A DNA stretch of 64,000 bases, from contig NZ_VTWS01000013.1 in the NCBI RefSeq assembly GCF_008727875.1, positions 1-64,000 of the forward strand. The letters run 5' to 3'. The DNA is from Larkinella humicola. Lineage in GTDB: Bacteria; Bacteroidota; Bacteroidia; Cytophagales; Spirosomataceae. A program made the translations under genes and the position numbers. Shown in pieces: positions 1-64,000 of the stretch (its first letter is position 1; each line of letters starts with the position of its first letter). Below the pieces are notes generated by a model. It made no database searches. It was not told the DNA's origin and worked only from the letters and a program-made list of their open reading frames with translations.

Positions 1-141
1 AAAATAGTCTGGTGAATGATTATTCAATTGGATCAATTAGTGCAAGTTGGGATATTTTCCACTTACCTCAGTAGAGAGTTGCTCGTAAGTCCGGTTCTTT
101 ACCAACTTCAGATTACTGTACTACATTCAAGTAGAGATGGC

Positions 142-1245
142 TTATTGTTTAAACAAATCACCATTAATAATACTCGCCAATGTCTGTACCCCTCCGAATC
201 GCTTGCTATCCAAGGGCGTCGGCGTGAATGAAAATTCGGGAGTACTGGTCGACTTTTCGGGTTTAGCCTGATCGATACCCAAGGATTTAACCAGATAGGC
301 AGTGGGGTTCTTTACGCCAGGACGTAAACCATTAGTCAATTCCGAATGAATCCGGTAGAATGTATCCAGAAGCTCGAATTCTGAGGTAATTAGATCCTTT
401 TGCCATCTTGTCAATTTGTATTTTGCCAGCAAGGGCCAGGCTAACTGAACTGCCTCATGAATTGACATCCCCCTGAGCGCCTGTCGGTCCTGCTCAACGC
501 CCTGCTCGGCTAATTGTCGATCAGTTTTTACAGTAAATTCAAGCTCTAGCACCTTCTTGCCCGACTTTTGGGATGGGTTCCAGTCGAGGGCAATGTTTGC
601 CTTTTCATGCAATTCCTTTTGAGATACAACCAGCGCATTCAATATAAAATCATTATAACGATAGGTTTCCGGGCAGTTAAGCATCCTGCGAAGCTCATCG
701 ACGGTGTAACGAAACCGGTACTGGCCACGGTGAAAATACATCGAAACAATCTCAAACATTCTTTTTGCATAGACAGACGCCAATGAAAGCATGACTTCGT
801 TTTCGTATTGGGTATAGCGTTGACCCAATTCGGCAAAATAAGGCACTACATTGGCCAGCATGGTAATTTCAATAACCTTTAGGCCATCCGCCCCAATTCC
901 TGATTGTACTAGGGGGAAAGGAGTAATAAAGGTGAAATCACCCTTTTTGTCATCCCTAAATGACATTCGTTTTTTACTTAGTGACTCAGCTGCTTTAACA
1001 ACCTGATCGTATCTGGATTTAGTCAATTGCTGAATCGGAATTTGAATCAGCACGTTTACACGAGGCTCTATTTTTCCTTTCACGGCCATGTTGCCAAGCT
1101 GGTTCACTACTAAGGTCACAATGTTCTTTTCAAGTTCGGTAAACTCTTGGCGTGACTCCGTGAAGAGGTTAGATTGGTAATTGGTCGAGTATTTAATAAA
1201 GGTTGGCTGAGTAAACGCCAATGAGTCCGAAGGTTCTTGATCCAT
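142..1245 (-). CDS. Plasmid replication initiator protein (Rep_3 / RepB family)
   Basis: A 367-residue protein with the layout of Rep_3 initiators: two winged-helix-like halves, the first around residues 30-150 (ELEKNIVTLVVNQL, then SLSKKRMSF) and the second around 150-260 (LASVYAKRMFEIVSMY, then FRYTVDELRRML). Such proteins bind iterons at the origin and open the DNA. The gene reads away from an iteron array (1281-1782) that begins 36 bp upstream of its start, the normal arrangement for an iteron plasmid. A half-iteron in inverted orientation (AATAACAAG, 1281-1289) facing a direct iteron lies in the promoter region and suggests autorepression by Rep dimers. A near -7 box (TATATTTA) is present on the same strand. 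The family call is confident. That the replicon is a plasmid or chromid is inferred from this gene and its iterons. Confidence 0.88.
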   Translation of the reverse strand: MDQEPSDSLAFTQPTFIKYSTNYQSNLFTESRQEFTELEKNIVTLVVNQLGNMAVKGKIEPRVNVLIQIPIQQLTKSRYDQVVKAAESLSKKRMSFRDDKKGDFTFITPFPLVQSGIGADGLKVIEITMLANVVPYFAELGQRYTQYENEVMLSLASVYAKRMFEIVSMYFHRGQYRFRYTVDELRRMLNCPETYRYNDFILNALVVSQKELHEKANIALDWNPSQKSGKKVLELEFTVKTDRQLAEQGVEQDRQALRGMSIHEAVQLAWPLLAKYKLTRWQKDLITSEFELLDTFYRIHSELTNGLRPGVKNPTAYLVKSLGIDQAKPEKSTSTPEFSFTPTPLDSKRFGGVQTLASIINGDLFKQ

Positions 1246-1280
1246 AAGCTTATGCAGTGGAGGTCCTGGTTGTAAATATA

Positions 1281-1782
1281 AATAACAAGTTTATAAGTTA
1301 CAACCTTGTTTTTCGACCTACCAAACCTTGTTTTTATCCATTTGGGCTAATGGCATTTACAAAGAATAAAGAGAAAATGAGATTAAGGACTGAGTATTAG
1401 TACCATAAAACATAGTTTTAGTACTAAAATCAAACTCCCATATGCAGTACCTACCAAACCTTGTTATTCAAATCGGGTACCTACTTGACCTTGTTATTGA
1501 GTCTACCAAAGCTTGTAATAGAACCTACTGAACCTTGTTATTATGTGCCTCCAAAACCTACTAAACCTTGTTTTTCAATCTACCAAACCTTGTTTTTCTC
1601 TTTGTAACCTTTTGTAAATCATATGGTTACAAGCCTCTTAAATCAATCAAATAAAAAAGATAAAAATTAAAAATCAAAAAAGTGATTTCTTGGAAAGGGG
1701 AAAGAGGTTCAAAAAGAGTATATTTGTTTACTTTTACGGTAAACAATAGAGTATTTAGCTATTATACTAAACCTTGTAATAG
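1281..1782. repeat. Iteron array, probable replication origin
   Basis: Direct repeats of about 20 bp with consensus CTACCAAACCTTGTTNTTNA are seen at 1298-1315, 1318-1337, 1451-1470, 1481-1500, 1503-1521, 1525-1544, 1558-1577, 1580-1599 and 1765-1782. The core AACCTTGT is kept in most copies (the copies at 1481 and 1503 have GACCTTGT and AGCTTGT). An inverted half copy (AATAACAAG) is at 1281-1289. AT-rich stretches lie between 1340 and 1440 and between 1600 and 1770. Iterons next to a Rep_3 gene are the standard origin of this plasmid class. The copies at 1298-1337 sit in the rep promoter region, and the copy at 1765 is downstream of the promoter of the next gene. Confidence 0.85.
1719..1726 (+). 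promoter_or_regulatory. Bacteroidota -7 box (TATATTTG) for the 1864-2577 gene
   Basis: TATATTTG matches the Bacteroidota -7 consensus TAnnTTTG exactly. It is the best promoter candidate for the gene starting at 1864 and would give a leader of about 130 nt. An iteron copy (1765-1782) lies in that leader, so Rep binding could affect this gene. Confidence 0.45.
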
Positions 1783-1863
1783 AACTACTAATTTATTCTA
1801 TCAATCTAAAGTAGAGTAGGAGCCAGTTCGATCTACTCTTAAACATTCCCTCCCTTAGCAACG

Positions 1864-2577
1864 ATGACCAAACGCATTGATTCCGCTCCGTTGGCTGCTA
1901 TTCGCTTAGCACTGAAAGATCAGGCCATTACCCTGCAACCGGTCATGAACCAGGTTTCAGCTTTACCCGTCGATGCGGATCTGGAATATTATTTCGTGCC
2001 CGCCGACTTTATGAAATTTTACCAGCCCTACCATCGGCCGGGACAGCCACTTAAAAACCTCAAACTCATCAATTATGAGCGACCCGCTATTTCCCTTTCC
2101 TTTTATTTCAAACATAAGTACAAAATTAAGCGGGATGTCGACCCCCAGGAGGTCCTTCGACATGTAAGAGAGCACCGCGATGAGCTACTCAATAAATCCC
2201 TAACTAGTGTGCTTAGTATCAAAGAGCAAAAGGAACTCCAGGAAACCGACGACCTGCTGCGACAAATCAGAGACCACCCCGAAGCCTACCAGTACTGCTT
2301 TAGTAATTACCATCACTACTACAAGTATTGGTACTGTTCCTACCGGTTCTTCGAAGATGAGGACAAAACCCAAGCCGCCTCGGGAACCGAGCACTTACTG
2401 AAACACACCGAGCGTTTAGAAGGAAATCGCATTGAGCGCTTGAATATCATTTTCGTCGATCCCTACTACATTACGCGCCAGGTACCCCAGGATAATAAGC
2501 TCATCGACCGGGAACTGGAAACCTACCCAACCCGAATTAGGCGAGGGACAATAACCCTTTATCTGCGCAAATTGTAA
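1864..2577 (+). CDS. Conserved-looking protein of unknown function beside the origin
   Basis: A 237-residue, soluble-looking protein that I do not recognise. It is rich in aromatic residues, with tyrosine clusters such as YHHYYKYWY near residue 155, and in charged residues (a KEQKELQETDDLL segment near residue 120 looks helical). No signal peptide or membrane segment is visible. It is divergent from rep, with the iteron array between them, and has a good -7 box at 1719. Its place suggests plasmid maintenance, but that is only positional. Base composition and continuous reading support a real gene. Confidence 0.6.
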   Translation: MTKRIDSAPLAAIRLALKDQAITLQPVMNQVSALPVDADLEYYFVPADFMKFYQPYHRPGQPLKNLKLINYERPAISLSFYFKHKYKIKRDVDPQEVLRHVREHRDELLNKSLTSVLSIKEQKELQETDDLLRQIRDHPEAYQYCFSNYHHYYKYWYCSYRFFEDEDKTQAASGTEHLLKHTERLEGNRIERLNIIFVDPYYITRQVPQDNKLIDRELETYPTRIRRGTITLYLRKL

Positions 2578-2775
2578 TCTTTTAACCCCTTAAAATATAA
2601 CCGACTATTTACAACCAGTCATTCTAGTTTCTTTTACATATTACGTCCAAACGGCGAGCTGTGACAAGGAACTGAAATTAGTGGGTAGTCGTGAATTTGT
2701 CTGACGTAATAGAATGTATGAGGTCAGGAGAAAATCCGACCGATTAACGGCAAATAGCAGAGAATTGGTAAGGCT

Positions 2776-2808
2776 AATTGAACCTTAGGTGTTAACGCCT
2801 AATCAATT
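2776..2808. repeat. 33-bp imperfect palindrome
   Basis: Arms AATTGA-acc-TTAGG (2776-2789) and CCTAA-TCAATT (2798-2808) surround the centre TGTTAACG. The size and two-step arms resemble a site-specific recombination site or a protein-binding site. It sits in the 311-bp interval between the unknown gene and the peroxidase gene, where I see nothing else. As a terminator it would be poor because no T-run follows. Confidence 0.35.
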
Positions 2809-2888
2809 TAAGGTGGTGTTTGGGAGTAAACTTTTCGATTCACAACCCCTAATATGTTCTTATCTGCAAAACAGGGTTAGGTGTAACC

Positions 2889-3989
2889 TTAATCGGGGTG
2901 ATGCTGGCGATTGGTGATAAAGTCATAATCGGTCAAGGTATTCAAGAAAGCAATAATGTCCTGTTGGTCCTGTCGAGTCAACGGAATGCCAGGTTTATCG
3001 TTTTTCTTTAGAAGCGGGTCCAATTGCGAATTATCCTCAATACCCGTGGCGTAATGATTGAGGACTTGATCCAGCGTTTTAAATCGACCGTCGTGCATGT
3101 AGTAGGTGGTCATGGCGATATTGCGCAGGCTCGGTACCCGAAATTTGTTTTTATCCTCGGGTTTCTGGCTGATGGCAAATCGTCCCAGATCCGGTATGGG
3201 CACGTAAGGGTTGGGAAGCAAGCCGTTGTTGCGGAAACTGTGGTCGGTAAATAATTCTCCACTGTGGCAAGCGGAACAATTAGCTTTGAAAAGTTGCAAT
3301 CCGCTCAGTTCCTGTTCAGAAAGCTGAATTCCTTCATTGCGGATGTATTTATCGTATTTGGATGTGGCCGAAACCAGCGTCAACATATACTGGGAAAGTG
3401 CTTTAAGGAACCGTTCGGCAGTAACTTCTTCCGAACCATAAGCGGCTTTGAAAAGTCCCCGGTATTGCCCGCTGCTTTGTACTTTTTGTAGCACATTAGC
3501 CATGGAATCGCCCATTTCGATGGGATTTTGAATGGGTGAAATGGGCAATTGATCCAAATCAACAATCCCGCCATCCCAGAAAAACACCCGGCTCCAGGCC
3601 ACATTCTGAATCCCCGGTGTGTTTCTGGGTCCGATCTTGTCATTGATACCGTGACTCAGAATGTGGTCAGTATGCGCAAAGGCTACTTCCTGTTGATGAC
3701 AAAAAGCGCAGCTAATGGTTCCATTTTTCGAAAGTATGGGATCGAAAAACAGGTTTTTCCCCAGCAGAACCCCTTCCTGGGTCAGCGGGTTTTGGGTAAA
3801 GTTATAGGCTGGATCTGGAAAATTAGCCGGTTTTTTCCAGGGGTAAAGCGTTGGTTTATAGTCGGTCGGTTTGGAAGGTTTTGGATCCGTCGGTGTAACT
3901 TCCGTGGATTGACCATTCTGGCAGGCTATCAGGCTACAACACAACCCTGCAACAATCCATAAAATTACTAGTGTTGGTCGATTGATCAC
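2889..3989 (-). CDS. Di-haem cytochrome c peroxidase / MauG-family lipoprotein
   Basis: A 366-residue exported protein with a lipobox at the N-terminus (SLIAC, residues 19-23). It has two c-type haem motifs: CAFCH near residue 96 and CSACH near residue 238. The rest follows the bacterial cytochrome c peroxidase/MauG fold (PRNTPGIQNVAW, FFWDGG, MHDGRFKTLDQVLNHYATG). Family members reduce peroxide or oxidise protein substrates in the periplasm using electrons from small carriers. It stands alone on the reverse strand. A second di-haem lipoprotein is encoded at 17632-18858. The substrate cannot be read from sequence. Confidence 0.85.
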   Translation of the reverse strand: MINRPTLVILWIVAGLCCSLIACQNGQSTEVTPTDPKPSKPTDYKPTLYPWKKPANFPDPAYNFTQNPLTQEGVLLGKNLFFDPILSKNGTISCAFCHQQEVAFAHTDHILSHGINDKIGPRNTPGIQNVAWSRVFFWDGGIVDLDQLPISPIQNPIEMGDSMANVLQKVQSSGQYRGLFKAAYGSEEVTAERFLKALSQYMLTLVSATSKYDKYIRNEGIQLSEQELSGLQLFKANCSACHSGELFTDHSFRNNGLLPNPYVPIPDLGRFAISQKPEDKNKFRVPSLRNIAMTTYYMHDGRFKTLDQVLNHYATGIEDNSQLDPLLKKNDKPGIPLTRQDQQDIIAFLNTLTDYDFITNRQHHPD

Positions 3990-4371
3990 GTTACAGGGTA
4001 GAGTTAATTAGATCGAAACCGTAAGTTGTAGTAGCCTAAACGATAATGCAACATTGGAAGGTTGACTCTTTATACAACGAAAGGGCCGGAATTTTCTTTT
4101 AGATTACTTTACAATCAACAAAAATAGGCTGCAGCGATCACACTAAATAGCTGTAACAGCCAACTTCGTAGCGCGGAATAACTATAAGGTTCTGACCTTC
4201 AGGTTTTTAATGCTTGTGGCGGGCTAAGGTCAAAGCAGTAGCTCTGTTAGGAAGAATAAAATTGGAGGCAATTTCTGGTTTATTAGTTCACACCAGATCA
4301 TTTTTTGTTGAAAATTTCACGCCATTTACTTGTTTTTTGTTTTTGACTCCCTGTTGCAAACGGGTTTGTCG
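3990..4371. other. Intergenic region with no gene seen
   Basis: The divergent region between the peroxidase gene and the metal efflux cluster. I see no ORF, repeat or RNA that I can support. It ends in the -7 box at 4372. It should hold promoters for both directions, but none of the 21-bp-phased copper half-sites found later in the window is present. Confidence 0.4.
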
Positions 4372-4379
4372 TATCTTTG
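4372..4379 (+). promoter_or_regulatory. Bacteroidota -7 box (TATCTTTG), czc-like operon promoter
   Basis: TATCTTTG matches TAnnTTTG exactly. It ends only 4 bp before the ATG at 4384, so the transcript would start at or just after that ATG. Either the message is leaderless or translation starts at the in-frame ATG at 4408. Confidence 0.5.
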
Positions 4380-4383
4380 CTCC

Positions 4384-4713
4384 ATGAAATCGGTGTTTGG
4401 TCTCGTGATGAGCTTATACATGTTGTTCCTGTCGGTGCTGCCCTGCGCCGATGGTTGCTCCTCTGTGCTTGCTAGGGACCAACCGACTCAGCTTGCCAAC
4501 GACCAGCACAGCCACGATAGTCAATCCGCTACGGGCGATCTTTGTTCTCCCCTTTGTAGCTGCGATTGCTGTGGCACTGTGCTCGATCAACCCCATACTT
4601 TACCCCACACTTTTCAGGAATGGCAATCCGTCGCACAAGCCGTGCCGACGCTGACTGTGCCTGCTTTACCCTCGGTCGTGCTCACGACCTGGCAACCGCC
4701 CCAATTAAGCTAA
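4384..4713 (+). CDS. Small secreted cysteine/histidine-rich protein, DUF6660-like
   Basis: About 109 residues. The N-terminus is hydrophobic (MKSVFGLVMSLYMLFLSVLP) and is followed by a cysteine-rich region (CADGCSS, then CSPLCSCDCCGTV near residues 55-66) and histidines (NDQHSHDS). Short proteins of this kind, with a signal-like start and a C-rich middle, are often the first gene before CusA in Bacteroidota metal operons (the DUF6660 type). Their biochemical role is not established. I chose 4384 over the longer frame from 4330 because the -7 box lies at 4372-4379 and the protein then begins with a normal signal sequence. It is followed 93 bp later by the CusA-TolC gene. Metal binding at the cell envelope is a guess from composition. 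Confidence 0.6.
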   Translation: MKSVFGLVMSLYMLFLSVLPCADGCSSVLARDQPTQLANDQHSHDSQSATGDLCSPLCSCDCCGTVLDQPHTLPHTFQEWQSVAQAVPTLTVPALPSVVLTTWQPPQLS

Positions 4714-4806
4714 GACTGGATACGTGCGTCTTTACCATTCGCTGCAACCCTGTTGCAGGATAGCGCCCGGCTATTTTCTCTTGTTCCATTTTAGCAAGTT
4801 CGTATC

Positions 4807-7800
4807 ATGTTGGATGCCATCATCCGTTTTTCCATTCAAAATAAACTTATTATCGGGCTTTTCACCTTCGCCCTCGTTATCTGGGGCGGGTACTCGCTAA
4901 CCCGACTGCCGATCGACGCCCTACCTGACATCACCAATAACCAGGTGCAGGTGATAACCCAAAGTCCGGCTCTATCGGCTTTGGACGTCGAGCGGCTCAT
5001 TAGCTTTCCCATTGAGCAGACCATGGCCACGCTGCCCAATTTGGTCGAGGTCCGGTCTATTTCCCGCTTTGGCTTATCGGTCGTTACCATTGTCTTGAAC
5101 GACGACGTTGATGTTTATGTCGCCCGTCAGCAGGTATTTGAGCGGCTCCAACAAGCCCGCTCCCAGATACCTACCAATGCGGGTGACCCTGAACTGGCCC
5201 CCGTTACGACGGGGCTGGGTGAAATCTATCAGTATGTTCTTCGGGCTAAACCCGGTTACGAAAAACGCTACCCGGCCATGGAACTGCGCTCGATTCAGGA
5301 TTGGATCGTTCGGCGGCAATTGATGGGCACCAAAGGTGTAGCCGATGTCAGTAGTTTTGGGGGCTTTCTCAAACAATACGAAGTAGCGGTCGATCCTCAG
5401 GCGCTCCGAGCTTCGGGCGTAACGATGGATGAATTGTTCACGGCCCTTGAAAGCAATAATGAGAATACCGGCGGAGCTTATATCGACCGTCGACCGAATG
5501 CCTACTTCATCCGGTCTGAAGGGCTCATCGGTACCCTCCAGGACATCGGAAAGATTGTTGTGCGCCGAACGCCGAACGGCATTCCGGTACTGGTCCGTGA
5601 CGTGGCCAAGGTTCAATTCGGACAGGCCGTGCGCTACGGAGCCATGACCCGCAACGGGGAGGGCGAGGTGGTTGGGGCCATTGTGATGATGCTCAAAGGT
5701 GCCAATTCCTCCGAGGTAATCGGAAACGTCAAGCAGCGCATTGAGCAGATCAAAAAATCGCTGCCCGAAGGCGTCGAAATACACGCCTTTCTGGATCGTA
5801 CCAAGCTGGTTAACCGGGCCATCGGTACGGTCGAAAAAAACCTCGTTGAAGGAGCCTTGATTGTCATTTTTGTCTTGGTACTGCTGTTGGGCAATTGGCG
5901 GGCGGGTTTGGTGGTGGCTTCCGTTATCCCACTGGCGATGCTTTTTGCGGTTAGTCTCATGAACTTTTTCGGTGTATCGGGCAATTTGATGAGTTTGGGG
6001 GCCATCGACTTCGGCTTAATTGTCGATGGCGCGGTCATTATCGTCGAGGCCACCCTTCACCACATCGCCTTGAAGAATTTTCGGCACCACCTATCGCAAG
6101 CCGAAATGGATGAAGAGGTATATGTGTCGGCCAGCCGCATCCGTTCCTCAGCCGCCTTCGGCGAGATCATCATCCTGATTGTTTATCTGCCAATTTTGGC
6201 CTTAATCGGTATCGAAGGGAAAATGTTTAGGCCCATGGCTCAGACTGTGGCCTTTGCCATTCTGGGGGCGTTCATTCTTTCGCTGACTTACGTGCCCATG
6301 GCTTCAGCCCTGCTTCTGAGTAAGAAACCCGTTAAGGAAGGTGCCAAAAATATTTCTGACCGCATCATGGGGGTTTTTCACCGGGTCTATGATCCGGCCA
6401 TCCGCTGGACGTTAGATCATAAGGGGGTGATCGTCGGGATGTCGGTAGGCCTACTTGCGGGAGCGATGTTTATCTTCAGCCGATTGGGTGGCGAGTTTAT
6501 TCCCCAGTTGGATGAGGGAGACTTTGCCGTGGAGACCCGCGTCATGACGGGTGCCTCGCTCTCCCAGTCGGCGGATGCTTCGCTCCAGGCCGGAAAGGTG
6601 TTGAAAGAAAACTTCCCCGAAGTAATCGAAACGATCGGCAAAACCGGCGCGGGCGAGATTCCTACCGATCCCATGCCCATTGAAGCCACTGACTTAATGG
6701 TGATTCTGAAGGATCGCAAAGACTGGACCTCGGCGAGAAGCCGGGAGGAACTGGCCGAAAAAATGCAGGAAAAACTCAATCAAATTCCGGGTGTTAGCTT
6801 CGGGTTTCTGCAACCCATCCAGATGCGATTTAGTGAATTGATTTCGGGTGTCAAACAGGATATTGCCGTCAAACTTTACGGTGAGGATCTGGGTGTACTG
6901 GCCGACTATGCCGTCCGCATTGGCCGGGTTGTCAGTTCGGTACCCGGCGCGGAAGATTTGTACGTCGAGCAGGTATCGGGGCTGCCCCAGATTGTGGTGA
7001 ATTACGACCGCGACGCGCTGGCCCAATTTGGATTGTCGGTAGAAGAAGCCAACCGCTATTTACAAGCCGCCTTTGCCGGGTCCACAGCCGGCTTGGTTTA
7101 CGAGGGCGAACGACGGTTTGATCTGGTGGTACGCTTGCAGCAGCAGAGCCGTCAGCGGCTGGAAGACGTGCAAAATCTGCTGATCACCACCGTCGACGGA
7201 CAAAATGTCCCCTTAAGTCAAATCGCCAACGTGTCGTTTCAAAACAGTATCAACCAGATTCAGCGAGAAGATGCCAAACGACGGATCATCGTAGCCTTCA
7301 ATGTGCGGGGGCGCGATGTGGAAAGCGTGGTGAACGAACTGCAGGGTAAACTGGACACGCAAATCAAATTACCAGTGGGGTATTATGTGACCTACGGTGG
7401 CCAGTTTCAAAATCTCCAGGAAGCCAAAGACCGCCTCAGTATTGCCGTACCGGTTGCCTTAGGCCTGATTTTTCTGTTGCTGTTCTTTACCTTCGGGTCA
7501 GTGCGACAAAGTTTGCTCATCTTTTCGGCCATTCCGCTCTCGGCTATCGGCGGGATCATGGCACTGTGGTTTCGGAATATGCCATTCAGTATTTCGGCCG
7601 GAGTGGGCTTCATTGCTCTCTTTGGGGTGGCGGTGCTCAATGGTATAGTACTGATTGGGGAGTTCAACCATCTCAAGGACGAAACGAATCTAAGCCTCAG
7701 GGAACGTATTTTACAGGGAACAGCTACCCGGCTCCGCCCGGTCATGATGACGGCATTGGTGGCCTCCTTGGGATTTCTGCCGATGGCATTAGCCACCACG

Positions 7801-9228
7801 GCGGGGGCCGAAGTGCAGCGACCGCTGGCCACCGTTGTCATCGGTGGACTGGTTTCGGCCACCCTGTTGACGCTGCTGGTATTGCCTTGCCTGTACTGGT
7901 GGGAACAGACAAATTTCGGGAAGAAGACAACTGCTGAACGGCCCGCGGTGGCCGGTAAAATAGCCGGTTGGCTACTTATTGGGGCTTTGAGTTTGGGGTC
8001 GGCTCTATCGGTTCAGGCCCAGGGCCCGCAAGCCGCAATGCGCAGCCAGGCAATTCAGCCGCTGTCGCTCGATGGGATCCTCCAGTTGGCCGCGACCAAC
8101 AACGGGACGGCCCGGATTAATGCATTGACGATCAGTCAGCAGCAAACGGGTCGGCGAGCAGCCCGCGATATGGGTCCCACTAATTTTTCCTGGATGGGAG
8201 GGCAGTATAATGGCCCTAACTTTGACAATAATTTTACGCTCTCACAAAGCTTCCCTAATCCCAAACTGGTTCGCCAGCTCGGTCGACTGGCCGATGCTAA
8301 TGTGGTTGGTAGTGAAGTGCAGGCGCGGGTTAACCAGAACGACCTGCGGGCGCAGGTAAAGGCCGCGTATTATGACCTGCTGTATGTCGTCGAACGGCGT
8401 CGGCTTCTCCGGTCTCAGGATAGTTTGCTGATCGCCTTCCGGTCGGCTACCGACCTGCGGCTCAAAACCGGGGAAGGAACCGCCATTGAAGTAGCTACCG
8501 CTGCCAACCAACAGGGAGAGGTCCGCAACGGACTGGAACAGACCGAAGCGGACCGGCAAATCGCGATGAGTCGGCTGCAAACGCTGCTGAACACCAACCA
8601 GCCTCTAAGCCTTTCCGATAGCACCCTGACCCGCCGTGCCCTACCCAGCATTACGGACTCAGCAACGCTGGCTCTAACCCCTGAACTGGCCTTTTTACGC
8701 CAGCAAATCGAGGTTTCCGCCCGGCAAACTGACGTGGAACAGGCCCGGTTGCTGCCCAGTTTTTCGCTGGGCTATTTCAACCAGTCGCTCATCGGCACCT
8801 ATACGGTAAACAACCAGGAAGTGACGTATGGAGGTGGCAGACGGTTTCAGGGGGTCACCGCGGGGATTGCCGTTCCGCTGTTTACCAAACCCCAGCGCGC
8901 GCGCGTCGAAGCGGCCCGGCTGGGTCAGCAACTGGGAGAAGCCACCCTGGCGTTTACCCAGCGCAATTTGCAGGGTGAGCTATCGACGACAATCCAGGAG
9001 ATCCGCAAGCTGCAAAGCAGCATGACCTATTATGAGCAGACGGGCCTGCCGACCGCCCGGTTGCTGGCTGACAAAGCGGGGGTTGCTTTTCGAGCCGGTG
9101 ATATTGGGTATCTTCAGTATTCACAGGCCCTTACCCAGGCTTACCAGACCCGTGCCAGTTACGTCGACGTACTGGGTCAATACAATCAATCCGTCATTCG
9201 CTTAGAACAAGTTCTGGGCTTACCCTGA
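4807..9228 (+). CDS. CusA/CzcA-family heavy-metal RND transporter fused to a TolC-type outer-membrane factor
   Basis: A 1473-residue two-part protein. Residues 1 to about 1040 are a complete HME-RND pump: TM1 near the start, porter domains, the TM4 segment AIDFGLIVDGAVIIVE carrying the conserved aspartate, and the final TMs ending near LPCLYWWEQ. Such pumps export divalent or monovalent metal ions from the periplasm using the proton gradient. After a linker, residues 1052-1072 form a new signal-like segment (WLLIGALSLGSALSVQAQ). Residues from about 1085 to the end are a TolC/CusC-type factor with long helices and a repeated layout (TLSQSFPNPKLVRQLGRL, then RVEAARLGQQLGEATLAF). The adaptor follows after 8 bp. 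The same fusion is known in Bacteroidota annotations. For an outer-membrane factor to work, cleavage at the internal signal-like site seems required, which is inference. Substrate likely Zn/Co/Cd given the neighbouring P-ATPase. Confidence 0.9.
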   Translation: MLDAIIRFSIQNKLIIGLFTFALVIWGGYSLTRLPIDALPDITNNQVQVITQSPALSALDVERLISFPIEQTMATLPNLVEVRSISRFGLSVVTIVLNDDVDVYVARQQVFERLQQARSQIPTNAGDPELAPVTTGLGEIYQYVLRAKPGYEKRYPAMELRSIQDWIVRRQLMGTKGVADVSSFGGFLKQYEVAVDPQALRASGVTMDELFTALESNNENTGGAYIDRRPNAYFIRSEGLIGTLQDIGKIVVRRTPNGIPVLVRDVAKVQFGQAVRYGAMTRNGEGEVVGAIVMMLKGANSSEVIGNVKQRIEQIKKSLPEGVEIHAFLDRTKLVNRAIGTVEKNLVEGALIVIFVLVLLLGNWRAGLVVASVIPLAMLFAVSLMNFFGVSGNLMSLGAIDFGLIVDGAVIIVEATLHHIALKNFRHHLSQAEMDEEVYVSASRIRSSAAFGEIIILIVYLPILALIGIEGKMFRPMAQTVAFAILGAFILSLTYVPMASALLLSKKPVKEGAKNISDRIMGVFHRVYDPAIRWTLDHKGVIVGMSVGLLAGAMFIFSRLGGEFIPQLDEGDFAVETRVMTGASLSQSADASLQAGKVLKENFPEVIETIGKTGAGEIPTDPMPIEATDLMVILKDRKDWTSARSREELAEKMQEKLNQIPGVSFGFLQPIQMRFSELISGVKQDIAVKLYGEDLGVLADYAVRIGRVVSSVPGAEDLYVEQVSGLPQIVVNYDRDALAQFGLSVEEANRYLQAAFAGSTAGLVYEGERRFDLVVRLQQQSRQRLEDVQNLLITTVDGQNVPLSQIANVSFQNSINQIQREDAKRRIIVAFNVRGRDVESVVNELQGKLDTQIKLPVGYYVTYGGQFQNLQEAKDRLSIAVPVALGLIFLLLFFTFGSVRQSLLIFSAIPLSAIGGIMALWFRNMPFSISAGVGFIALFGVAVLNGIVLIGEFNHLKDETNLSLRERILQGTATRLRPVMMTALVASLGFLPMALATTAGAEVQRPLATVVIGGLVSATLLTLLVLPCLYWWEQTNFGKKTTAERPAVAGKIAGWLLIGALSLGSALSVQAQGPQAAMRSQAIQPLSLDGILQLAATNNGTARINALTISQQQTGRRAARDMGPTNFSWMGGQYNGPNFDNNFTLSQSFPNPKLVRQLGRLADANVVGSEVQARVNQNDLRAQVKAAYYDLLYVVERRRLLRSQDSLLIAFRSATDLRLKTGEGTAIEVATAANQQGEVRNGLEQTEADRQIAMSRLQTLLNTNQPLSLSDSTLTRRALPSITDSATLALTPELAFLRQQIEVSARQTDVEQARLLPSFSLGYFNQSLIGTYTVNNQEVTYGGGRRFQGVTAGIAVPLFTKPQRARVEAARLGQQLGEATLAFTQRNLQGELSTTIQEIRKLQSSMTYYEQTGLPTARLLADKAGVAFRAGDIGYLQYSQALTQAYQTRASYVDVLGQYNQSVIRLEQVLGLP

Positions 9229-9236
9229 TAACAATC

Positions 9237-10535
9237 ATGAAACGAATTCTTTTGAGTATCGGTCTGCTGTGGCTGGCCAGTGCCTGTCGAGAATCCACCG
9301 AAAAAGACACCGCTACCACCACGGAGACTAAACCCACTGCCGACGTTACGGAAGGAGAGTCCAGCCACGAGGAAGGCCCGGCCGATGTCGTGGAACTGAC
9401 CACCGATCAACTCCGCATTGGAGCCATTAGCCTGGGAAAAGTCGAGTATCGTAATCTGGGCCAGCTGCTCCAGATTAACGGGCGGCTGGCCGTACCTGCT
9501 CAGAGCCAGGTAGCCGTTACCGCGCTGCAAGGTGGCTTTGTCCGCAGTATTCCCTTACTTCCGGGGCAGCCGGTCCGTAAAGGCCAGTTGCTGGCCCGCA
9601 TTGAAAACCCGGATCTGGTCGGACTCCAGCAGGAGTACGCCGAAAATCAGAGCCGCCTGACGTATTTAGAAGCCGAATATGCCCGCCAAAAGGAACTGAG
9701 CGAACAGAATGTCGGAGCTCTGAAAGTATTCCAGCAAACGTCCGCCGAGCGAAACCAGATCCGTTCCCGGTTGGGTGGTCTGGCTCAGCGCCTTCGACTG
9801 GTGGGCCTCTCGCCCCAGGCCGCACTAAATGGCAAGTTCAGTGCACAATACGTGGTCACGGCCCCGGTATCGGGCGTGGTCACTGACGTGCCCGCCACGG
9901 TAGGCCAGTATGTGCAGCCCGCCGACATAATGGCCCGCATTACCAGCAGCCAGGGATTGTACGCGGAGCTGACCGTATTTGAGAAAGATCTGCCCCGGAT
10001 CCGGGAGGGCCAGCGGTTGAGCATCCAGCTGAACAACGAAGAGGGCCGGGAGCGCAGTGGGCGCATCATGTACATCAACCGGGCCATTGACGCCAATCGT
10101 TCTGTGCGGGTGGTGGCCCGACTCGACCAACCCGATGCTCGTTTGGCTCCAAACACGTTTCTAAAAGCGGGCTTGGATTTGGGCGACAGCCGGGTTACGA
10201 CGCTGCCCGAAGGGGCTATCGTGTCGGCAGAAGGGAAAGACTACATCTTTATCGTCACTGACGAGCGGGCTCCTGAACACCATGAACATGAGGAAGGTGA
10301 AGCCGAACACAGCGCGAAGGAAGAGCACGACCACAAGGCGGGCGAAAAAGAGCAGCATGGAACAAGCTTTAAGCAGATTCCCGTGCGCCGGGGCGTGACC
10401 GAGGGGGGCTATTCCCAGGTGACGCTACCCGGTACGCTCGACCTGGGCAAGGTGCAGGTTGTGATAAAAGGCGCATTTGCGGTCCTCTCGCAGCTACAGG
10501 CCGCCACCGGGGAAGAGGAAGGCCACGCACACTGA
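9237..10535 (+). CDS. RND efflux periplasmic adaptor lipoprotein (CzcB/CusB type)
   Basis: A 432-residue lipoprotein with lipobox ASAC at residues 15-18. It has the adaptor layout: barrel/lipoyl start (LQINGRLAVPAQSQVAVTA), a helical hairpin around residues 125-185 (QQEYAENQSRLTYLEAEYA), the returning lipoyl half (VVTAPVSGVVTDVPATVGQ), and the beta-barrel and membrane-proximal domains. A histidine/glutamate-rich insert near residues 340-375 (APEHHEHEEGEAEHS, then KEEHDHKAGEKEQHG) probably binds metal. It starts 8 bp after the CusA-TolC gene and completes a tripartite pump in two genes. His-rich inserts favour Zn, Co or Ni over Cu, consistent with the P1B-2-like ATPase downstream. That specificity is inferred. 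Confidence 0.88.
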   Translation: MKRILLSIGLLWLASACRESTEKDTATTTETKPTADVTEGESSHEEGPADVVELTTDQLRIGAISLGKVEYRNLGQLLQINGRLAVPAQSQVAVTALQGGFVRSIPLLPGQPVRKGQLLARIENPDLVGLQQEYAENQSRLTYLEAEYARQKELSEQNVGALKVFQQTSAERNQIRSRLGGLAQRLRLVGLSPQAALNGKFSAQYVVTAPVSGVVTDVPATVGQYVQPADIMARITSSQGLYAELTVFEKDLPRIREGQRLSIQLNNEEGRERSGRIMYINRAIDANRSVRVVARLDQPDARLAPNTFLKAGLDLGDSRVTTLPEGAIVSAEGKDYIFIVTDERAPEHHEHEEGEAEHSAKEEHDHKAGEKEQHGTSFKQIPVRRGVTEGGYSQVTLPGTLDLGKVQVVIKGAFAVLSQLQAATGEEEGHAH

Positions 10536-10966
10536 TGCACAACCGGCCTAATTCAGGAGCGGTCCGGTTTAACTGCAAATCTGACAAAGTGATGAACAGA
10601 CACAAATTTAACAGAAACTCGCTAAAGCCCAGGCGGTTCGAAGCACGTTTATGGATGATGCGTAGAAAATAGCCACCCTTGAGCGGGACGTCCGGATAAT
10701 AGCCGATGCGCTCAGGTGGGGAGGCAACGTGATACGTTGTGACAACAATGGTTCTTACTCAGATGCCATGCACTTTGCCGAGGAGTTATCGGGGAGCTAC
10801 CATCAGGATCGTCCGACCTTGACGGGACTGGCGATTTCGGACTTTGAGCCCTCACTTCGTTTTGCCGACCCCAATCAGGAAGTACACGGCAAGGCCATTT
10901 ATATACTAATACAATAAATCGAACAGCCTATGGTCTCGCCCATGAACTATATTCTTTAAAGAAACC
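10536..10966. other. Non-coding or decayed stretch
   Basis: This 431-bp interval holds no convincing gene. Directly after the adaptor stop there is a weak inverted repeat (AACCGG ... CCGGTT, about 10543-10570). A 62-codon open frame at 10729-10917 has no family I recognise and looks like residue of an older gene. The next frame starts at 10967. Confidence 0.35.
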
Positions 10967-11224
10967 ATGCATCAGACCATGTATCACGTAAAGCTCGTAT
11001 TTGGGATTGCGCTTACGCTGGCCCTGCTGGGGTGGAGTTTGTATCGACTGGCGGTCTGGTTTAAAGTCATCAAGGGTGGGAAACAGACAAAAGCGGCAAA
11101 ACGTCCGACAAATGGCAACCAAATTGGTTTGGTAGGCAAGCCAGTATCAACGAAAGGACAGAAAAAGGGCGCTAACAACCATTCCCGGAGGATGTTTTAC
11201 ACATCGAGACGGGAACACGATTGA
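10967..11224 (+). CDS. Small single-pass membrane protein, unknown
   Basis: 85 residues with one clear membrane helix near residues 9-31 (VKLVFGIALTLALLGWSLY) followed by a basic cytoplasmic-looking tail rich in lysine and arginine (KGGKQTKAAKRPTNG). I recognise no family. It is 33 bp ahead of the NicO-like membrane gene and in the same direction, so it may be cotranscribed. The tail may contain decayed sequence, and the coding status is uncertain. Confidence 0.35.
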   Translation: MHQTMYHVKLVFGIALTLALLGWSLYRLAVWFKVIKGGKQTKAAKRPTNGNQIGLVGKPVSTKGQKKGANNHSRRMFYTSRREHD

Positions 11225-11257
11225 ACAACCATTGCTCTCATCGAAAGTTTTAAGACT

Positions 11258-11884
11258 ATGGATGCAATCTTTATTGGTAGCCTGACACTGAGTCTGCTAC
11301 ACGCACTGATTCCCAGCCATTGGCTCCCGTTCGTGACCATCGGCCAAACGGAGCGGTGGAGCCTGCGGCAGACGCTGACGGTTACAGCAATCGCGGGACT
11401 GGCGCATACCGTTAGCACGACGCTGCTGGGGGTATTGGTGAGTCTGGCGGGCTGGCAGTTGGCGGAGAATTACCACGACCTGTCGGAACGGGCCATTCCG
11501 CTCCTGCTGCTGGCACTGGGGCTGTGGTATTTAATGCAGCACCTGCGCCACCGACACGTGCATGATCACTTCGACGCCGGAGTCGTCCGCAAAGCCCGGT
11601 CTTATTCGGCGCTGCTATTATCGCTGGGGCTGGCCATGTTTCTGTCGCCTTGCCTGGAGATCGAAACCTACTTTCTGAGCGCGGGGGCAAAAGGTTGGGG
11701 TGCGGTTGGGCTGGTGGCTCTCATCTATAACGTAATCACGCTATCAGGCATGCTCCTGATGGTGACCCTCGGACGACGGGGCTTACAACAGGTCAATCCG
11801 CATTGGTTTGAGCATCACGAGAATCTGATTACCGGGCTGACGCTTGTCGGGTTGGCTGTATTTAATTTTTTTATCGAATTCTAA
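11258..11884 (+). CDS. NicO/UreH-like multi-pass membrane protein, putative metal transporter
   Basis: 208 residues with about six membrane helices. The N-terminal signature HALIPSHWLPF and the second-helix motif AGLAHTVSTTLLG resemble the NicO/UreH/SafE transporter superfamily, in which these histidines are thought to contact metal. A His-rich cytoplasmic loop (HLRHRHVHDHFD, near residues 94-105) separates the helical halves. It lies between the RND pump and the Zn/Cd-type P-ATPase (8 bp before the ATPase), so it is probably part of the same divalent-metal resistance unit. Direction of transport and substrate are not visible. Confidence 0.65.
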   Translation: MDAIFIGSLTLSLLHALIPSHWLPFVTIGQTERWSLRQTLTVTAIAGLAHTVSTTLLGVLVSLAGWQLAENYHDLSERAIPLLLLALGLWYLMQHLRHRHVHDHFDAGVVRKARSYSALLLSLGLAMFLSPCLEIETYFLSAGAKGWGAVGLVALIYNVITLSGMLLMVTLGRRGLQQVNPHWFEHHENLITGLTLVGLAVFNFFIEF

Positions 11885-11892
11885 CTAACACT

Positions 11893-13878
11893 ATGGCAGA
11901 CGATCACAACCACGATGAAGACGGTCATACCCACGATGATGTGGAGCTGATCGAGGAGGGGACTACGCCAGCAGCGGATGCCGCTCCCGCCAAAAAAGGC
12001 TCCGAACAAACCTGGCGTACCTATGTTCCGGCTATTAGTAGTTTAGTATTACTGTTGGGCGGTATCGCGCTGGATAATTACGCTACCAACTGGTTTAAAG
12101 ATCCTGTGCGGCTAATCTGGTATATAGTGGCTTACCTACCGGTTGGCTGGCCGGTGTTGCGCCGGGCGTGGAGCAGTAGTTTCCGGGGCGATGTGTTCAC
12201 CGAATTTTTTCTGATGGGCGTGGCGACCCTCGGCGCGTTCGCTATTCGTGAGTATCCCGAAGGCGTCGCCGTGATGCTGTTTTACACCATCGGGGAGCTG
12301 TTTCAGGACGCGGCCGTGCTGCGGGCGCGTCGTTCGATTAAAGCCTTACTGGATGTGCGGCCCGACGAGGTGACTGTGCTTAAAAATGGGAAAGCGCAGG
12401 TGGTAAAGGCTGCAACGGTAGCGGTGGGCGATGTGGTCCAAATCAAGCCGGGCGAGAAAGTGGGGCTGGATGGTACCATGCGTTCAGCGACTGGTACGTT
12501 CGATACGGCGGCTCTGACGGGCGAAAGCGTCCCGCGCTCCATCGAAAAAGGAGAAGCGGTGCTGGCGGGCATGATCAACCGGCAGTCGCTGGTCGAGATG
12601 GACGTAACAACGCCCTATCAGGATTCCAAGCTCTCCCGGATTTTAAAGCTTGTTCAGCAAGCTACGGGCCGCAAAGCCCAAACCCAGGAGTTCATTGCCC
12701 GATTCGCCAAGATTTATACACCCATTATCTGTTTAATGGCGGTGCTGATCACGATCGTACCGTATTTCTTGGTGGCCGATTACCGCTTTGCCGACTGGCT
12801 CTACCGGGGATTGGTATTCCTGGTCATTGGTTGCCCCTGCGCGCTGGTCATCTCGATTCCGTTGGGTTATTTTGGTGGGATTGGTGCCGGATCGCGGCAG
12901 GGTATTCTATTTAAAGGATCTGTATTTTTAGACCTGATGACCCAGCTCAAAACGGTTGTCATGGATAAGACTGGTACCCTCACCAAAGGCGTTTTCAAGG
13001 TACAGGAGGTAAAGCCGGTCGGCATCGACGCGAAAGAACTGACCCGGCTCACGGCGGCTTTGGAAAGCAAATCGACGCACCCGGTGGCGACGGCAATCAT
13101 TGATCATGCGGATACCAGCTACGAAACGGTATCGGTCGAAGAGGTTGAAGAAATAGCCGGTCATGGCCTAAAAGGCCGCGTCGACGGGAAAGAAATGCTG
13201 GCGGGTAATGCCAAGTTGCTTCGTAAGTATAAAGTAAACTTCGATGAGGCCCTGACCAAGATTCCTTACACCATTGTGATGACCGCCATCGATGGTAAAT
13301 TTGCGGGCTATTTCACCATTGCCGACGAAGCCAAGCCTGATGCCCAGAAGGCCGTTGCTCGGTTGAAAGCCGAAGGCATTCGCACGGTAATGCTATCGGG
13401 CGATAAAGCGGCTGTCGTGGAAGCGGTCGCCAAACAGGTGGGCGTGGACGAGTGGCACGGCGATCTGCTGCCCGAAGATAAGGTAACGCAGGTCGAACGG
13501 CTCAAAGCCGAGCTGTCCGGTAGCCCAAAGGCAAAGCTGGCTTTCGTTGGCGACGGGGTGAACGACGCGCCGGTTGTGGCCCTTGCCGATGTAGGCATGG
13601 CGATGGGTGGCTTGGGCTCCGATGCGACCATCGAGACCGCCGACGTGATTATTCAGAACGACGAACCTTCAAAAATTGCCATGGCCATCGAAATTGGCCG
13701 GGCTACCCGTCGGATTGTCTGGCAAAATATCACCTTGTCACTGGTGGTCAAAGCCATCGTGTTGGTGCTGGGAGCAGGCGGGTTGGCGACCATGTGGGAA
13801 GCGGTTTTCGCCGACGTGGGCGTGGCGATGCTGGCTATCTTGAACGCCGTGCGGGTGCAGAATCTCAAATTCAAGTGA
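11893..13878 (+). CDS. P1B-type heavy-metal ATPase, Zn/Cd/Pb-exporting type
   Basis: 661 residues. The N-terminus has no HMA domain but is a His/Asp-rich tail (ADDHNHDEDGHTHDD). It has the TM6 metal motif CPC (VIGCPCALVISIPLGY), the phosphorylation site DKTGTLTKG, the actuator motif TGES, the SxHP nucleotide motif (KSTHPVATAI), and the hinge GDGVNDAPVVALADVG. The hinge followed by MGGLGSDATIETADV is typical of the ZntA/CadA group rather than CopA. It would pump divalent metal from cytosol to periplasm, feeding the RND pump encoded upstream. A strong hairpin terminator follows 9 bp after the stop. Exact metal is inferred. Confidence 0.9.
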   Translation: MADDHNHDEDGHTHDDVELIEEGTTPAADAAPAKKGSEQTWRTYVPAISSLVLLLGGIALDNYATNWFKDPVRLIWYIVAYLPVGWPVLRRAWSSSFRGDVFTEFFLMGVATLGAFAIREYPEGVAVMLFYTIGELFQDAAVLRARRSIKALLDVRPDEVTVLKNGKAQVVKAATVAVGDVVQIKPGEKVGLDGTMRSATGTFDTAALTGESVPRSIEKGEAVLAGMINRQSLVEMDVTTPYQDSKLSRILKLVQQATGRKAQTQEFIARFAKIYTPIICLMAVLITIVPYFLVADYRFADWLYRGLVFLVIGCPCALVISIPLGYFGGIGAGSRQGILFKGSVFLDLMTQLKTVVMDKTGTLTKGVFKVQEVKPVGIDAKELTRLTAALESKSTHPVATAIIDHADTSYETVSVEEVEEIAGHGLKGRVDGKEMLAGNAKLLRKYKVNFDEALTKIPYTIVMTAIDGKFAGYFTIADEAKPDAQKAVARLKAEGIRTVMLSGDKAAVVEAVAKQVGVDEWHGDLLPEDKVTQVERLKAELSGSPKAKLAFVGDGVNDAPVVALADVGMAMGGLGSDATIETADVIIQNDEPSKIAMAIEIGRATRRIVWQNITLSLVVKAIVLVLGAGGLATMWEAVFADVGVAMLAILNAVRVQNLKFK

Positions 13879-13887
13879 CGGCTAATC

Positions 13888-13923
13888 AAGCAGCCCCATT
13901 TCCAATCGGTTATGGGGCTGCTT
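13888..13923. terminator. Rho-independent terminator
   Basis: Perfect 12-bp arms AAGCAGCCCCAT (13888-13899) and ATGGGGCTGCTT (13912-13923) with a 12-nt loop, starting 9 bp after the ATPase stop. It lies between convergent genes and can serve both directions. Confidence 0.8.
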
Positions 13924-13950
13924 TAAGTCAAACGGTATTATACCCCGTAA

Positions 13951-14172
13951 TCAGGCAATCGGGTCGGAATGCTCTTTGTCGTGGCCTTCGGCATGATGTT
14001 CGGCAGCCGCTTGGGCGTGTTCGTCGGCCAGATTGTGTTGACCATAGGCCAGGTAAGCCGCATGGGCTTCCTGCTCATGTTCGCCAGCCTCATGAAGTTG
14101 CTGGGCTTTCTCGTGATACTCAGCGGCTTTGCGGAAGTGGTAAGCGGCCTCTTTGTGGTGCTCGTGTGCCAT
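13951..14172 (-). CDS. Small histidine/alanine-rich soluble protein
   Basis: 73 residues from the ATG at 14172 (MAHEHHKEAAYHFRKAAEYH). It is almost wholly His, Ala, Glu and Gln in an amphipathic helical pattern, with 16 or so histidines and no cysteine or signal peptide. It has the look of a cytosolic metal buffer. The frame extends upstream to 14223, but the residues before MAHEHH do not fit. It is convergent with the Zn/Cd ATPase and divergent from the DUF4198 gene. Metal binding (Zn/Ni/Co) is inferred from composition only. Confidence 0.6.
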   Translation of the reverse strand: MAHEHHKEAAYHFRKAAEYHEKAQQLHEAGEHEQEAHAAYLAYGQHNLADEHAQAAAEHHAEGHDKEHSDPIA

Positions 14173-14249
14173 CGTAAAAGTTGGTTTGATAGTATTAATT
14201 TTACAACGGTTTGATCTATTCAATGTTCATTTTTCCAAATTAAAAATCC

Positions 14250-14963
14250 ATGAAAAAATCCTTCCTATTCCTATGCCTTCTGCTATTCCCTCTTTTATCA
14301 GAGGCCCACAGTTATTGGCTCGAACTTAAAGGTTCGGGTAAGGTCGGTCAGCCCATGACGGTACAATGCTACTTCGGCGAACTCGAAAACGGCCTGCGCG
14401 AAAAAGCCGATAAGTTGGCTGGCATCAAGGCATTCACTGCGTCAGTACTGATGCCCGACGGCACCACCGAACCGCTCACTCTCACGCCCGCTGATAACTG
14501 TTATCAGGCGCAGTTCACCCCTAAACAGCCTGGAACGTATCAAGTGCTGCTGGTTAATGATACCCGCGCCGTGCAGGACCTGACCAAGCACCACCTCGGC
14601 ATTGTGCGCCCCCGCGACTACTTGCGGGCCATCTGCCAGGTTGGTAATGGACCACTGTCTACTAATCCCAAGTACTATTTAGACGTAATACCCCATGACT
14701 TACCAGCCGTGGGTAAGCCAACCGTACTGCTGATTACAAAAGATGGTGCCGCCTATGCCAACGCGCCGGTTAAACTGACAACGCCCGATGGCAAGCAGAC
14801 TAAACAGACTGCTGATGCCAGCGGTCGATTGACACTGACCCCAACAGGAGCTGGGCAGTACGTAGTGGACGTGGACTTTTTGGATAAAACGCCGGGCCAG
14901 TATGAGGGTAAAGACTACGAGGCTATTCGTAACAAGATGGCCTTGACGCTGACCCTACTTTAA
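14250..14963 (+). CDS. DUF4198-family periplasmic protein
   Basis: 237 residues with a signal peptide ending near residue 19 (LFPLLSEA), directly followed by HSYWLEL. This start (exposed His after the signal cleavage) is the hallmark of DUF4198/NikM-like proteins, implicated in periplasmic handling of nickel, cobalt or copper. The body is two beta-sandwich-like parts, the second (residues 155-235) with PVKLTTPDG and GAGQYVVDVDF resembling a carboxypeptidase-regulatory/CNA-B fold. It follows the divalent metal module, so a divalent ion role fits. Substrate not determined. Confidence 0.7.
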   Translation: MKKSFLFLCLLLFPLLSEAHSYWLELKGSGKVGQPMTVQCYFGELENGLREKADKLAGIKAFTASVLMPDGTTEPLTLTPADNCYQAQFTPKQPGTYQVLLVNDTRAVQDLTKHHLGIVRPRDYLRAICQVGNGPLSTNPKYYLDVIPHDLPAVGKPTVLLITKDGAAYANAPVKLTTPDGKQTKQTADASGRLTLTPTGAGQYVVDVDFLDKTPGQYEGKDYEAIRNKMALTLTLL

Positions 14964-15023
14964 ATACCTCAACTGCTAACTTTTCCATCGGATAACGGTT
15001 TAAGAAACAAAATTCTAACGACA

Positions 15024-15351
15024 ATGTGCCAGCATAAAGACACTTAAGATGATATGCTCGCCAAGACCATGACTAAAATTGTGTCCGGGCTGTACCGTAC
15101 TGCGCGACTTCCTGCTTGCAAGGATCCGAAGTGCAGACGGTGGCCGATAAATAACTATCGACCGTGACAACGTCGACATCTGCTTTTAGGGTATCTGATC
15201 AGTGGAGTGCAATGCTGAAATCAGTCATCAGTTCTTAGTCATCGGCGATGCGTTCTGCCGGAATTACGCGGATGAAAGTGATGAGCATTTACTGGACCAC
15301 TGCAAGATATGCGAAAAGACTTGCCGTAAACGTGCCAATGCTTGCTATTAA
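15024..15351 (+). pseudogene. Decayed four-helix-bundle copper storage (Csp-type) gene
   Basis: Translated pieces in more than one frame keep the family pattern of a cysteine every three to four residues. The clearest piece, in one frame, is DRDNVDICF (15156 on), followed by GDAFCRNYADESDEHLLDH and CKICEKTCRKRANACY up to the TAA at 15349. An earlier piece starts at ATG 15024 (MCQHKDT) and runs through ARLPACKDPKC. Stops interrupt it (after MCQHKDT, after ICF, after GI) and at least one frameshift is present. An intact homologue is encoded at 32930-33274. It is therefore a dead copy of a copper-storage protein. Confidence 0.65.
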
Positions 15352-15429
15352 CAAAAGGAAAAGATTACTTAAGCATACTATTCTAAAAATCTGACTTAAC
15401 CTGCTGCCCAAGTAACTTCAGATCGTAGA

Positions 15430-15789
15430 TTAGTGAAGATTGTGACTGCCAGCAACGCCTGCTAACAAGCGATCTTCCTGTAATTTGGGTAACACCTTAT
15501 TCTCGCTGACGGGGGCGCGGTAAATCTCTTTTCCATAATGGTTGTAGAGGACGAAGGTGCTTTGGGAAGCATGTGGTACGATGAGGTACAAGACAAATAC
15601 TTCTTGCCGTTCATACCGGGCCTGATGCATTTCCCAACCACCGCGAGCCGCGTAGGAACGAACATTGGCGATCAAGTCATTGAGCCAGCGTAACTCCTCA
15701 ACCGGATTCTCGCAACGATGCGAGGAAGAATAGAAAGGTATCCGCTGACAGCTTATCAGGCAGAATACCAGCAAGAAAACAGTCTTCAT
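15430..15789 (-). CDS. Small putative lipoprotein, unknown
   Basis: 119 residues from the ATG at 15789. The start MKTVFLLVFCLISCQRIPFY is a lipoprotein signal with lipobox CLISC. The remainder is a small mixed alpha/beta domain (EELRWLNDLIANVRS near residue 30) ending in a histidine (SHNLH). The longer frame from 15861 was not used because only the shorter start gives a signal peptide. I do not recognise the family. Small lipoproteins of this form occur next to envelope redox genes in Cytophagales, and here it follows the porin gene by 97 bp on the same strand. Confidence 0.5.
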   Translation of the reverse strand: MKTVFLLVFCLISCQRIPFYSSSHRCENPVEELRWLNDLIANVRSYAARGGWEMHQARYERQEVFVLYLIVPHASQSTFVLYNHYGKEIYRAPVSENKVLPKLQEDRLLAGVAGSHNLH

Positions 15790-15886
15790 CCAAACGAGCG
15801 TTAAAGGTACGGGGGCGATAAAGTTTATGCATCTTTCATCAGGTTGTAAAAATTGGCCCACCGGGTTTTACAATAGGCCAATGGCA

Positions 15887-17146
15887 TTAAAAATAAGTTG
15901 AGAATCCAATCTGGAATCCGGCTGTGCGGGCCGGCGGATTGCCCAATAAATCCGTATCCCACTGGTAGCGGTAATTGGCGCGGATAACGGTCGTTGGCGA
16001 TGGGCGGAAACTAATCGCGGGGACGATGGACCAGAGTTCATCGGCAATGCTTTCACCCGTTTCGGCAAACGTATCCACATTGTAATCCACCCGCTCAACC
16101 CGCAAGGCGACGTTGAGAACAGCCGTATTCCAACCCAGAATGCGCCGTCGGAGAACCGGCTGGACAATATCCACCCAGCCGCCCCGTTGCTGGCGTCCAA
16201 ATTGTTGCGAATAGGAAGACGACACATCAATACGGGCCCACACCAGTTCGCCATTGATGACGGTGCGGGTGGGCAAGGTCGAATTAAAATCAAGAGCGAA
16301 CACATCGACCCGGCGACGCTTGTCCAGCACCAGACCATCATCCTGAAATTTGTTGTAGACTCCACCCATCCAGGATAGACCTATTTCCGCCCATTTCCGA
16401 CGTTTAAGCGCCGTTTTGATCGTTATCAGGGGAACGCCATTGAAACTTTCCTCAAACCGATCGGCATTGGCTTTGGTTGCTGGTAAAAAAGTGCGGTTCT
16501 GATTGTTGGTAATAATCTGATCGTCAAACCCATTCGTCAGATAGGCTTCATAGGCCCAGACCCAATCCTTCTTGTACATTTTTCCGTAAATTCCAAATCC
16601 GACATTGCTCCAGGTGGATGGAATAATCTGCGTGGACGACAGGGGGCGGTCAACAAATTCCCATTTGGGGCCATCATGGTTCTGATTGAAAGATCCAATT
16701 GGATTCATGATGATGCCACCCCGCAGATTCAAAAGGGGGTGCAGTTCCAAATCCATGGCCGCAAACTCGATATTGATCTCTTTCGTTCCATCCTCAAATT
16801 CGATCTCCGAGAGAAACTTTAGCCGCCGGTTAATCGTAGAGGCCAGAAAAATGGTCATTCGGCGCATCTGAAACGACAATCCTTCCGTAATGCCATTGGT
16901 TTGCATGTACTGGGTATTGGCTTCCAGGTAGCCGCCAACCGACACGGGTAATTTACCCATGGTCAGAAAGGGCCGGTCGTAAGTCGCATCCATATTCAGT
17001 TTGAGTTGCTGACTGCCGGGTCTGAGTGTGGTATCGCGACCAAAGAGCTCCTCAAAAGCGGCCGGATTTGCGGATGTACTGTCCGTTTGGGCAAGCACAC
17101 TGCGGGTGACCAGCCCTAGAAAAAGATAGAGTAGGTATCTCATCAT
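15887..17146 (-). CDS. Outer-membrane porin (phosphate-selective porin O/P-like)
   Basis: 419 residues with a signal peptide (YLLYLFLGLVTRSVLAQ) and then a beta-rich protein with alternating aromatic residues and a terminal phenylalanine (GFQIGFSTYF), as in outer-membrane barrels. Features such as VGGYLEANTQY, GLSFQMRRMTIFLAS and LRGGIIMNPIGSFNQNHDGP match Bacteroidota porin families related to OprO/OprP. It overlaps the Rieske gene stop by one base (TGATG), so the two are translationally coupled. Together with the Rieske and di-haem genes it looks like an envelope uptake or redox unit. The solute is not known. Confidence 0.72.
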   Translation of the reverse strand: MMRYLLYLFLGLVTRSVLAQTDSTSANPAAFEELFGRDTTLRPGSQQLKLNMDATYDRPFLTMGKLPVSVGGYLEANTQYMQTNGITEGLSFQMRRMTIFLASTINRRLKFLSEIEFEDGTKEINIEFAAMDLELHPLLNLRGGIIMNPIGSFNQNHDGPKWEFVDRPLSSTQIIPSTWSNVGFGIYGKMYKKDWVWAYEAYLTNGFDDQIITNNQNRTFLPATKANADRFEESFNGVPLITIKTALKRRKWAEIGLSWMGGVYNKFQDDGLVLDKRRRVDVFALDFNSTLPTRTVINGELVWARIDVSSSYSQQFGRQQRGGWVDIVQPVLRRRILGWNTAVLNVALRVERVDYNVDTFAETGESIADELWSIVPAISFRPSPTTVIRANYRYQWDTDLLGNPPARTAGFQIGFSTYF

Positions 17147-17613
17147 CAGCCAAGGTGAATATTAATGGTTTGTGCGTCTGCCGTAACACGGTACGTTGTC
17201 AGGTTTTTCTCCGCCGGGCCTTCGGTAACTTTTCCCGTGGCATCGTATTCACTGCCGTGAGCGGGACAGGTCAAATACCCGTCGTGGGCATTCAGCTCAT
17301 TGCCCTGGTGCGAACATTTCATAAGGATCGCGGTATAATCCGTATCGCTACGCCGGTAAAGGTAAATCGGGTGCGATTGGCCTTTCATTTCGACAAGAAT
17401 AAAGGGTCGGATCGTAACGTCTCCTTTTTTAGACACCTGATCGAATTCCTTGCGGCTCACTTCAATGGTTTTGCCTTTCAACACGGGTAGTTGTGCGTAA
17501 TAGACACTCTTACAACTTGTTAAAATCGATGTGAAGCCGATGGTGCCGAGGCAGGCTGCGCCACAGGTTTGTAGAAAAGTCTTTCGGTTGATTATCGTCG
17601 TAGAAGAGGACAT
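17146..17613 (-). CDS. Rieske [2Fe-2S] lipoprotein
   Basis: 155 residues. The Rieske cluster ligands are visible as CSHQG near residue 95 and CPAHG near residue 112. The N-terminus (NRKTFLQTCGAACLGTIGF, then ILTSC) has an export signal with a lipobox at residues 30-33. It would carry electrons on the periplasmic face. It sits between a di-haem oxidoreductase gene (18 bp upstream) and the porin gene (one-base overlap), so the three are likely one operon. The partner is probably the di-haem protein. Confidence 0.82.
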   Translation of the reverse strand: MSSSTTIINRKTFLQTCGAACLGTIGFTSILTSCKSVYYAQLPVLKGKTIEVSRKEFDQVSKKGDVTIRPFILVEMKGQSHPIYLYRRSDTDYTAILMKCSHQGNELNAHDGYLTCPAHGSEYDATGKVTEGPAEKNLTTYRVTADAQTINIHLG

Positions 17614-17631
17614 AGTTGGGTGAATTAGTGG

Positions 17632-18858
17632 TTACAGTGAGTCTAAAAACTGAAGGAGATTGTCACGGTCGCTAGCGGTCAGTTGACTATAGGTATCCCG
17701 ACTTTTGGCTCCTTCACCGCCATGCAGGCGGATAGCCGCGTCAATCGAACGGGCCCGACCATCGTGCAGCAGAAAAACGTTGCCCCCTTGTGAATTTTTG
17801 GATAGCCCTAAGCCCCACAGGGGCGGTGTCCGCCATTCCGATGTTTTTGCCGTTCCTTCGGTATAGCCATCATCCAGATCTTTTCCCATGTCGTGCAGCA
17901 GCAGATCGGTATAAGGCGCAAAGGTCTGGTTCGACAAAACGGCTATGTCGGATTTTGGAGTTGTCCACGCTGGGGTGTGGCATCCCGCGCAGCCTGTTTT
18001 AGTGAAAACCTGCTTTCCGGCTATCACACCGGCATCGGAGACATTGCGTTGTATCGGGACTCTCAGCGTCCGCAGGTAAAAGACCACGGCGTTGACGGTG
18101 GAAGACGCCACTTCCGGATCAGGCGCGACATCCCCGGCCTGTCCCGATACGGCGTAGTTGATCGGATCTTCCGGATCGAATTCAGAGGTAATCCCCATAT
18201 CCTGTTTGTAGGCGTTGACCGTCTGATGGAGCAGATCAATAGCTGCCGCCTTTTTGCCAAATCGTCCGATGTATTTGCCATTAAGGGCCTGATGAAACCA
18301 TTGCGGTTTAAAGAAATGCGGTGCGTCTATCCAGTTTACCACACCGGAAATACCGTCACCATCGCGATCCTCGGGGTCGGCCCTGGCCAAGAGTTGGGCA
18401 TCGGAGAGTGCGCCAAGCAGTCCTAAACCCGTATTAGCCGGTGGCATGAACTTCGACATGGTGGCCCCGGCCGGGATCGCTTCGGCCGTATGGCCAGGTA
18501 TACCCCGGTTCTGGAGTTGCGGGCCGCCTAAATGCAAGAATTGGTTGCCGGTTTCATCCGTTTGGCCAAAGCGGGTGAGGGTCGTAAAGGGGTGGCCTTT
18601 ACCATCCCCAGCATGACAACTCCCACACGACGATGCGACAAAGATGGGACCAAGACCGGTTGCGGGCGTAAAAATTTCATCATTGAAGCCCCGGTCGCCC
18701 TCTAAGAAAAGAGCATTTTGTTCGGGGGTCAGTTCCCCAATAGGACCATCCAGTAAATCATGGTCGAGTTGTGCTTTTGGCAGGAGGGTGTCACAGGCGA
18801 TTAAAACCATCACCCCACCAGCCATGAGCAAGCACAGCTGCATTATATGCCTCATCAT
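17632..18858 (-). CDS. Di-haem oxidoreductase lipoprotein (DHOR / DUF1111 family)
   Basis: About 408 residues from the ATG at 18858. The start MMRHIMQLCLLMAGGVMVLI runs into a lipobox (LIAC). Two c-type haem motifs are seen: CGSCH in the first third and CAGCH in the last third. The intervening text (GRFGKKAAAIDLLHQTVNAY, then LLHDMGKDLDDGY) matches the putative thiol or di-haem oxidoreductase family, often found with imelysin-like iron or copper uptake genes. The longer frame from 18954 lacks a signal at its start. It lies in a reverse-strand run of HAH-rich protein, DHOR, Rieske and porin genes. Confidence 0.82.
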   Translation of the reverse strand: MMRHIMQLCLLMAGGVMVLIACDTLLPKAQLDHDLLDGPIGELTPEQNALFLEGDRGFNDEIFTPATGLGPIFVASSCGSCHAGDGKGHPFTTLTRFGQTDETGNQFLHLGGPQLQNRGIPGHTAEAIPAGATMSKFMPPANTGLGLLGALSDAQLLARADPEDRDGDGISGVVNWIDAPHFFKPQWFHQALNGKYIGRFGKKAAAIDLLHQTVNAYKQDMGITSEFDPEDPINYAVSGQAGDVAPDPEVASSTVNAVVFYLRTLRVPIQRNVSDAGVIAGKQVFTKTGCAGCHTPAWTTPKSDIAVLSNQTFAPYTDLLLHDMGKDLDDGYTEGTAKTSEWRTPPLWGLGLSKNSQGGNVFLLHDGRARSIDAAIRLHGGEGAKSRDTYSQLTASDRDNLLQFLDSL

Positions 18859-18973
18859 GAGTATATTAGCTTTAGTGAATAGGAAATTGAAAGAAATAGG
18901 CAGGTACATAGCTGAACGCAGGGTCAGCAACCGGCACAACCCATCACAAATCAATGCGAAGGGTTAGATCAAC

Positions 18974-19354
18974 TCAGAAAACGAAAATAGGAGGAGGACC
19001 ACGAGAAGTATGAACCTGAAATGTTGTAAAAAAAGTCGGAGGTCGGTAGATAAACCATCTTATTTGGCCCCAACTCTCGGCTGGAGAAAAATGGATTAGC
19101 AATGGATCTGCTTCCGTATAAAGCGCATGACTGAACGCATCCAGCAAGGTCAGTTCATGGCGCGTGTGATTATTGGGCAGATACGGGAAAGGGCAACTTC
19201 CTTTCGTCGGCCAGTAAGGGTGAGCGTGAACAATAACCTTTCCGTCCGCAAGCCGGTGGGCATGCGTAAAAAACACACTGTTGAACATGATCAACGCCTG
19301 GATGGCGAAGAGAAGTCCAGCCAGCGGCCGACGTATGATAGTTAAGTGGTTCAC
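18974..19354 (-). CDS. HAH-motif secreted or membrane-anchored protein, unknown
   Basis: 126 residues with one N-terminal hydrophobic helix (LAGLLFAIQALIMFNSVFF) followed by THAHRLADGKVIVHAHPYW. Histidine pairs of this HAH form recur in small Bacteroidota proteins near metal uptake genes. The C-terminus is PPPIFVF. It is the first gene of the reverse-strand redox run, 115 bp ahead of the di-haem oxidoreductase. Its role is not known; metal binding by the histidines is a guess. Confidence 0.5.
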   Translation of the reverse strand: MNHLTIIRRPLAGLLFAIQALIMFNSVFFTHAHRLADGKVIVHAHPYWPTKGSCPFPYLPNNHTRHELTLLDAFSHALYTEADPLLIHFSPAESWGQIRWFIYRPPTFFTTFQVHTSRGPPPIFVF

Positions 19355-19568
19355 AAAGAAGCTAGTTCCCGCCTAAGGTAAGTATTTTTTGAATTACGCG
19401 ACTAGTTCTGCCTAATTTCAAATTGGAATGAGCTTAAATACTGAGAATTCCGGTTTTACGATGCGATTTTTTTGAAACAGTGCTTGACCGAGAACTTTAC
19501 GCCACGGTTTATCTATACCAAAAAAACATGAAACCAATGGTTTTCACCGGCCTAGAGCCGTGGAATTT

Positions 19569-19664
19569 ATGCGCGTTGCCTACGATATAGAGAAAGCAGC
19601 CCAGGCCGTTGAGCAAAGTGAATTGCCGGATGCTTACGCGGAAGCCCTACGCATTGCCCGCTGA
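19569..19664 (+). pseudogene. C-terminal fragment of an unknown gene
   Basis: A short frame ending MRVAYDIEKAAQAV ... EALRIAR with a normal coding look and a stop at 19662-19664, but no start region. The upstream 200 bp are broken in all frames. It probably is the remains of a gene upstream of the next truncated gene. Family not recognised. Confidence 0.35.
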
Positions 19665-19670
19665 TGAGCG

Positions 19671-19787
19671 ATGAAAACCATCCTGATGATGGCAGGCATG
19701 TTTCTTTCCAATTATTGCCTCGCCCAGATCGATAATTGGAAACCAAATGCACGGGCAGGTATCGGTGAACAGTTCACCCATATATGA
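19671..19787 (+). pseudogene. 5' end of an exported protein gene truncated by the Tn3 element
   Basis: The frame starts with a clear signal peptide (MKTILMMAGMFLSNYCLAQ) and continues for about 19 residues (IDNWKPNARAGIGEQ). It then runs into the left transposon terminal repeat, where it meets a stop at 19785-19787. The rest of the gene is not found beyond the right end of the transposon, so the distal part was lost. Confidence 0.55.
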
Positions 19788-19829
19788 GGTTCTTCTTACA
19801 AATAGCCGGAAAACGGCGTTAGTAAACTA
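19782..19829 (+). repeat. Left terminal inverted repeat of the Tn3 element
   Basis: The repeat contains GAGGTTCTTCTTACAAAT and then GCCGGAAAACGGCGTTAGTA. It matches the reverse complement of the right end at 45 of 48 positions. The stop codon of the transposase gene (19827-19829) lies in its inner edge. Confidence 0.88.
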
Positions 19830-22814
19830 TGTATTTAGTTTTGGCTTTCTCAAAGGCCGTAAGCCATTGACTCCAAGATCCGGGTTTGTGTTGAAGGAGT
19901 ATTTTCCCAACCGGTTGATATGGGCAAATGGAGCAGGAGAGATAAATTCAAAGTCATTTTCATCTATCGGATATCCTTCCTGGTGTAATTCTTTGATAAT
20001 TTCTTGTATATAAACCGTGTTCCATACCAGGACAATATTGGTGATCAGGTTCAAGCTCCTGACCACTTTTTGCTGTTGTTCTTCTTGTTTTCTGCGTACA
20101 ATCCCATCGCCGCCAAACCAAAGATAAAGTCTTAGGTTGTGCAGCTGCTCTCCTTTGATCAGCTGTGTGTTGATCTTTCTACGTAAAGGCATGCTAAGCA
20201 GGTATTTAAGGATAAAAATGGTTTTTACCAGCTGGCCATAAGCCTGCAAAACATACATCAGGTTATTTTGGCGCGGGTACGATTGAAGCTTAGAGATTAG
20301 CAATGAAGCGGTTACACGCCCTGATTTAATGGAAGCTGCGACTTTGAGAAGTTCGTCAAAATGTTGTTTGAGATAATCAGGATTAACACGACCGGTGAAT
20401 TTCAAAGCAGGGTATTCCCATTCCCGATCCTTGATTTTACACAGCCGCTGATCTTTTATGTCCCGGATCCTTGGACAAAAATCCATACCCAGCAGATCAA
20501 ACAGCGCAAAGATTAGGTCCGAATATCCTGACGTATCGGTTGTATGTTCGAGTATTGTCAAATCGGTTTCATTGCCTATAATTTCATCAAGTACGTAAGT
20601 GGCGTCCCTTTCGGTGGACGAAATGCTCCGGCTGCCATACTGGCTATATTGATCCGAGGTATGTGTATAAAAGGTAATTCCCTTACCGTAACCAAAATAA
20701 TTGGGGAGCGCCTTCGCATTCCGGATTTTCCCGCTGGTCGGGAACCGCTGCCCGTCCGAGGATGAAAGTGTGCCCCCGCCCCAATAGCCGCTCAACCATT
20801 GTTGATAATGAAAGTTAACAAGTGCATCGTTGGCTTTTTTAAGATTCTCTTCTGAGAGATAGTTATTGCTTGTCCACCAATGCGTTTGATAATCAATCTC
20901 ACAAGACCTAGCCAAATCCGACAGAGGAATATTACATCCGGATGCAAAAACAGCCGCATATAAAATAGACTGGTGTTCCTGGTTACGCGGTTCATTTTCC
21001 AATCCATGAAGATGTTCGGAAAAATTTATCCATGCATCCACTTCTTTAATTATATCTGTGATGTTGACTTTCGGGAGCCGTTGATTGATTTGTTCCCGGA
21101 GTGCTTTTGCTGAAAAGGGTACATCTTCTGCCGGCAATGCAGGCACTACCAGGATGCCTTCTTCAAGCCGGATCTCTCCACCCGCATTCAAGAGCTCATC
21201 CAGCGGTTTCAACAGTGATTCCAGCTCTTGCAAGCGCTGGTCGATACGCTCGGTGGGAAGAGTTGGCATTGACATTTGATTGCAAAAATCCTGTCGTAGC
21301 AGTTCCCACTGCACATTTGAAAGAAGCAACGAGTTAAAGTCGGCATATTTTCGGGAGATATTGATAAATACATCGCCCGCACGGAGCCGGTCCCGCAAGT
21401 TGGCCAGGGCACATAATTCGTAAGGTTGGCGTTGTGGAAGGGCTTCCGGCTGTTGCTGATCGTTTTCAAAAATCAGTTTGTTCCAGGAAGGCGTTATAAA
21501 ATCAATCGGCGCGTCATCAGGCAGTTTTCTTCTTTTGCCCGTTTGCAACCCGGTCAAAATATCAAGCACACCCAGAAAGCCATCTTTGGAATGGGCAATT
21601 TGAAAGTCAATGGTTTTAAGAAGGTTAGGGGTGAATTGTTTTAAGGTTGTATAGTAGTTGTTCAGATAGTATAAGTAAGTTTGCCTGGCTGGGCGAAGAG
21701 CAGCCCCGGTTACCAGTAATGCCTCCCTGAGCATTTCCTTTGGATATATTTCAAAAATACAGGTACGGAGCTGATCGTCTGTAATGGTGTCATTGATGAT
21801 AATACTAACAGTCTGGGACAGGGTTTTCATCGCCTCGTTCTGTGATTTGAACAAGGTCTGCTGATATGTGTCGAGTTGCTTTTTTGATCCGTTGACAATG
21901 TGCTCCCAATAATCATCAAACATTTCCAACACCTTGTCATTGGTATCTATCAGGCTCTCATACAGGAAGCAAATTAAAATCGGGTACCGCCTTGTAGCGT
22001 TCATCCGCTGTAGATACTTGTTAGAAACATTCCTGGCTATTTGGGCCAGCCTTTTTCTGCGGTTTAGGCTTATTACCGATAAGTCCCATTCATGGACGTT
22101 TAATGATTTTAAAAAATTGATCTTTTCCAACGTCTGGTTAATAGCCCTGGGCGTATTGCTGGTGGGGACTTGGCAAAGCCAACGGTGCAAAGTGATGCCG
22201 CCGGTATCGTCCAATTCGACTATTTGCGTCAGCCTGGCCTTCATTTCCTCGGTCAGCAGCAAACTAAGCCTTCGATAGGTTTCCTGGTGCAGCTGTTCAT
22301 CCAGGCTACCAACAATCCTTTCCAATGTCCCAATAGACGGCCTCATAATTTTTTCCTGCCCCAGTTTTAAACACACTTGCCTGAGCAATATCGGCTGGTT
22401 GTCATGTTCCATCCCCTTATCGAGCAGCCAGGGCAAAAGCCAGATTTCATCCAGGGGCTGCCACCGGCGGAATTTCAAATATTTTAAGATTACATTTAAA
22501 TGCTCCGTTCTGGTCTTATCCCGTTGCCCGTATATTAATAACAGTTCAATATCAGAATCCAGTTGCCTACTTACCATGGCAGCTACATTTGCCGGGATCT
22601 GCTGCTGCCATTTGTCTGGAAGAAAACCCATGAACCGGACAATCCCAATCTGGAGTGCGATCGCTAGCCGGTTGTGCTCCCCTCTGAACGATTTAAGAAA
22701 AATATTGTCCTGCCGCGTGATTTGGAAAAATTGCATCAGGTCATATTCTGATATTTCTGTCGGGACCTTTTCGTAACGTTCACGCTGGGATTGGTTCAAA
22801 AATCGTGATGCCAT
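19827..22814 (-). CDS. tnpA: Tn3-family transposase
   Basis: 995 residues, the normal length for a TnpA of this family. The N-terminal domain shows the DUF4158 start (FLNQSQRERYEKVP). The C-terminal catalytic domain shows TDTSGYSDLIFALFDLLG and the late WNTVYIQ region. The DDE aspartate lies in HTTDTSGYSD and the final glutamate in the last 150 residues. It catalyses replicative transposition by acting on the terminal repeats. The stop codon lies in the left repeat. It is divergent from the recombinase gene, with a likely res region between. Intact and probably active. Confidence 0.93.
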   Translation of the reverse strand: MASRFLNQSQRERYEKVPTEISEYDLMQFFQITRQDNIFLKSFRGEHNRLAIALQIGIVRFMGFLPDKWQQQIPANVAAMVSRQLDSDIELLLIYGQRDKTRTEHLNVILKYLKFRRWQPLDEIWLLPWLLDKGMEHDNQPILLRQVCLKLGQEKIMRPSIGTLERIVGSLDEQLHQETYRRLSLLLTEEMKARLTQIVELDDTGGITLHRWLCQVPTSNTPRAINQTLEKINFLKSLNVHEWDLSVISLNRRKRLAQIARNVSNKYLQRMNATRRYPILICFLYESLIDTNDKVLEMFDDYWEHIVNGSKKQLDTYQQTLFKSQNEAMKTLSQTVSIIINDTITDDQLRTCIFEIYPKEMLREALLVTGAALRPARQTYLYYLNNYYTTLKQFTPNLLKTIDFQIAHSKDGFLGVLDILTGLQTGKRRKLPDDAPIDFITPSWNKLIFENDQQQPEALPQRQPYELCALANLRDRLRAGDVFINISRKYADFNSLLLSNVQWELLRQDFCNQMSMPTLPTERIDQRLQELESLLKPLDELLNAGGEIRLEEGILVVPALPAEDVPFSAKALREQINQRLPKVNITDIIKEVDAWINFSEHLHGLENEPRNQEHQSILYAAVFASGCNIPLSDLARSCEIDYQTHWWTSNNYLSEENLKKANDALVNFHYQQWLSGYWGGGTLSSSDGQRFPTSGKIRNAKALPNYFGYGKGITFYTHTSDQYSQYGSRSISSTERDATYVLDEIIGNETDLTILEHTTDTSGYSDLIFALFDLLGMDFCPRIRDIKDQRLCKIKDREWEYPALKFTGRVNPDYLKQHFDELLKVAASIKSGRVTASLLISKLQSYPRQNNLMYVLQAYGQLVKTIFILKYLLSMPLRRKINTQLIKGEQLHNLRLYLWFGGDGIVRRKQEEQQQKVVRSLNLITNIVLVWNTVYIQEIIKELHQEGYPIDENDFEFISPAPFAHINRLGKYSFNTNPDLGVNGLRPLRKPKLNT

Positions 22815-22827
22815 ATGAAAATGGGGC

Positions 22828-22925
22828 TATCAAAAAGGGTATCAAAATTCACCCCGTCTGCAATAGGTTTAAAGCCTGTTTTTAAGCGTTAAAAAGTATA
22901 TTTGTAAAGGAGTTCCTTTTTGATA
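22828..22925. promoter_or_regulatory. Candidate res (resolution) region of the Tn3 element
   Basis: Between tnpA and the recombinase gene there are paired sequences: TATCAAAAAGG (22828-22838) facing CCTTTTTGATA (22915-22925), and a perfect palindrome TTTTTAA-GCG-TTAAAAA (22879-22895). In this family recombinase dimers bind such sites to resolve cointegrates and to repress both promoters. Which is the crossover site is not determined. Confidence 0.5.
22897..22904 (+). promoter_or_regulatory. Bacteroidota -7 box (TATATTTG) of the recombinase gene
   Basis: An exact match to TAnnTTTG, 30 bp before the recombinase ATG and directly after the palindrome at 22879-22895, so recombinase binding could repress it. 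Confidence 0.55.
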
Positions 22926-22934
22926 AGCAATTAA

Positions 22935-23549
22935 ATGAAAAAACAGAACAATCGGGCCAAACGGGTAGCACTATATGCCAGAGTATCTACTCTGGATAAA
23001 GGGCAGGATCCACAGACCCAGCTGGACCAGTTACGGGACTACGCCCAAAGACGAAACTTTGAAGTCATGGGAGAATTTATAGACTACGCTTCCGGAACAA
23101 CCCAAGACAGGGTCCAGTATAAATTGATGATGGAAGCGGCCAGAAAGAGAAAGCTGGATGTAGTCCTGGTTTGGCGGTATGACCGCTTTGCCCGCTCAAC
23201 CCAGGCACTGGTCAATGCCATGAAGGAATTTCAGAGTATGGGAATAGATTTTATCTCCTATCAGGAAAATATTGATACCACCACGCCGACTGGTGAGCTG
23301 ATATTTCATGTGATGGCTTCTCTGGCCCAATTTGAGAGCTCACTGATCAGCCAAAGGGTTAAAGCCGGTATGGCAAGGGCAAAAGCACAAGGAAAACGTA
23401 TTTCACGGCCAACTATATCAATGGATCGACAGAATGAAATTTTTGATTTGCAAAAGCAAGGATTATCAATGAACAAGATTTCTAAACAACTAGGAATAGC
23501 TTATGGAACAGTTTACAACTACCTATCCAAAGCGAAGGATACTCTTTAA
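22935..23549 (+). CDS. Serine recombinase (resolvase) of the Tn3 element
   Basis: 204 residues. The catalytic serine is in LYARVSTLDKGQDPQTQLDQ. The family motifs VWRYDRFARS and ENIDTTTPTGELIFHVMASL follow, and a C-terminal Hin-type helix-turn-helix closes the protein (MNKISKQLGIAYGTVYNYL). It resolves cointegrates formed by TnpA. It is divergent from tnpA across 120 bp, the usual layout. A relic of a second recombinase C-terminus is at the right end of the element (25327-25445). Confidence 0.9.
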   Translation: MKKQNNRAKRVALYARVSTLDKGQDPQTQLDQLRDYAQRRNFEVMGEFIDYASGTTQDRVQYKLMMEAARKRKLDVVLVWRYDRFARSTQALVNAMKEFQSMGIDFISYQENIDTTTPTGELIFHVMASLAQFESSLISQRVKAGMARAKAQGKRISRPTISMDRQNEIFDLQKQGLSMNKISKQLGIAYGTVYNYLSKAKDTL

Positions 23550-23586
23550 CCGCGTTAATTTAGCATCAATGATGATCTTGGCTTTT

Positions 23587-23997
23587 CTAAATCTCCTCAT
23601 AAAAAGTTAACAGATTGCGATGGTGGTCTAGTGCCGGAAATTCCCGGTCTCCCCATGGCTGCTCTTGTACAACAGTGTCAATATCATAAATTACACCTTG
23701 CTTTTTATATTCTTCGTACAACTCATCAATACCCTGGACTTCAATCCGGCAACTGGCCGTGCCTGCCAGAAAGCTTTCAGCCCCACTGCAAATTGGATCT
23801 GCTACCAGGGATAAGCCTTTATTCTTCCAGCTTTCATCCGAAGATGCCCACAAGTGGATTTCAATTTCGTCCCGGACTACTTTTGCAAAGCCATCGTCAT
23901 AATAAGGTGCTGTAAAACCTAACTTTTCAGAATAGAATTTAACGGATTCGTCAATGTTTTTAACAGGAAGAGCTGGGATCGTTTTCTTCATTTTCAT
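23587..23997 (-). CDS. VOC-family (bleomycin-resistance-like) protein
   Basis: About 136 residues starting at MKMKKTIPALPVKNIDESVK. The fold signature VKFYSEKLGF and the repeated beta-alpha-beta-beta-beta modules (IEIHLWAS, then RNLLTFYEEI) belong to the vicinal oxygen chelate superfamily, BRP subgroup. These proteins bind bleomycin-type drugs or metal-dependent substrates. Here it is the last gene of a mercury-type cassette, following the GDCCVxC gene closely, so a role in that cassette rather than drug resistance is possible. The frame is open to 24012, and three starts are possible. Confidence 0.78.
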   Translation of the reverse strand: MKMKKTIPALPVKNIDESVKFYSEKLGFTAPYYDDGFAKVVRDEIEIHLWASSDESWKNKGLSLVADPICSGAESFLAGTASCRIEVQGIDELYEEYKKQGVIYDIDTVVQEQPWGDREFPALDHHRNLLTFYEEI

Positions 23998-24017
23998 AGA
24001 TACTGATATCATTTAGT

Positions 24018-24227
24018 TCAAGCACAGCACGACTTATTCAATTGTATCGGGGGACATTTTTGGGTTCCATAAGTGCAAAAAACACAGCAGTCACCGGAAG
24101 CAGGCTTTAACAATGTTTTGCAATTTGTACACTCGTAAAAGTACATACATGCATCAACAGGCATTGTTTCCAAGCGTCGGGTGCCGCAATGCGGACAAGT
24201 AAGTATGGATTCCAATATTAAATTCAT
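24018..24227 (-). CDS. GDCCVxC-domain small cysteine-rich protein
   Basis: 69 residues with eleven cysteines: CPHC near residue 11, CTNC near residue 33, the name-giving GDCCVFC near residue 46, and a CC pair at the C-terminus (KSCCA). These proteins are found beside mercury transport genes, sometimes as selenoproteins. It lies between MerTP (6 bp) and the VOC gene (5 bp to the longest frame). A mercury-binding role is likely from context and cysteine content. Confidence 0.85.
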   Translation of the reverse strand: MNLILESILTCPHCGTRRLETMPVDACMYFYECTNCKTLLKPASGDCCVFCTYGTQKCPPIQLNKSCCA

Positions 24228-24233
24228 AACTGC

Positions 24234-24821
24234 TTAGTTTGTTTCAACAACTTTATAACCAGTAGCGTCGACTGCCTTTTTAATTTCTGCCAGTGACGTT
24301 TTCTTACTATCATATCTAACCGTTGCATTGCCATTCTTATACGAGACCTGAACCTGCCGTATGCCTTTTAACTTATTAACTTCCTGTTTAACATGATGTT
24401 CACACCCTTCACAGGTCATTCCCTTAATTTTTATATAGGCTGTTTGGTCTGTTTTGGAAACCGGTTGTTGTGCTTCCTGCTTTTGCTGATAGGCCAGTCC
24501 TGAATAACTTGGGACGGCAATCAGAAGTACTGCTGCAAGGGTTACCAGGCTTAAAAACTTTTTGGTTTGCATAAATGGTTTGTTTTCAGGTCCACAATTA
24601 CATGAGTCTTCGGAAGCGGGTTTTAACTGCTGATACCATGCAAAACCCAAAATCAATACGGTTCCAGCAATAAAATAAGGACGCGCAGGCGCAATCCAAT
24701 CAAAAGTGGTTGCCAAGCTGCTTGTCCCGGCCACCATGGCCAATAATGGTGTGATACAGCAAACAGAACTTGCCAATGCAGTTAGTATGCTGGCATTAGC
24801 GGTGATTTTGGACGCTTTCAT
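24234..24821 (-). CDS. merTP: Mercuric transport protein MerTP fusion
   Basis: 195 residues. The first helix carries the MerT cysteine pair (ALASSVCCITPLLAM). A second hydrophobic helix is near residue 45 and a third near residue 90. After a linker, an HMA domain with GMTCEGCEHHVKQEVNKL forms residues 130-195, corresponding to MerP. The protein would pass Hg(II) from its HMA domain through the membrane cysteines to the cytosol. Its start overlaps the arsR-like stop by four bases. Without a reductase in this element the import would be harmful unless MerA is elsewhere, or this protein serves another role. Confidence 0.88.
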   Translation of the reverse strand: MKASKITANASILTALASSVCCITPLLAMVAGTSSLATTFDWIAPARPYFIAGTVLILGFAWYQQLKPASEDSCNCGPENKPFMQTKKFLSLVTLAAVLLIAVPSYSGLAYQQKQEAQQPVSKTDQTAYIKIKGMTCEGCEHHVKQEVNKLKGIRQVQVSYKNGNATVRYDSKKTSLAEIKKAVDATGYKVVETN

Positions 24822-25222
24822 AAGGCTACACTTTCTTGACTGGGGATATCAACAAATAGTTGACCGATGATACTGGCCTGATCAGGTATGATCGAATAAA
24901 AGATAGTTTGTCCAGTTTTTCTGGTACGTACTAAACTGGCATCTTTCAGTTTTCGCAGGTGCTGAGAAATAGCAGGGACGGTCATTTGCAAAATATCACT
25001 CAAATCGCAAGGACAAAGCTCGTTCTGCTGCTGGATAAGATAAAGTATTTTAAGCCGGGCCTCATTTCCAGCAAGCGCATAAACCTGCGCTAACCTGGTA
25101 AAAGCGTCTTCATTTTCGTCTAAGGTTTCCTTGCATAGTTGGATCTGCTCTTGATCCGCGAACAAACGGATGCAGCTACTAATTTGATCTGACTCTTTTT
25201 CTACATCTTCCATATCTGCCAC
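24818..25222 (-). CDS. ArsR/SmtB-family metalloregulator of the mercury cassette
   Basis: 134 residues with a winged helix near residues 45-120 (NEARLKILYLIQQQ, then VPAISQHLRKLKDASLVRTR). The metal-site helix reads ELCPCDLSDIL, a cysteine pair in the place of the ArsR/CadC alpha-3 thiols. Extra cysteines at positions 17 and 30 may complete a thiol site for Hg or Cd. It is the first gene of the cassette. The -7 box at 25234-25241 is only 11 bp upstream of the first ATG, so the second in-frame ATG (25213) is a possible start. Confidence 0.85.
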   Translation of the reverse strand: MADMEDVEKESDQISSCIRLFADQEQIQLCKETLDENEDAFTRLAQVYALAGNEARLKILYLIQQQNELCPCDLSDILQMTVPAISQHLRKLKDASLVRTRKTGQTIFYSIIPDQASIIGQLFVDIPSQESVAL

Positions 25223-25233
25223 TAATATTTGGG

Positions 25234-25267
25234 CAAATATAACAGTATTTAAGTATTTGCTTAAATA
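25234..25267 (-). promoter_or_regulatory. Promoter and operator of the arsR-merTP cassette
   Basis: On the reverse strand TATATTTG (25234-25241) is an exact -7 box. Just upstream is an inverted repeat TATTTAAG-TATTTG-CTTAAATA (25246-25267) at the -33 region, where ArsR-family repressors bind. Confidence 0.55.
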
Positions 25268-25326
25268 TATTTTTGAAGATTAAAAACTATGTGCAAATAG
25301 TCAAACAGAGTAAACTAACTCATTGG

Positions 25327-25445
25327 CCGCCGCTGCGGTTGGGACCGGGTTGGCGGACCAGAAGAACCCTATTTCAAGGCAACTGGAAATTTCGTATAGA
25401 ACAGTGTATAAATTATGCCTCAAAACTAAAAGCGTAGTTTACTAA
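25327..25445 (+). pseudogene. Relic of a second serine recombinase (C-terminal helix-turn-helix)
   Basis: The frame reads GLADQKNPISRQLEISYRTV then YKLCLKTKSVVY and stops at 25443-25445 inside the right terminal repeat. It aligns with the resolvase C-terminus at 23500 (ISKQLGIAYGTVYNYLSK). The catalytic part is missing. This suggests that an ancestral element had its recombinase at this end before the mercury cassette was acquired. Confidence 0.6.
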
Positions 25446-25482
25446 CGCCGTTTTCCGGACATTTGTAAGAAAAACCTCATAT
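25435..25482 (-). repeat. Right terminal inverted repeat of the Tn3 element
   Basis: Reverse complement of the left repeat at 45 of 48 positions. The differences are one C/T and an adjacent AG/GT. The relic recombinase frame stops inside it. Confidence 0.88.
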
Positions 25483-25555
25483 TCAAATCCAGTAATACGC
25501 CGTTGGCGTAAAGAGTTGCAACTACCAAAAATAGAATAAATCCACAACCTCAAAA

Positions 25556-25775
25556 ATGGAAACTTAAATTTAAAAACGAATATCACATCAGTGGCTGCGT
25601 AGCGGCTGTTACGCCTTTTTTAAATAATATCGATCAGGTGAATGGCTGGAATGTGGACACCGACAGCCCCGAAAAAATACTGATGGTCCAGGTAACGGAT
25701 CACCGAATTGGCACCCTTGTCATTAAAGCAGTGGGACAGGCTGCTTATCAGGCAGATTACAAACCGCGTCCCTGA
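25556..25775 (+). pseudogene. Decayed small HMA-domain protein gene
   Basis: From ATG 25556 the frame is METstop, but the frame shifted by one base reads LKFKNEYHISGCVAAVTPFL and continues to a stop at 25773 (AYQADYKPRP). It is homologous to the intact HMA protein at 61703-61915 (VKFKTNIKCSGCIAKATPFL). Two lesions are visible: a one-base indel near the start and loss of the first cysteine of the metal site (KCSGC is now HISGC). It is therefore non-functional as a copper carrier. Confidence 0.65.
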
Positions 25776-25861
25776 TTTCCAAAAGTTTCGCAAGAAGTAG
25801 ACCAAATCTTATAAGTCGATTTGTCATCCGATGGGGCGGCTAATTGGTTATAAGATAATTA

Positions 25862-26401
25862 ATGTATCGATCTATGGAAGCACACAAACAACATACGGGG
25901 CAAGTTCAACCTACTAAATCTGGTCATTCTACGTCCTCTCACGAGTCCACCAATGGGCCACACTACAAAAAACTGGCTATTATGACTGGTCTGTCATTCG
26001 CGTCCATGTATGTGCTAATGTACTCGATGGTCGACCGGTTTGCCAACGTAATTCCTAACGTTAATCAGGTGTACATGGCAGTCCTTATGACCATGCCTAT
26101 GGTCATTATTGAAGTCCTGCTGATGTCATCCATGTATATGGACAAACGGCGCAATACCCTCATCATTGCCGTCAGTACCCTTACGCTGATTGGGTTCTTC
26201 CTACTTATCCGTCAGCAGGGATTTGTTGGCGATAGAGAGTTTGCCAAGTCCATGATTCCGCACCATGCTGCCGCTATTCTAATGGCAAAAGAAGCGAAAC
26301 TGACGGACCCTGAACTACAAAAGCTCCAGCAGGACATTATCACAGCCCAAGAAAAGGAAATAAGGCAAATGAAGGATAAACTGGCCCACTTAGACAGATA
26401 G
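25862..26401 (+). CDS. DUF305-family membrane protein
   Basis: 179 residues. A His/Ser-rich soluble start (HKQHTGQVQPTKSGHSTSSH) is followed by three membrane helices (near residues 40-60, 70-90 and 97-115). A C-terminal DUF305 segment carries the family pattern of an HH pair in a helix: FAKSMIPHHAAAILMAKEAK. DUF305 proteins are ferritin-like four-helix proteins often tied to copper. It is the only one of four here that is membrane-anchored. The first ATG is 25862; the one at 25874 is equally possible. Confidence 0.78.
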   Translation: MYRSMEAHKQHTGQVQPTKSGHSTSSHESTNGPHYKKLAIMTGLSFASMYVLMYSMVDRFANVIPNVNQVYMAVLMTMPMVIIEVLLMSSMYMDKRRNTLIIAVSTLTLIGFFLLIRQQGFVGDREFAKSMIPHHAAAILMAKEAKLTDPELQKLQQDIITAQEKEIRQMKDKLAHLDR

Positions 26402-26529
26402 CAATGGGCGGCTTTTAGGGCTAAAATCCTAAAGTTTCAAAATACCATTGATTAATATTATAAGCAGCCCTTCCATCCAGCAGGGTTGCTTTTCAGCTCT
26501 ATCAGAAAAGATGTACTGAGTACACAACT

Positions 26530-29133
26530 ATGAAAAATACCTTTATCACAACATATAGCTTGTTGACATTACTATTTACAGCCAGTTATGGGCAACACAA
26601 GCAGCACACTATTTCAGCTGGCGATCAGGCAGCTAAGGCACCTGCTAATCCCGATAAATCAAACTTCCCGGTAGTTAAAACGTCCCTGCCTGTCTCCCGG
26701 CCTCAGGCACTTGCCCGCGTGAAACCCACCAGGAAGCGAGTCGAATACGACCTGACGATTGATGAGCAGACGGTCAACATTACGGGCAAGCCGAAGCAGG
26801 CCATGACCATCAATGGGGGTATTCCCGGCCCAACCATGCAGTTCACCGAAGGCGATGTTGCCGTGATTCGGGTACACAACAAGTTAAAAACGGAAACCTC
26901 GTTGCACTGGCACGGTATACTGCTCCCCAATAAACAGGATGGCGTTTCATATCTGAATACACCCCCTATTCAGGCGGGCGACACCTATACATTCGAGTAC
27001 CCGTTGGTTCAGTCCGGCACGTACTGGTTTCACTCGCATACCCGCTATCAAGAACAGGTCGGAGTGTACGGCTCCATCGTGATTCAGCCCCAGCAGCCCG
27101 CTTACAAAGTGGATCATGACTTGGTGCTATTACTGTCAGACTGGACGGATGAGAACCCAGCGTATATTCTGAAAAACCTGAAACGGCGCAACGAATGGTA
27201 TTCCATCAAAAAAAACAATGTCCAATCGCTCAACCGCATTATTAAACACAAAACGGTGGGAGCGTACCTGCGACAGTCGATGATGAAGATGGCACCTATG
27301 GACATTTCCGACGTGTACTACGACCGGTTCCTGGTAAATGGAAAAGACACGGTTAGGTACCCGGAAATCAAGGCGGGCCAAACCGTTCGGCTTCGGGTTA
27401 TCAACGCCAGTGCTTCCACCTATTTTCACGTTAATTATGCCGGTGGTCCCATGAAACTAATTGCAGCCGATGGCCTCCAAGTACAGCCAGTGGACGTTAA
27501 CCGGCGGCTGATTGCCATTGCAGAGACCTACGACTTTATTGTCACAGTTCCCAACAGTGGAGCATTTGAAGTGCGGGCGACGGCTCAAGACGGTTCTGGC
27601 TACGCAACGGTTTTGCTGGGAAAGGGTCCGGCGAAGTACGCCCCAACTATTCCCCGCCCCGATCTGTACAAGTTAACAGCCAACATGAGTCAAATGGGAG
27701 GTAGGGGCATGGGTACAATGGATATGGGTAAAGCAGACACGACCGCTCAGGCTAATATGGATATGAACGGCCTCCTGATGCACGAAATGCCTGATACGTC
27801 GGACCGGGGCATGAGCCATGGGTCGACTAACCCGGTTAAACCCGGCAAAGCGAAGACGGCTATGGATCAAATGGACCATAGCCAAATGGATATGGGGCAG
27901 GGTAGAGCGTCCAAACCGGCTTCCACCCTCCCTATAAAGTCTGATTCTATGGCGGGAATGGATCACGGCAATATGGCAGAAATGGATCATAGCCAGATGA
28001 ATATGGGCGGGAAGCTGTCAAAGAAAGGAGCGAATACGGTTAAAAAATCACCTAAGCCAACGAAACCGACCGGTTCCATGGCAGGTATGGATCATAGTGG
28101 GATGGCGGGCATGAGTATGATGGACGAGCAGAACACCATCGACTATAGCATTCTCAAATCTCCCGAACCCATTGTTTTTCCGGCCAAACATCCGGTTCGG
28201 GAAATACCACTCACGTTGACGGGAAATATGTTCCGGTATATCTGGGGCTTCAATGGGCAACCTCTGTCACGGGCGGATATGATTCAGATTCGGCGGGGCG
28301 AAATTGTGCGTATCATCATGATGAACAACACCATGATGATGCACCCGATTCACCTCCACGGACACTACTTCCGGGTACTGAACGGGCAGGGCCAGTATTC
28401 ACCCCTGAAGCACACAGTGAACGTATCGCCGATGGAGAACATCACGATTGAGTTTATGGCTGATGACGAGAAAGACTGGTTTTTTCACTGCCACCTGCTC
28501 TATCATATGCTTAGTGGCATGGCCCGTGTGGTTAGCTATGGCGACAAGCCAGATTCGTCTATTGCCAACATTCAAAAGCAGCACCTGCGCGATATGCGTG
28601 ACAACCAGCCGTTTGTCTGGGGCTTTCTGCAACCCGGTTATCCGATCAACTACTTTAATCTAAATATCTCCAATAATAAAAACGCCATCGTTGCCGGGGG
28701 TGATCACGACTGGCGCACAAACCGGTTCGAGTTCGACCTAGACTATGAACGCTACCTCGGCGACTGGTTTCGGGTGTTTGCCGGAATTGACGGCGGTAAT
28801 GAAGAATTCCTGCGCCGGATACGGCCAGAAGAAGGACCGCCAACTGGTGATCGTCGCATCGTCCGGGCCGTGGCGGGTATTCGGTATATGCTGCCGTTTT
28901 TGATTCAGTCAGAGGTAAAACTTGACACACGCGGCAACGTCCGTTTCCAACTCAACGGGCAGCAGATGTTGTTTCCCCGTTTAGATTTCCAGTATCAGAC
29001 TCAGTGGCTGGTAGGAGGCTACGTGCGGGCGCACGTTGAGCTGCAATATACGGTAAGCAAGAATCTTTTTCTACACACCGATTATGACACGCGGTACCGC
29101 ACTGTAGGGGGAGGGCTTGGGTATAATTTCTGA
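26530..29133 (+). CDS. Multicopper oxidase (CopA type) fused to a CopB-like outer-membrane domain
   Basis: 867 residues with a signal peptide. Residues 60-200 and 530-680 hold the cupredoxin copper ligands: HWHG, HSH, then HPIHLHGHYF and HCHLLYHMLSGM. Between them is a Met/His-rich stretch (residues 395-535) with many copies of MDHSQMDMG-like repeats, expected to bind Cu(I). After the oxidase, residues 690-867 read as a CopB-type beta barrel (FEFDLDYERYLGDWFRVF to the terminal GYNF). In proteobacteria these are two proteins, PcoA/CopA and PcoB/CopB. CopA oxidises Cu(I) in the periplasm. The fusion would tether the oxidase to the outer membrane, which is inference. Confidence 0.87.
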   Translation: MKNTFITTYSLLTLLFTASYGQHKQHTISAGDQAAKAPANPDKSNFPVVKTSLPVSRPQALARVKPTRKRVEYDLTIDEQTVNITGKPKQAMTINGGIPGPTMQFTEGDVAVIRVHNKLKTETSLHWHGILLPNKQDGVSYLNTPPIQAGDTYTFEYPLVQSGTYWFHSHTRYQEQVGVYGSIVIQPQQPAYKVDHDLVLLLSDWTDENPAYILKNLKRRNEWYSIKKNNVQSLNRIIKHKTVGAYLRQSMMKMAPMDISDVYYDRFLVNGKDTVRYPEIKAGQTVRLRVINASASTYFHVNYAGGPMKLIAADGLQVQPVDVNRRLIAIAETYDFIVTVPNSGAFEVRATAQDGSGYATVLLGKGPAKYAPTIPRPDLYKLTANMSQMGGRGMGTMDMGKADTTAQANMDMNGLLMHEMPDTSDRGMSHGSTNPVKPGKAKTAMDQMDHSQMDMGQGRASKPASTLPIKSDSMAGMDHGNMAEMDHSQMNMGGKLSKKGANTVKKSPKPTKPTGSMAGMDHSGMAGMSMMDEQNTIDYSILKSPEPIVFPAKHPVREIPLTLTGNMFRYIWGFNGQPLSRADMIQIRRGEIVRIIMMNNTMMMHPIHLHGHYFRVLNGQGQYSPLKHTVNVSPMENITIEFMADDEKDWFFHCHLLYHMLSGMARVVSYGDKPDSSIANIQKQHLRDMRDNQPFVWGFLQPGYPINYFNLNISNNKNAIVAGGDHDWRTNRFEFDLDYERYLGDWFRVFAGIDGGNEEFLRRIRPEEGPPTGDRRIVRAVAGIRYMLPFLIQSEVKLDTRGNVRFQLNGQQMLFPRLDFQYQTQWLVGGYVRAHVELQYTVSKNLFLHTDYDTRYRTVGGGLGYNF

Positions 29134-29188
29134 TCGGACAATCTCGTAACATGCTCTGATTGGCACTGCCTGGTCTCGGCCGGTTCGA

Positions 29189-29314
29189 ATGTGCCAATCA
29201 GGACATGTTGCTGGTAGAGGTTCTTTTTCCAAACGTGCGAAAACTCCAAAAAAGTCAGCGAAGGCGGCTAAAAAAACGGACCACAGCAAAATGAAGATGA
29301 AAAAAGATTCGTAA
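29189..29314 (+). CDS. 41-residue basic Lys/Met-rich peptide
   Basis: An ATG at 29189 opens a 41-codon frame: MCQSGHVAGRGSFSKRAKTP and then lysine/alanine repeats ending KKTDHSKMKMKKDS. The C-terminal DHSKMKM echoes the Met/His repeats of the oxidase 56 bp upstream. It is too short for homology judgement. The compositional order suggests a real small protein or the remnant of one. Confidence 0.4.
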   Translation: MCQSGHVAGRGSFSKRAKTPKKSAKAAKKTDHSKMKMKKDS

Positions 29315-29385
29315 TCAAATCGTTGGCTACCGCATCAAATATATCAGCTGACCGGAGCATTTGCTGATTGATACTGCATTAATTA

Positions 29386-29997
29386 TTAGCGTAGAATTGC
29401 TTCCAGCCGCTTTAATTCGGCAATCTCTTTGGTCTGCATCTTAATAACGCTGCTGGCCATCGTCTGCATTTTCTCTGTCTTCCCTTCTTTCAGGAATGCG
29501 CGAGCCATGTCAACGCCTTGCTGGTGATGTTGTGCCATCATACTAGCAAAGTCATGATCGACGTTGCCGTTCATAGAGTGATTACCGCTGTGCATAATTT
29601 TCATCGCGTCCTTTCCTAATGTCGAGGAAGCTGATTGGGGTTTATGGCTGCCAATGAATTGGGTCAGTTGCCCGATCTCTTTCTGATTGGCAGCTTTTAT
29701 TTTACTGGCCAACGTTTTAACCTGCGCGTTCTGGCCCTTCTTAAGCTCCAAATCTGCCATTTCAACCGCCGATTGATGGTGCAACGACATCATCATGGCG
29801 AAATCGTGATCGGGATCACCCGTCATTTTCATGCTCATCATTTTATCCATTCCCGATTGCATCGCCTTCATCAAAGTGTTGCCACTCGCCGGGCTAGTTG
29901 TTTTATGACCAGCATGTTGTCCCTGCTGGGCCACCGCTGGATGTGCTAGCACCAAGGCCAAGCTAATGCTCGCTGCTGCAAAAAATCTTTTTTTCAT
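29386..29997 (-). CDS. Secreted tandem DUF305 protein
   Basis: 203 residues with a signal peptide (AAASISLALVLAHPAVAQQ). Two DUF305 units follow: DHDFAMMMSLHHQSAVEMAD near residue 63 and DHDFASMMAQHHQQGVDMAR near residue 145. The DHDF and HHQ motifs are the family signature of a periplasmic, metal-related ferritin-like fold. A copper-type 21-bp-phased operator (30052-30082) lies 55 bp upstream, so it is predicted to be copper-induced. Very similar in plan to the lipoprotein at 32254. Confidence 0.85.
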   Translation of the reverse strand: MKKRFFAAASISLALVLAHPAVAQQGQHAGHKTTSPASGNTLMKAMQSGMDKMMSMKMTGDPDHDFAMMMSLHHQSAVEMADLELKKGQNAQVKTLASKIKAANQKEIGQLTQFIGSHKPQSASSTLGKDAMKIMHSGNHSMNGNVDHDFASMMAQHHQQGVDMARAFLKEGKTEKMQTMASSVIKMQTKEIAELKRLEAILR

Positions 29998-30051
29998 CTG
30001 TTTCGTAATTGATTAGACTTCAGTATAACTATGGACCTAAACCGAAGGTTG

Positions 30052-30082
30052 TTACAAGATTTCCCAGAAATGTTATAGAATT
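30052..30082 (-). promoter_or_regulatory. Copper-regulon operator (21-bp-phased half-sites)
   Basis: On the forward strand TTACAAGATT (30052) and TTATAGAATT (30073) are 21 bp apart; transcription runs on the reverse strand toward the DUF305 gene. The -7 box at the expected place is weak (TATACTG, shifted by one to two bases). Confidence 0.6.
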
Positions 30083-30161
30083 TTTGGGTATTACCTTGCT
30101 CAAATATTGATGAAACTCGAATAGCCGTTTTTATTCGAAACTTTTCGTCTTTTCCTACCGT

Positions 30162-30866
30162 CTACTGCGTTGCTTTTGGGTGCGCGTGTTCACGGCCATC
30201 TGCGTGTCCTTCCCCATGTTGTTCCAGGTAAGCCCCCCGCGGACCGATACCATACTGATAAGTTAAAACACCTCCCTGATGACCGGCTAGCCCAACGGCT
30301 ATTCCGGCGCATACCAGAGCAGCTGCTGTCACCGTTTCAAGCCATTTTAGCGGCTGCCATAACGTGATCGCTTTGAACAGCGTGCCGAATCCCCCCAGCC
30401 AGAGGGAATAGTCGGCATACAGCTCATGTGCTTCCAGAACCAGTTGCGCGGCCTGGCTGATGCCTGATGTATGGGGATGGACTAATGTACTGGCCACGTA
30501 GGCCCCAACCGTTCCCCCGGCAGCCAGCAGGAGCGTCAACCCATGCACAGGGCGCGATGGTTTGACCAGAGCGATTAGCTGTAATAGTCCCGCCAGGATT
30601 AGTAACATGATGGGGACATGGACCACCATGGGGTGATAAGTCGGGTAGTCGGCTAAGGGAGCGGGCATCGGGGCGATTGACTGAACCTGCTTCCTGGTGA
30701 TCGTGTCGGTAATTCGATCACCAACTTGGGAGGCCGGACTCATGACCACATTATGGCGGGTTGAATCCGGCTGTGGTTTCTTTTTGGGATGACCCGGATG
30801 GGCGTAACTTATGTGAAAGTTTACCAGCAAGAAAACCAATAATCTTAAGGCTCGGAGTTGTTTCAT
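30162..30866 (-). CDS. DUF2231-type membrane protein
   Basis: 234 residues. A signal-like start (LRLLVFLLVNFHISYA) is followed by a short His/Lys region and then PMVVHVPIMLLILAGLLQL, the DUF2231 signature of a first membrane helix with HxP. Four membrane helices follow in all, and the C-terminus is His-rich (GEGHADGREHAHPKATQ). DUF2231 proteins are quinone- or cytochrome-linked in some genomes, and their role here is not known. It follows the DUF305 gene on the same strand by 164 bp, and no copper operator is seen before it. Confidence 0.7.
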   Translation of the reverse strand: MKQLRALRLLVFLLVNFHISYAHPGHPKKKPQPDSTRHNVVMSPASQVGDRITDTITRKQVQSIAPMPAPLADYPTYHPMVVHVPIMLLILAGLLQLIALVKPSRPVHGLTLLLAAGGTVGAYVASTLVHPHTSGISQAAQLVLEAHELYADYSLWLGGFGTLFKAITLWQPLKWLETVTAAALVCAGIAVGLAGHQGGVLTYQYGIGPRGAYLEQHGEGHADGREHAHPKATQ

Positions 30867-31090
30867 GGTAGGGCACTATTATGGACCAGTTTGCCTAATA
30901 GATAGTTAATCTGGTCAGTTTGAAAATACGTTTAAGTCTAATTTAAATGCAGGTAAGGGATGTGTCCCTGCAGGTGGTCGAAGTGCTGAAGTCCCTAGAA
31001 TAACAGACATATCAGCTTATTTCCATACTGCGTACAGACGCCAATAGAAATTGCCTTATAGCCGCCAGTGGGCGTTCTTGGCAAGATGAT

Positions 31091-31552
31091 TCAAACCAGC
31101 CAAATACTGAGGGATATTAACCTGAAACGCCCGGAATGGATGAGCGGATTATCCAGCAGGGTTGCCGCAAAAGCGATTCCATTCACGGGAAACAACACGG
31201 TCAACCACCGCCTAAAATTAAATGGCAAATGGTGTACTCCTTCAACCGGGTGCAACACCACTACTTGAACGAGGTTGCTTTGTTCGGTTTTTAAATGGTT
31301 GTAGTAACAGTCTTGACTGCAACAGGGCGTCTTATGAATACCCGAAGATTTTTCCGGCATAGGACACTCTTCTTGCGGATCACAGGCGCTTTGACAATCA
31401 TTGGGCATCAGCCGAACTTTAACTTGTTCCCCACGCATCAAACACCAATGGTCAACCACAACAAATCCACTACTCCCCAGCAGCACTGACACCGCCAGCC
31501 ATAAGCACAGCGGACGGTTTAAAAAGGAAAACTGAGTAGTGGAACTTTTCAC
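31091..31552 (-). CDS. Cysteine-rich single-signal protein, HYC_CC_PP-like
   Basis: 153 residues with an N-terminal hydrophobic segment (LCLWLAVSVLLGSSGFVVV) followed by DHWC, a CDPQEEC loop and a PCC motif (KTPCCSQDCYYN near residue 75). The order H-x-C then CC resembles the HYC_CC_PP family seen near Bacteroidota copper genes. The only suitable start is GTG at 31552. The -7 box (31557-31564) ends 5 bp from it, so the message is leaderless or begins just inside. It is under a copper-type operator (31587-31617). Confidence 0.55.
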   Translation of the reverse strand: MKSSTTQFSFLNRPLCLWLAVSVLLGSSGFVVVDHWCLMRGEQVKVRLMPNDCQSACDPQEECPMPEKSSGIHKTPCCSQDCYYNHLKTEQSNLVQVVVLHPVEGVHHLPFNFRRWLTVLFPVNGIAFAATLLDNPLIHSGRFRLISLSIWLV

Positions 31553-31556
31553 ATTA

Positions 31557-31617
31557 CAAACTTAATTGAATACGATTGCTTAGGTATTGTAATATTTTTC
31601 AGTGGGTTTATAAAACT
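31557..31617 (-). promoter_or_regulatory. Copper-regulon promoter of the HYC-like gene
   Basis: Reading with transcription, half-sites at 31617-31608 and 31596-31587 (AATATTACAA nearest the gene) are 21 bp apart. The -7 box TAAGTTTG (31564-31557) follows after exactly 22 bp. Confidence 0.65.
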
Positions 31618-32253
31618 TTTCGTTTCCGCATATTCTGCTTCATTCCCTAGGGCGGAACTTTCTTTTGGTGACTTCGCCCGAAAAGGAGGTTTAACCTTCC
31701 AAAAGCGTCTCAACCCATTCGGGGCTTTTTTTTCCACGTAATTCCCATAAGCCCGTCGTTCGGGAAATACCCGTGTTACGACGCTCAACTGAGATGCGGC
31801 AGAAAAAAGGGGTACCATAAATTTTGTAACTCCCTGGATGAATATTGCAAAAACTCAATCCGGTCTTAGGAGTTCTATTCTTGAAACTCTTCGATATCCT
31901 ACTATGAAAATAACATATCTCTTCAGTGTTCCTTAGATCAATCTAGGGCCATTGTATTTTTGATTGGAATCGCTAAACCAAGCAAGCGCTGGTTAACTAA
32001 CGATTAGACGCCAATGTGAGTGATAATCCGGTCGATTTATACCGATCCTGCTTAGTCCATGATTCAGAAGATTCACCGATTAAAACAGGTAGACTCTTGT
32101 TTTTCTCTTCCATATGGCAGATCTAAGCTCTCCCAGCGCAATAGGTGGTCAGTAGTTAGGAGAAAGACCGTACCAAATGCAGAGGAAAATTACGTGGCCA
32201 TTCAGAGAAGCTTTTTAACCTGTATCACAAATACATTCTTATAAATCGTAATC
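31618..32253. other. Intergenic region, no gene supported
   Basis: About 640 bp between divergent genes. The reverse frame at 31549-31818 lacks coding character. TATTTTTG near 31955 matches the -7 consensus but is about 300 bp from the DUF305 gene and has no copper half-sites. I see no repeat or RNA I can defend. Confidence 0.35.
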
Positions 32254-32895
32254 ATGAACAAAATCTATCGTAAGCTGTTTTCGTACGTCTTTCTGGGTAC
32301 TTTTTTCTCTTTAGTAAGCTGTTCCGACCACCGCGACGAGGCGGTCTGTCTAGAAATCCAACCGCATGATGAGAATGTCTTCATGCAGATCAACCACCAT
32401 ATGATGGAGGAAATGGATATGATGCAGCATACCAATGATCCGGACCATGATTTTGCCATGATGATGTCGATGCACCATCAAAGCGCTATTGATATGTCAC
32501 AAGAGGAGCTCAAGAGCGGAGATAATTCGCAGATGAAGGAGATGGCTCAGCGGGTAATTGACGCTCAGCAGGCGGAAAAAGCCATGCTCCAACAATACCT
32601 ACAGTCTCACACTCCGGTGGCGGAGCCAGATGGTCCAACGTTTAATTCGGAATCGATGATGTCCATGGACAAAATGATGAAGGCACAGGACATCCGGGTG
32701 CTCTCCGAGGATAGCGACGTAACGTATGCGCAGCTACTGATCGATCACCACCAAAGTGCTCTAGAGATGGCCATGGCCGAATTGGCTTACGGGGATGATC
32801 CGATGATTCGGGAGATGGCCAGCAAAATGATTGAAGATCAGCGAAAAGAGATCATGGAACTCCAGGATTGGCTCATCAAAAACAAACCTTTCTAA
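32254..32895 (+). CDS. Tandem DUF305 lipoprotein
   Basis: 213 residues with a lipoprotein signal (FLGTFFSLVSCSDH). Two DUF305 units follow: DHDFAMMMSMHHQSAIDMSQ near residue 67 and TYAQLLIDHHQSALEMAMAE near residue 165. It is rich in Met and His in the linker between the units (MMSMDKMMKA). The Csp-type gene follows after 34 bp, so the two are probably cotranscribed: envelope metal binding with cytosolic storage. Confidence 0.85.
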   Translation: MNKIYRKLFSYVFLGTFFSLVSCSDHRDEAVCLEIQPHDENVFMQINHHMMEEMDMMQHTNDPDHDFAMMMSMHHQSAIDMSQEELKSGDNSQMKEMAQRVIDAQQAEKAMLQQYLQSHTPVAEPDGPTFNSESMMSMDKMMKAQDIRVLSEDSDVTYAQLLIDHHQSALEMAMAELAYGDDPMIREMASKMIEDQRKEIMELQDWLIKNKPF

Positions 32896-32929
32896 TAGAC
32901 TTTTTCATCTTAACTCGAAAACCAAATCC

Positions 32930-33274
32930 ATGTCACACGAAAAATATCTAGGCTGCATCGAAGCCTGCCAGACATGCGCCGTTGCCTGTGACCATTGCGC
33001 TAATGCCTGTCTGATGGAACCCAACGTTCAAATGCTGGCGGAGTGCATTCGCCTGGATCGGGCCTGCGCCCTCATTTGCCAGACTGCCGTAGCCTTTATG
33101 GCTTCCAATAGCCCCTTTACTATGCAGGTTTGTGAACTTTGTGCCCGTATTTGTGAAGCCTGTGCGGCCGAGTGTGAAAAGCACGCACACCATCATGAAC
33201 ACTGCCGCCAGTGCGCTGAAGCCTGCCAGCGGTGCGCCGAGGCTTGCCGGAGCCAGATGAGCATAACGGCGTAA
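32930..33274 (+). CDS. Four-helix-bundle copper storage protein (Csp3-like)
   Basis: 114 residues from the ATG at 32930 (MSHEKYLGCIEACQTCAVAC). It has 19 cysteines spaced three or four apart along four helices, with a His-rich loop (EKHAHHHEHCRQC) before the last helix. Csp proteins line a helical bundle with thiolates and store many Cu(I) ions. No signal peptide is visible, so it belongs to the cytosolic group. The longer open frame from 32831 overlaps the preceding gene in another frame and was not used. A decayed homologue is at 15024-15351. Confidence 0.9.
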   Translation: MSHEKYLGCIEACQTCAVACDHCANACLMEPNVQMLAECIRLDRACALICQTAVAFMASNSPFTMQVCELCARICEACAAECEKHAHHHEHCRQCAEACQRCAEACRSQMSITA

Positions 33275-33451
33275 AACAAAACAAAGAATCCTTATAACAT
33301 CGTCTGTCGGGAAGTAAGCGTACTCAGAAAGAGCCCTTTCCTCGGTAGTTCAAGTAATCAGTAAAAGTGGCACAAAACTTTAACCTTAACTCATTAAATA
33401 CCTAATCATCAAGCACTTGTTTTCGTATTTTTGTTCTTTTTAATTAGATTG

Positions 33452-33543
33452 AGTAGTTTATACAGCGTTGCGGACCTTTGGTTCGGCACAACGGGCGACG
33501 GCGTTCATAAATATGACGTGAAATCGTTAAGCCAATTTACATT
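33452..33543 (+). pseudogene. Fragment of a two-component-regulator propeller repeat
   Basis: The frame reads SSLYSVADLWFGTTGDGVHK then YDVKSLSQFT. This closely resembles one blade of the Reg_prop propeller (LWFGT-GDGV--YD-KS---FT) of Bacteroidota hybrid sensors. Nothing else of such a gene is present. It is a relic of 30 codons. Confidence 0.5.
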
Positions 33544-33746
33544 TGATCCATCACACCCTGTTGGTTTGAATGGCCCATGTCTGCCGAACTCGTATGCGGG
33601 GGCAGATTTCCCACGTTCTGTTCTCCCTTTTGCTGAGCGGGTTGTGTCGGCTGGAGCGGTACCCTGGGGTGATGCTGATGCTGCCCAAAAGAGAAGCTGA
33701 ACAAACCCCAGTTAGTCAGAATAAGGAGTAGGATTCTTTTCATCAT
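33537..33746 (-). CDS. Small secreted His-containing protein, unknown
   Basis: 69 residues from ATG 33746 (MMKRILLLILTNWGLFSFSF). A signal peptide is followed by GQHQHHPRVPLQPTQPAQQK and a Gln/Gly-rich tail ending VMDQM. It lies immediately downstream of the copA terminator on the same strand. It could be a periplasmic copper-binding peptide. No family is recognised, and coding status is moderate. Confidence 0.45.
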   Translation of the reverse strand: MMKRILLLILTNWGLFSFSFGQHQHHPRVPLQPTQPAQQKGEQNVGNLPPHTSSADMGHSNQQGVMDQM

Positions 33747-33770
33747 GCTAATACAAAATATAAAGTAAAA

Positions 33771-33808
33771 AAGCGGCACAGGCTTCTTGTGATCAGCCCG
33801 TGCCGCTT
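33771..33808 (-). terminator. Rho-independent terminator after copA
   Basis: In the reverse direction AAGCGGCAC and GTGCCGCTT form a 9-bp stem (33800-33808 with 33771-33779), followed by a run of T (TTTTTTACTTTATATTTTG). Confidence 0.8.
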
Positions 33809-33936
33809 CAATGTAGTAAATAAGCCGGTTGATTCATACCCTACCTAATCAGAACAGTAGGATAACCCATCAGATTAAAAAGTGTCCTGCTAAACGGCTT
33901 GTAATATTTAGCGTTAAAGATTACAGAATTACTCCC

Positions 33937-36219
33937 TTATAACTTAGTTACCTTAAGTCGTAGACTATTGGTAACCACCGAAACGGAGCTTAAGGCCATA
34001 GCTGCCCCGGCAATCATGGGGTTGAGCAAAAAGCCATTAAACGGAAAAAGGAGACCAGCTGCGATAGGTATTCCAATCACGTTATAGATAAAGGCCCAAA
34101 ATAGATTTTGCCGAATGGTCTGCACGGTTTTTTTCGAGAGTTGTAATGCCTTCGGGATACTTCCTAAATCGGACGTAATCAACGTCATCTTGGCGACATC
34201 CATAGCAATATCTGATCCGCGGCCCATCGCGATACTTACATCCGCTTGCGCCAGTGCCTGGGAGTCATTGATGCCATCCCCAACCATTGCTACCACTTTT
34301 CCCTGGTTTTGTAGCTGCTTGACAAATTCGGCTTTATCATTCGGTAGGGCTTCAGCACGGAAATCTGTAACACCTACTTCCTGCGCCACGGCCGATGCCG
34401 TTTGCCGATTATCGCCCGTCATCATATAGACCTCGATACCACGGCGTTTCAATGTCTGAATGGCTAACCGTGAGGTCTCTTTGATGGGGTCGGCGATAGC
34501 AATAATGGCTTTGACGGATGTTTTATCGAAGAAATAAACGACCGTTTTGGCCTGATTCTGCCAGCGATCAGCCAACTCATTCGCCTGCGGAATCATCTTA
34601 ATTCCTTCTTCTGCCAGCAGGCGGGGATTGCCGACGAAGTATTTCTCTCCTTGATAATAACCCGTGACACCGCGACCCGTTAGGCTCTCAAAGCCGTCCA
34701 ATTGAGCTCCTTTGACGCCATCCGCTTTCAATCTTTCCAGTACCGCTTCCGCAAGCGGGTGTTCCGATTGAGCTTCCAGGGCGTACAATACTTCATGAAG
34801 GTAATTGGGGGTTGTTTTGGGCATAAACCATTCCAGATTGGTTACTTTTGGTCGGCCTTCCGTGATGGTTCCCGTCTTATCCAGAATCACGGCATTTACT
34901 TTATAGCCTAGTTCGAGGCTTTCTGCATCTTTAATGAGGATGTTGTTTTCTGCTCCTTTGCCAACACCAACCATGATGGCCGTTGGAGTAGCCAGTCCCA
35001 GGGCACATGGGCAGGCAATCACCAAGACCGTGACTGACGTTAGTAAAGCATGGGTAAACGCATTATCACCACCAACAATCATCCAGGTGACAAACGTTAG
35101 GAGCGCAATTCCAATCACCACGGGAACAAAGATGCCTGCGATTCGGTCTACCAACTTCTGTACCGGGGCTTTACTACCTTGCGCTTCCTGAACCATTCGA
35201 ATGATTTGGGCCAGTATGGTATCGCCACCTACCTTTTCAGCCTGGAATCGAAAAGCTCCTTTTTGATTGATGGTCCCGGCAAAAACCTTTTCACCTTCCT
35301 TTTTTTCGACGGGTACCGGTTCGCCGGAAATCATGCTTTCGTCAACACACGAGTAACCTGAATAAACGACACCATCCACCGGAATCTTTTCGCCGGGTCT
35401 CACAATTACAATTTGCCCAACCCGGACCTGGGCAATCGGTATTTCGCGCTCGATCCCCTCTTCGATAATACGTATCGTTTTAGGTTGCAGGCCCATGAGT
35501 TTCTTCAAGGCTGAGGATGTATTAGATTTGGCTTGTTCCTCCAGCAACTTTCCTAGTGAGATGAAGGCAATGACGACTGCTGCTGCTTCAAAATAGACGT
35601 GTGGGTGGACTCCGCGACTATGCCAGAAATCAGGATTGACAGTGTTAAAAACACTAAAAATGAAAGCGATACCCGTTGATAGGGCCACCAGCGTATCCAT
35701 ATTGGCATTTCCGTGACGAGCCTGTTTCCAGGCATTGACAAAAAACGGGCGGCCCAGGTAGAATACCACTGGTGCTGACAAGGCCATCATGATCCAGTTG
35801 GCATAGGGCAGCGATCCTGAGTCCCCGTCCATAAAGAACATACCAATAACGACAACCGGAATCGAGAGGATAACCGCCCAAAGAGTTCGTTTTTTTAAGG
35901 CTTTATAGTTTCGCTGCTGGGCTTCTTGTTGCACCTGCTGGGGATTCTCCTCATCAATAATAAGATCATATCCAATTGATTGAATCGCATTCTGTAACGC
36001 CTGCTGAGTCACCGCTTTGGGGTCATACTCCACTGTCGTTGACTGGTTAGCATAGTTTACGGATGCATCAACGACGCCTGGCGTATTTTTGAGCATCGAT
36101 TCCACACTGATGGCACAGGCGGCACAGGTCATTTCCAGTACCGGATAGGTTTTTTTCACAACTCGACCCCCTCGGTTTTTGACCGGGGAAGGAGCAATAT
36201 CTTCAGGATTGACTTTCAT
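33937..36219 (-). CDS. copA: Cu(I)-exporting P1B-1 ATPase
   Basis: 760 residues with one HMA domain near residues 20-90 ([17 protein letters not shown]), the TM6 motif CPC ([15 protein letters not shown]), phosphorylation site [13 protein letters not shown] motif ([14 protein letters not shown]), hinge [15 protein letters not shown], and the final helix with [15 protein letters not shown] (MxxSS, Cu(I) group). It moves Cu(I) from cytosol to periplasm. The alanine/serine version NDSQAL of the usual NDAPAL is seen and occurs in other members. Upstream it has a copper-regulon promoter (36247-36308). A terminator follows at 33771. Confidence 0.93.
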
Positions 36220-36246
36220 AGCTGTTCGCTTTTAACCTTTAGAAGG

Positions 36247-36308
36247 CAAAATTACTAAGCTGGCCAACTGGAGACGTTATATAATACCGGGAGATGTTTT
36301 GTAATATT
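36247..36308 (-). promoter_or_regulatory. Copper-regulon promoter of copA
   Basis: In the direction of transcription the near half-site is TATTATATAA (36286-36277) and the far one AATATTACAA (36308-36299, here at 22 bp instead of 21). The -7 box TAATTTTG (36254-36247) follows the near half-site after exactly 22 bp. A leader of about 20 nt precedes the copA ATG. Confidence 0.6.
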
Positions 36309-36459
36309 TAAGTATTGATCGATGTATTTATCCATAATTGAGGTGGGTCCTTCCAGTAAATTTTAGGTACCCGCTTACGTTTTCGACAGATAAGCCATGA
36401 CTGGTTTTATATCGAATGTGTGAAATTAAATCTAGCTAACCCAATTTATAGAGTCTATT

Positions 36460-36852
36460 TCATTTACTTACCAGTTGTAAGAATTGAGCCAAATCAGCTC
36501 CGGTCATATCGGCAACTTTCATTGAAAAAAACTTCTCTTTAGCCGCATTCCGTTCGGCAAGCCGGTACTGGCTGAGTAACTCCTGAATCATTTGGGGATT
36601 TTTAATAGCAAGCCCCAGTAGTAACATGGGGTTACTTTCGCCATTGGTGCGATATAATTTATAATCATCGGACCTGTTTTTTATCTGCTTCTCACCAAAT
36701 TCCAGCAGTTTTCGAATAGCGGGTAGAACCGTATCACTATCTGCTTGCGAATAATGGCCGTTTTGAACCTGTTGTTGCAATTCGCCCTGATTGACTTTAA
36801 CAATAAATTTTTCAATACCTTCTAATTCTTCACTGCTGATTTGAGGTTCCAT
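36460..36852 (-). CDS. Small cytosolic helical protein, unknown
   Basis: 130 residues, mostly helical by eye (EELEGIEKFIVKVNQGELQQ, then AIRKLLEFGEKQIKN). No cysteines, no signal peptide and no membrane segment. I do not recognise the family. It lies between copA and the HMA-AraC gene, which ends 52 bp upstream of it on the same strand, so it may be cotranscribed with the regulator. Confidence 0.5.
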   Translation of the reverse strand: MEPQISSEELEGIEKFIVKVNQGELQQQVQNGHYSQADSDTVLPAIRKLLEFGEKQIKNRSDDYKLYRTNGESNPMLLLGLAIKNPQMIQELLSQYRLAERNAAKEKFFSMKVADMTGADLAQFLQLVSK

Positions 36853-36904
36853 TTTATGTTACGGGGGGTCTGTTTTAGATAGGAAATATTTATTGGTGAT
36901 AATC

Positions 36905-37489
36905 CTAAGAATTCATGTGTTCCGTTATTCGATGGCGAACTTCATCGCGTTCTGCTTTAATCATTTTAAAGTGGGAAGGTGATAATCCCGTGACTTGTTT
37001 AAACTGGTTGGATAAATGCTGGAGACTGCTGAAACCGGTTCGATAGGCAATTTCCGATAGGGTCAGGTCGGAGTAAACCAGCCATTCTTTTACTTTGTCA
37101 AGTCTTTTTTCAATGGTGTATTTTTCAATTGTAATCCCCTCATAACCAGAGAATAGCGAGCTTAATGTGTCGTAGTCTGCGCCCGTTTTCTCTTCAAGCA
37201 GGTCGGAATAACGGACTTTATTGTCACCTAAATCATCTCGTTGCAAGGTTTCCTGGATGAGGTCTTTTACCAGTTGAATGAGTTCAGCCTTCCGATCAAC
37301 CAATAAGGAAAACCCCAAAGTCTCTAATCGCTTACTGAGTTCGTGTAACTGCTTCGTATTGATAGAAGAGACGGCTGCCACACCTAGTTGAACGTCGGTT
37401 GGTACCAACCCCAAGGTCTTCAATTCCCCTTCGACGGCTTGGATGCATCGTCCGCAAACCATACCCCGTATCCGCAATTCTGTATTCAT
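36905..37489 (-). CDS. HMA-AraC regulator, predicted copper-sensing transcription factor
   Basis: 194 residues in two parts. Residues 1-70 are an HMA-like domain with the metal motif GMVCGRC (LRIRGMVCGRCIQAVEGELK). Residues 110-185 are an AraC-type DNA-binding domain: TIEKYTIEKRLDKVKEWLV and then SEIAYRTGFSSLQHLSNQFK with QVTGLSPSHFK. The HMA cysteines would sense Cu(I), and the HTH pair would bind phased half-sites. The gene itself has such a promoter about 190 bp upstream (37685-37745), so it may autoregulate. A homologue is at 63081. The binding sites and copper response are inferences. Confidence 0.8.
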   Translation of the reverse strand: MNTELRIRGMVCGRCIQAVEGELKTLGLVPTDVQLGVAAVSSINTKQLHELSKRLETLGFSLLVDRKAELIQLVKDLIQETLQRDDLGDNKVRYSDLLEEKTGADYDTLSSLFSGYEGITIEKYTIEKRLDKVKEWLVYSDLTLSEIAYRTGFSSLQHLSNQFKQVTGLSPSHFKMIKAERDEVRHRITEHMNS

Positions 37490-37684
37490 CCCGTTTAATT
37501 TTAAGCCAAGTCTATGTCGAAGAACTATACATTCATTAATCGGTAATAAAAGTTGCGATCTGGCATAGCAACTATCTATTGACTATCTGATCGTGAAACG
37601 GGGCCATAGGACTCATTCAAAACGCTTATATCAAGGGCAACCGTGGCTGCTTTGCTATACGATTTTGAAGCTGGTTTGCCACTA

Positions 37685-37745
37685 CAAATGTATACCGACA
37701 TGGTTTATGTACTGTTGTAAAATTTGGGGTGTAACTTATAAGATT
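37685..37745 (-). promoter_or_regulatory. Copper-regulon promoter toward the HMA-AraC gene
   Basis: Forward-strand half-sites TTGTAAAATT (37715) and TTATAAGATT (37736) are 21 bp apart. On the reverse strand the -7 box TACATTTG (37692-37685) follows after exactly 22 bp. The start codon at 37489 would have a leader near 190 nt. Confidence 0.6.
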
Positions 37746-37816
37746 ATAGCTTCTTAACACGACAGCTATTTTGAGTTACAAGGATGTAGGTCGTTGAAAA
37801 AATAAACACCGGCAAA

Positions 37817-37877
37817 AATTTTATAAGTGAGAGCCTAAACCTTGTAAGGCGAATGGTACCCCTTTCGAGTTACTTTG
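37817..37877 (+). promoter_or_regulatory. Copper-regulon promoter of copB
   Basis: Half-sites AATTTTATAA (37817) and AACCTTGTAA (37838) are 21 bp apart. The -7 box TTACTTTG (37870-37877) follows after exactly 22 bp. It places the start of transcription near 37884, so the ATG at 37853 is excluded as a start. Confidence 0.7.
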
Positions 37878-37909
37878 TATATCGAATCATTTTCATACTC
37901 GATTTTAAA

Positions 37910-40366
37910 ATGAAACATCAACATCACTATTGGTTGCATGGCTTGTCCAAAGCCCATGAATTGGAAGCAGTTCGGGTTGCTCTCCAAAAACATCCCGACA
38001 TTCTGGATGCGGAGGTTACGTTAAATCCGCCCCAGGTAATCGTTACCGTTGGAAAACATCCCATCTTGGCGGAACTTCAGCAGGTAGTTTCTACTGTAGG
38101 GTCATTTCATCTGATGGAAGTCGAAAAGGGGAATGAAACGACCAAGCACCCCCATCATGGCTCGTATCACCAGGCTGCGGAGGGAGAAGCATCAGTTGCC
38201 CATGATACCCGGAAAAATAATCCAAGCCAAATACCCGATCACCTCAGGGATCCTCCTGCTGTGCAGCAGTCCCTACAGCATATTGGGCATGATGATCACA
38301 GCGGTCCGATGGACACGGACCCTGGTAGCGTAGGGAAAGTCGACGTGATGAATCATGATCACCACCAGAGTCATTCCCATTCCCATGGGAGTTCAATGAA
38401 TCAGGAGGGACATACCGGCGGCCATGATCATGGTGCCATGATTGCCGATTTTCTGCGTCGATTTTGGGTATGCCTGGTGCTTTCTGTACCCGTCATCGCC
38501 TTTTCCATGATGTTTCAGGAAGTGGCGGGCTATCACCTGGATTTTCCCTATCGCGACTGGATCGTCATGAGCTTGGCCACAGTCATTTATTTTTACGGTG
38601 GCTGGCCGTTTCTGACCGGTTTGATCGGTGAGATCCGCAGGCGTCAACCCGGAATGATGACCCTGGTAGCGGTCGCTATAACCGCAGCCTACGCCTACAG
38701 CATGGTGGTCGCTCTGGGTATTCTGCCGGGTATGGATTTCTTTTGGGAGCTGGCTACCCTGATTGATATTATGTTGGTGGGTCATTACCTGGAAATGAAA
38801 TCCGTTGCCGGAGCCTCACACTCACTGGAATTGATTGTTAAAATGCTTCCTTCCGATGCCCATTTAGTGAATGGCGATGAAATTCGTGACGTCAAAGTTG
38901 ACCAGCTTACCATTGGCGATATTGTTTTGGTACGTCCCGGTGAGCGGATTCCGACCGATGGTGAGGTAGTTGAAGGGAACAGCTTTGTCAATGAAAGTAT
39001 GCTGACGGGGGAGAGTGTGCCGGTGCAAAAAGAGCAACAAGATACTGTCATAGCCGGGGGCATCAATGGCGAAGGCGCTTTAAAAGTGAAAGTAACCCAC
39101 CAAGGGGCAGATAGTTACCTCAACAAGGTTGTTAAGCTGATTCAGGAGGCTCAGGGTGCGAAATCACAAACTCAAACGCTGGCCGACCGGGCTGCCGGAT
39201 GGTTAACCCTAATTTCTTTAACCGTAGGGGTCATTACACTATTGTTCTGGCTGTTTAGCGGTAAGGATACGGCATTTGCGGTCGAACGAATGGTGACCGT
39301 CATGGTTACGTCCTGTCCGCATGCCCTGGGAGTGGCGATTCCCCTTGTCGTGGCAATTTCCACCACTATTTCCGCGCAAAAAGGATTGTTGATCCGAAAC
39401 CGAACAGCTTTTGAAGAGTCCCGAAAAATAACAGCGATGGTTTTCGATAAAACCGGCACCTTAACGGAAGGGCAATTCGGTGTGACCCGCGTCGTGTCAC
39501 TCGTGGATCAAGTAGATGAAACGGCATTGATTCGCACAGCCACGGCCCTGGAGCAACAATCGCAACACCCCATCGCCCAGGGTATTGTACGGGAAGCAAA
39601 GACCCGTAACCTGGCACCACTTTCCATTAGTGACTTTCAGTCGATTACGGGGAAGGGCATTTCAGCCACCGTGGATGGAAAAAAAGTGGCTGTAGTGAGT
39701 CCTGGCTACCTAAAGGAAAATGGGATCGAATTGCCCAAAGGCGCCTATAGCAGTGGAGCGGAGACAGTTGTCTTTGTTCTGCAAGACCAACAAATAATTG
39801 GATTCATTGCACTGGCTGATACGATTCGATCAAACTCTAAAGAAGCTGTACAACGTTTGCAGGAAGCGGGTATCAAGGTCTATATGGCGACGGGTGATAA
39901 TCAAAAAGTGGCCGATGCCGTAGCGAAGGAGTTAGGTCTGGATGGGGTTTTTGCTGAGGTGTTGCCGGATCAAAAAGTTCGGATTGTAAAAGACTTACAG
40001 CAAAAAGGCCAATTTGTGGCAATGACTGGTGATGGGGTCAATGATGCACCGGCCCTTGCACAAGCCAATGTGGGCATCGCCGTTGGGTCAGGCACGGATG
40101 TAGCGGCAGAAACCGCCGACATTATACTGGTCAACAGCAATCCTACCGATATTACCAATCTGGTTGAGTTCGGCAAAGCCACCTACCGAAAAATGATTCA
40201 AAATCTTATTTGGGCTACCGGGTATAATGTGGTGGCTATTCCATTGGCTGCCGGGGTTTTATACCCCAATTTTGTCCTAAGCCCGGCGCTGGGCGCTGTC
40301 CTGATGAGTGCCAGCACGGTAATTGTTGCGTTGAACGCCCAATTATTAAAACGTGAGATAAATTAA
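37910..40366 (+). CDS. copB: Copper P1B-3-type ATPase with His-rich N-terminus (CopB type)
   Basis: 818 residues from ATG 37910 (MKHQHHYWLHGLSKAHELEA). The N-terminal domain has an HMA-like fold but lacks CxxC (WLHGLSKAHE). A long His-rich stretch (DHHQSHSHSHGSS, GHTGGHDHG) precedes TM1. The TM6 motif is CPH (VMVTSCPHALGVAIPL), the mark of the CopB group, which has been reported to transport Cu(II)/Cu(I)/Ag. Other motifs are DKTGTLTEG, SQHP and GDGVNDAPALAQANV. The upstream start at 37853 lies before the -7 box and was rejected. It is under a copper-type operator. Confidence 0.9.
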   Translation: MKHQHHYWLHGLSKAHELEAVRVALQKHPDILDAEVTLNPPQVIVTVGKHPILAELQQVVSTVGSFHLMEVEKGNETTKHPHHGSYHQAAEGEASVAHDTRKNNPSQIPDHLRDPPAVQQSLQHIGHDDHSGPMDTDPGSVGKVDVMNHDHHQSHSHSHGSSMNQEGHTGGHDHGAMIADFLRRFWVCLVLSVPVIAFSMMFQEVAGYHLDFPYRDWIVMSLATVIYFYGGWPFLTGLIGEIRRRQPGMMTLVAVAITAAYAYSMVVALGILPGMDFFWELATLIDIMLVGHYLEMKSVAGASHSLELIVKMLPSDAHLVNGDEIRDVKVDQLTIGDIVLVRPGERIPTDGEVVEGNSFVNESMLTGESVPVQKEQQDTVIAGGINGEGALKVKVTHQGADSYLNKVVKLIQEAQGAKSQTQTLADRAAGWLTLISLTVGVITLLFWLFSGKDTAFAVERMVTVMVTSCPHALGVAIPLVVAISTTISAQKGLLIRNRTAFEESRKITAMVFDKTGTLTEGQFGVTRVVSLVDQVDETALIRTATALEQQSQHPIAQGIVREAKTRNLAPLSISDFQSITGKGISATVDGKKVAVVSPGYLKENGIELPKGAYSSGAETVVFVLQDQQIIGFIALADTIRSNSKEAVQRLQEAGIKVYMATGDNQKVADAVAKELGLDGVFAEVLPDQKVRIVKDLQQKGQFVAMTGDGVNDAPALAQANVGIAVGSGTDVAAETADIILVNSNPTDITNLVEFGKATYRKMIQNLIWATGYNVVAIPLAAGVLYPNFVLSPALGAVLMSASTVIVALNAQLLKREIN

Positions 40367-40520
40367 TAATCGTAAGAGTGAGTTTTAAATTAGGTTAACT
40401 GTTTTTGTTACTTTGCCAATTGTCGTACTAAAAAGTGGGTATTGGCGGTAGATTTAGCGTGGCAAACCGATCTGTGTCGAATCTGAATCTCACCTCTCAT
40501 GCGAATCCAATTCACCTAGG

Positions 40521-40711
40521 CATCTGATATCCCGTACTATTCTCGCCATTGGACACTAAAGCAGATTTGGCAAACGATAGTCGAGCATTTGGAAAAAGGT
40601 GAACGCCAGTGGCAAGGTCGCCAGCCTCTACCCGGTCGAGTACCTGTAGACAGGCAAAGTGTGCTCAAAGGAGTTTGGGTGAGTCATGACTCCGACCTAG
40701 ATTCGGGGCCG
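40521..40711 (+). pseudogene. Left part of a decayed IS5-family transposase
   Basis: The frame reads YYSRHWTLKQIWQTIVEHLE, then GRQPLPGRVPVDRQSVLKGV and SHDSDLDSG. It follows the IS5-family order: Y-W linker region, then the first catalytic aspartate in VDRQSV (VDSQSV in active members). It is interrupted at 40712 by the IS110 element and resumes at 41963. The start region before 40521 is missing. Confidence 0.65.
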
Positions 40712-40770
40712 CCCTTTAGGTTTGAGAGCTGGTAAGAAACCAAGATTTGGTAGCTTGCCAACAAGTGAAC

Positions 40771-40909
40771 AGAGCGGGTTGTCCTATGGGGTCGCAGAGT
40801 AGGAGCTCTAAGCGCGGATTCAGGTCCCGCTCTGTTTTTACTTGCTTATGGCTCAAATGGAAATTCGGGGATGCAGCCCCATTAGCAAGGGATTGAGCAA
40901 TAAGGCAAG
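40771..40909 (+). ncRNA. Predicted bridge RNA of the IS110 element
   Basis: Two stem-loops precede the transposase. The first stem is AGAGCGGG (40771) with CCCGCTCT (40826). Its internal loop strands hold GGGGTCGC (40788-40795) and GCGCGG (40812-40817). The second stem is CTTGC/GCAAG plus GCTCAA/TTGAGC, with loop strands ATGGAAAT (40857-40864) and AAGGGATT (40887-40894), closed by GGGG/CCCC. ATGGAAAT equals the right element end before CC (41953-41960). AAGGGATT is complementary to AATCC-CTT, the right-end/left-end junction. GGGGTCGC resembles the left target flank GGGGCCGC, and GCGCGG pairs with CCGTGC across the core (one G-T wobble each). This is the published layout of target loop first and donor loop second. 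Confidence 0.7.
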
Positions 40910-40941
40910 GAACTTGTTGGAACTCTAAATTATCATTTCTC

Positions 40942-41949
40942 ATGGACATTCACTATTTCATTGGGGTTGATATCTCTAAAGCTACCTTAGACTGGGCGGT
41001 CTTTAATGGCCAAACTGTCGTCTTGCAATGTCAGTCGGCCAATTCCGAAATCGCCATTAAAGAGACCCTCAAACTCATCAAAGTACTGCCTGGTTTTACA
41101 GGGACCAAGTCGGTGTGCTGTATGGAGCATACCGGCATTTACAATGCCCACCTGCTAACACATTTACACAAAATTAAACTGCCTATTTGGCTCGAAAGCA
41201 GCTTACAGATTAAAAAAGCAGGCGGTTTGCAACGCGGTAAAACCGATACAATTGATGCCGTTCGCATTGCCCAATACGCTTTTCGCTTCCGCGATCAGAT
41301 GCGGCTTTGGCAACCTCCGCGCCCCGTTTTACAAAAACTGGCGGCACTTAGTGCCATGCGGCAACGCTTGTTGCAGGTACGCCAACAACTCCAACAACCG
41401 ATTACTGAACAGCAGGGCTTCATCGACAAGGCTCTCCAAAAGCAGTTGATGAAAAGCTGTCAGGCTTCACTCAAAGCGCTCAATGCCGACCTACAAAAGG
41501 TTGACCAACAACTCGCCCAACTCATTCAGAGCGATGAGCGCCTGAAAGAATTAGTCGACTGGATGACTTCTGTGCCCGGTATTGGTAGTGCGACCGCCAC
41601 CGAAGTGCTGGTCGCTACGGACGAATTCAAACAGTTCACTGACCCTAAAAAACTGGCCTGTCATGCCGGGGTTGCTCCTTTTGAGTACAAGTCAGGGAGC
41701 AGTGTTCGGGGCAAAACCAGCGTCAGCCAACATGCCCGAAAACGGTTGAAATCGCTCTTCCACTTAGGAGCTATGTCAGCTATCCGCATGAAGGGCGAAC
41801 TCCAGGACTATTACCGACGTAAAGTGGCCGAAGGCAAGAACAAAATGCTTGTTCTCAATGCCGTTCGCAATAAGCTGATTCATCGGGTTTGCTCGGTCGT
41901 CCACCGGCAGCAGAAATATGACAAAAATTATGTCCTTTCACTTGCATAA
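40942..41949 (+). CDS. IS110-family transposase (recombinase)
   Basis: 335 residues. The RuvC-like N-terminal domain has GVDISKATLDWAVF with the first acidic residue and later DTIDAVRIAQYAF (DEDD). The C-terminal Tnp_20 domain holds VPGIGSATATEVL and ACHAGVAPFEYKSGSS, in which the serine nucleophile is expected, then GKTSVSQHARKRLKSLFHLG. These recombinases use a bridge RNA encoded in the element to choose target and donor. Intact and of normal length. Confidence 0.92.
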   Translation: MDIHYFIGVDISKATLDWAVFNGQTVVLQCQSANSEIAIKETLKLIKVLPGFTGTKSVCCMEHTGIYNAHLLTHLHKIKLPIWLESSLQIKKAGGLQRGKTDTIDAVRIAQYAFRFRDQMRLWQPPRPVLQKLAALSAMRQRLLQVRQQLQQPITEQQGFIDKALQKQLMKSCQASLKALNADLQKVDQQLAQLIQSDERLKELVDWMTSVPGIGSATATEVLVATDEFKQFTDPKKLACHAGVAPFEYKSGSSVRGKTSVSQHARKRLKSLFHLGAMSAIRMKGELQDYYRRKVAEGKNKMLVLNAVRNKLIHRVCSVVHRQQKYDKNYVLSLA

Positions 41950-41962
41950 ACCATGGAAATCC

Positions 41963-42290
41963 GTGCGGCAACAAACGGGTCAGTGGACGCAAGCGACACG
42001 TAGCCGTGCGAAATGCTGTGGCAATTAGATGCCATGCAGGAACGGCTGGTGCTGATCGTGGCAGATGGCAGTTATTCTGGTGGGTTTGAGCGATATGCAG
42101 GCTACTCTGTATAAAGCGTTGACATTCGTTAACACTGAAATATCCCTAGGCATTGTCACCCAAACAGAGCATTGGCAGGTTAAACGCAGCTCGCCTGGCT
42201 TAATGTAATCGTCGGCTTAGTCGAGATTATGAGAAAACTGTGGTTTCTGCCGAGATGTTCGGATATGTTCTACGAATAGTCTTCCTCGAA
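41963..42290 (+). pseudogene. Right part of the decayed IS5-family transposase
   Basis: After the IS110 element the frame continues with GNKRVSGRKRHVAV, then in other frames ERLVLIVADGSYSGGFERYA (the second aspartate region) and LSRDYEKTVVSAEMFGYVLR (the last helix region). Stops and frameshifts separate these. It shows that the IS5 copy was dead or died after interruption. Confidence 0.65.
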
Positions 42291-42422
42291 GTGATTCTGG
42301 CATAAAAGTAAAGAATCATTTCAAAAATATATTCTGAATATAGCATGGACCTGTTGATTATTTCGGGTACAGTTGAGGCAGGTCATTTCGTTGGTATAGA
42401 AGTCGAGCTAGGTTAGAGTTGA

Positions 42423-43604
42423 CTATTGAGAGTGAGAATGTCCTTTCAATCCTCCTTGTCGGAGCGTAAGTTCACCACTGAGCAAGTATCCTCCCGAAGT
42501 AACCACTATTTCTCCATCATGAATACCTTTAACTACTTCTACTTCTTGCTTACTCTCAATCCCCGTTTGAAGCATTCGGCGTTCAAACATTCCTTCACCG
42601 GTTTTTACCCATGCCACGGTCATCTTGCCAATAACTAATGAGGATTTCGGAATGACCAATGCTCTTCTTCCGTTTCGATTAAAATTCACGTAAGCCATCA
42701 TCCCTGGCTTTATTTTTAAGTCAGTATTGACGATCCGGAAACGGGCCAGGTTTATTTTTTGATTTTCCTCCAATTTGGGATTGTTAAACACCAACTTGCC
42801 AACGTAGATCCGGGAGGGGGAAGCTTCGAAATGGAGCGTTACTTTTGGCTGTTGATCCATATAATGCACCTCGTTGGAATATAGCTGAGTTTCAATCCAC
42901 AGCGTCTGCAAATTGGCCATTGTGAAAAGGGGAGATCCAATTTCTACGTACTGTCCTTCTTTCACCTGTAAGTCTATTAGGTGGCCTGATGCAGGACTAT
43001 AATAGGTAATAAAAGCAGATAGTGTATCTGTACTGGTAATTTGATGGACTTGGTATTCGTTGAGGCCCCACAATAGTAATTTTCGTTTAGCGCCTTCCTG
43101 AATTCGCCTACTTACCAGTTGGCTAATAGGTGTAACATTAGCCAACTGCTGAAGGGCGAAGCGGTATTCATTGATGTAAATCAATAACTCCTCACTATAT
43201 ATTTGGTAGAGTGCCTGACCTTTCATTACAGCCATCCCCGGGTTTCGCACAAGAAGTTTTTCAATTCTTCCTTTCACCCGGGCACTTACGACGGTTACGG
43301 CTTCCTGATCCACAGCAGCAATGCCCACCAAGTTGTCGAACTGAGAAATAGACTTCTGTTTCGCCGTATCTAATTTTAAAGCAGCCAATAAGCTTGGCAA
43401 GGCTTCCAAATGTAACGTATCACCTTCTATGGCTGAATGAGTTTCCGGTCCAATCTTATGGGTTTTGTGGCCAGTGTGAGGTGTTGGTACATTTTGCTTA
43501 GGTTGCCCTTCTGGGGAGGTGGGTATACCGCAACCGATAGCCCACCACAACAGGCCGCAAATGATAGGCAAGGAACGGTATTTAATAGTTTTATACATCT
43601 GCAC
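42423..43604 (-). CDS. RND periplasmic adaptor lipoprotein, first Cus operon (no HMBD)
   Basis: 393 residues with a lipoprotein signal (LPIICGLLWWAIGC). Adaptor elements are the VVSARVKGRIEKLLVRNPGM lipoyl half, an alpha hairpin near residues 140-190, YYSPASGHLIDLQVKEGQYV, and the barrel domains. It has a few histidines near the N-terminus (HTGHKTHK) but no CPMHP domain. It is the last of four genes and lies 12 bp after the other adaptor. Its better-equipped paralogue in the second operon is the 607-residue protein at 50883. Confidence 0.87.
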   Translation of the reverse strand: MQMYKTIKYRSLPIICGLLWWAIGCGIPTSPEGQPKQNVPTPHTGHKTHKIGPETHSAIEGDTLHLEALPSLLAALKLDTAKQKSISQFDNLVGIAAVDQEAVTVVSARVKGRIEKLLVRNPGMAVMKGQALYQIYSEELLIYINEYRFALQQLANVTPISQLVSRRIQEGAKRKLLLWGLNEYQVHQITSTDTLSAFITYYSPASGHLIDLQVKEGQYVEIGSPLFTMANLQTLWIETQLYSNEVHYMDQQPKVTLHFEASPSRIYVGKLVFNNPKLEENQKINLARFRIVNTDLKIKPGMMAYVNFNRNGRRALVIPKSSLVIGKMTVAWVKTGEGMFERRMLQTGIESKQEVEVVKGIHDGEIVVTSGGYLLSGELTLRQGGLKGHSHSQ

Positions 43605-43616
43605 GGGAAATAAAGG

Positions 43617-44870
43617 CTAGAAAGGATAAACCGAAGGCTCAATATAACTTTCACTATCTACCAGATAGCCAGCTTCCTGGGCAATCTCTTCTTGTCCATT
43701 TAGCCCTTGAAGTATGGGTATGTAGCCGTCTTGCGGTACACCTGTTAATACCTGGCGGGCTTTAAAACGCTTTTTGCCGCTTGGTGTTTTACCCGCAAAT
43801 ACCCAAATAATCTTTCGTCGTCCTAGATCATACACGCTTGATACAGGCACAACGAAGAGGCTTGAGGATCGCGGAATAAGTATCCCGCTCACCAGAGCGT
43901 TTATCTTTAACCGGTGGCTTGAATTGTTTAGATAAATCCTTACTTGCGCAAACTTTTGGTTTTTTTGAAAAATTGGCTCAATAAAGTTAACTCTTCCGGC
44001 TAACTTCTGATCCGGCACCAGATCGCTGTATAATATCACTGGATCGTTTAATCGGACATCAAAGGACATTCGGGTTTCGTAGGATCCAATTGCCCAAAGA
44101 GTGTTCAAATCATTTACAGAAAATAAGGTTTGCCCGGTATTTACATAGTTTCCCTCCCGTAGTTCATCGTTCCTATAAGTGCTGTATGAGGTTACCTCCT
44201 CAGTATTACTATTCATCTTTTTCATGCCATTGGGTTCTGTTTCGGAGCCACTGTCGCCCATGGCGGTTGGTGCATCTAATGCGGTTTCAAAAAGGATATA
44301 CCCTTGATAAGGACTATGAATAGCAATCGTTTCAGTAAATTTCCCCGTTTTTTCTAATTGACCTATTTGGTCATCTGATAGCCCTAACAGCCGGAGTTTT
44401 CCCCGTCCTTTCTCAATAAGGTTAGGATTGTTATCGGATTGCAAAAGGTACAGAAACTCGGCTTGGTAGGTGTTAAGTTCTGGACTATAGAGATCCATGA
44501 TTTTATCCCCTTTGTGAATGAACTGATAATTGTATTTATAGTAGAGTTTTTCTATCCGACCTCCTACCCGAATGGCTACTTTATTGTTCCGACGACTATC
44601 GTAAGTAAGGTATCCCTTAATAGGAACACGGAGATTGTGTGGCACAAACTTTGGTTTAACCAGCGTCTGGTTGGAAATAACTATGTGATTAGCGGATTGA
44701 GCGATGTCTTCCATTAACTGCACTTCCTGCGGATTCAATAGATCTAAAGACGAAGGATGCTCGCCAGACAGGTGTTCTTTTTGAGTGCAACCTACCAGGT
44801 AAGATAGCATCAATGGGAACAGAATTTTCTGTTCCCAGGAAAAACGAGAAAAGCAACCTATGGAAAACAT
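43617..44870 (-). CDS. RND periplasmic adaptor lipoprotein, first Cus operon (CusB type)
   Basis: 417 residues with lipobox LVGC near residue 27. The barrel and lipoyl segments read VPIKGYLTYDSRRNNKVAIR, GRIEKLYYKYNYQFIHKGDK and IHSPYQGYILFE. A Met/Asn/Glu segment (EPNGMKKMNSNTEE) is inserted near residue 220. It lacks the CPMHP heavy-metal-binding domain present in its paralogue at 52709. It follows the C-terminal half of the pump by 49 bp. Confidence 0.87.
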   Translation of the reverse strand: MFSIGCFSRFSWEQKILFPLMLSYLVGCTQKEHLSGEHPSSLDLLNPQEVQLMEDIAQSANHIVISNQTLVKPKFVPHNLRVPIKGYLTYDSRRNNKVAIRVGGRIEKLYYKYNYQFIHKGDKIMDLYSPELNTYQAEFLYLLQSDNNPNLIEKGRGKLRLLGLSDDQIGQLEKTGKFTETIAIHSPYQGYILFETALDAPTAMGDSGSETEPNGMKKMNSNTEEVTSYSTYRNDELREGNYVNTGQTLFSVNDLNTLWAIGSYETRMSFDVRLNDPVILYSDLVPDQKLAGRVNFIEPIFQKNQKFAQVRIYLNNSSHRLKINALVSGILIPRSSSLFVVPVSSVYDLGRRKIIWVFAGKTPSGKKRFKARQVLTGVPQDGYIPILQGLNGQEEIAQEAGYLVDSESYIEPSVYPF

Positions 44871-44919
44871 TTGCTTTGATTTTTTGAATAATCGTGTTTA
44901 CATCCGGTAAAAGAACCGG

Positions 44920-46860
44920 TTAATTTTCCACAGTGAGAAAAGAAAGCCTACCCTGCCGCCGAAACTCCCAGATTTTTACAAGTGAAAAGACCACGGGTAA
45001 GATAATTAAGGCATATATTGTTGCCGTAACCAGACCAAAAACATACGGGTACGTTATGGGCTTCATGATGTCGCTACCTACCCCCGTTGAAATCAAAACC
45101 GGGAATAAACCAATCATGTCTACCACTACCGTCATCAGTACGGGCCGAATTCGTAAAACAGCTCCTGCAAAAATTGCATTTTCAATATCGGTTTCGGATA
45201 TCGTTTCCTGGCGCTGCCCCTTCTGCCGAACTAAGTTTCCTAAGGATTGATTCATGTAGACCAAAATTAATACACCCGTCTCTACGGCTACCCCAAAGAG
45301 GGCAATAAAGCCGACCGCTACCGCCACTGAAAAATTTACCTGAAAGAAATGCAACGAGTATACGCCCCCCATTAAGGCAATAGGTACGCTGCTTAGCACA
45401 ATTAATACTTCTCGTAATGATTTGAACGTAAGGTATAGGACCAAAGTGATGATAAGGAGCACGATGGGAATAATGAAAGTCAGTCGTTGTTGGGCTCTGA
45501 CTTGATTTTCATATTGCCCGCTCCACTGGATGAAGTACCCCTGTGGTAGTCTTTTAAACTGCTCTTCAACGCGAAGTTTAGCCTCTTTCACCACACTACC
45601 CATGTCCCTGCCTCTTACGTTAAAGAGTACCGTTCCCCGTAGCAATGCGTTTTCAGAATTAATCATTGGTGGCCCTTCGGTCACTCGGATATCCACAACG
45701 GAGGAAAGGGGAATGGTACCATATTGCTCCGTAAGTATTGGAATTCGTTTAATTTCAGCAATATCGTTCCTATAGTCCTGCCCAAGGCGCAGATTTACAT
45801 TGAAGCGACGGCGACCCTCCACAGTGCTGGTTAAATTCGCCCCGCCTAGGGCGGTTTCTATGATCATTCCTACATCTTCCTCATCAAGGCCGTACCGGGC
45901 GATCTCCTTGCGTTTCATGGCTAATTCAAGGTATTTCCCACCCATCAACTGCTCGACGTATAAATCCTGTAATCCCTCCACGCCTTTGATGACTTTTTCT
46001 ATCTGTAAAGAAAGGGCATAGATGGAATCAAGGCGCTGCCCGTACACCTTGATTCCCACATCGGTGCGGATACCGGTTGACAGCATATTAATTCGGTTGA
46101 TGATGGGCTGCGTCCAGCCCACTGAGACCCCTGGAATTCTTATTTTATTGTTCATTTCCTGGATTAACTTCTCCTTTGTCATTCCTTCCCGCCACTGGTC
46201 ACGGGGTTTAAGGATGATAATGCTTTCAATCATGCTGATGGGAGAGTTGTCGGTAGCCGTAGAGGCACGTCCGGCCTTACCTAAGATGTTTTCCACCTCC
46301 GGAAAACTTTTAATAATCCGGTCCTGTACTTGTACGATTCGCTTGGCTTCTGAATTGGAAACATCGGGCAGAGCAACTGGCATCAATAGCAAGGAGCCTT
46401 CATCCAAAGGGGGCATGAATTCAGAACCGGTATTTATCAGGATAGGAATACTTCCCAACAGCGTCAGTAGAACCAAGGCAAGTGTAGTTTTTTTCCACTT
46501 CAGACCTAAATGCACGGCGGGGCTGGCAAGGTGAATAAAAAAGTTAGAAACCGGATTACGACTTTCTGGGATTAATCTTCCTTTTAGGAAAATCCGTAGT
46601 AACATGGGGATAATCAGCAAAGTGACAACTGCCGAACCGCCCATGGTAAACGTTTTGGTCAAAACAAGAGGGCTAAATAGCTTTTTTTCTTGCCCGGTTA
46701 GAAACAGAATGGGGGAGAATGAAATTAGGGTGACAAGTATGGAGGAAAATACAGCTCTGCCAATCGTTCGGCTCGATTTTTCAATGATATCAATTCTATC
46801 TTGTTCTTTGAGTTCCTTCGTATGACCGATACGATGCTTTGGATTAGCCATGGTAGTCAT
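44920..46860 (-). CDS. CusA-type pump, C-terminal half, first Cus operon
   Basis: 646 residues. It starts inside the cytoplasmic region after TM4 and covers TM5 to the end: FSSILVTLISFSPILFLTGQ, the second large periplasmic domain with IRVTEGPPMI and MINSENALLRG, the helical hairpin, and TM8-12 with FIALFGVAVETGVLIL. The other half is encoded 8 bp upstream (46869-48158). Both halves together make about 1075 residues, the normal pump length. The start MTTMANPKHRIGHTKEL has no counterpart in intact pumps. Confidence 0.9.
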   Translation of the reverse strand: MTTMANPKHRIGHTKELKEQDRIDIIEKSSRTIGRAVFSSILVTLISFSPILFLTGQEKKLFSPLVLTKTFTMGGSAVVTLLIIPMLLRIFLKGRLIPESRNPVSNFFIHLASPAVHLGLKWKKTTLALVLLTLLGSIPILINTGSEFMPPLDEGSLLLMPVALPDVSNSEAKRIVQVQDRIIKSFPEVENILGKAGRASTATDNSPISMIESIIILKPRDQWREGMTKEKLIQEMNNKIRIPGVSVGWTQPIINRINMLSTGIRTDVGIKVYGQRLDSIYALSLQIEKVIKGVEGLQDLYVEQLMGGKYLELAMKRKEIARYGLDEEDVGMIIETALGGANLTSTVEGRRRFNVNLRLGQDYRNDIAEIKRIPILTEQYGTIPLSSVVDIRVTEGPPMINSENALLRGTVLFNVRGRDMGSVVKEAKLRVEEQFKRLPQGYFIQWSGQYENQVRAQQRLTFIIPIVLLIITLVLYLTFKSLREVLIVLSSVPIALMGGVYSLHFFQVNFSVAVAVGFIALFGVAVETGVLILVYMNQSLGNLVRQKGQRQETISETDIENAIFAGAVLRIRPVLMTVVVDMIGLFPVLISTGVGSDIMKPITYPYVFGLVTATIYALIILPVVFSLVKIWEFRRQGRLSFLTVEN

Positions 46861-46868
46861 TCTTTGCT

Positions 46869-48158
46869 TTAGTAGTCCAGCTTTTGCTCGTCAATGTCGA
46901 GTACCTCATTTGTTAATTGCTTATAAGCGTTCTCTACCATCACAATGCCTGAATCGACTAAATCACCCACCGCTAATGCTACCCCTCCTAATGACATAAT
47001 ATTGGAAGTTATCCCAAATATTTTCATGAGTATAAATCCTATCAGAATGGAAAATACAATGCTGAGAATAGCTACCAGGCCTCCTCCCCAATGGAAGAGA
47101 AACAACAATACAATGACCGATACCACCACGATTTCTTCCGTAATAGTCTCTCGTAACGTATCAATGGCGGCCAGAATGAGGTTGCTTCTGTCATAGGCCA
47201 CTTGAAAAGATACTCCTGGTGGAAGCCCTTTTTCTACTTCCTGAAGCCTTGACTTGACCCGTTCAATTACATCTTTGGCATTCTCGCCGTACCGCATTAC
47301 GACAATGCCACCGACGACTTCTCCCTCGCCATTCTCTTCGATAACTCCAAGCCGGATATCTCCCCCCATTTGCACAGAGGCTACATCTTTCACTGTGATG
47401 GGAATGGATTTATACATTCCCAACCGGATATCTTCAATGTCCTCCATGCTTTTCAAATACCCTAGCCCTTTCACCATATATCCGGCCCGGTTCATTTCAA
47501 AAAGACTTCCCCCCACATCCCGGTTATTCCGGGTTATGGCTTGAATGAGGGACATAAAGGAAATATTATAATAGACTAACTTATTAGGGTCTATAGTCAC
47601 CTGGTATTGCTTCTGGAATCCTCCGAATGAGGCAATTTCTGCTACCCCCGGAACGTTTTGAAGAGCAAATTTGACATACCAATCCTGGACCGCTCGAAGT
47701 TCACCCAAATCATAACCTGGAGCCTTCAGCGTGTACCAGAAGACATGCCCGATCCCCGTGCCATCCGGGCCGAGCGTTGGGGTGATACCGGGAGGCAGTA
47801 AGCGAGCAGCATAATTGAGCCTTTCTAATACCCGTGAGCGTGCCCAGTAGATTTCTACATCGTCATTGAAAATGACAAAAACGAAACTCATTCCGAACAT
47901 GGACGACGCTCTTATATTTTTTATGTTTGGAATACCCTGCAGATTGGCTACCAAAGGATACGTAATCTGGTCTTCCATTATCTGCGGGTTACGCCCCATC
48001 CATTCGGTATAAATGATCACCTGATTCTCAGAAAGATCCGGAATGGCATCCACGGGGGTCTCCCAGATGGCATATATACCACCTGACAGGATAGCGATAA
48101 TCAGTAGCAGCACCATGAATCGATTGTGAATAGACCAGGTAATAGTTTTTTCGATCAT
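46869..48158 (-). CDS. CusA-type pump, N-terminal half, first Cus operon
   Basis: 429 residues from ATG 48158 (MIEKTITWSIHNRFMVLLLI). It covers TM1, the first periplasmic domain (PDLSENQVIIYTEWMGRNPQ, GPDGTGIGHVFWYTLKAPGY), and TM2-4 with the proton-relay aspartate in ALAVGDLVDSGIVMVENAYK. It ends with a unique tail (TNEVLDIDEQKLDY). The partner half starts 8 bp later. The upstream open frame from 48215 was not used because the homologue in the second operon begins at the same MIE(K/Q). Together they form a two-polypeptide metal pump. Confidence 0.88.
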   Translation of the reverse strand: MIEKTITWSIHNRFMVLLLIIAILSGGIYAIWETPVDAIPDLSENQVIIYTEWMGRNPQIMEDQITYPLVANLQGIPNIKNIRASSMFGMSFVFVIFNDDVEIYWARSRVLERLNYAARLLPPGITPTLGPDGTGIGHVFWYTLKAPGYDLGELRAVQDWYVKFALQNVPGVAEIASFGGFQKQYQVTIDPNKLVYYNISFMSLIQAITRNNRDVGGSLFEMNRAGYMVKGLGYLKSMEDIEDIRLGMYKSIPITVKDVASVQMGGDIRLGVIEENGEGEVVGGIVVMRYGENAKDVIERVKSRLQEVEKGLPPGVSFQVAYDRSNLILAAIDTLRETITEEIVVVSVIVLLFLFHWGGGLVAILSIVFSILIGFILMKIFGITSNIMSLGGVALAVGDLVDSGIVMVENAYKQLTNEVLDIDEQKLDY

Positions 48159-48429
48159 ATCATGAGCACAATTAGGCAATGAAAGCAATAGATAGTCACT
48201 GACTGGTAGGTTCAATTTTGAAGGTTAGCTCTAATAAACATTAGTCATTATCAACTGAACCTTTTAGGCAAAAAGCTGCACTGATAGGCTTTCTTTGAAA
48301 TGGAGTATTTGCCTGCCATGACATGACGTTGATAAACTATTTGTATGCGGGCGAATTCTAGGAGTGTTGAAAATCAAAAGTGGTGGGAGTAATCGAACCG
48401 TAATGGAAATATTTTGCTTTTAGAAATCG

Positions 48430-48953
48430 CAAACACGGCTTGGGTAGAATGATTCCTCATTTCCCTTCAGACAAAATGGGTGTTTCCCAACTTGCCAGCT
48501 CATCGGCAAAATCTAACACCTCTCAAGCCGTCAATACAAACAACAAAAACATTGGATACACCACGTTGCCGGAAGTCGGTCATTACCGGAAGCCGCACGG
48601 GCTGCCCCGCAAAATTTATTCACTTTACTTTCTGTCAGGTAGATACCGAACACTTCTTATTTCCCTTTCAAACTTAAGCCAATGACGCTATACAATCGCG
48701 GGAAACTACGTTGCCTTTCAGCTGAATTTTATATGGAGCCTCCACATTTTGGCGATTAACGATGGCAGCCACTTATTTTTCTTGCAAGCGCAGGTGCATT
48801 TTACCCTGAAAAGCCGTTATTATGAAATGTTTCAGTAAAAGAGCAAATACGTCATTTCCACCGGTGAGAGACTTGCCCGCGTACAAGGCTTTAATGGTCT
48901 GAGCCTGAAACTTGTCGAACGTGGTCGCCTACGCAGTCAAATTTCTCTGCCAT
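48430..48953 (-). pseudogene. Decayed IS256-family transposase
   Basis: On the reverse strand from the ATG at 48953 (MAEKFD) the pieces KALYAGKSLTGGNDVFALLL, then KHFIITAFQGKMHLRLQEK and further on QPVRLPVMTDFRQRGVSNVF and VVCIDGLRG appear in shifting frames. They match the N-terminal DNA-binding region and the first catalytic region of IS256-type (mutator) transposases (normally GKSLSGGNDAFAPLLK and DFRNRGVKDI-IACVDGLKGF). The end half is missing. Stops and frameshifts make it inactive. Confidence 0.65.
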
Positions 48954-49065
48954 GTTACAACTGAATTGGAGTTAAGTTTCTGGTATTTGTTAACTTTTAC
49001 TCCAGCTGCTGATTAATGAACAGAATCTATTACTTCGAAGTTAAAAAATGATGTAGATATATCTA

Positions 49066-49497
49066 TTATGGCTTTTTGACATGTTGCTCCTGAAAACAAA
49101 CCAAGGCACAGGCAGAACCTTTTAAGCTGCTGTGCACATTACCAATTTTCTTTCCTTCAGCGTCGTAAACATCACAGGTTTTTCCATTGTCTTTAATCGT
49201 TAACTCAATATCACCATTGACATTATAGTACGTTTTGCCGTCCTTACCCATACGACCCATTTTTTTGTTGGTTTTGGCGTCAACAAGATTGCCCTGGTTG
49301 TCGATAAAGGCAATTTTCTGGCCATGATTGTCTTGAATAATTTGGTCCTTTGTCACTTTGCCTATCGTGACTCCTCGTTCGTCTTTAATTTCCCCGTTAT
49401 GCCCAATATGTTTGTAGTTCTGGCTTTGTGCAGTTGAAGAAATGGAAACGGAAATAAACCCCAAAAGCAGCAGAATAAAAAAAGTGAATGATTTCAT
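49066..49497 (-). CDS. Secreted small beta-rich repeat protein
   Basis: 143 residues with a signal peptide (FILLLLGFISVSISSTAQS) followed by short repeats of G-x-I-x-D type: HIGHNGEIKDERGVTIGKVT, KIAFIDNQGNLVDAKTNK, KMGRMGKDGKTYYNVNGD. It resembles the five-fold beta-flower proteins of Bacteroidota. Two cysteines near the end (ACALVCFQEQHV) are atypical. It lies alone between the IS256 relic and the aldolase gene. Function unknown. Confidence 0.55.
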   Translation of the reverse strand: MKSFTFFILLLLGFISVSISSTAQSQNYKHIGHNGEIKDERGVTIGKVTKDQIIQDNHGQKIAFIDNQGNLVDAKTNKKMGRMGKDGKTYYNVNGDIELTIKDNGKTCDVYDAEGKKIGNVHSSLKGSACALVCFQEQHVKKP

Positions 49498-49741
49498 AGT
49501 TGTATAATGATAGAATTGGTTTCAGATGAAGGTCCTAAAAATCCGTATAGTGAGCACTTCTAGAGAAATAATCCCTGATTCAACTTACATACGTTGTTTG
49601 GCCTGGTACAAATGTGAATAGTTTTCTAAATCATTAAACTGATCCTAATCATACAGAAATATGAGATAGATTTTAGGCATAACCCTATAAAGGTTGTTAG
49701 ACTGATTAGTACCCGTAGCCTAATATACTATACGACATGAA

Positions 49742-50818
49742 TTAGGCTACTGATACTTCCGGATCCAAATACACATCCTGGATTGCATTCAAAAGCTTAA
49801 CTCCTTCTTCAAAGGGCCGCTGAAACGCTTTGCGACCCGAAATCAAACCGGTTCCGCCCGCCCGCTTGTTGATGACAGCCGTGCGGATAGCGTCTCTTAG
49901 ATCCGAGGCCCCGAGGGAGCCTCCTCCGGAATTAATAAGTCCTGCGCGGCCCATATAACAATTGGCCACTTGATACCGGCATAGATCAATGGGGTGTTTA
50001 CTGCTGAGCTGGGTGTAAATACGATCATCCAGTTTACCGTAACTACTCCCACCCGTATTGAGAGCTTGAAAGCCTCCGTTGATTTCCGGAAGTTTTTGTT
50101 TAATCAGGTCTGCCTGTAGCGTAACGCCAAGATGGTTAGCCTGACCCGTCAAGTCGGCGGCTACATGGTAATCTTCTCCTTTCCCTTTATTAAACGCGTT
50201 GTTTCTAAGATAGCACCATAAAATAGTAGCCATTCCCAGGGAATGTGCTTCTTCAAACGCTTGGGCAATTTCAACAATCTGCCGACCTGATTCCTCGGAG
50301 CCAAAATAAATCGTTGCGCCAATGGCAACTGCCCCCAGATTCCAGGCTTCCTTCACAGTTCCGAATGGGATCTGATCGTATTTATTAGGGTAGGTTAGCA
50401 ATTCATTGTGGTTAATTTTAACGATAAATGGAATTTTGTGTGCATACTTCCGGGCCACAATACCCAGTGCTCCGAATGTTGTGGCAACTGCATTACAGCC
50501 ACCCTCCAGCGCTAATCGAATAATATTTTCAGGATCAAAATAGAGGGGGTTTCTAGCAAAAGAAGCCCCGGCGCTGTGTTCGACGCCCTGATCAATAGGA
50601 AGAATCGACAGATAACCGGTCCCGGTCAATTGGCCATGATTGAAGAGATGCCCTAGACTTCGAAGCACTTGTGGAGACCGATCAGACGGTACGAATATCC
50701 GGTCAATAAAATCAGGCCCAGGAAGGTGAAGTTGCTCTTTTGGGATGGTTTGGGACACATGGGTCAACAGACTTTCTGCCTCTTCGCCCAATAAATTGGA
50801 TATTTCTGATTTATTCAT
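49742..50818 (-). CDS. fbaB: Class I fructose-bisphosphate aldolase (DhnA/FbaB type)
   Basis: 358 residues. The DhnA-type class I aldolase pattern is visible: [19 protein letters not shown], the active-site lysine region [14 protein letters not shown] and later [20 protein letters not shown]. Class I enzymes use a Schiff-base lysine and no metal, unlike the zinc-dependent class II aldolase. It follows the last adaptor of the second Cus operon by 64 bp in the same direction. The position suggests coexpression during metal stress and a metal-independent backup of glycolysis, which is inferred. Confidence 0.85.
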
Positions 50819-50882
50819 GGCTTCGCAGGTTAAAATAAAAAATTCAGCTTGCGGATGGATCGGTTCAATCTATCCTTAAAAC

Positions 50883-52706
50883 TTATTGAATAACCTCTTT
50901 GGTTTCCCCGCAGCTGAGCATCGCTTCCCCAAAATAAGGGTTGCGAATGATTTTTTGATCACTCAACCAATAGCCTCCTTTGTTGTTTTGGGCCATGGGG
51001 CAATACTGCCGGTAAGCAGGCTTATCAGTAATGCCAAACGCTTTCACACTATGGTATAACTCATCCTCGAACCCGGCAAAAGCCGTACGCTGTTTTTCCA
51101 GATTATTCGTGGTACGAATGATTTTCAGGGCCGCATTCATGGTGCTTTCATGCTTCATCCATTCCTGATGCGTCGCACCGGAAAGCAAATTCATATCTAC
51201 GCTGGAAATGGCTTTCTCCGCCCCGCCCGCTGCGGTTTGGGCTTGCCGGGCATCCGACCGAATCAAGGCTTCGGTCAATTTTAGTGAAGCCTCGTACACC
51301 AGGGTCAGTTGTTTTTTAAAGGCGTCAGGCGTCTGCTGAACGTTGGGCGAAGCCGCTTGTTTTGCGACAGGAGCTTTTTTCTGATTGGGAGCCGTTTGAA
51401 CGTCCTCCTCATCGATTTTGGCCGTGATCGGATTAATCCCTTTTTTCAGAATCATTTCACTGTAGAGCAGGTACGCTCCCGACATGGCGACCTTTTCGGT
51501 ACCGATTAAACCCTTCTTAATGGCCACGCGCTGGTCGGTTTCGGTGCCGATTTCAACCTTACGGGGCTGAAAAGTGCCCGTACCCGTTTGAATGAACACG
51601 ACCGCTCCGTCGCCCGCCCGTACAACGGCATCGGTGGGCAGGGTCACCCCACGCTGGATACCATGCCGAATGAATACCCGCGCCTGCTGGCCGGGCTGAA
51701 ATTTGCCGCCCGGATTAGCCAACAGGGCTCGCATCGTCAGCACCTGGCTCCCGGTTCGGTATTCCGGATTAATGAAAGCAACCCGTGCCGTCAGATTCAG
51801 CCTTTCTTCGCTGCCGACCACCTCAACCCCAACCTGATCACCAACTTTTATATAATTCGATTCGCCGGCGTAGAGATCAGCCTCCACCCAAAGTTGCCCC
51901 AGGTTGACCAGACGGTACAGCAAGGCCCCTTCACTCACGTACTGGCCTTCACTGGCCGCTACCTCCGTCACCGTTCCGCCAGCCGGAGCCACGAACGGGA
52001 TGCGCAGTTGCACCTTTCTGGTGCGGGCCAACTGACGGATTTGATCGGGTGTCATGCCTGAAAGCCGTAGTTTTTGTTCGGCCGCTTTGCGAAACTGTTC
52101 ATAACGAGGTTCCTTGAGTTCATTTTCCTGCTGAAGAGCCACCAGATATTCCTGCTGGTCGGTCAGGAGTTGCTCGCTATAAATTTCGTAAAGTACCTGC
52201 CCTTTGCGAACGAACTGGCCGGATTCCTTGACAACCAACCGCTCGATTCGTCCGGATACGCGACTGCTGATGACCTCAGTTTGCTCCTGATTGGCTGCCA
52301 ATCGAGCGTTGAGCACCGTTGCGTTGCTAATGCTACCCGCCGAGACCGGTTGTACGGTTACGTTAGCGAGTTGCATTTGACTTTCACTCAGCATAATCGC
52401 GACGGCGGAACGATCAGCCACTTTTCCACCGGTTTTGGTAACCGGTACTAAATCCATCGCACAGATGGGACACGTTCCGGGAGCCGTCTGTACAACCTGC
52501 GGGTGCATTGGGCAGGTATATGTGGTTCCACCGGCCTGCTCTGGTCCATGAGAATGTCCATCCGATCCATCAACTAGGTGCGGGTGGTTGTCGGCCTGTA
52601 GCTGAGTTGTATCCTTTGTTTTAGTCGCGGTTGATCCGTCCGACTGGCAGGCTGCATTCAGCAGCACCAGCAGAGCGGCTGATCCATATATCCATTGCCT
52701 GAGCAT
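50883..52706 (-). CDS. RND adaptor with heavy-metal-binding and DUF3347 domains, second Cus operon
   Basis: 607 residues, lipobox LNAAC at residues 16-20. A heavy-metal-binding domain is near residues 60-90 ([20 protein letters not shown]). The adaptor core follows (VVKESGQFVRKGQVLYEIYS, FVAPAGGTVTEVAASEGQYV, barrel). A linker rich in Lys/Gln leads to a C-terminal DUF3347 domain (residues 470-600: YCPMAQNNKGGYWLS, YFGEAMLSCGE) with its own Met/Cys sites. It is the longest adaptor here. It follows the other adaptor with 2 bp between. Confidence 0.88.
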   Translation of the reverse strand: MLRQWIYGSAALLVLLNAACQSDGSTATKTKDTTQLQADNHPHLVDGSDGHSHGPEQAGGTTYTCPMHPQVVQTAPGTCPICAMDLVPVTKTGGKVADRSAVAIMLSESQMQLANVTVQPVSAGSISNATVLNARLAANQEQTEVISSRVSGRIERLVVKESGQFVRKGQVLYEIYSEQLLTDQQEYLVALQQENELKEPRYEQFRKAAEQKLRLSGMTPDQIRQLARTRKVQLRIPFVAPAGGTVTEVAASEGQYVSEGALLYRLVNLGQLWVEADLYAGESNYIKVGDQVGVEVVGSEERLNLTARVAFINPEYRTGSQVLTMRALLANPGGKFQPGQQARVFIRHGIQRGVTLPTDAVVRAGDGAVVFIQTGTGTFQPRKVEIGTETDQRVAIKKGLIGTEKVAMSGAYLLYSEMILKKGINPITAKIDEEDVQTAPNQKKAPVAKQAASPNVQQTPDAFKKQLTLVYEASLKLTEALIRSDARQAQTAAGGAEKAISSVDMNLLSGATHQEWMKHESTMNAALKIIRTTNNLEKQRTAFAGFEDELYHSVKAFGITDKPAYRQYCPMAQNNKGGYWLSDQKIIRNPYFGEAMLSCGETKEVIQ

Positions 52707-52708
52707 AA

Positions 52709-54115
52709 TTATTCGGTTGAATTAGAAACGTTGATAAAACTTTCACTATCAATCAAAAATTGGGCATTTCGGGCTACCTCCTGATCTTCCCTTAATCCCC
52801 CCCTAATGGCAATCCGATGACCAGAAACGCCACCGGTTTGTACACGTACCGGCTTAAAACTTCCATTCTGGCGAATAAATACCACCCGGTCGTTTCCTAA
52901 ATCCAGCACGGCTGTCGCGGGCAGCCATAACCCTTCCCGGGCCGGTTGTCGGATAATGGCGCGGGCTAATTGTCCCACGCGCTTATTTTTTCCTCCTGGA
53001 AGGTAAGCGCGGATTGTCACGAAGCTTGACGACGCCCCGGTGCCCCCATTCTCAAAAAAAGGCACAATGAAACTCACCCGGGCTGACTGTGAAGGCTGGC
53101 CAGCCTGGTCGAAGGACATGGTTAGCGGATCGCCTGGTTTGACCCCGGTCGCATCCCGGGCGTACAGCCGGAATTCTGCCCAAAGTCGGCTGGGGTCTAC
53201 CACCCGAAATAGGGTTTGACCAGTCTGTACATACTGCCCCTGACGCAACAACAGCGGAGCAACCCGATCATTACCCATGCCAGCTGACGCGGGAGCGGGT
53301 TGGGTGAAGGTGATTTCATCCGAACCGCTACTCATGCCGCCGGCACTCATACCACCAGCAGCTTCGCCCGGTGGTGTCGAAGCGGCTGGTACAGGCGCTG
53401 ATTCTTCTACCACATACCCGTCGTAGGGACTAAATACCGCCAGCGAATAGCTAGGCTTGCCGGTCCTGATCAAGTCAGCAATCTGGCTATCGGTGACACC
53501 GAGCAACCTGAGTTTTTGTTTGGCGGAGCTTATCAAAGGGAGGTTTTCTGCGTCGGCACTCACTAGGAAAAGTAGCTCCCTTTGGGCCGTAACGATATCG
53601 GGGCTGTAGATTTCCAGCAGCTTCTGCCCTTTTCGAATGGGCTGGTAGTTATAACGCACGAATAACTTTTCAACCCGACCGCCAAATCGGGTTGGAATGG
53701 TAAAAAGTCGCCGGGTATCGTAGGTGACAATGCCATTAGCCTTCAATTCGACGGTTTCACTGCGCCTTTCGGGATGTACGGTCGATATCGTGGCCACCAC
53801 AATGGAGTTCGTGGGCTTGAGCAGGCTTTTTAAGTCCGTGTCAATCACTACGCTGTCGCCTGCACTGGCTTTCTTGACCAAATCCATTCCACAGATTGGG
53901 CAGCTACCGGGTTTGTCCTGTACAATCTGCGGGTGCATCGGGCAGGTATATTCCTCTTTCACGGACTGGTGAGCGTGCCCCTGATGTGCACCTTCGTTCA
54001 AGTTGCGGGAATCACCTTCAAGTGATTTCTGCCCGTTCTTCGACTGGCAACCTACCAACAGCAGTCCGGTCATAAGCAGGAGGAAAATTCCTCTATTTCT
54101 CCAATTCACGTTCAT
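52709..54115 (-). CDS. RND adaptor with heavy-metal-binding domain, second Cus operon
   Basis: About 468 residues from the ATG at 54115. A lipoprotein signal ([12 protein letters not shown]) is followed by a heavy-metal-binding domain near residue 58 ([20 protein letters not shown]). The core reads [33 protein letters not shown] and a Met/Gly-rich insert ([14 protein letters not shown]). It overlaps the end of the TolC gene by 23 bp (32 bp if the ATG at 54124 is used), so translation is coupled. Paralogue of 43617-44870, which lacks the metal-binding domain. Confidence 0.88.
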
Positions 54116-55430
54116 AAGCGACAATCATTCGGTAATAGTCTTGCAAGCGATTCAGGTAATCCATTTGGCTCATATTGAGCGTTTCCCAGCCGTCGATCAC
54201 GACGGGCAATTGCTCTTTATTTTGCTCATAGGCAATCATCAGCGTTTGATAATTTTTCTGGAAGGTCGGAATGACCCGCTCCCGGTAATTGTCCAGCTGC
54301 TGATTCATGTTGCGCAACTCCGTCTGCATGGCGGCAACCATGCCTTGCGTTTCATTGAGCATCGATTCCCGCTCTTTCTGCATGGCCTGGATCTCATATT
54401 TCATTCCTTTAACTTCCGCTTTGTACATCCGCGAAGACCAGGGAGCAATGGGAATTGTCACCATCCCCATGGCCGTGAACTGATTGGGCATCACTTTATC
54501 GAGGGGAGACATATGGTCGAAACGAATCCGAAATTCAGGTTTGCGCTCCGCTTTCTGGGCTTCAATGCCAAAGTACATGGAACGAATGGTCTGATCCATG
54601 CGTCGAATGTCGCTTCGATTGCCGGCAATCAGCGCCGTGTCGATCAAGGTTACCTCCGACAGGGACAGGTCTTTCGGAATGATTAAGGTCGTATCAATCG
54701 TGAAAAACTCCGTTTTAGGCCGGTTCATCAACGTATTCAACCCAATTCGTTTCTGATCGATCTCTGCCTTAACCATCAGCAGCATATTATCCAATTCGTA
54801 AAGCCGGGCCTGGGCTTTGTAGATATTTCCCAGACTGCCCTTCGAATAGGGATAGCGGATGTCCGCCAGTTTCTTCATCGTTTGCAAAATTTGCTGATTT
54901 TCAATCAGGACCGCCTGCTTCTGTTTGCCTACCAGCCATTCGTAGTAAAGTTGCTTGGCCTGAGCCCGTAGCTGATTGAAACTAACCGCCCTCCCGGCTT
55001 CTTCGACGGAGGCCCGGGAGCGTTGATAAGCTACCTGTGCTCGTTGTTTGGCCTGATTGGGAACGGCCTGCTCGCCTGAAATCATTACCGAACCTTTATC
55101 GCGTTCTTCCATGATATAGCTTCGTGGGTAGGCCATCATAAATGTTCCGGCGCCCACCATCGGTGCCATCCAGCTCCTGGCTCCCTCCGCCGTCGCCCGC
55201 AGGGAGGCCGCGCGATTCCCATATGTTTGGAGTTGGGGATTGCCGGCGTCAATGGCGGCCAGAATGCTATCGAGCCGTAGAACCGGGCCGCGTTCATTCG
55301 GGTTACGATGTGCTGGGCTGGAAAGGGTGGCTGGTTCGGCAACCGGATTGCCTGGAGCGGTTTGTGCAAACCCGGTCAGGCAAAGGAGGTAGGTAAAACC
55401 CAGAATATAGGGGGATTTAATGCGTAACAT
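54093..55430 (-). CDS. TolC/CusC-type outer-membrane factor, second Cus operon
   Basis: 445 residues with a signal peptide ([18 protein letters not shown]). The long helices and duplicate layout of TolC-family proteins are visible ([20 protein letters not shown], then [19 protein letters not shown] segment near residue 120, later [18 protein letters not shown]). It overlaps the pump half upstream by 14 bp and the adaptor downstream. It is the only stand-alone outer-membrane factor for the two split Cus pumps; the first operon has none. Confidence 0.88.
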
Positions 55431-57360
55431 CGGATACGTCCAGTTTACCGTATTTTTTTAATTCATACTCCTTGGTCATCAAAAAGATGAGTGGAGTTAC
55501 CAGCAGAATATGCGTCGAGGAAGTTAAAACACCACCAATCATCGGCAGGACGATGGGTAGCATCACATCGCTGCCTACGCCTGACGCCCACAGAACCGGC
55601 ACGAGGCCAAACAGGGCCACCGAAACCGTCATGATTTTGGGCCGCAACCGTTTGGCAGCCCCATCGATGACGGACTCTTTTAAATCTTGCGGGCTTATGG
55701 TTTCCCTGGAATTGCCTTTCCGCTCGACCAGTTTTCGCATGGCATCATTGAGGTAGATGACCATTACCACCCCCGTCTCCACCGCGATGCCGAACAGAGC
55801 AATAAAGCCAACGGCCACCGCTACCGATAGATTAACCCCGTAAAAGTAAACCATGTAGGCACCACCGATTAAGGCAAAGGGAATAGTGATCAGACTTAAA
55901 AATGCTTCCCGGGCCGAATGAAAAGCCAAATAGAGCGACAGAAAAATAATGACCAGCACAATTGGTGCGATCAGTAGCAGGGTTTGCTTACCCCGAATCA
56001 GGTTTTCGTACTGCCCACTCCATTCCAGAAAGTAACCACCCGGCAGTTTAAGCTCCCGGTTTACGTTGGCGATGGCTTCCTCCACCGTGCTGCCTAAGTC
56101 GCGGTCCCGCACGTTGAACATGACTGCCCCGCGCAACAGGGCATTATCCGAGGTAATCATCGGGGGGCCATCTTCAAATTTCAAGGTTGCTACTGCCGAT
56201 AACGGAATGGTTCCAAAAGCGGCTGTTCCAATGGGGATGCGTCGAAGGCGTTCAACGCTGTTTCGGTAATCCTGCGCCAGCCGGACGTTAATGGCAAACC
56301 GCCGACGCCCTTCGATCGTCTGACCGATCGGCGAGCCGCCAATGGCCGATTCAACCACCCCATTGACATCATCGACGCTCAGTCCGTAACGCCCCAAAGC
56401 ATCTCGGTTGATGTCCACCGTCAAATATTTACCGCCGGTGACCGGCTCTACGTATAGGTCTTTTATACCCGGTATGCCTTCGAGAGCGGTTTTGACCTGT
56501 TCAGATACCGCATAAATGCTATCCAGCGATTGACCGTGAACTTTAATTCCCACGTCGGTTCGAATACCGGTGGACAGCATGTTGATGCGGTTGATAATGG
56601 GTTGGGTCCAACCGTTGATGACGCCCGGAATTTGTAGCTTGGCGTCCAATTCGTTGATAATCGCTTTCTTCGTGATGCCATCCCGCCACTCCGACTTGGG
56701 TTTGAGCATGATAATGGTCTCAATCATGCTAATGGGGGAGTTGTCTGTTGCGGTTGAAGCCCGACCGGCCTTGCCCAGAACTTTGTCAACCTCCGGCACC
56801 GACTTAATGATCTTGTCCTGAACCTGCAAAATTCGCTTGGCTTCGGCGTTGGAAATGTCCGGGAGCGTGACGGGCATAAACAGGATACTTTGTTCATCAA
56901 GGGGGGGCATGAACTCCGATCCTAAACTCAGCAGCATAGGAACACTGATGCCCAGTGCCAGCAGATTAATGGCCAGGGTGGTTTTTCGCCAGCGCAGCAC
57001 CCCCCGGATGAGGGGCTCATAGACCCGCTCCAGGAAGCGGTTTATGGGATTGGCGTGATCATCCTTGAAGCGACCTTTTAAAAACAGGGACAGCATCACG
57101 GGGGCCAGCGTGACGACGAGGACCGCATCCACCAGCAAGATAAACGTTTTGGTCCAGGCCAGCGGGTGAAACAGCTTGCCTTCCTGACCGGTCAGGAGAA
57201 ATACCGGCAGAAACGATGTGATGATGATAATGGTCGAGTAGAACACGCCCCGGGAGACCTGAATACTGGATTTTTCAATAATCGCCAGCCGCTCTTCTTC
57301 GGGAACTTCGATGTAGTTCTTGGGTCCAAATCCGAACCAGCGTTTTAATTTCGTCCACAT
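55417..57360 (-). CDS. CusA-type pump, C-terminal half, second Cus operon
   Basis: 647 residues, homologous along its length to 44920-46860. It has its own N-terminus (MWTKLKRWFGFGPKNYIEVP), then IIIITSFLPVFLLTGQEGKL (TM5), the second periplasmic domain, AVAVGFIALFGIAVETGVVM and TM8-12. The N-terminal half ends only 2 bp upstream. It is split at the same loop as the first pump. Confidence 0.9.
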   Translation of the reverse strand: MWTKLKRWFGFGPKNYIEVPEEERLAIIEKSSIQVSRGVFYSTIIIITSFLPVFLLTGQEGKLFHPLAWTKTFILLVDAVLVVTLAPVMLSLFLKGRFKDDHANPINRFLERVYEPLIRGVLRWRKTTLAINLLALGISVPMLLSLGSEFMPPLDEQSILFMPVTLPDISNAEAKRILQVQDKIIKSVPEVDKVLGKAGRASTATDNSPISMIETIIMLKPKSEWRDGITKKAIINELDAKLQIPGVINGWTQPIINRINMLSTGIRTDVGIKVHGQSLDSIYAVSEQVKTALEGIPGIKDLYVEPVTGGKYLTVDINRDALGRYGLSVDDVNGVVESAIGGSPIGQTIEGRRRFAINVRLAQDYRNSVERLRRIPIGTAAFGTIPLSAVATLKFEDGPPMITSDNALLRGAVMFNVRDRDLGSTVEEAIANVNRELKLPGGYFLEWSGQYENLIRGKQTLLLIAPIVLVIIFLSLYLAFHSAREAFLSLITIPFALIGGAYMVYFYGVNLSVAVAVGFIALFGIAVETGVVMVIYLNDAMRKLVERKGNSRETISPQDLKESVIDGAAKRLRPKIMTVSVALFGLVPVLWASGVGSDVMLPIVLPMIGGVLTSSTHILLVTPLIFLMTKEYELKKYGKLDVSDVTH

Positions 57361-57362
57361 GA

Positions 57363-58715
57363 TTACGGTTGCGTTTGGGGATGGAGAGTAGACTCCGGTT
57401 TATTTTCACTCGTTTTCTCTTGGGGCCCCACCTTCCTGCTTTCCGCCGTCAGTTCAGCCTGGCGGACGGCCAGGTTTTTATAGGCGTTCTCAGCCATGAT
57501 AATCCCGTTGTCGACAATGACCCCGATGGCCAGGGCAATTCCCGTTAGGGACATGATGTTGGACGAAATATCGAAGGCGTTCAGCAGAATAAAACTGGTA
57601 GCGATGGTGATCGGAATCTGAATAATGATGCTGATGGCACTCCGCCAGTGCAGCAGAAACAGAATCACCACCAGCGAGACGACAATCATTTCCTCCATGA
57701 GGGTGTGCTGAATGCTATTGACCGACTCCTGAATCAGCCCGCTACGGTCATATACGATATTAAACTTGACGCCCTGGGGTAATCCCCTGGCAACTTCCTC
57801 CATCTTCTTTTTAACATGACCGATGACCTCGTCGGCATTTTCTCCATAGCGCATTACCACGATACCGCCTACCGCTTCGCCAGCTCCATTCAAATCGAAG
57901 ATGCCCAGCCGGGTAGCGCCCGTCATCTGAACCGTAGCCACATCGGCAACACGAACCGGAACCGTGTTTAGGGTTTTGAGCGGAATATTTTGAATCTGCT
58001 CGACTGAGCCTAAATACCCCGTCGTCTTGATGATGTAGCCAATGCCGCTTAATTCAAATTTACGCCCTCCGGCTTCATTATTATTGGTGCGGATCGCCGT
58101 TATCACCTGGGGTATGGAAAGCCCATAGTACGTTAATTTGTTGGGATCAACAGTGACCTGGTATTGTTTCTGAAAGCCGCCAAATGAGGCAATTTCGGCT
58201 ACTCCCGGTACGTTTTGCAAGCCGAAAGCAACGTACCAGTCCTGGATGGCCCGCTGCTCGCCCAGGTCCATACCCGGTGCATCGAGGGTGTACCAAAGGA
58301 TGTGACCCACACCGGTACCGTCGGGTCCAAGCGTCGGTGAAACTCCGCCTGGCAATAGTCTGGATGCATAGTTAAGCCGCTCCAGGACCCGCTCCCGGGC
58401 CCAATAAACGTCCGTGTCGTCGTTAAAGATGACATAGACGAAACTCATGCCAAACATGGACGTGCCACGTACGTATTTTACCTGCGGGAGGCCCTGTAAG
58501 TTCGTTACCAGCGGGTAGGTAATCTGATCTTCGATTAGTTGAGGGCTGCGCCCCATCCACTCGGTAAAGACGATAACCTGATTTTCGGAAAGGTCAGGGA
58601 TGGCGTCTATTTTACTAGTTTTTACGGAGTAAATGCCCCATCCAAATAGCCCACCGGCAATCAGTAGCACGACAAAGCGGTTTCTTAGCGAGAACCGGAT
58701 CAGTTGCTCAATCAT
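57363..58715 (-). CDS. CusA-type pump, N-terminal half, second Cus operon
   Basis: 450 residues from MIEQLIRFSLRNRFVVLLIA. It carries TM1, the first periplasmic domain (PDLSENQVIVFTEWMGRSPQ, GPDGTGVGHILWYTLDAPGM), and TM2-4 with the aspartate in LAIGVIVDNGIIMAENAYKN. It ends with a unique Glu/Lys/Pro tail (SRKVGPQEKTSENKPESTLH). First gene of the pump part of the operon, 128 bp after the Cys-rich gene at 58844. Confidence 0.9.
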   Translation of the reverse strand: MIEQLIRFSLRNRFVVLLIAGGLFGWGIYSVKTSKIDAIPDLSENQVIVFTEWMGRSPQLIEDQITYPLVTNLQGLPQVKYVRGTSMFGMSFVYVIFNDDTDVYWARERVLERLNYASRLLPGGVSPTLGPDGTGVGHILWYTLDAPGMDLGEQRAIQDWYVAFGLQNVPGVAEIASFGGFQKQYQVTVDPNKLTYYGLSIPQVITAIRTNNNEAGGRKFELSGIGYIIKTTGYLGSVEQIQNIPLKTLNTVPVRVADVATVQMTGATRLGIFDLNGAGEAVGGIVVMRYGENADEVIGHVKKKMEEVARGLPQGVKFNIVYDRSGLIQESVNSIQHTLMEEMIVVSLVVILFLLHWRSAISIIIQIPITIATSFILLNAFDISSNIMSLTGIALAIGVIVDNGIIMAENAYKNLAVRQAELTAESRKVGPQEKTSENKPESTLHPQTQP

Positions 58716-58843
58716 AAAAGAATACGTTATTGCATAATAGATAGCGCTTAACCTACCAATTGGTAGATATCATTGAGTTACGCGCTTTTGTTTTAGGGGA
58801 ATAACCGAAAGGCCACAAGGTCAAAGCTATGTCGTTGCCTGGC

Positions 58844-59218
58844 TTATAGTCTGAACGTTTCGACGAGCAGGAGAATATCCCGGACGGGAGAGGTAGGAAG
58901 GTAAGAAAAACTACGACGGGTTGCCAAATCCGACTGGGCCAGCAAATAGCAATACAACAGTGCAAAGTTAGGTCGAGGTTTTAAAACGGATTGCTGATCC
59001 GCTTGTGGGGCAACGACCTGAATTGTGCTCAGAAGAAGTGCGGGACGCTCAATTGAGGAAAGACAGGTCATATCCTGGCACTCCGATACGGGTACCTCGC
59101 AGCAGGGACAGGCTGACTCTTGCATAGCCACACAGGCCGGTGCTGCTACCAGACCGGTGCTTACCGTCACGAGCCAGAAAATCCAACCCAATAGGGCTAT
59201 GTGTTTGAGTGATCGCAT
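58844..59218 (-). CDS. Secreted Cys-rich protein, first gene of the second Cus operon
   Basis: 124 residues. A signal peptide (IALLGWIFWLVTVSTGLVAA) is followed by a cysteine cluster: PACVAMQESACPCCEVPVSE and QDMTCLSS. The distal half is not distinctive. I do not recognise a family. It has the best copper-regulon promoter in the window (59241-59301), with perfect half-sites and -7 box, and precedes the pump genes. A periplasmic copper-binding role is likely but not proved. Confidence 0.6.
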   Translation of the reverse strand: MRSLKHIALLGWIFWLVTVSTGLVAAPACVAMQESACPCCEVPVSECQDMTCLSSIERPALLLSTIQVVAPQADQQSVLKPRPNFALLYCYLLAQSDLATRRSFSYLPTSPVRDILLLVETFRL

Positions 59219-59240
59219 ACGTAACTATTCTTCTACTAAA

Positions 59241-59301
59241 CAAAAATAGGGCTTTGCGGATTTATGCGTGTTACAAAATTAAGTGTCGGTCTTACAAAAT
59301 T
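59241..59301 (-). promoter_or_regulatory. Copper-regulon promoter of the second Cus operon (reference copy)
   Basis: Reading with transcription: AATTTTGTAA (59301-59292), 11 bp, AATTTTGTAA (59280-59271), exactly 22 bp, TATTTTTG (59248-59241). Both half-sites are identical and the -7 box matches TAnnTTTG. Leader of about 15 nt. Confidence 0.75.
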
Positions 59302-59319
59302 TCGAAATATATCCTTGCA

Positions 59320-60396
59320 TCAGAGCTGATTCTGAAGTGGTTGGACGATTACATCCGGTGTAAGTGGGAATCCTCGGCACAGTAATACTTGACCGGACCT
59401 GATTTCGTCCAACGTTAAAATATGATTGCGTTCCATGTCCACTTTTCCCCGAATCAATTGAGCCCGACAACTGCCGCACTGCGCTTCCCGACACGAATAA
59501 GGTAGTTTTAGATCAGCGGCCAAGGCCGCATCCAGAATACTTTGACCGCTGGCAACTGTAAAGGATTGGATCAGGCCAGTGTATAGAACCTGAACGGTTT
59601 GAATGGGAAGGCTGGAATAATCGCGTGGAGAGTTCACGCCTTGGGCAGGTACAAAAAATTGCTCTTTAAAGCGTTGGTTAACAGGAATAGTCAGGGATTC
59701 GAGTGCTTGTTCAATGAGTTGCATAAACCCGAAGGGGCCACACAGATAGAATTCGGTCGGCAAGGGAATCATAGTCTGAAGCTGGGCAACAAACTTCTTA
59801 ACCAGTAGGCGACTGAGGCTTCCTTTGAAATAGACCCGTTGAAGTTCCGCATCGGCTAAGTCCGTGTATTGATCGAGAGCATGATAGACCAGAAAACGAT
59901 CAGGATAAGCCGTCTGCAATTTGTCTAATTCCACCCGGAAGACGATGTTTTCCCAGGATCGATTGGCATAAAGTAAAGAAAGAACAGAATGTGGCTCGGT
60001 GTATAGTATGGACCGAATCATCGAATACAAAGGGGTAATACCGCTACCACCGGCGAATAGAACCAGATGGCGATGGTTAACCGAATTTGGAACTGTATAA
60101 AACTGGCCTAGAGGTCCCTCGACGGTCAACGGCATTTCCGGTTTGGCGTAATCAACCAGATAATTCGACAGAACTCCATCTGGGATACGTTTCACGGTGA
60201 TGGCTAATTCGGAATCCATTACAGGAGATGTACTCAATGAGTACGTCCTTGTAATGGGTTTTTGGTCCACAATCGCTGTCACGGCCAGGTGTTGACCTGG
60301 ATAATAGGTAAGCCCATTTTCCGGGGTATCAAAATAGAGTGTTACTGTATCTGTCGTAGGGTGTACGACTCGTTTAATGGAAAGGCTCGTTTTCAT
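59320..60396 (-). CDS. Ferredoxin-NAD(P)H reductase-type flavoprotein with [2Fe-2S] domain (PaaE-like)
   Basis: 358 residues from ATG 60396 (MKTSLSIKRVVHPTTDTVTL). The FAD-binding motif is RTYSLSTSP near residue 51. The NAD(P)-binding part is HRHLVLFAGGSGITPLYSMI. The plant-type ferredoxin domain is C-terminal with cluster ligands CREAQCGSCR and VLLCRG. Such enzymes pass electrons from NAD(P)H to an oxygenase or other acceptor. The start at 60420 is not possible because the -7 box spans 60418-60425. It is under a copper-type operator (60448), so a copper-stress role, for example repair or reduction of a redox partner, is inferred. Confidence 0.85.
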   Translation of the reverse strand: MKTSLSIKRVVHPTTDTVTLYFDTPENGLTYYPGQHLAVTAIVDQKPITRTYSLSTSPVMDSELAITVKRIPDGVLSNYLVDYAKPEMPLTVEGPLGQFYTVPNSVNHRHLVLFAGGSGITPLYSMIRSILYTEPHSVLSLLYANRSWENIVFRVELDKLQTAYPDRFLVYHALDQYTDLADAELQRVYFKGSLSRLLVKKFVAQLQTMIPLPTEFYLCGPFGFMQLIEQALESLTIPVNQRFKEQFFVPAQGVNSPRDYSSLPIQTVQVLYTGLIQSFTVASGQSILDAALAADLKLPYSCREAQCGSCRAQLIRGKVDMERNHILTLDEIRSGQVLLCRGFPLTPDVIVQPLQNQL

Positions 60397-60417
60397 GGTA
60401 TTCTTTAGACAACCGCA

Positions 60418-60478
60418 CAAAACTAGAGGTCGGCAGCAGCCAGTCCGTTACAAAATTGCCGGGAAGCTTTGTAGTTTT
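60418..60478 (-). promoter_or_regulatory. Copper-regulon promoter of the reductase gene
   Basis: Near half-site AATTTTGTAA (60457-60448) is perfect. The far one at 21 bp (60478-60469) is degenerate. The -7 box TAGTTTTG (60425-60418) follows the near half-site after exactly 22 bp. Confidence 0.6.
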
Positions 60479-60559
60479 TTGTTATAGGGGGGCAGCTAGG
60501 TAAGGCCCGTTGGTAACCTCGAATACTTCTATTTATTTAGGCTTTAAATCGTATTAGCT

Positions 60560-61615
60560 ATGAGAACCCTGTTTCGTTTTTGCTTTTTCTTCCTTTTTCT
60601 ACTGACTTTTTGGGCGGCCAAACCGATTGAAACGGATCAGACGCTAGCCGCTGGGAAAATGCCTGTTATTATCGCAGACCGAAAGGGGGCCATTCACCTG
60701 GTATTTGGTCGGAATGATACGGTATTTTATGCTTCCTCAGTGGACAAGGGTAAATCATTCTCCCGGCCCGTACCGGTTGCCCATCTCCCCAAATTGGTCT
60801 TGGGCGCTACCCGTGGCCCCCAAATTGCGGTCACTGATAAAACGGTACTCATCACGGCGATGAACCAGACTGGTAATGTCATGGCCTATTCAATGACTCG
60901 GGCCAGCCGGAAGTGGTCACCAGCCATCCGGATCAACGACCAGCCGGATATTGCCAAAGAGGGTTTTCATGCAATTGCTGGATCGGACGGCGGGCCCTTC
61001 TATGCGGTCTGGCTTGATCTTCGGGGGGATAATCACAATAAAATTGTGGGTGCCCGCTCGACGGATGGTGGGCGTACCTGGACACCAAACCAAGTGATTT
61101 ACCAGTCGCCCGACCAAACCGTGTGCGAATGCTGCCGGGTGTCGGTGGCTGCGAAGGGTAATCATGTATACGTCATGTTCCGAAATTCGGTCAATGGCTC
61201 TCGTGATCTGTATCTGGCCGGATCGAAAGATGGAGGCAAGAAATTCCTGCCGGCGCAAAAACTTGGGACGGGAACGTGGAAGCTGAAAGCATGTCCCATG
61301 GATGGTGGAGGGATAGCCCTAACGGAGGACGGTCAGCCTATTACGGTATGGAGACGTGAAAGTTCGCTGTATCAGTGTCGGCCGGGTGAATCCGAGCAAT
61401 TGCTGGGTCAGGGAAAGAATGTGGCCATAGCGGCTGTTGCCGATCATTGGGCAACCACCTGGCAAAAAGATGGGATTATTTTCATTCAACCCGTTAATCA
61501 AAAGCCAATTGAGGTAGGGAAAGGGCAGACGCCCAGTATCGCCTTCGCGGGCTCCGTTGTGGTGTGTACCTGGGAAAGTGAAAAGCAGGTTAAAGTAGCT
61601 TCGATTGCTTTGTAG
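60560..61615 (+). CDS. Secreted sialidase-like beta-propeller protein with CxCC motif
   Basis: 351 residues with a signal peptide (LFRFCFFFLFLLTFWAAKPI). It has Asp-box/BNR-like motifs (SVDKGKSFSRP, STDGGRTWTP, SKDGGKKFLP) at about one per blade, so it is a sialidase-fold propeller. A CECC motif near residue 192 (SPDQTVCECCRVSVAA) and a second cysteine before MDGG (KACPMDGGG) are not part of sialidase catalysis and could bind copper. Catalytic sialidase residues are not evident. It is divergent from the ferredoxin-reductase gene and convergent with the HMA protein gene. Confidence 0.65.
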   Translation: MRTLFRFCFFFLFLLTFWAAKPIETDQTLAAGKMPVIIADRKGAIHLVFGRNDTVFYASSVDKGKSFSRPVPVAHLPKLVLGATRGPQIAVTDKTVLITAMNQTGNVMAYSMTRASRKWSPAIRINDQPDIAKEGFHAIAGSDGGPFYAVWLDLRGDNHNKIVGARSTDGGRTWTPNQVIYQSPDQTVCECCRVSVAAKGNHVYVMFRNSVNGSRDLYLAGSKDGGKKFLPAQKLGTGTWKLKACPMDGGGIALTEDGQPITVWRRESSLYQCRPGESEQLLGQGKNVAIAAVADHWATTWQKDGIIFIQPVNQKPIEVGKGQTPSIAFAGSVVVCTWESEKQVKVASIAL

Positions 61616-61629
61616 GTTCTCGGTTTTTA

Positions 61630-61702
61630 CCGGAGCACACCAATTAAAACGACAAAGACGGCCCTTGGAACCGTCTTTGTCGTTTTAATTGGTGTGCTCC
61701 GG
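61630..61702. terminator. Very long perfect hairpin between convergent genes
   Basis: A perfect 32-bp inverted repeat: left arm 61630-61661 (CCGGAGCACACCAATT followed by AAAACGACAAAGACGG), loop CCCTTGGAA, right arm 61671-61702. The inner 16 bp (AAAACGACAAAGACGG with CCGTCTTTGTCGTTTT) already make a normal bidirectional terminator. The outer 16 bp extend it to the stop codon of the HMA gene. Confidence 0.75.
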
Positions 61703-61915
61703 TCAGTTCAGTTGTTCCGCTTTATAACCGGCGTTCTCTACGGCTTTTTTAACCTGTTCCGCTGAAATTCCTTCTGCCACAACGGTTAATACCTTGTCGG
61801 GATTCTCCGTATCGACTTCCCAGTTTTCTTCCCCAACCGCTTCATTGAGGAATGGTGTTGCTTTGGCAATGCAACCGCTGCACTTGATATTGGTTTTGAA
61901 CTTTACCGCTTCCAT
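61703..61915 (-). CDS. Small HMA-domain copper chaperone (CopZ/Atx1-like)
   Basis: 70 residues, a single HMA domain: VKFKTNIKCSGCIAKATPFL with the CxxC-like site CSGC, ending AVENAGYKAEQLN. It would carry Cu(I) in the cytosol to CopA or to the HMA-AraC sensors. A copper-regulon promoter (61950-62010) lies 35 bp upstream. A decayed copy is at 25556. The start is the only ATG in frame at this position. Confidence 0.85.
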   Translation of the reverse strand: MEAVKFKTNIKCSGCIAKATPFLNEAVGEENWEVDTENPDKVLTVVAEGISAEQVKKAVENAGYKAEQLN

Positions 61916-61949
61916 AATGGAGGTTTTTTAATGAAACAAATTACTGATG

Positions 61950-62010
61950 CAAAGGTCGTCGTGGAATGGAAAGGGGACGTTACATAATTTCGGATCCAAA
62001 TTGTAACATT
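61950..62010 (-). promoter_or_regulatory. Copper-regulon promoter of the HMA chaperone gene
   Basis: Forward-strand half-sites TTACATAATT (61980) and TTGTAACATT (62001) are 21 bp apart. On the reverse strand the -7-like box GACCTTTG (61957-61950) follows after exactly 22 bp; its first base departs from TAnnTTTG. Confidence 0.6.
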
Positions 62011-62156
62011 GTTGAGGCCAGTAGGCTAGGATCACTGGTTTCTCACAAAGTCTTTCTGTATAGAAACACATCTGAAAGAAAGAACTTTACCTTGAAGCGA
62101 CCATTTAATATGATTCGGCAGAGCTACCCAAAAAGGGAATTAAGGAATCAAGAAAG

Positions 62157-62759
62157 TTATCGGGTGGGTTGAGCTCTTAATGCTTTTATTTCCTGTTTTA
62201 AGCGTTTACGGCTCTGATGAAGAGATCGAAAGTGAGTAACCGGCAACCCCGTCTCCGTGATCAAGTGGCCGGCCATCTGTTGGACTGACTCGTACCCCAT
62301 GCGTTCGGCAAGAAAAGGAAAAGGCCAGTCGGTATACACCAGGAACTCTTTGACTTTATCGATCCGCTGAAGGATCAGGTATCTTTCAAAGCTCACGCCT
62401 TCTACGCTTAGAAATAGGGCCTCTAATTGGTTTGCGGATGATCCTAATTCAGTGGAACAAAATTTCAACTCATTCCAGGCGATAGGCTGTTGTATTAATT
62501 TGTCCAACTCCAGCTCAATCCAGGATTGCGTCCCACAAAAAATAATTTGAGAAGCTTCGTCAAGCCGAGTCATATTCAAAGCATGTAATGCTTCGTCCAG
62601 TAGGTAGTGAGCGTTAATTTGGGATAACCCGGAAAGGGTAAGCCAATTACCACGACTGGTTTTAATTTGAAAACCTATTTTAGCTAATTTATGCTGTAGA
62701 ATTTCTTGTCTGCCGGACCCTTTCAGTCCTTGTATGGCAATGGTCTGCACATCTTCCAT
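62157..62759 (-). CDS. AraC-type regulator, diverged paralogue lacking the HMA cysteines
   Basis: 200 residues. The AraC half is clear (ILQRIDKVKEFLVYTDWPFP, then LAERMGYESVQQMAGHLITE, TGLPVTHFRSLH) and aligns with the regulators at 36905 and 63081. The N-terminal 70 residues have the same length and helix pattern (IAIQGLKGSGRQEILQHKLA) but lack CxxC, so it cannot bind copper in the same way. Its own promoter has a copper-type operator (62790-62850). It might be an antagonist or a decaying duplicate. Confidence 0.7.
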   Translation of the reverse strand: MEDVQTIAIQGLKGSGRQEILQHKLAKIGFQIKTSRGNWLTLSGLSQINAHYLLDEALHALNMTRLDEASQIIFCGTQSWIELELDKLIQQPIAWNELKFCSTELGSSANQLEALFLSVEGVSFERYLILQRIDKVKEFLVYTDWPFPFLAERMGYESVQQMAGHLITETGLPVTHFRSLHQSRKRLKQEIKALRAQPTR

Positions 62760-62789
62760 GTCTAATCAATCTTACTTGTAGAGAACGGA

Positions 62790-62850
62790 CAAATCTCGCT
62801 TAGAATTGAAGGATTACTATTATAAAATTGGCGTACAATTTTACAGAATT
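62790..62850 (-). promoter_or_regulatory. Copper-regulon promoter of the diverged AraC gene
   Basis: Forward-strand half-sites TTATAAAATT (62820) and TTACAGAATT (62841) are 21 bp apart. On the reverse strand the box GAGATTTG (62797-62790) follows after exactly 22 bp; its first base departs from TAnnTTTG. Confidence 0.6.
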
Positions 62851-63080
62851 GATGGACCGAAACACCTTGAAGCCATTGACCAATGTTAAGACCCAAGTTC
62901 GTCGAGTTGGATTAATGAATAGAACAGGTCGGAACAGGGGCAAACTTGCTGGAAGGGAAAATTGAAGAAAGAAGCGAGCAAGGGAAATTATTAGAGTAAG
63001 GATCAGTTTGTGCCGAAAACAGTCCAATATGCTGGTAAAAAGAAGTATTTATAGGAATTAACTTAAGTTATATAAGCGAT
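62851..63080. other. Intergenic region, no gene seen
   Basis: 230 bp downstream of the HMA-AraC gene at 63081 and upstream of the operator of the diverged paralogue. I see no terminator or open frame worth reporting here. Confidence 0.35.
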
Positions 63081-63647
63081 TTAAATCCAATCAAGAGGGT
63101 TACGATCTGAAGAACTGCGATTCCGATAGGCAGCTGGAGTGAGACCTGTAATTTGTTTAAATTGGTTTGTCAAATAAGCCACACTGCTATAGCCTAATCG
63201 CAGGGCAATTTCATTGATCGATAGTTCACGGTAACTAAGGAGTTCCTTAGCTTTTTCGACTCGTTGAAAAATCCAGTATTTTTCAATTGTAACATTTTCC
63301 GATGTAGAAAAGAGGTGGCTCAGGTGGGCGTAATCCATTCCCATCTGTAGTGCTAAATAGTCGGATAACGTAGTCTTCAATTGCACGATGCGGCCACTTT
63401 GAATCAGCTCGATGATGAGCGTTTTAAGTTGATTGACCAAGCGTGTATTGCGATCAGTCAATAATTCAAAGCCTTGCTCTTCCAAGGCATTGGCGATAGT
63501 CTGTAGGTCAATGTCAGGGCCTTCTACCGTTGCTTTGCCTAACTCGATACGAAGAACATGATATCCCTGCTTTTCCAGGTCTTGCCGGACCGCCCGAATG
63601 CAACGGTCACAGACCATATTTTTGATAAACAGATCTTGTATCGCCAT
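63081..63647 (-). CDS. HMA-AraC regulator, second copy with CxxC
   Basis: 188 residues from ATG 63647 (MAIQDLFIKNMVCDRCIRAV). The HMA-like domain has the metal motif MVCDRC. The AraC-type domain covers the second half (IEKYWIFQRVEKAKELLSYR, SINEIALRLGYSSVAYLTNQ, FKQITGLTPAAYR). It aligns end to end with 36905-37489. The longer frame from 63737 runs through the upstream hairpin and was not used. No copper-type operator is seen in the 60 bp before it. It could be read through from the DUF3347 gene upstream. It is a candidate master regulator of the copper promoters. Confidence 0.8.
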   Translation of the reverse strand: MAIQDLFIKNMVCDRCIRAVRQDLEKQGYHVLRIELGKATVEGPDIDLQTIANALEEQGFELLTDRNTRLVNQLKTLIIELIQSGRIVQLKTTLSDYLALQMGMDYAHLSHLFSTSENVTIEKYWIFQRVEKAKELLSYRELSINEIALRLGYSSVAYLTNQFKQITGLTPAAYRNRSSSDRNPLDWI

Positions 63648-63676
63648 TTCGATGATTATTAATTTGGTTAAAATAT

Positions 63677-63700
63677 GGAGAGTGGCATGCACCACTCTCC
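63677..63700. terminator. Hairpin terminator after the DUF3347 gene
   Basis: Arms GGAGAGTGG (63677-63685) and CCACTCTCC (63692-63700) with a 6-nt loop. In the reverse direction it is followed by ATATTTTAACC, a weak T-run. Confidence 0.6.
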
Positions 63701-63709
63701 ATTCTAGAC

Positions 63710-64000
63710 TTAAATTTCGTCTGTCACTTTCCCACACTTGAGCATTTTGCTTCCATAATACGGGTTAGCAACTTCTTTTTTATCGCTCAGCCAGGAAGCA
63801 TCTTTCATAGGGCAAAATTGAACATAGGCTTTACTGGGCTTGGTAGATTTAGCCAAAACGATCATATTTTTCGATAACGTTTCGAACTGTTCCCGTTGGA
63901 CTTCTATTTCACTTGTTTTGCTGATGCTTGCAGCACTGGCTTTCGCAGCAGTCAGCGCTTTCTGATCCGTTGTTGAGAGGGCACTTGCTGCTACTTTATT
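63710..64000 (-). CDS. DUF3347-domain protein, C-terminal part (runs off the window)
   Basis: The last 96 residues are visible. They match the DUF3347 domain at the end of the adaptor at 50883-52706: EVQREQFETLSKNMIVLAKS, YVQFCPMKDASWLSDKKEVA and NPYYGSKMLKCGKVTDEI against YCPMAQNNKGGYWLS and NPYFGEAMLSCGE. The conserved CPM and the late cysteine are probably copper ligands. Whether it is a free-standing periplasmic protein or the tail of another adaptor is not decided, since the start lies beyond position 64000. Confidence 0.78.
   Translation of the reverse strand, partial: NKVAASALSTTDQKALTAAKASAASISKTSEIEVQREQFETLSKNMIVLAKSTKPSKAYVQFCPMKDASWLSDKKEVANPYYGSKMLKCGKVTDEI

Follow-up and report, generated by a model that had tools for sequence, protein, structure and literature searches.

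The copper genes of Larkinella humicola lie behind a recurrent promoter pattern, a ~61-bp operator in which a 10-bp half-site is repeated at 21 bp and followed, after a further 22 bp, by the box TAnnTTTG. Very probably, this direct repeat is bound as an operator–promoter code by the HMA-AraC family, whose members are predicted to sense Cu(I) and to act as class II activators. Judging from sequence, these are short (~190 aa), Bacteroidota-wide regulators in which a predicted HMA fold (MVCxRC) is fused to an AraC-type DNA-binding domain, and the site likewise extends beyond L. humicola and is spread over Bacteroidota. A literature search found no published description of a regulon with this site, in keeping with the first-pass annotation, which knew of none.

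Promoter architecture of the copper island

Nine such promoters had been annotated in the window (the whole 64,000-nucleotide stretch analysed), and all nine are found at the coordinates given (Table 1). The 21-bp phase ascribed to the half-sites holds in eight, the copA site having 22 bp, and the near half-site lies 22 bp from the -7 box in eight, again as described. The ninth, before a DUF305 gene, has a best gap of 20 and a poor box, an exception already allowed for. With a consensus derived from these same sites, and hence with a circularity that touches all window, spacing/gap, shuffle and genome counts, the full pattern at up to three mismatches is matched eight times in the window and in none of 100 dinucleotide shuffles; the half-site pair by itself, at up to two mismatches, is matched 11 times (shuffles: mean 0.17, maximum 1). 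In a grid of spacings and gaps, eight matches fall at 21/22, and every spacing except 21 yields 0–3 per cell. Spacing 21 with other gaps yields 2–6, since the paired half-sites score on their own. Across the 7.86-Mb genome, at up to three mismatches, there are 10 matches, nine of them on the window's contig in a copper island at 31.5–66.9 kb; the reversed pattern gives 0 genome-wide. The isolated match (C11:1216342), before an ORF that by eye resembles a short-chain dehydrogenase, is treated as probable chance.

A position matrix trained solely on other organisms is free of this circularity, as are the analyses of 80 loci described below. On the 125-kb contig it returns 11 sites, with no control above 16: the original nine, the overlooked 31820–31880(+), and 66836–66896(-), 2.8 kb outside the window. 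Two further candidates were not counted for weak score or box, namely 25784(+) before a DUF305 gene and 26433(+) before a multicopper oxidase; the latter overlaps what by eye is a hairpin followed by T's and may be a terminator. No site scoring above 9 with this matrix precedes the first Cus operon, which runs from 48215 to 42423. Single half-sites are common in AT-rich intergenic DNA, and a pattern of this kind could in principle arise by chance or from composition; shuffles, reversed controls, independent loci and the other-organism matrix all speak against such an artefact, which we regard as vanishingly improbable.

Table 1. Sites and genes of the copper island (scores from the matrix trained on other organisms)
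Feature	Position	Strand	Details
Site before DUF305 gene 29386-29997	30024..30082	-	score 22.9; halves AATTCTATAA/AATCTTGTAA at 21 bp, gap 20, weak box TAGTTATA; start codon 26 bp past box
Site before HYC_CC_PP-like gene 31091-31552, then DUF2231-like 30162-30866	31557..31617	-	score 28.1
Site divergent from 31557-31617	31820..31880	+	score 22.0; weak box TTCTATTC; nearest long downstream gene DUF305 32254-32895, 373 bp away
copA, P1B-type ATPase with HMA domain	33937..36219	-	Pfam
copA site	36247..36308	-	score 34.3; spacing 22, gap 22, TAATTTTG; copA start 27 bp past box
HMA-AraC regulator 1, MVCGRC	36905..37489	-	HMA fold (residues 3-63) and AraC DNA-binding domain
Site before HMA-AraC 1	37685..37745	-	score 34.5; AATCTTATAA/AATTTTACAA, TACATTTG; start codon 195 bp past box
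copB site, divergent from 37685-37745	37817..37877	+	score 28.6
copB, second P-type ATPase	37910..40366	+	Pfam on ORF 37853-40366; start expected past the site, best ATG 37910
Perfect site	59241..59301	-	score 39.3; halves AATTTTGTAA/AATTTTGTAA, box TATTTTTG
Site before ferredoxin-reductase-like gene (start ATG 60396)	60418..60478	-	score 31.4
Site before CopZ-like gene 61703-61915	61950..62010	-	score 34.7; CopZ models under cut-off
Diverged HMA-AraC paralogue without MxCxxC	62157..62759	-	32% identity over DNA-binding half
Site before diverged HMA-AraC	62790..62850	-	score 25.4
HMA-AraC regulator 2 (MVCDRC)	63081..63737	-	last gene of apparent operon
Site leading HMA-AraC 2 operon, outside window	contig 66836-66896	-	score 38.1

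That the sites precede a copper gene set, as had been proposed, is borne out by their neighbours. Behind the perfect site lie a Cys-rich small ORF (58844–59218) and then a second Cus operon reaching to 50883, with CusA in two ORFs, OEP and two CusB-type adaptors; the apparent operon behind 66836–66896(-) comprises HYC_CC_PP, beta-propeller, DUF2911, DUF3347 and HMA-AraC genes. The HYC (E 0.001) and DUF2231 matches near 31 kb are both under their cut-offs. Against the curated cut-off of 28 for HYC_CC_PP (NF047658), 31091–31552 scores 19.5 bits and L032:7571-8038 scores 20.4 bits, both under, and L031:6371-6817 reaches 32.2 bits, above it.

The HMA-AraC proteins and their predicted action

Regulators of the AraC/XylS type bind DNA through a domain of ~100 aa that contains two helix-turn-helix motifs. 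In the first HMA-AraC protein (36905), the C-terminus matches AraC/SoxS/MarA both by profile and by model fold, and the N-terminus (residues 2–63) matches CopZ/ATP7B by profile. The structure model (pLDDT 92.9) gives the HMA part the order E-H-E-E-H-E, the beta-alpha-beta-beta-alpha-beta fold. Pfam HTH_18 is above cut-off in 36905, 62157 and 63081; the Pfam HMA model has no match at E 0.001 in 36905 and 63081. The N-terminal fold and its MxCxxC are those of CopZ/Atx1 HMA metallochaperones, from which HMA-AraC differs in being fused to an AraC DNA-binding domain. The motif falls within the first 60 residues in 116 of the 120 best relatives listed for the copper (Cys-bearing) query.

Direct repeats two helical turns apart had been recognized as the AraC mode of binding, and the near site as lying where an activator touches RNA polymerase; the sequence agrees with the former, and the latter has the expected placement. 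In AraC araI1-I2 and XylS Pm, direct repeats are likewise phased at 21 bp, with the proximal half beside the -35 region; half-site sequence and sensor domain differ, and their ligand is a sugar or benzoate. Another parallel in geometry is AggR of enteroaggregative Escherichia coli, an AraC-XylS family member whose site lies 21–22 bp upstream of the -10, with a measured optimum of 22 bp, and for which contact with sigma domain 4 is proposed (PMC6392122). For AggR one site suffices and the motif is different (PMC6392122), whereas the present promoters have two direct half-sites 21 bp apart and a -7 box of the Bacteroidota type, and the regulator carries a predicted metal-binding N-domain.

We propose that the HMA part takes up Cu(I) at its MxCxxC loop, and that the loaded protein would bind two direct AATNNTRTAA half-sites two helical turns apart. 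With 22 bp between the end of the near half-site and TAnnTTTG, the bound protein may take the place of a -33 element and touch region 4 of sigma, a class II activation suggested by this geometry and by the AggR analogue. The predicted targets are CopA, CopB, Cus efflux, CopZ-like chaperones and DUF305 genes. HMA-AraC would also activate its own gene, the first regulator presumably through the site 37685–37745. The housekeeping promoter of Bacteroidota (sigma ABfr) consists of -7 TAnnTTTG and -33 TTTG (PMC10620806). The present sites keep the -7 box at a fixed distance, and a sample of 22 shows no TTTG consensus at -33, as one would expect where a promoter depends on an activator. Of the four families of cytosolic copper sensors in a 2020 review, three are repressors (PMC7558416), and HMA-AraC might likewise be one, released by copper; the near half-site, 22 bp upstream of the -7 box, is nevertheless in an activator position, which together with the missing -33 consensus makes repression unlikely.

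Independent loci and distribution

The 80 loci of other organisms were picked by HMA-AraC protein alone. They contain 22 half-site pairs at 21 bp against 5 in total at the 49 other spacings between 11 and 60, including two at 22; inverted pairs show no spacing peak. At gap 22, TAnnTTTG is exact in 11 of the 22 pairs and within one mismatch in 16; it is exact at gap 21 in two and at no other gap from 0 to 44. A leave-one-locus-out matrix finds 76 matches above 16 in 55 of the 80 loci (reversed controls: 0), 75 of them on the HMA-AraC strand; the other 25 loci, some of which end at contig ends, have no site above 16. One site lacks an ORF, and among the 75 first downstream genes an HMA domain is present in 54, a P-type ATPase in 37 and AraC in 6. 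The phylum-wide half-site is AATNNTRTAA; the plasmid-type AATNTTRYAA was rejected as general form, with 1 pair only at 21 bp in other organisms. Exact 6-mer repeats by spacing were uninformative, being dominated by the codon period. Covariation with TAA/CAA half-sites is strongest for residue 158, which lies in the second recognition helix; this is not taken as proof because the C-type half-sites are largely one clade, with 1–3 independent pairs.

Both the genomes and the loci sampled are spread unevenly over the phylogeny. In the phylum sample, 96 genomes with the family give 256 matches against 11 in the control, 171 of them from a single genus, g45; 102 genomes without it give 9 against 11, no excess. 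Another AraC-type or unrelated regulator might bind the site, with HMA-AraC a mere neighbour and target, and the genome does hold 26 further AraC-type matches besides the five family members (31 in all). The absence of site excess without the family, and a site no more than 200 bp past the HMA-AraC match in 40 of the 80 loci, across many genera, render this improbable and leave HMA-AraC the likely binder. Outside g45, among the matches listed (34 of 76), 14 of the 34 lie more than 15 kb from a listed family gene or on another contig, on a gene list that omits one gene each of G377 and G302. In 200 genomes of the window's taxonomic family, a narrower pattern at three mismatches, which is not specific, matches in 174 and the protein occurs in 160. 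Some protein-less genomes, several from genus g13 among them, have a single AT-rich match in common. A cultivable relative, Spirosoma linguale with plasmid pSLIN02, has an island similar to that of L. humicola.

Predicted copper sensing and the Cys-less relatives

The 2020 review recognizes four cytosolic Cu(I)-sensing families, CueR, CsoR, CopY and ArsR-type, and its text includes no term that starts with AraC or Bacteroid (PMC7558416); HMA-AraC is not among these four. With them it would share cytosolic one-component control of copA-type exporters (PMC7558416), and it differs in its unrelated, AraC-type DNA-binding fold. In a survey of CueR, CopY and CsoR-type sensors in 49 genomes from the window's class, 44 carry the HMA-AraC family, none has a CueR or CopY above cut-off and 4 have a CsoR-type protein; in the window's genome, TIGR02044, PF02583 and TIGR02698 all remain without a match at the thresholds applied. 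On balance, HMA-AraC is probably a fifth cytosolic Cu(I)-sensor family and the main copper switch of this class and much of Bacteroidota, with one operator code phylum-wide and Cys-less descendants that kept the operator and, in one genus, came to control a large stress regulon. Bacteroidota are major gut, soil and aquatic bacteria whose cytosolic copper sensing is not covered by the review text (PMC7558416). A readable 61-bp operator would make regulons predictable genome by genome, turn the unexplained DUF305, HYC_CC_PP and ferredoxin reductase genes into copper candidates, and offer a possible copper-inducible promoter for Bacteroidota.

Genus g45, probably Flavobacterium, limits how far the site may be equated with copper. 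There, in sampled stretches that mostly lie at a distance from listed family genes, sites stand before genes unrelated to copper, among them Dps/ferritin-like and catalase genes (29 of 30 distinct downstream ORFs scanned, a weak opposite-strand one of score 16.6 left out; seven weaker or ORF-less matches yielded no protein). One of 20 sampled stretches carries a Cys-less HMA-AraC paralogue, and MxCxxC occurs in the first 60 residues of none of its 120 best relatives listed. The first-pass claim that the site assigns unexplained genes to copper is thereby weakened: with stress genes behind g45 sites, one cluster beside the Cys-less paralogue, the site alone is no proof of copper. In the window, the assignment to copper draws on the site together with the neighbouring Cys-bearing HMA-AraC genes and copper genes. 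It is quite probable that the site belongs to the whole HMA-like-N-domain subfamily whatever the signal, copper being one of several inputs and Cys-less members running other regulons. The g45 targets and the contrast between 0 of 120 and 116 of 120 listed relatives argue for this, although just one Cys-less gene is seen beside such sites and most stretches were picked apart from the listed family genes; in the window, with its two Cys-bearing members and copper genes around the sites, such breadth is compatible with copper. The Cys-less paralogues would illustrate clearly how a sensor domain can lose its ligand while the operator is kept.

A conserved operator in the window and in foreign loci

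The first-pass annotation described nine copper-regulon sites in the window, made of two direct 10-bp half-sites at 21 bp (22 in copA), a 22-bp gap (in eight of the nine) and a TAnnTTTG −7 box, and all nine are present as described. The shuffled-sequence scan that it proposed favors the architecture: the pattern AATNTTRYAA-N11-AATNTTRYAA-N22-TANNTTTG (up to three mismatches) matched the window eight times versus zero in each of 100 dinucleotide shuffles, and the half-site pair without the box (up to two mismatches) matched 11 times versus a shuffle mean of 0.17. Across the 7.86-Mb genome, 10 full matches were found, nine of them between 31.5 and 66.9 kb of the 125,546-bp contig C4 (the window is its bases 1-64000), versus none for the reversed pattern. 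All these window and genome counts are circular, their consensus being taken from the very sites counted; the independent test was therefore made in loci of other organisms.

An alignment (A1) of 26 relatives of the HMA-AraC protein encoded at 36905-37489 was used to fetch these loci, and the best 80 of at least 584 confirmed stretches (at least 596 matching) were taken, labelled Bacteroidota apart from one labelled Ignavibacteria. The half-site AAT..T[GA]TAA occurs 326 times in them. Direct pairs number 22 at spacing 21, two at 22 and three in total at the remaining spacings between 11 and 60; inverted pairs exhibit no spacing peak. In the 22 spacing-21 pairs, chosen regardless of any promoter box, the −7 box stands at a fixed distance from the near half-site: exactly 22 bp downstream, 11 have a perfect TAnnTTTG and 16 have one with no more than a single mismatch, and a perfect box occurs at gap 21 in two and at no other gap from 0 to 44. 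The same 22 sites have no −33 consensus. A leave-one-locus-out weight matrix gave 76 scores above 16, spread over 55 of the 80 loci, and none on reversed sequences; the other 25 loci have no such score. Site and HMA-AraC gene share a strand in 75 of 76 cases (the exception is in locus L079), and 40 of the 80 loci have a site starting no more than 200 bp beyond the end of the HMA-AraC match.

The annotation had also proposed a matrix scan; here the matrix was trained only on the 76 sites of other organisms. Applied to the whole of C4, with spacings of 20-22 and gaps of 20-23 permitted against a penalty, it recovered 11 separate sites above 20, the original nine included, with no control score above 16. 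The site outside the window heads an apparent operon for a HYC_CC_PP protein, a beta-propeller, DUF2911, DUF3347 and a second HMA-AraC (63081-63737). The start codon follows the box by 19-34 bp at eight of the 11 sites. The distance is longer for HMA-AraC 1 (195 bp) and for the gene downstream of 31820(+) (373 bp), and the HYC-like gene at 31552 has its listed start only 4 bp past the box. Since one site falls within the listed copB frame, ATG 37910 is suggested as the copB start.

Coordinates of additional sites, neighboring features and related loci (L-numbers, fetched stretches; C11 and C17, other contigs of the same genome)
Feature	Location	Strand	Remarks
Additional site	31820	+	Beyond the original nine; foreign-trained matrix
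Additional site	66896	-	Outside the window; foreign-trained matrix
Weak half-site pair	25784-25844		Ahead of DUF305 gene; similar in Spirosoma pSLIN02
Weak half-site pair	26433-26493		Ahead of multicopper oxidase; similar in Spirosoma pSLIN02; overlaps hairpin with T-run, could be a terminator
Half-site pair at 22 bp	33899-33930	copA's strand	Directly 3' of copA; without a good −7 box; matrix score 12.2
ArsR-type regulator with MerT-HMA protein	24234-25222		Separate metal module
IS110-type transposase	40942-41949		Adjoins copB
Resolvase	L031:7854-8510		Further along the contig
CusA ORF pair	57363-58715 with 55417-57360
CusA ORF pair	46869-48215 with 44920-46860
Two permease ORFs	L198:6907-8292 with 8295-10238		Fibrella plasmid
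HMA-AraC	C11:1763383-1763910 (L032:7571-10959)		On the chromosome, in a row HYC-like protein–TonB receptor–HMA-AraC; reading by eye shows a diverged pair resembling the site upstream, with a TGTAC end and TACTTTTG
HMA-AraC	C17:29404-30018 (L033)		One cysteine lost (MVSVRC); then half-site pair at 21 bp and ice-binding-like gene
HMA-AraC locus with site	L105:4679		Contig labelled Ignavibacteria

The HMA-AraC protein and a proposed mode of activation

The HMA-AraC protein of 36905-37489 is the obvious candidate binder of the operator. Its residues 2-63 match profiles of copper HMA domains, CopZ and ATP7B among them, and its residues from about 71 to 181 match AraC, MarA and SoxS. Its AlphaFold2 model (mean pLDDT 92.9, pTM 0.70) predicts an E-H-E-E-H-E N-domain followed by AraC helices; Foldseek ranked AraC domains first and CopZ (6ff2) 35th. 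Among the 26 aligned sequences, M10, V11, R14 and C15 do not vary and C12 hardly does, and from general knowledge of HMA domains this MVCxRC motif is predicted to bind Cu(I).

Two direct half-sites 21 bp apart, as in the present operator, are the AraC/XylS binding mode, found at araI1-I2 and for XylS. Operator, spacing, box, gene set and linkage to the regulator are all established at the level of sequence. We infer that HMA-AraC would bind the two half-sites in this mode, would activate in a copper-dependent manner from a position 22 bp ahead of the −7 box, and would activate its own gene (autoregulation). For AggR, the distance between site and −10 element had its measured optimum at 22 bp, and sigma domain 4 was proposed as the part contacted (PMC6392122); here the 22-bp gap leads to the −7 box, and the Bacteroides promoter is given as TTTG/TAnnTTTG (PMC10620806). 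An AraC-type activator is of a known kind; the combination of a copper-sensing HMA-AraC fusion with a phylum-wide operator was not found in print in our literature search.

Distribution in the phylum and an apparent second regulon

In a sample of 198 genomes of the phylum, each at least 90% complete, relatives of the protein (E ≤ 1e-35) occur in 96. The pattern AATNNTRTAA-N11-AATNNTRTAA-N22-TANNTTTG (up to two mismatches) has 256 matches versus 11 control matches in these 96, and nine versus 11, without excess, in the 102 genomes lacking a member. With the window's own genome left out, the pattern is present in 50/95 versus 7/102 genomes (Fisher p = 4e-13, optimistic as the genomes are related). 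One genus, g45, probably Flavobacterium, accounts for 171 of the 256 matches; its removal together with the own genome leaves 76 versus eight control matches in 86 genomes. Among the 34 of these 76 that were listed, 20 have a listed family gene within 15 kb, on the same strand in 17 cases, and the other 14 have none at that distance (the genes listed leave out one in G377 and one in G302).

In the window's own taxonomic family (200 genomes), HMA-AraC occurs in 160 (E ≤ 1e-25), and a narrower plasmid-type pattern at three mismatches matches at least once in 174. At that stringency the pattern is not specific, because several genomes of genus g13 without HMA-AraC share one AT-rich match. Several genomes of another genus of this family, g32, carry a second recurring near-match (AATTTTGCAA, a ATCTGTTTGAAC core, CGCAATG, TAnnTTTG), located away from HMA-AraC genes, which may be another regulator's site.

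The first-pass annotation held that the site assigns unexplained genes to copper, a claim on which g45 bears directly. Twenty g45 stretches were chosen among listed matches, mostly distant from listed family genes, and 29 of 30 distinct first downstream genes were scanned. They include ferritin-like/Dps, catalase, DUF892 and OmpA proteins, among others; the 25 families listed (of 30) contain neither HMA nor copper ATPase. One stretch (L187:2833-3432) encodes a family member without MVCxRC; MxCxxC appears in the first 60 residues of none of its best 120 of 3336 relatives, several of them named Flavobacterium, and in 116 of the 120 listed (of 167) for the copper query. The g45 sites, with this cysteine-less paralogue in one stretch, look like a second regulon. 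The operator is therefore probably a property of the subfamily, and the site alone cannot call a gene copper-regulated; copper nonetheless stands as the best assignment in the window, because two cysteine-bearing HMA-AraC members stand among the sites. A cysteine-less paralogue (62157-62759) could add another input. In L183-L188, L195 and other g45 stretches, the same operator lies ahead of non-copper stress-type genes.

Four Cu(I)-sensing families, of MerR, CsoR, CopY and ArsR types, are described as controlling efflux (PMC7558416). In the 198 genomes, neither CueR (TIGR02044) nor CopY (TIGR02698) scored above cut-off; weaker matches occur in 28 and 36 genomes, respectively. CsoR-type proteins (PF02583) occur in 60, seven of which also have HMA-AraC. 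A single family, f16, supplies 43 of the 60, and outside it seven of 17 CsoR-type genomes also carry HMA-AraC, so the counts do not establish mutual exclusion. In the window's class (49 genomes), HMA-AraC, cysteine-less members included, is found in 44 and CsoR-type in four, with one CueR-like and one CopY-like protein below cut-off.

Downstream genes, plasmids and possible mobility

A first downstream open frame was readable at 75 of the 76 foreign sites: 54 of these genes encode an HMA domain, and there are 37 P-type ATPases, six AraC-type proteins and five ArsP_1-type permeases, with single matches to an OEP, an AcrB-type pump and a multicopper oxidase. In the commonest foreign arrangement, an HMA-AraC gene is followed by a site and this in turn by a copA-type ATPase gene, with its start codon about 15-30 bp past the box. 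With the foreign-trained matrix, sites precede HMA-AraC and a copA-type ATPase on Spirosoma linguale pSLIN02 and the Fibrella sp. ES10-3-2-2 plasmid; the latter has another ahead of a gene that looks HYC-like by eye, and further matches there (e.g., L197:17066, L198:17043) have no assigned ORF.

In both Cus operons, CusA (AcrB-type pump) is divided between two neighboring ORFs, about 450 and 647 aa long. Because both operons and the Fibrella plasmid share this division, it looks like a conserved arrangement and not a frameshift. The IS110-type transposase adjoining copB and the resolvase on the contig suggest that the copper region is a mobile island.
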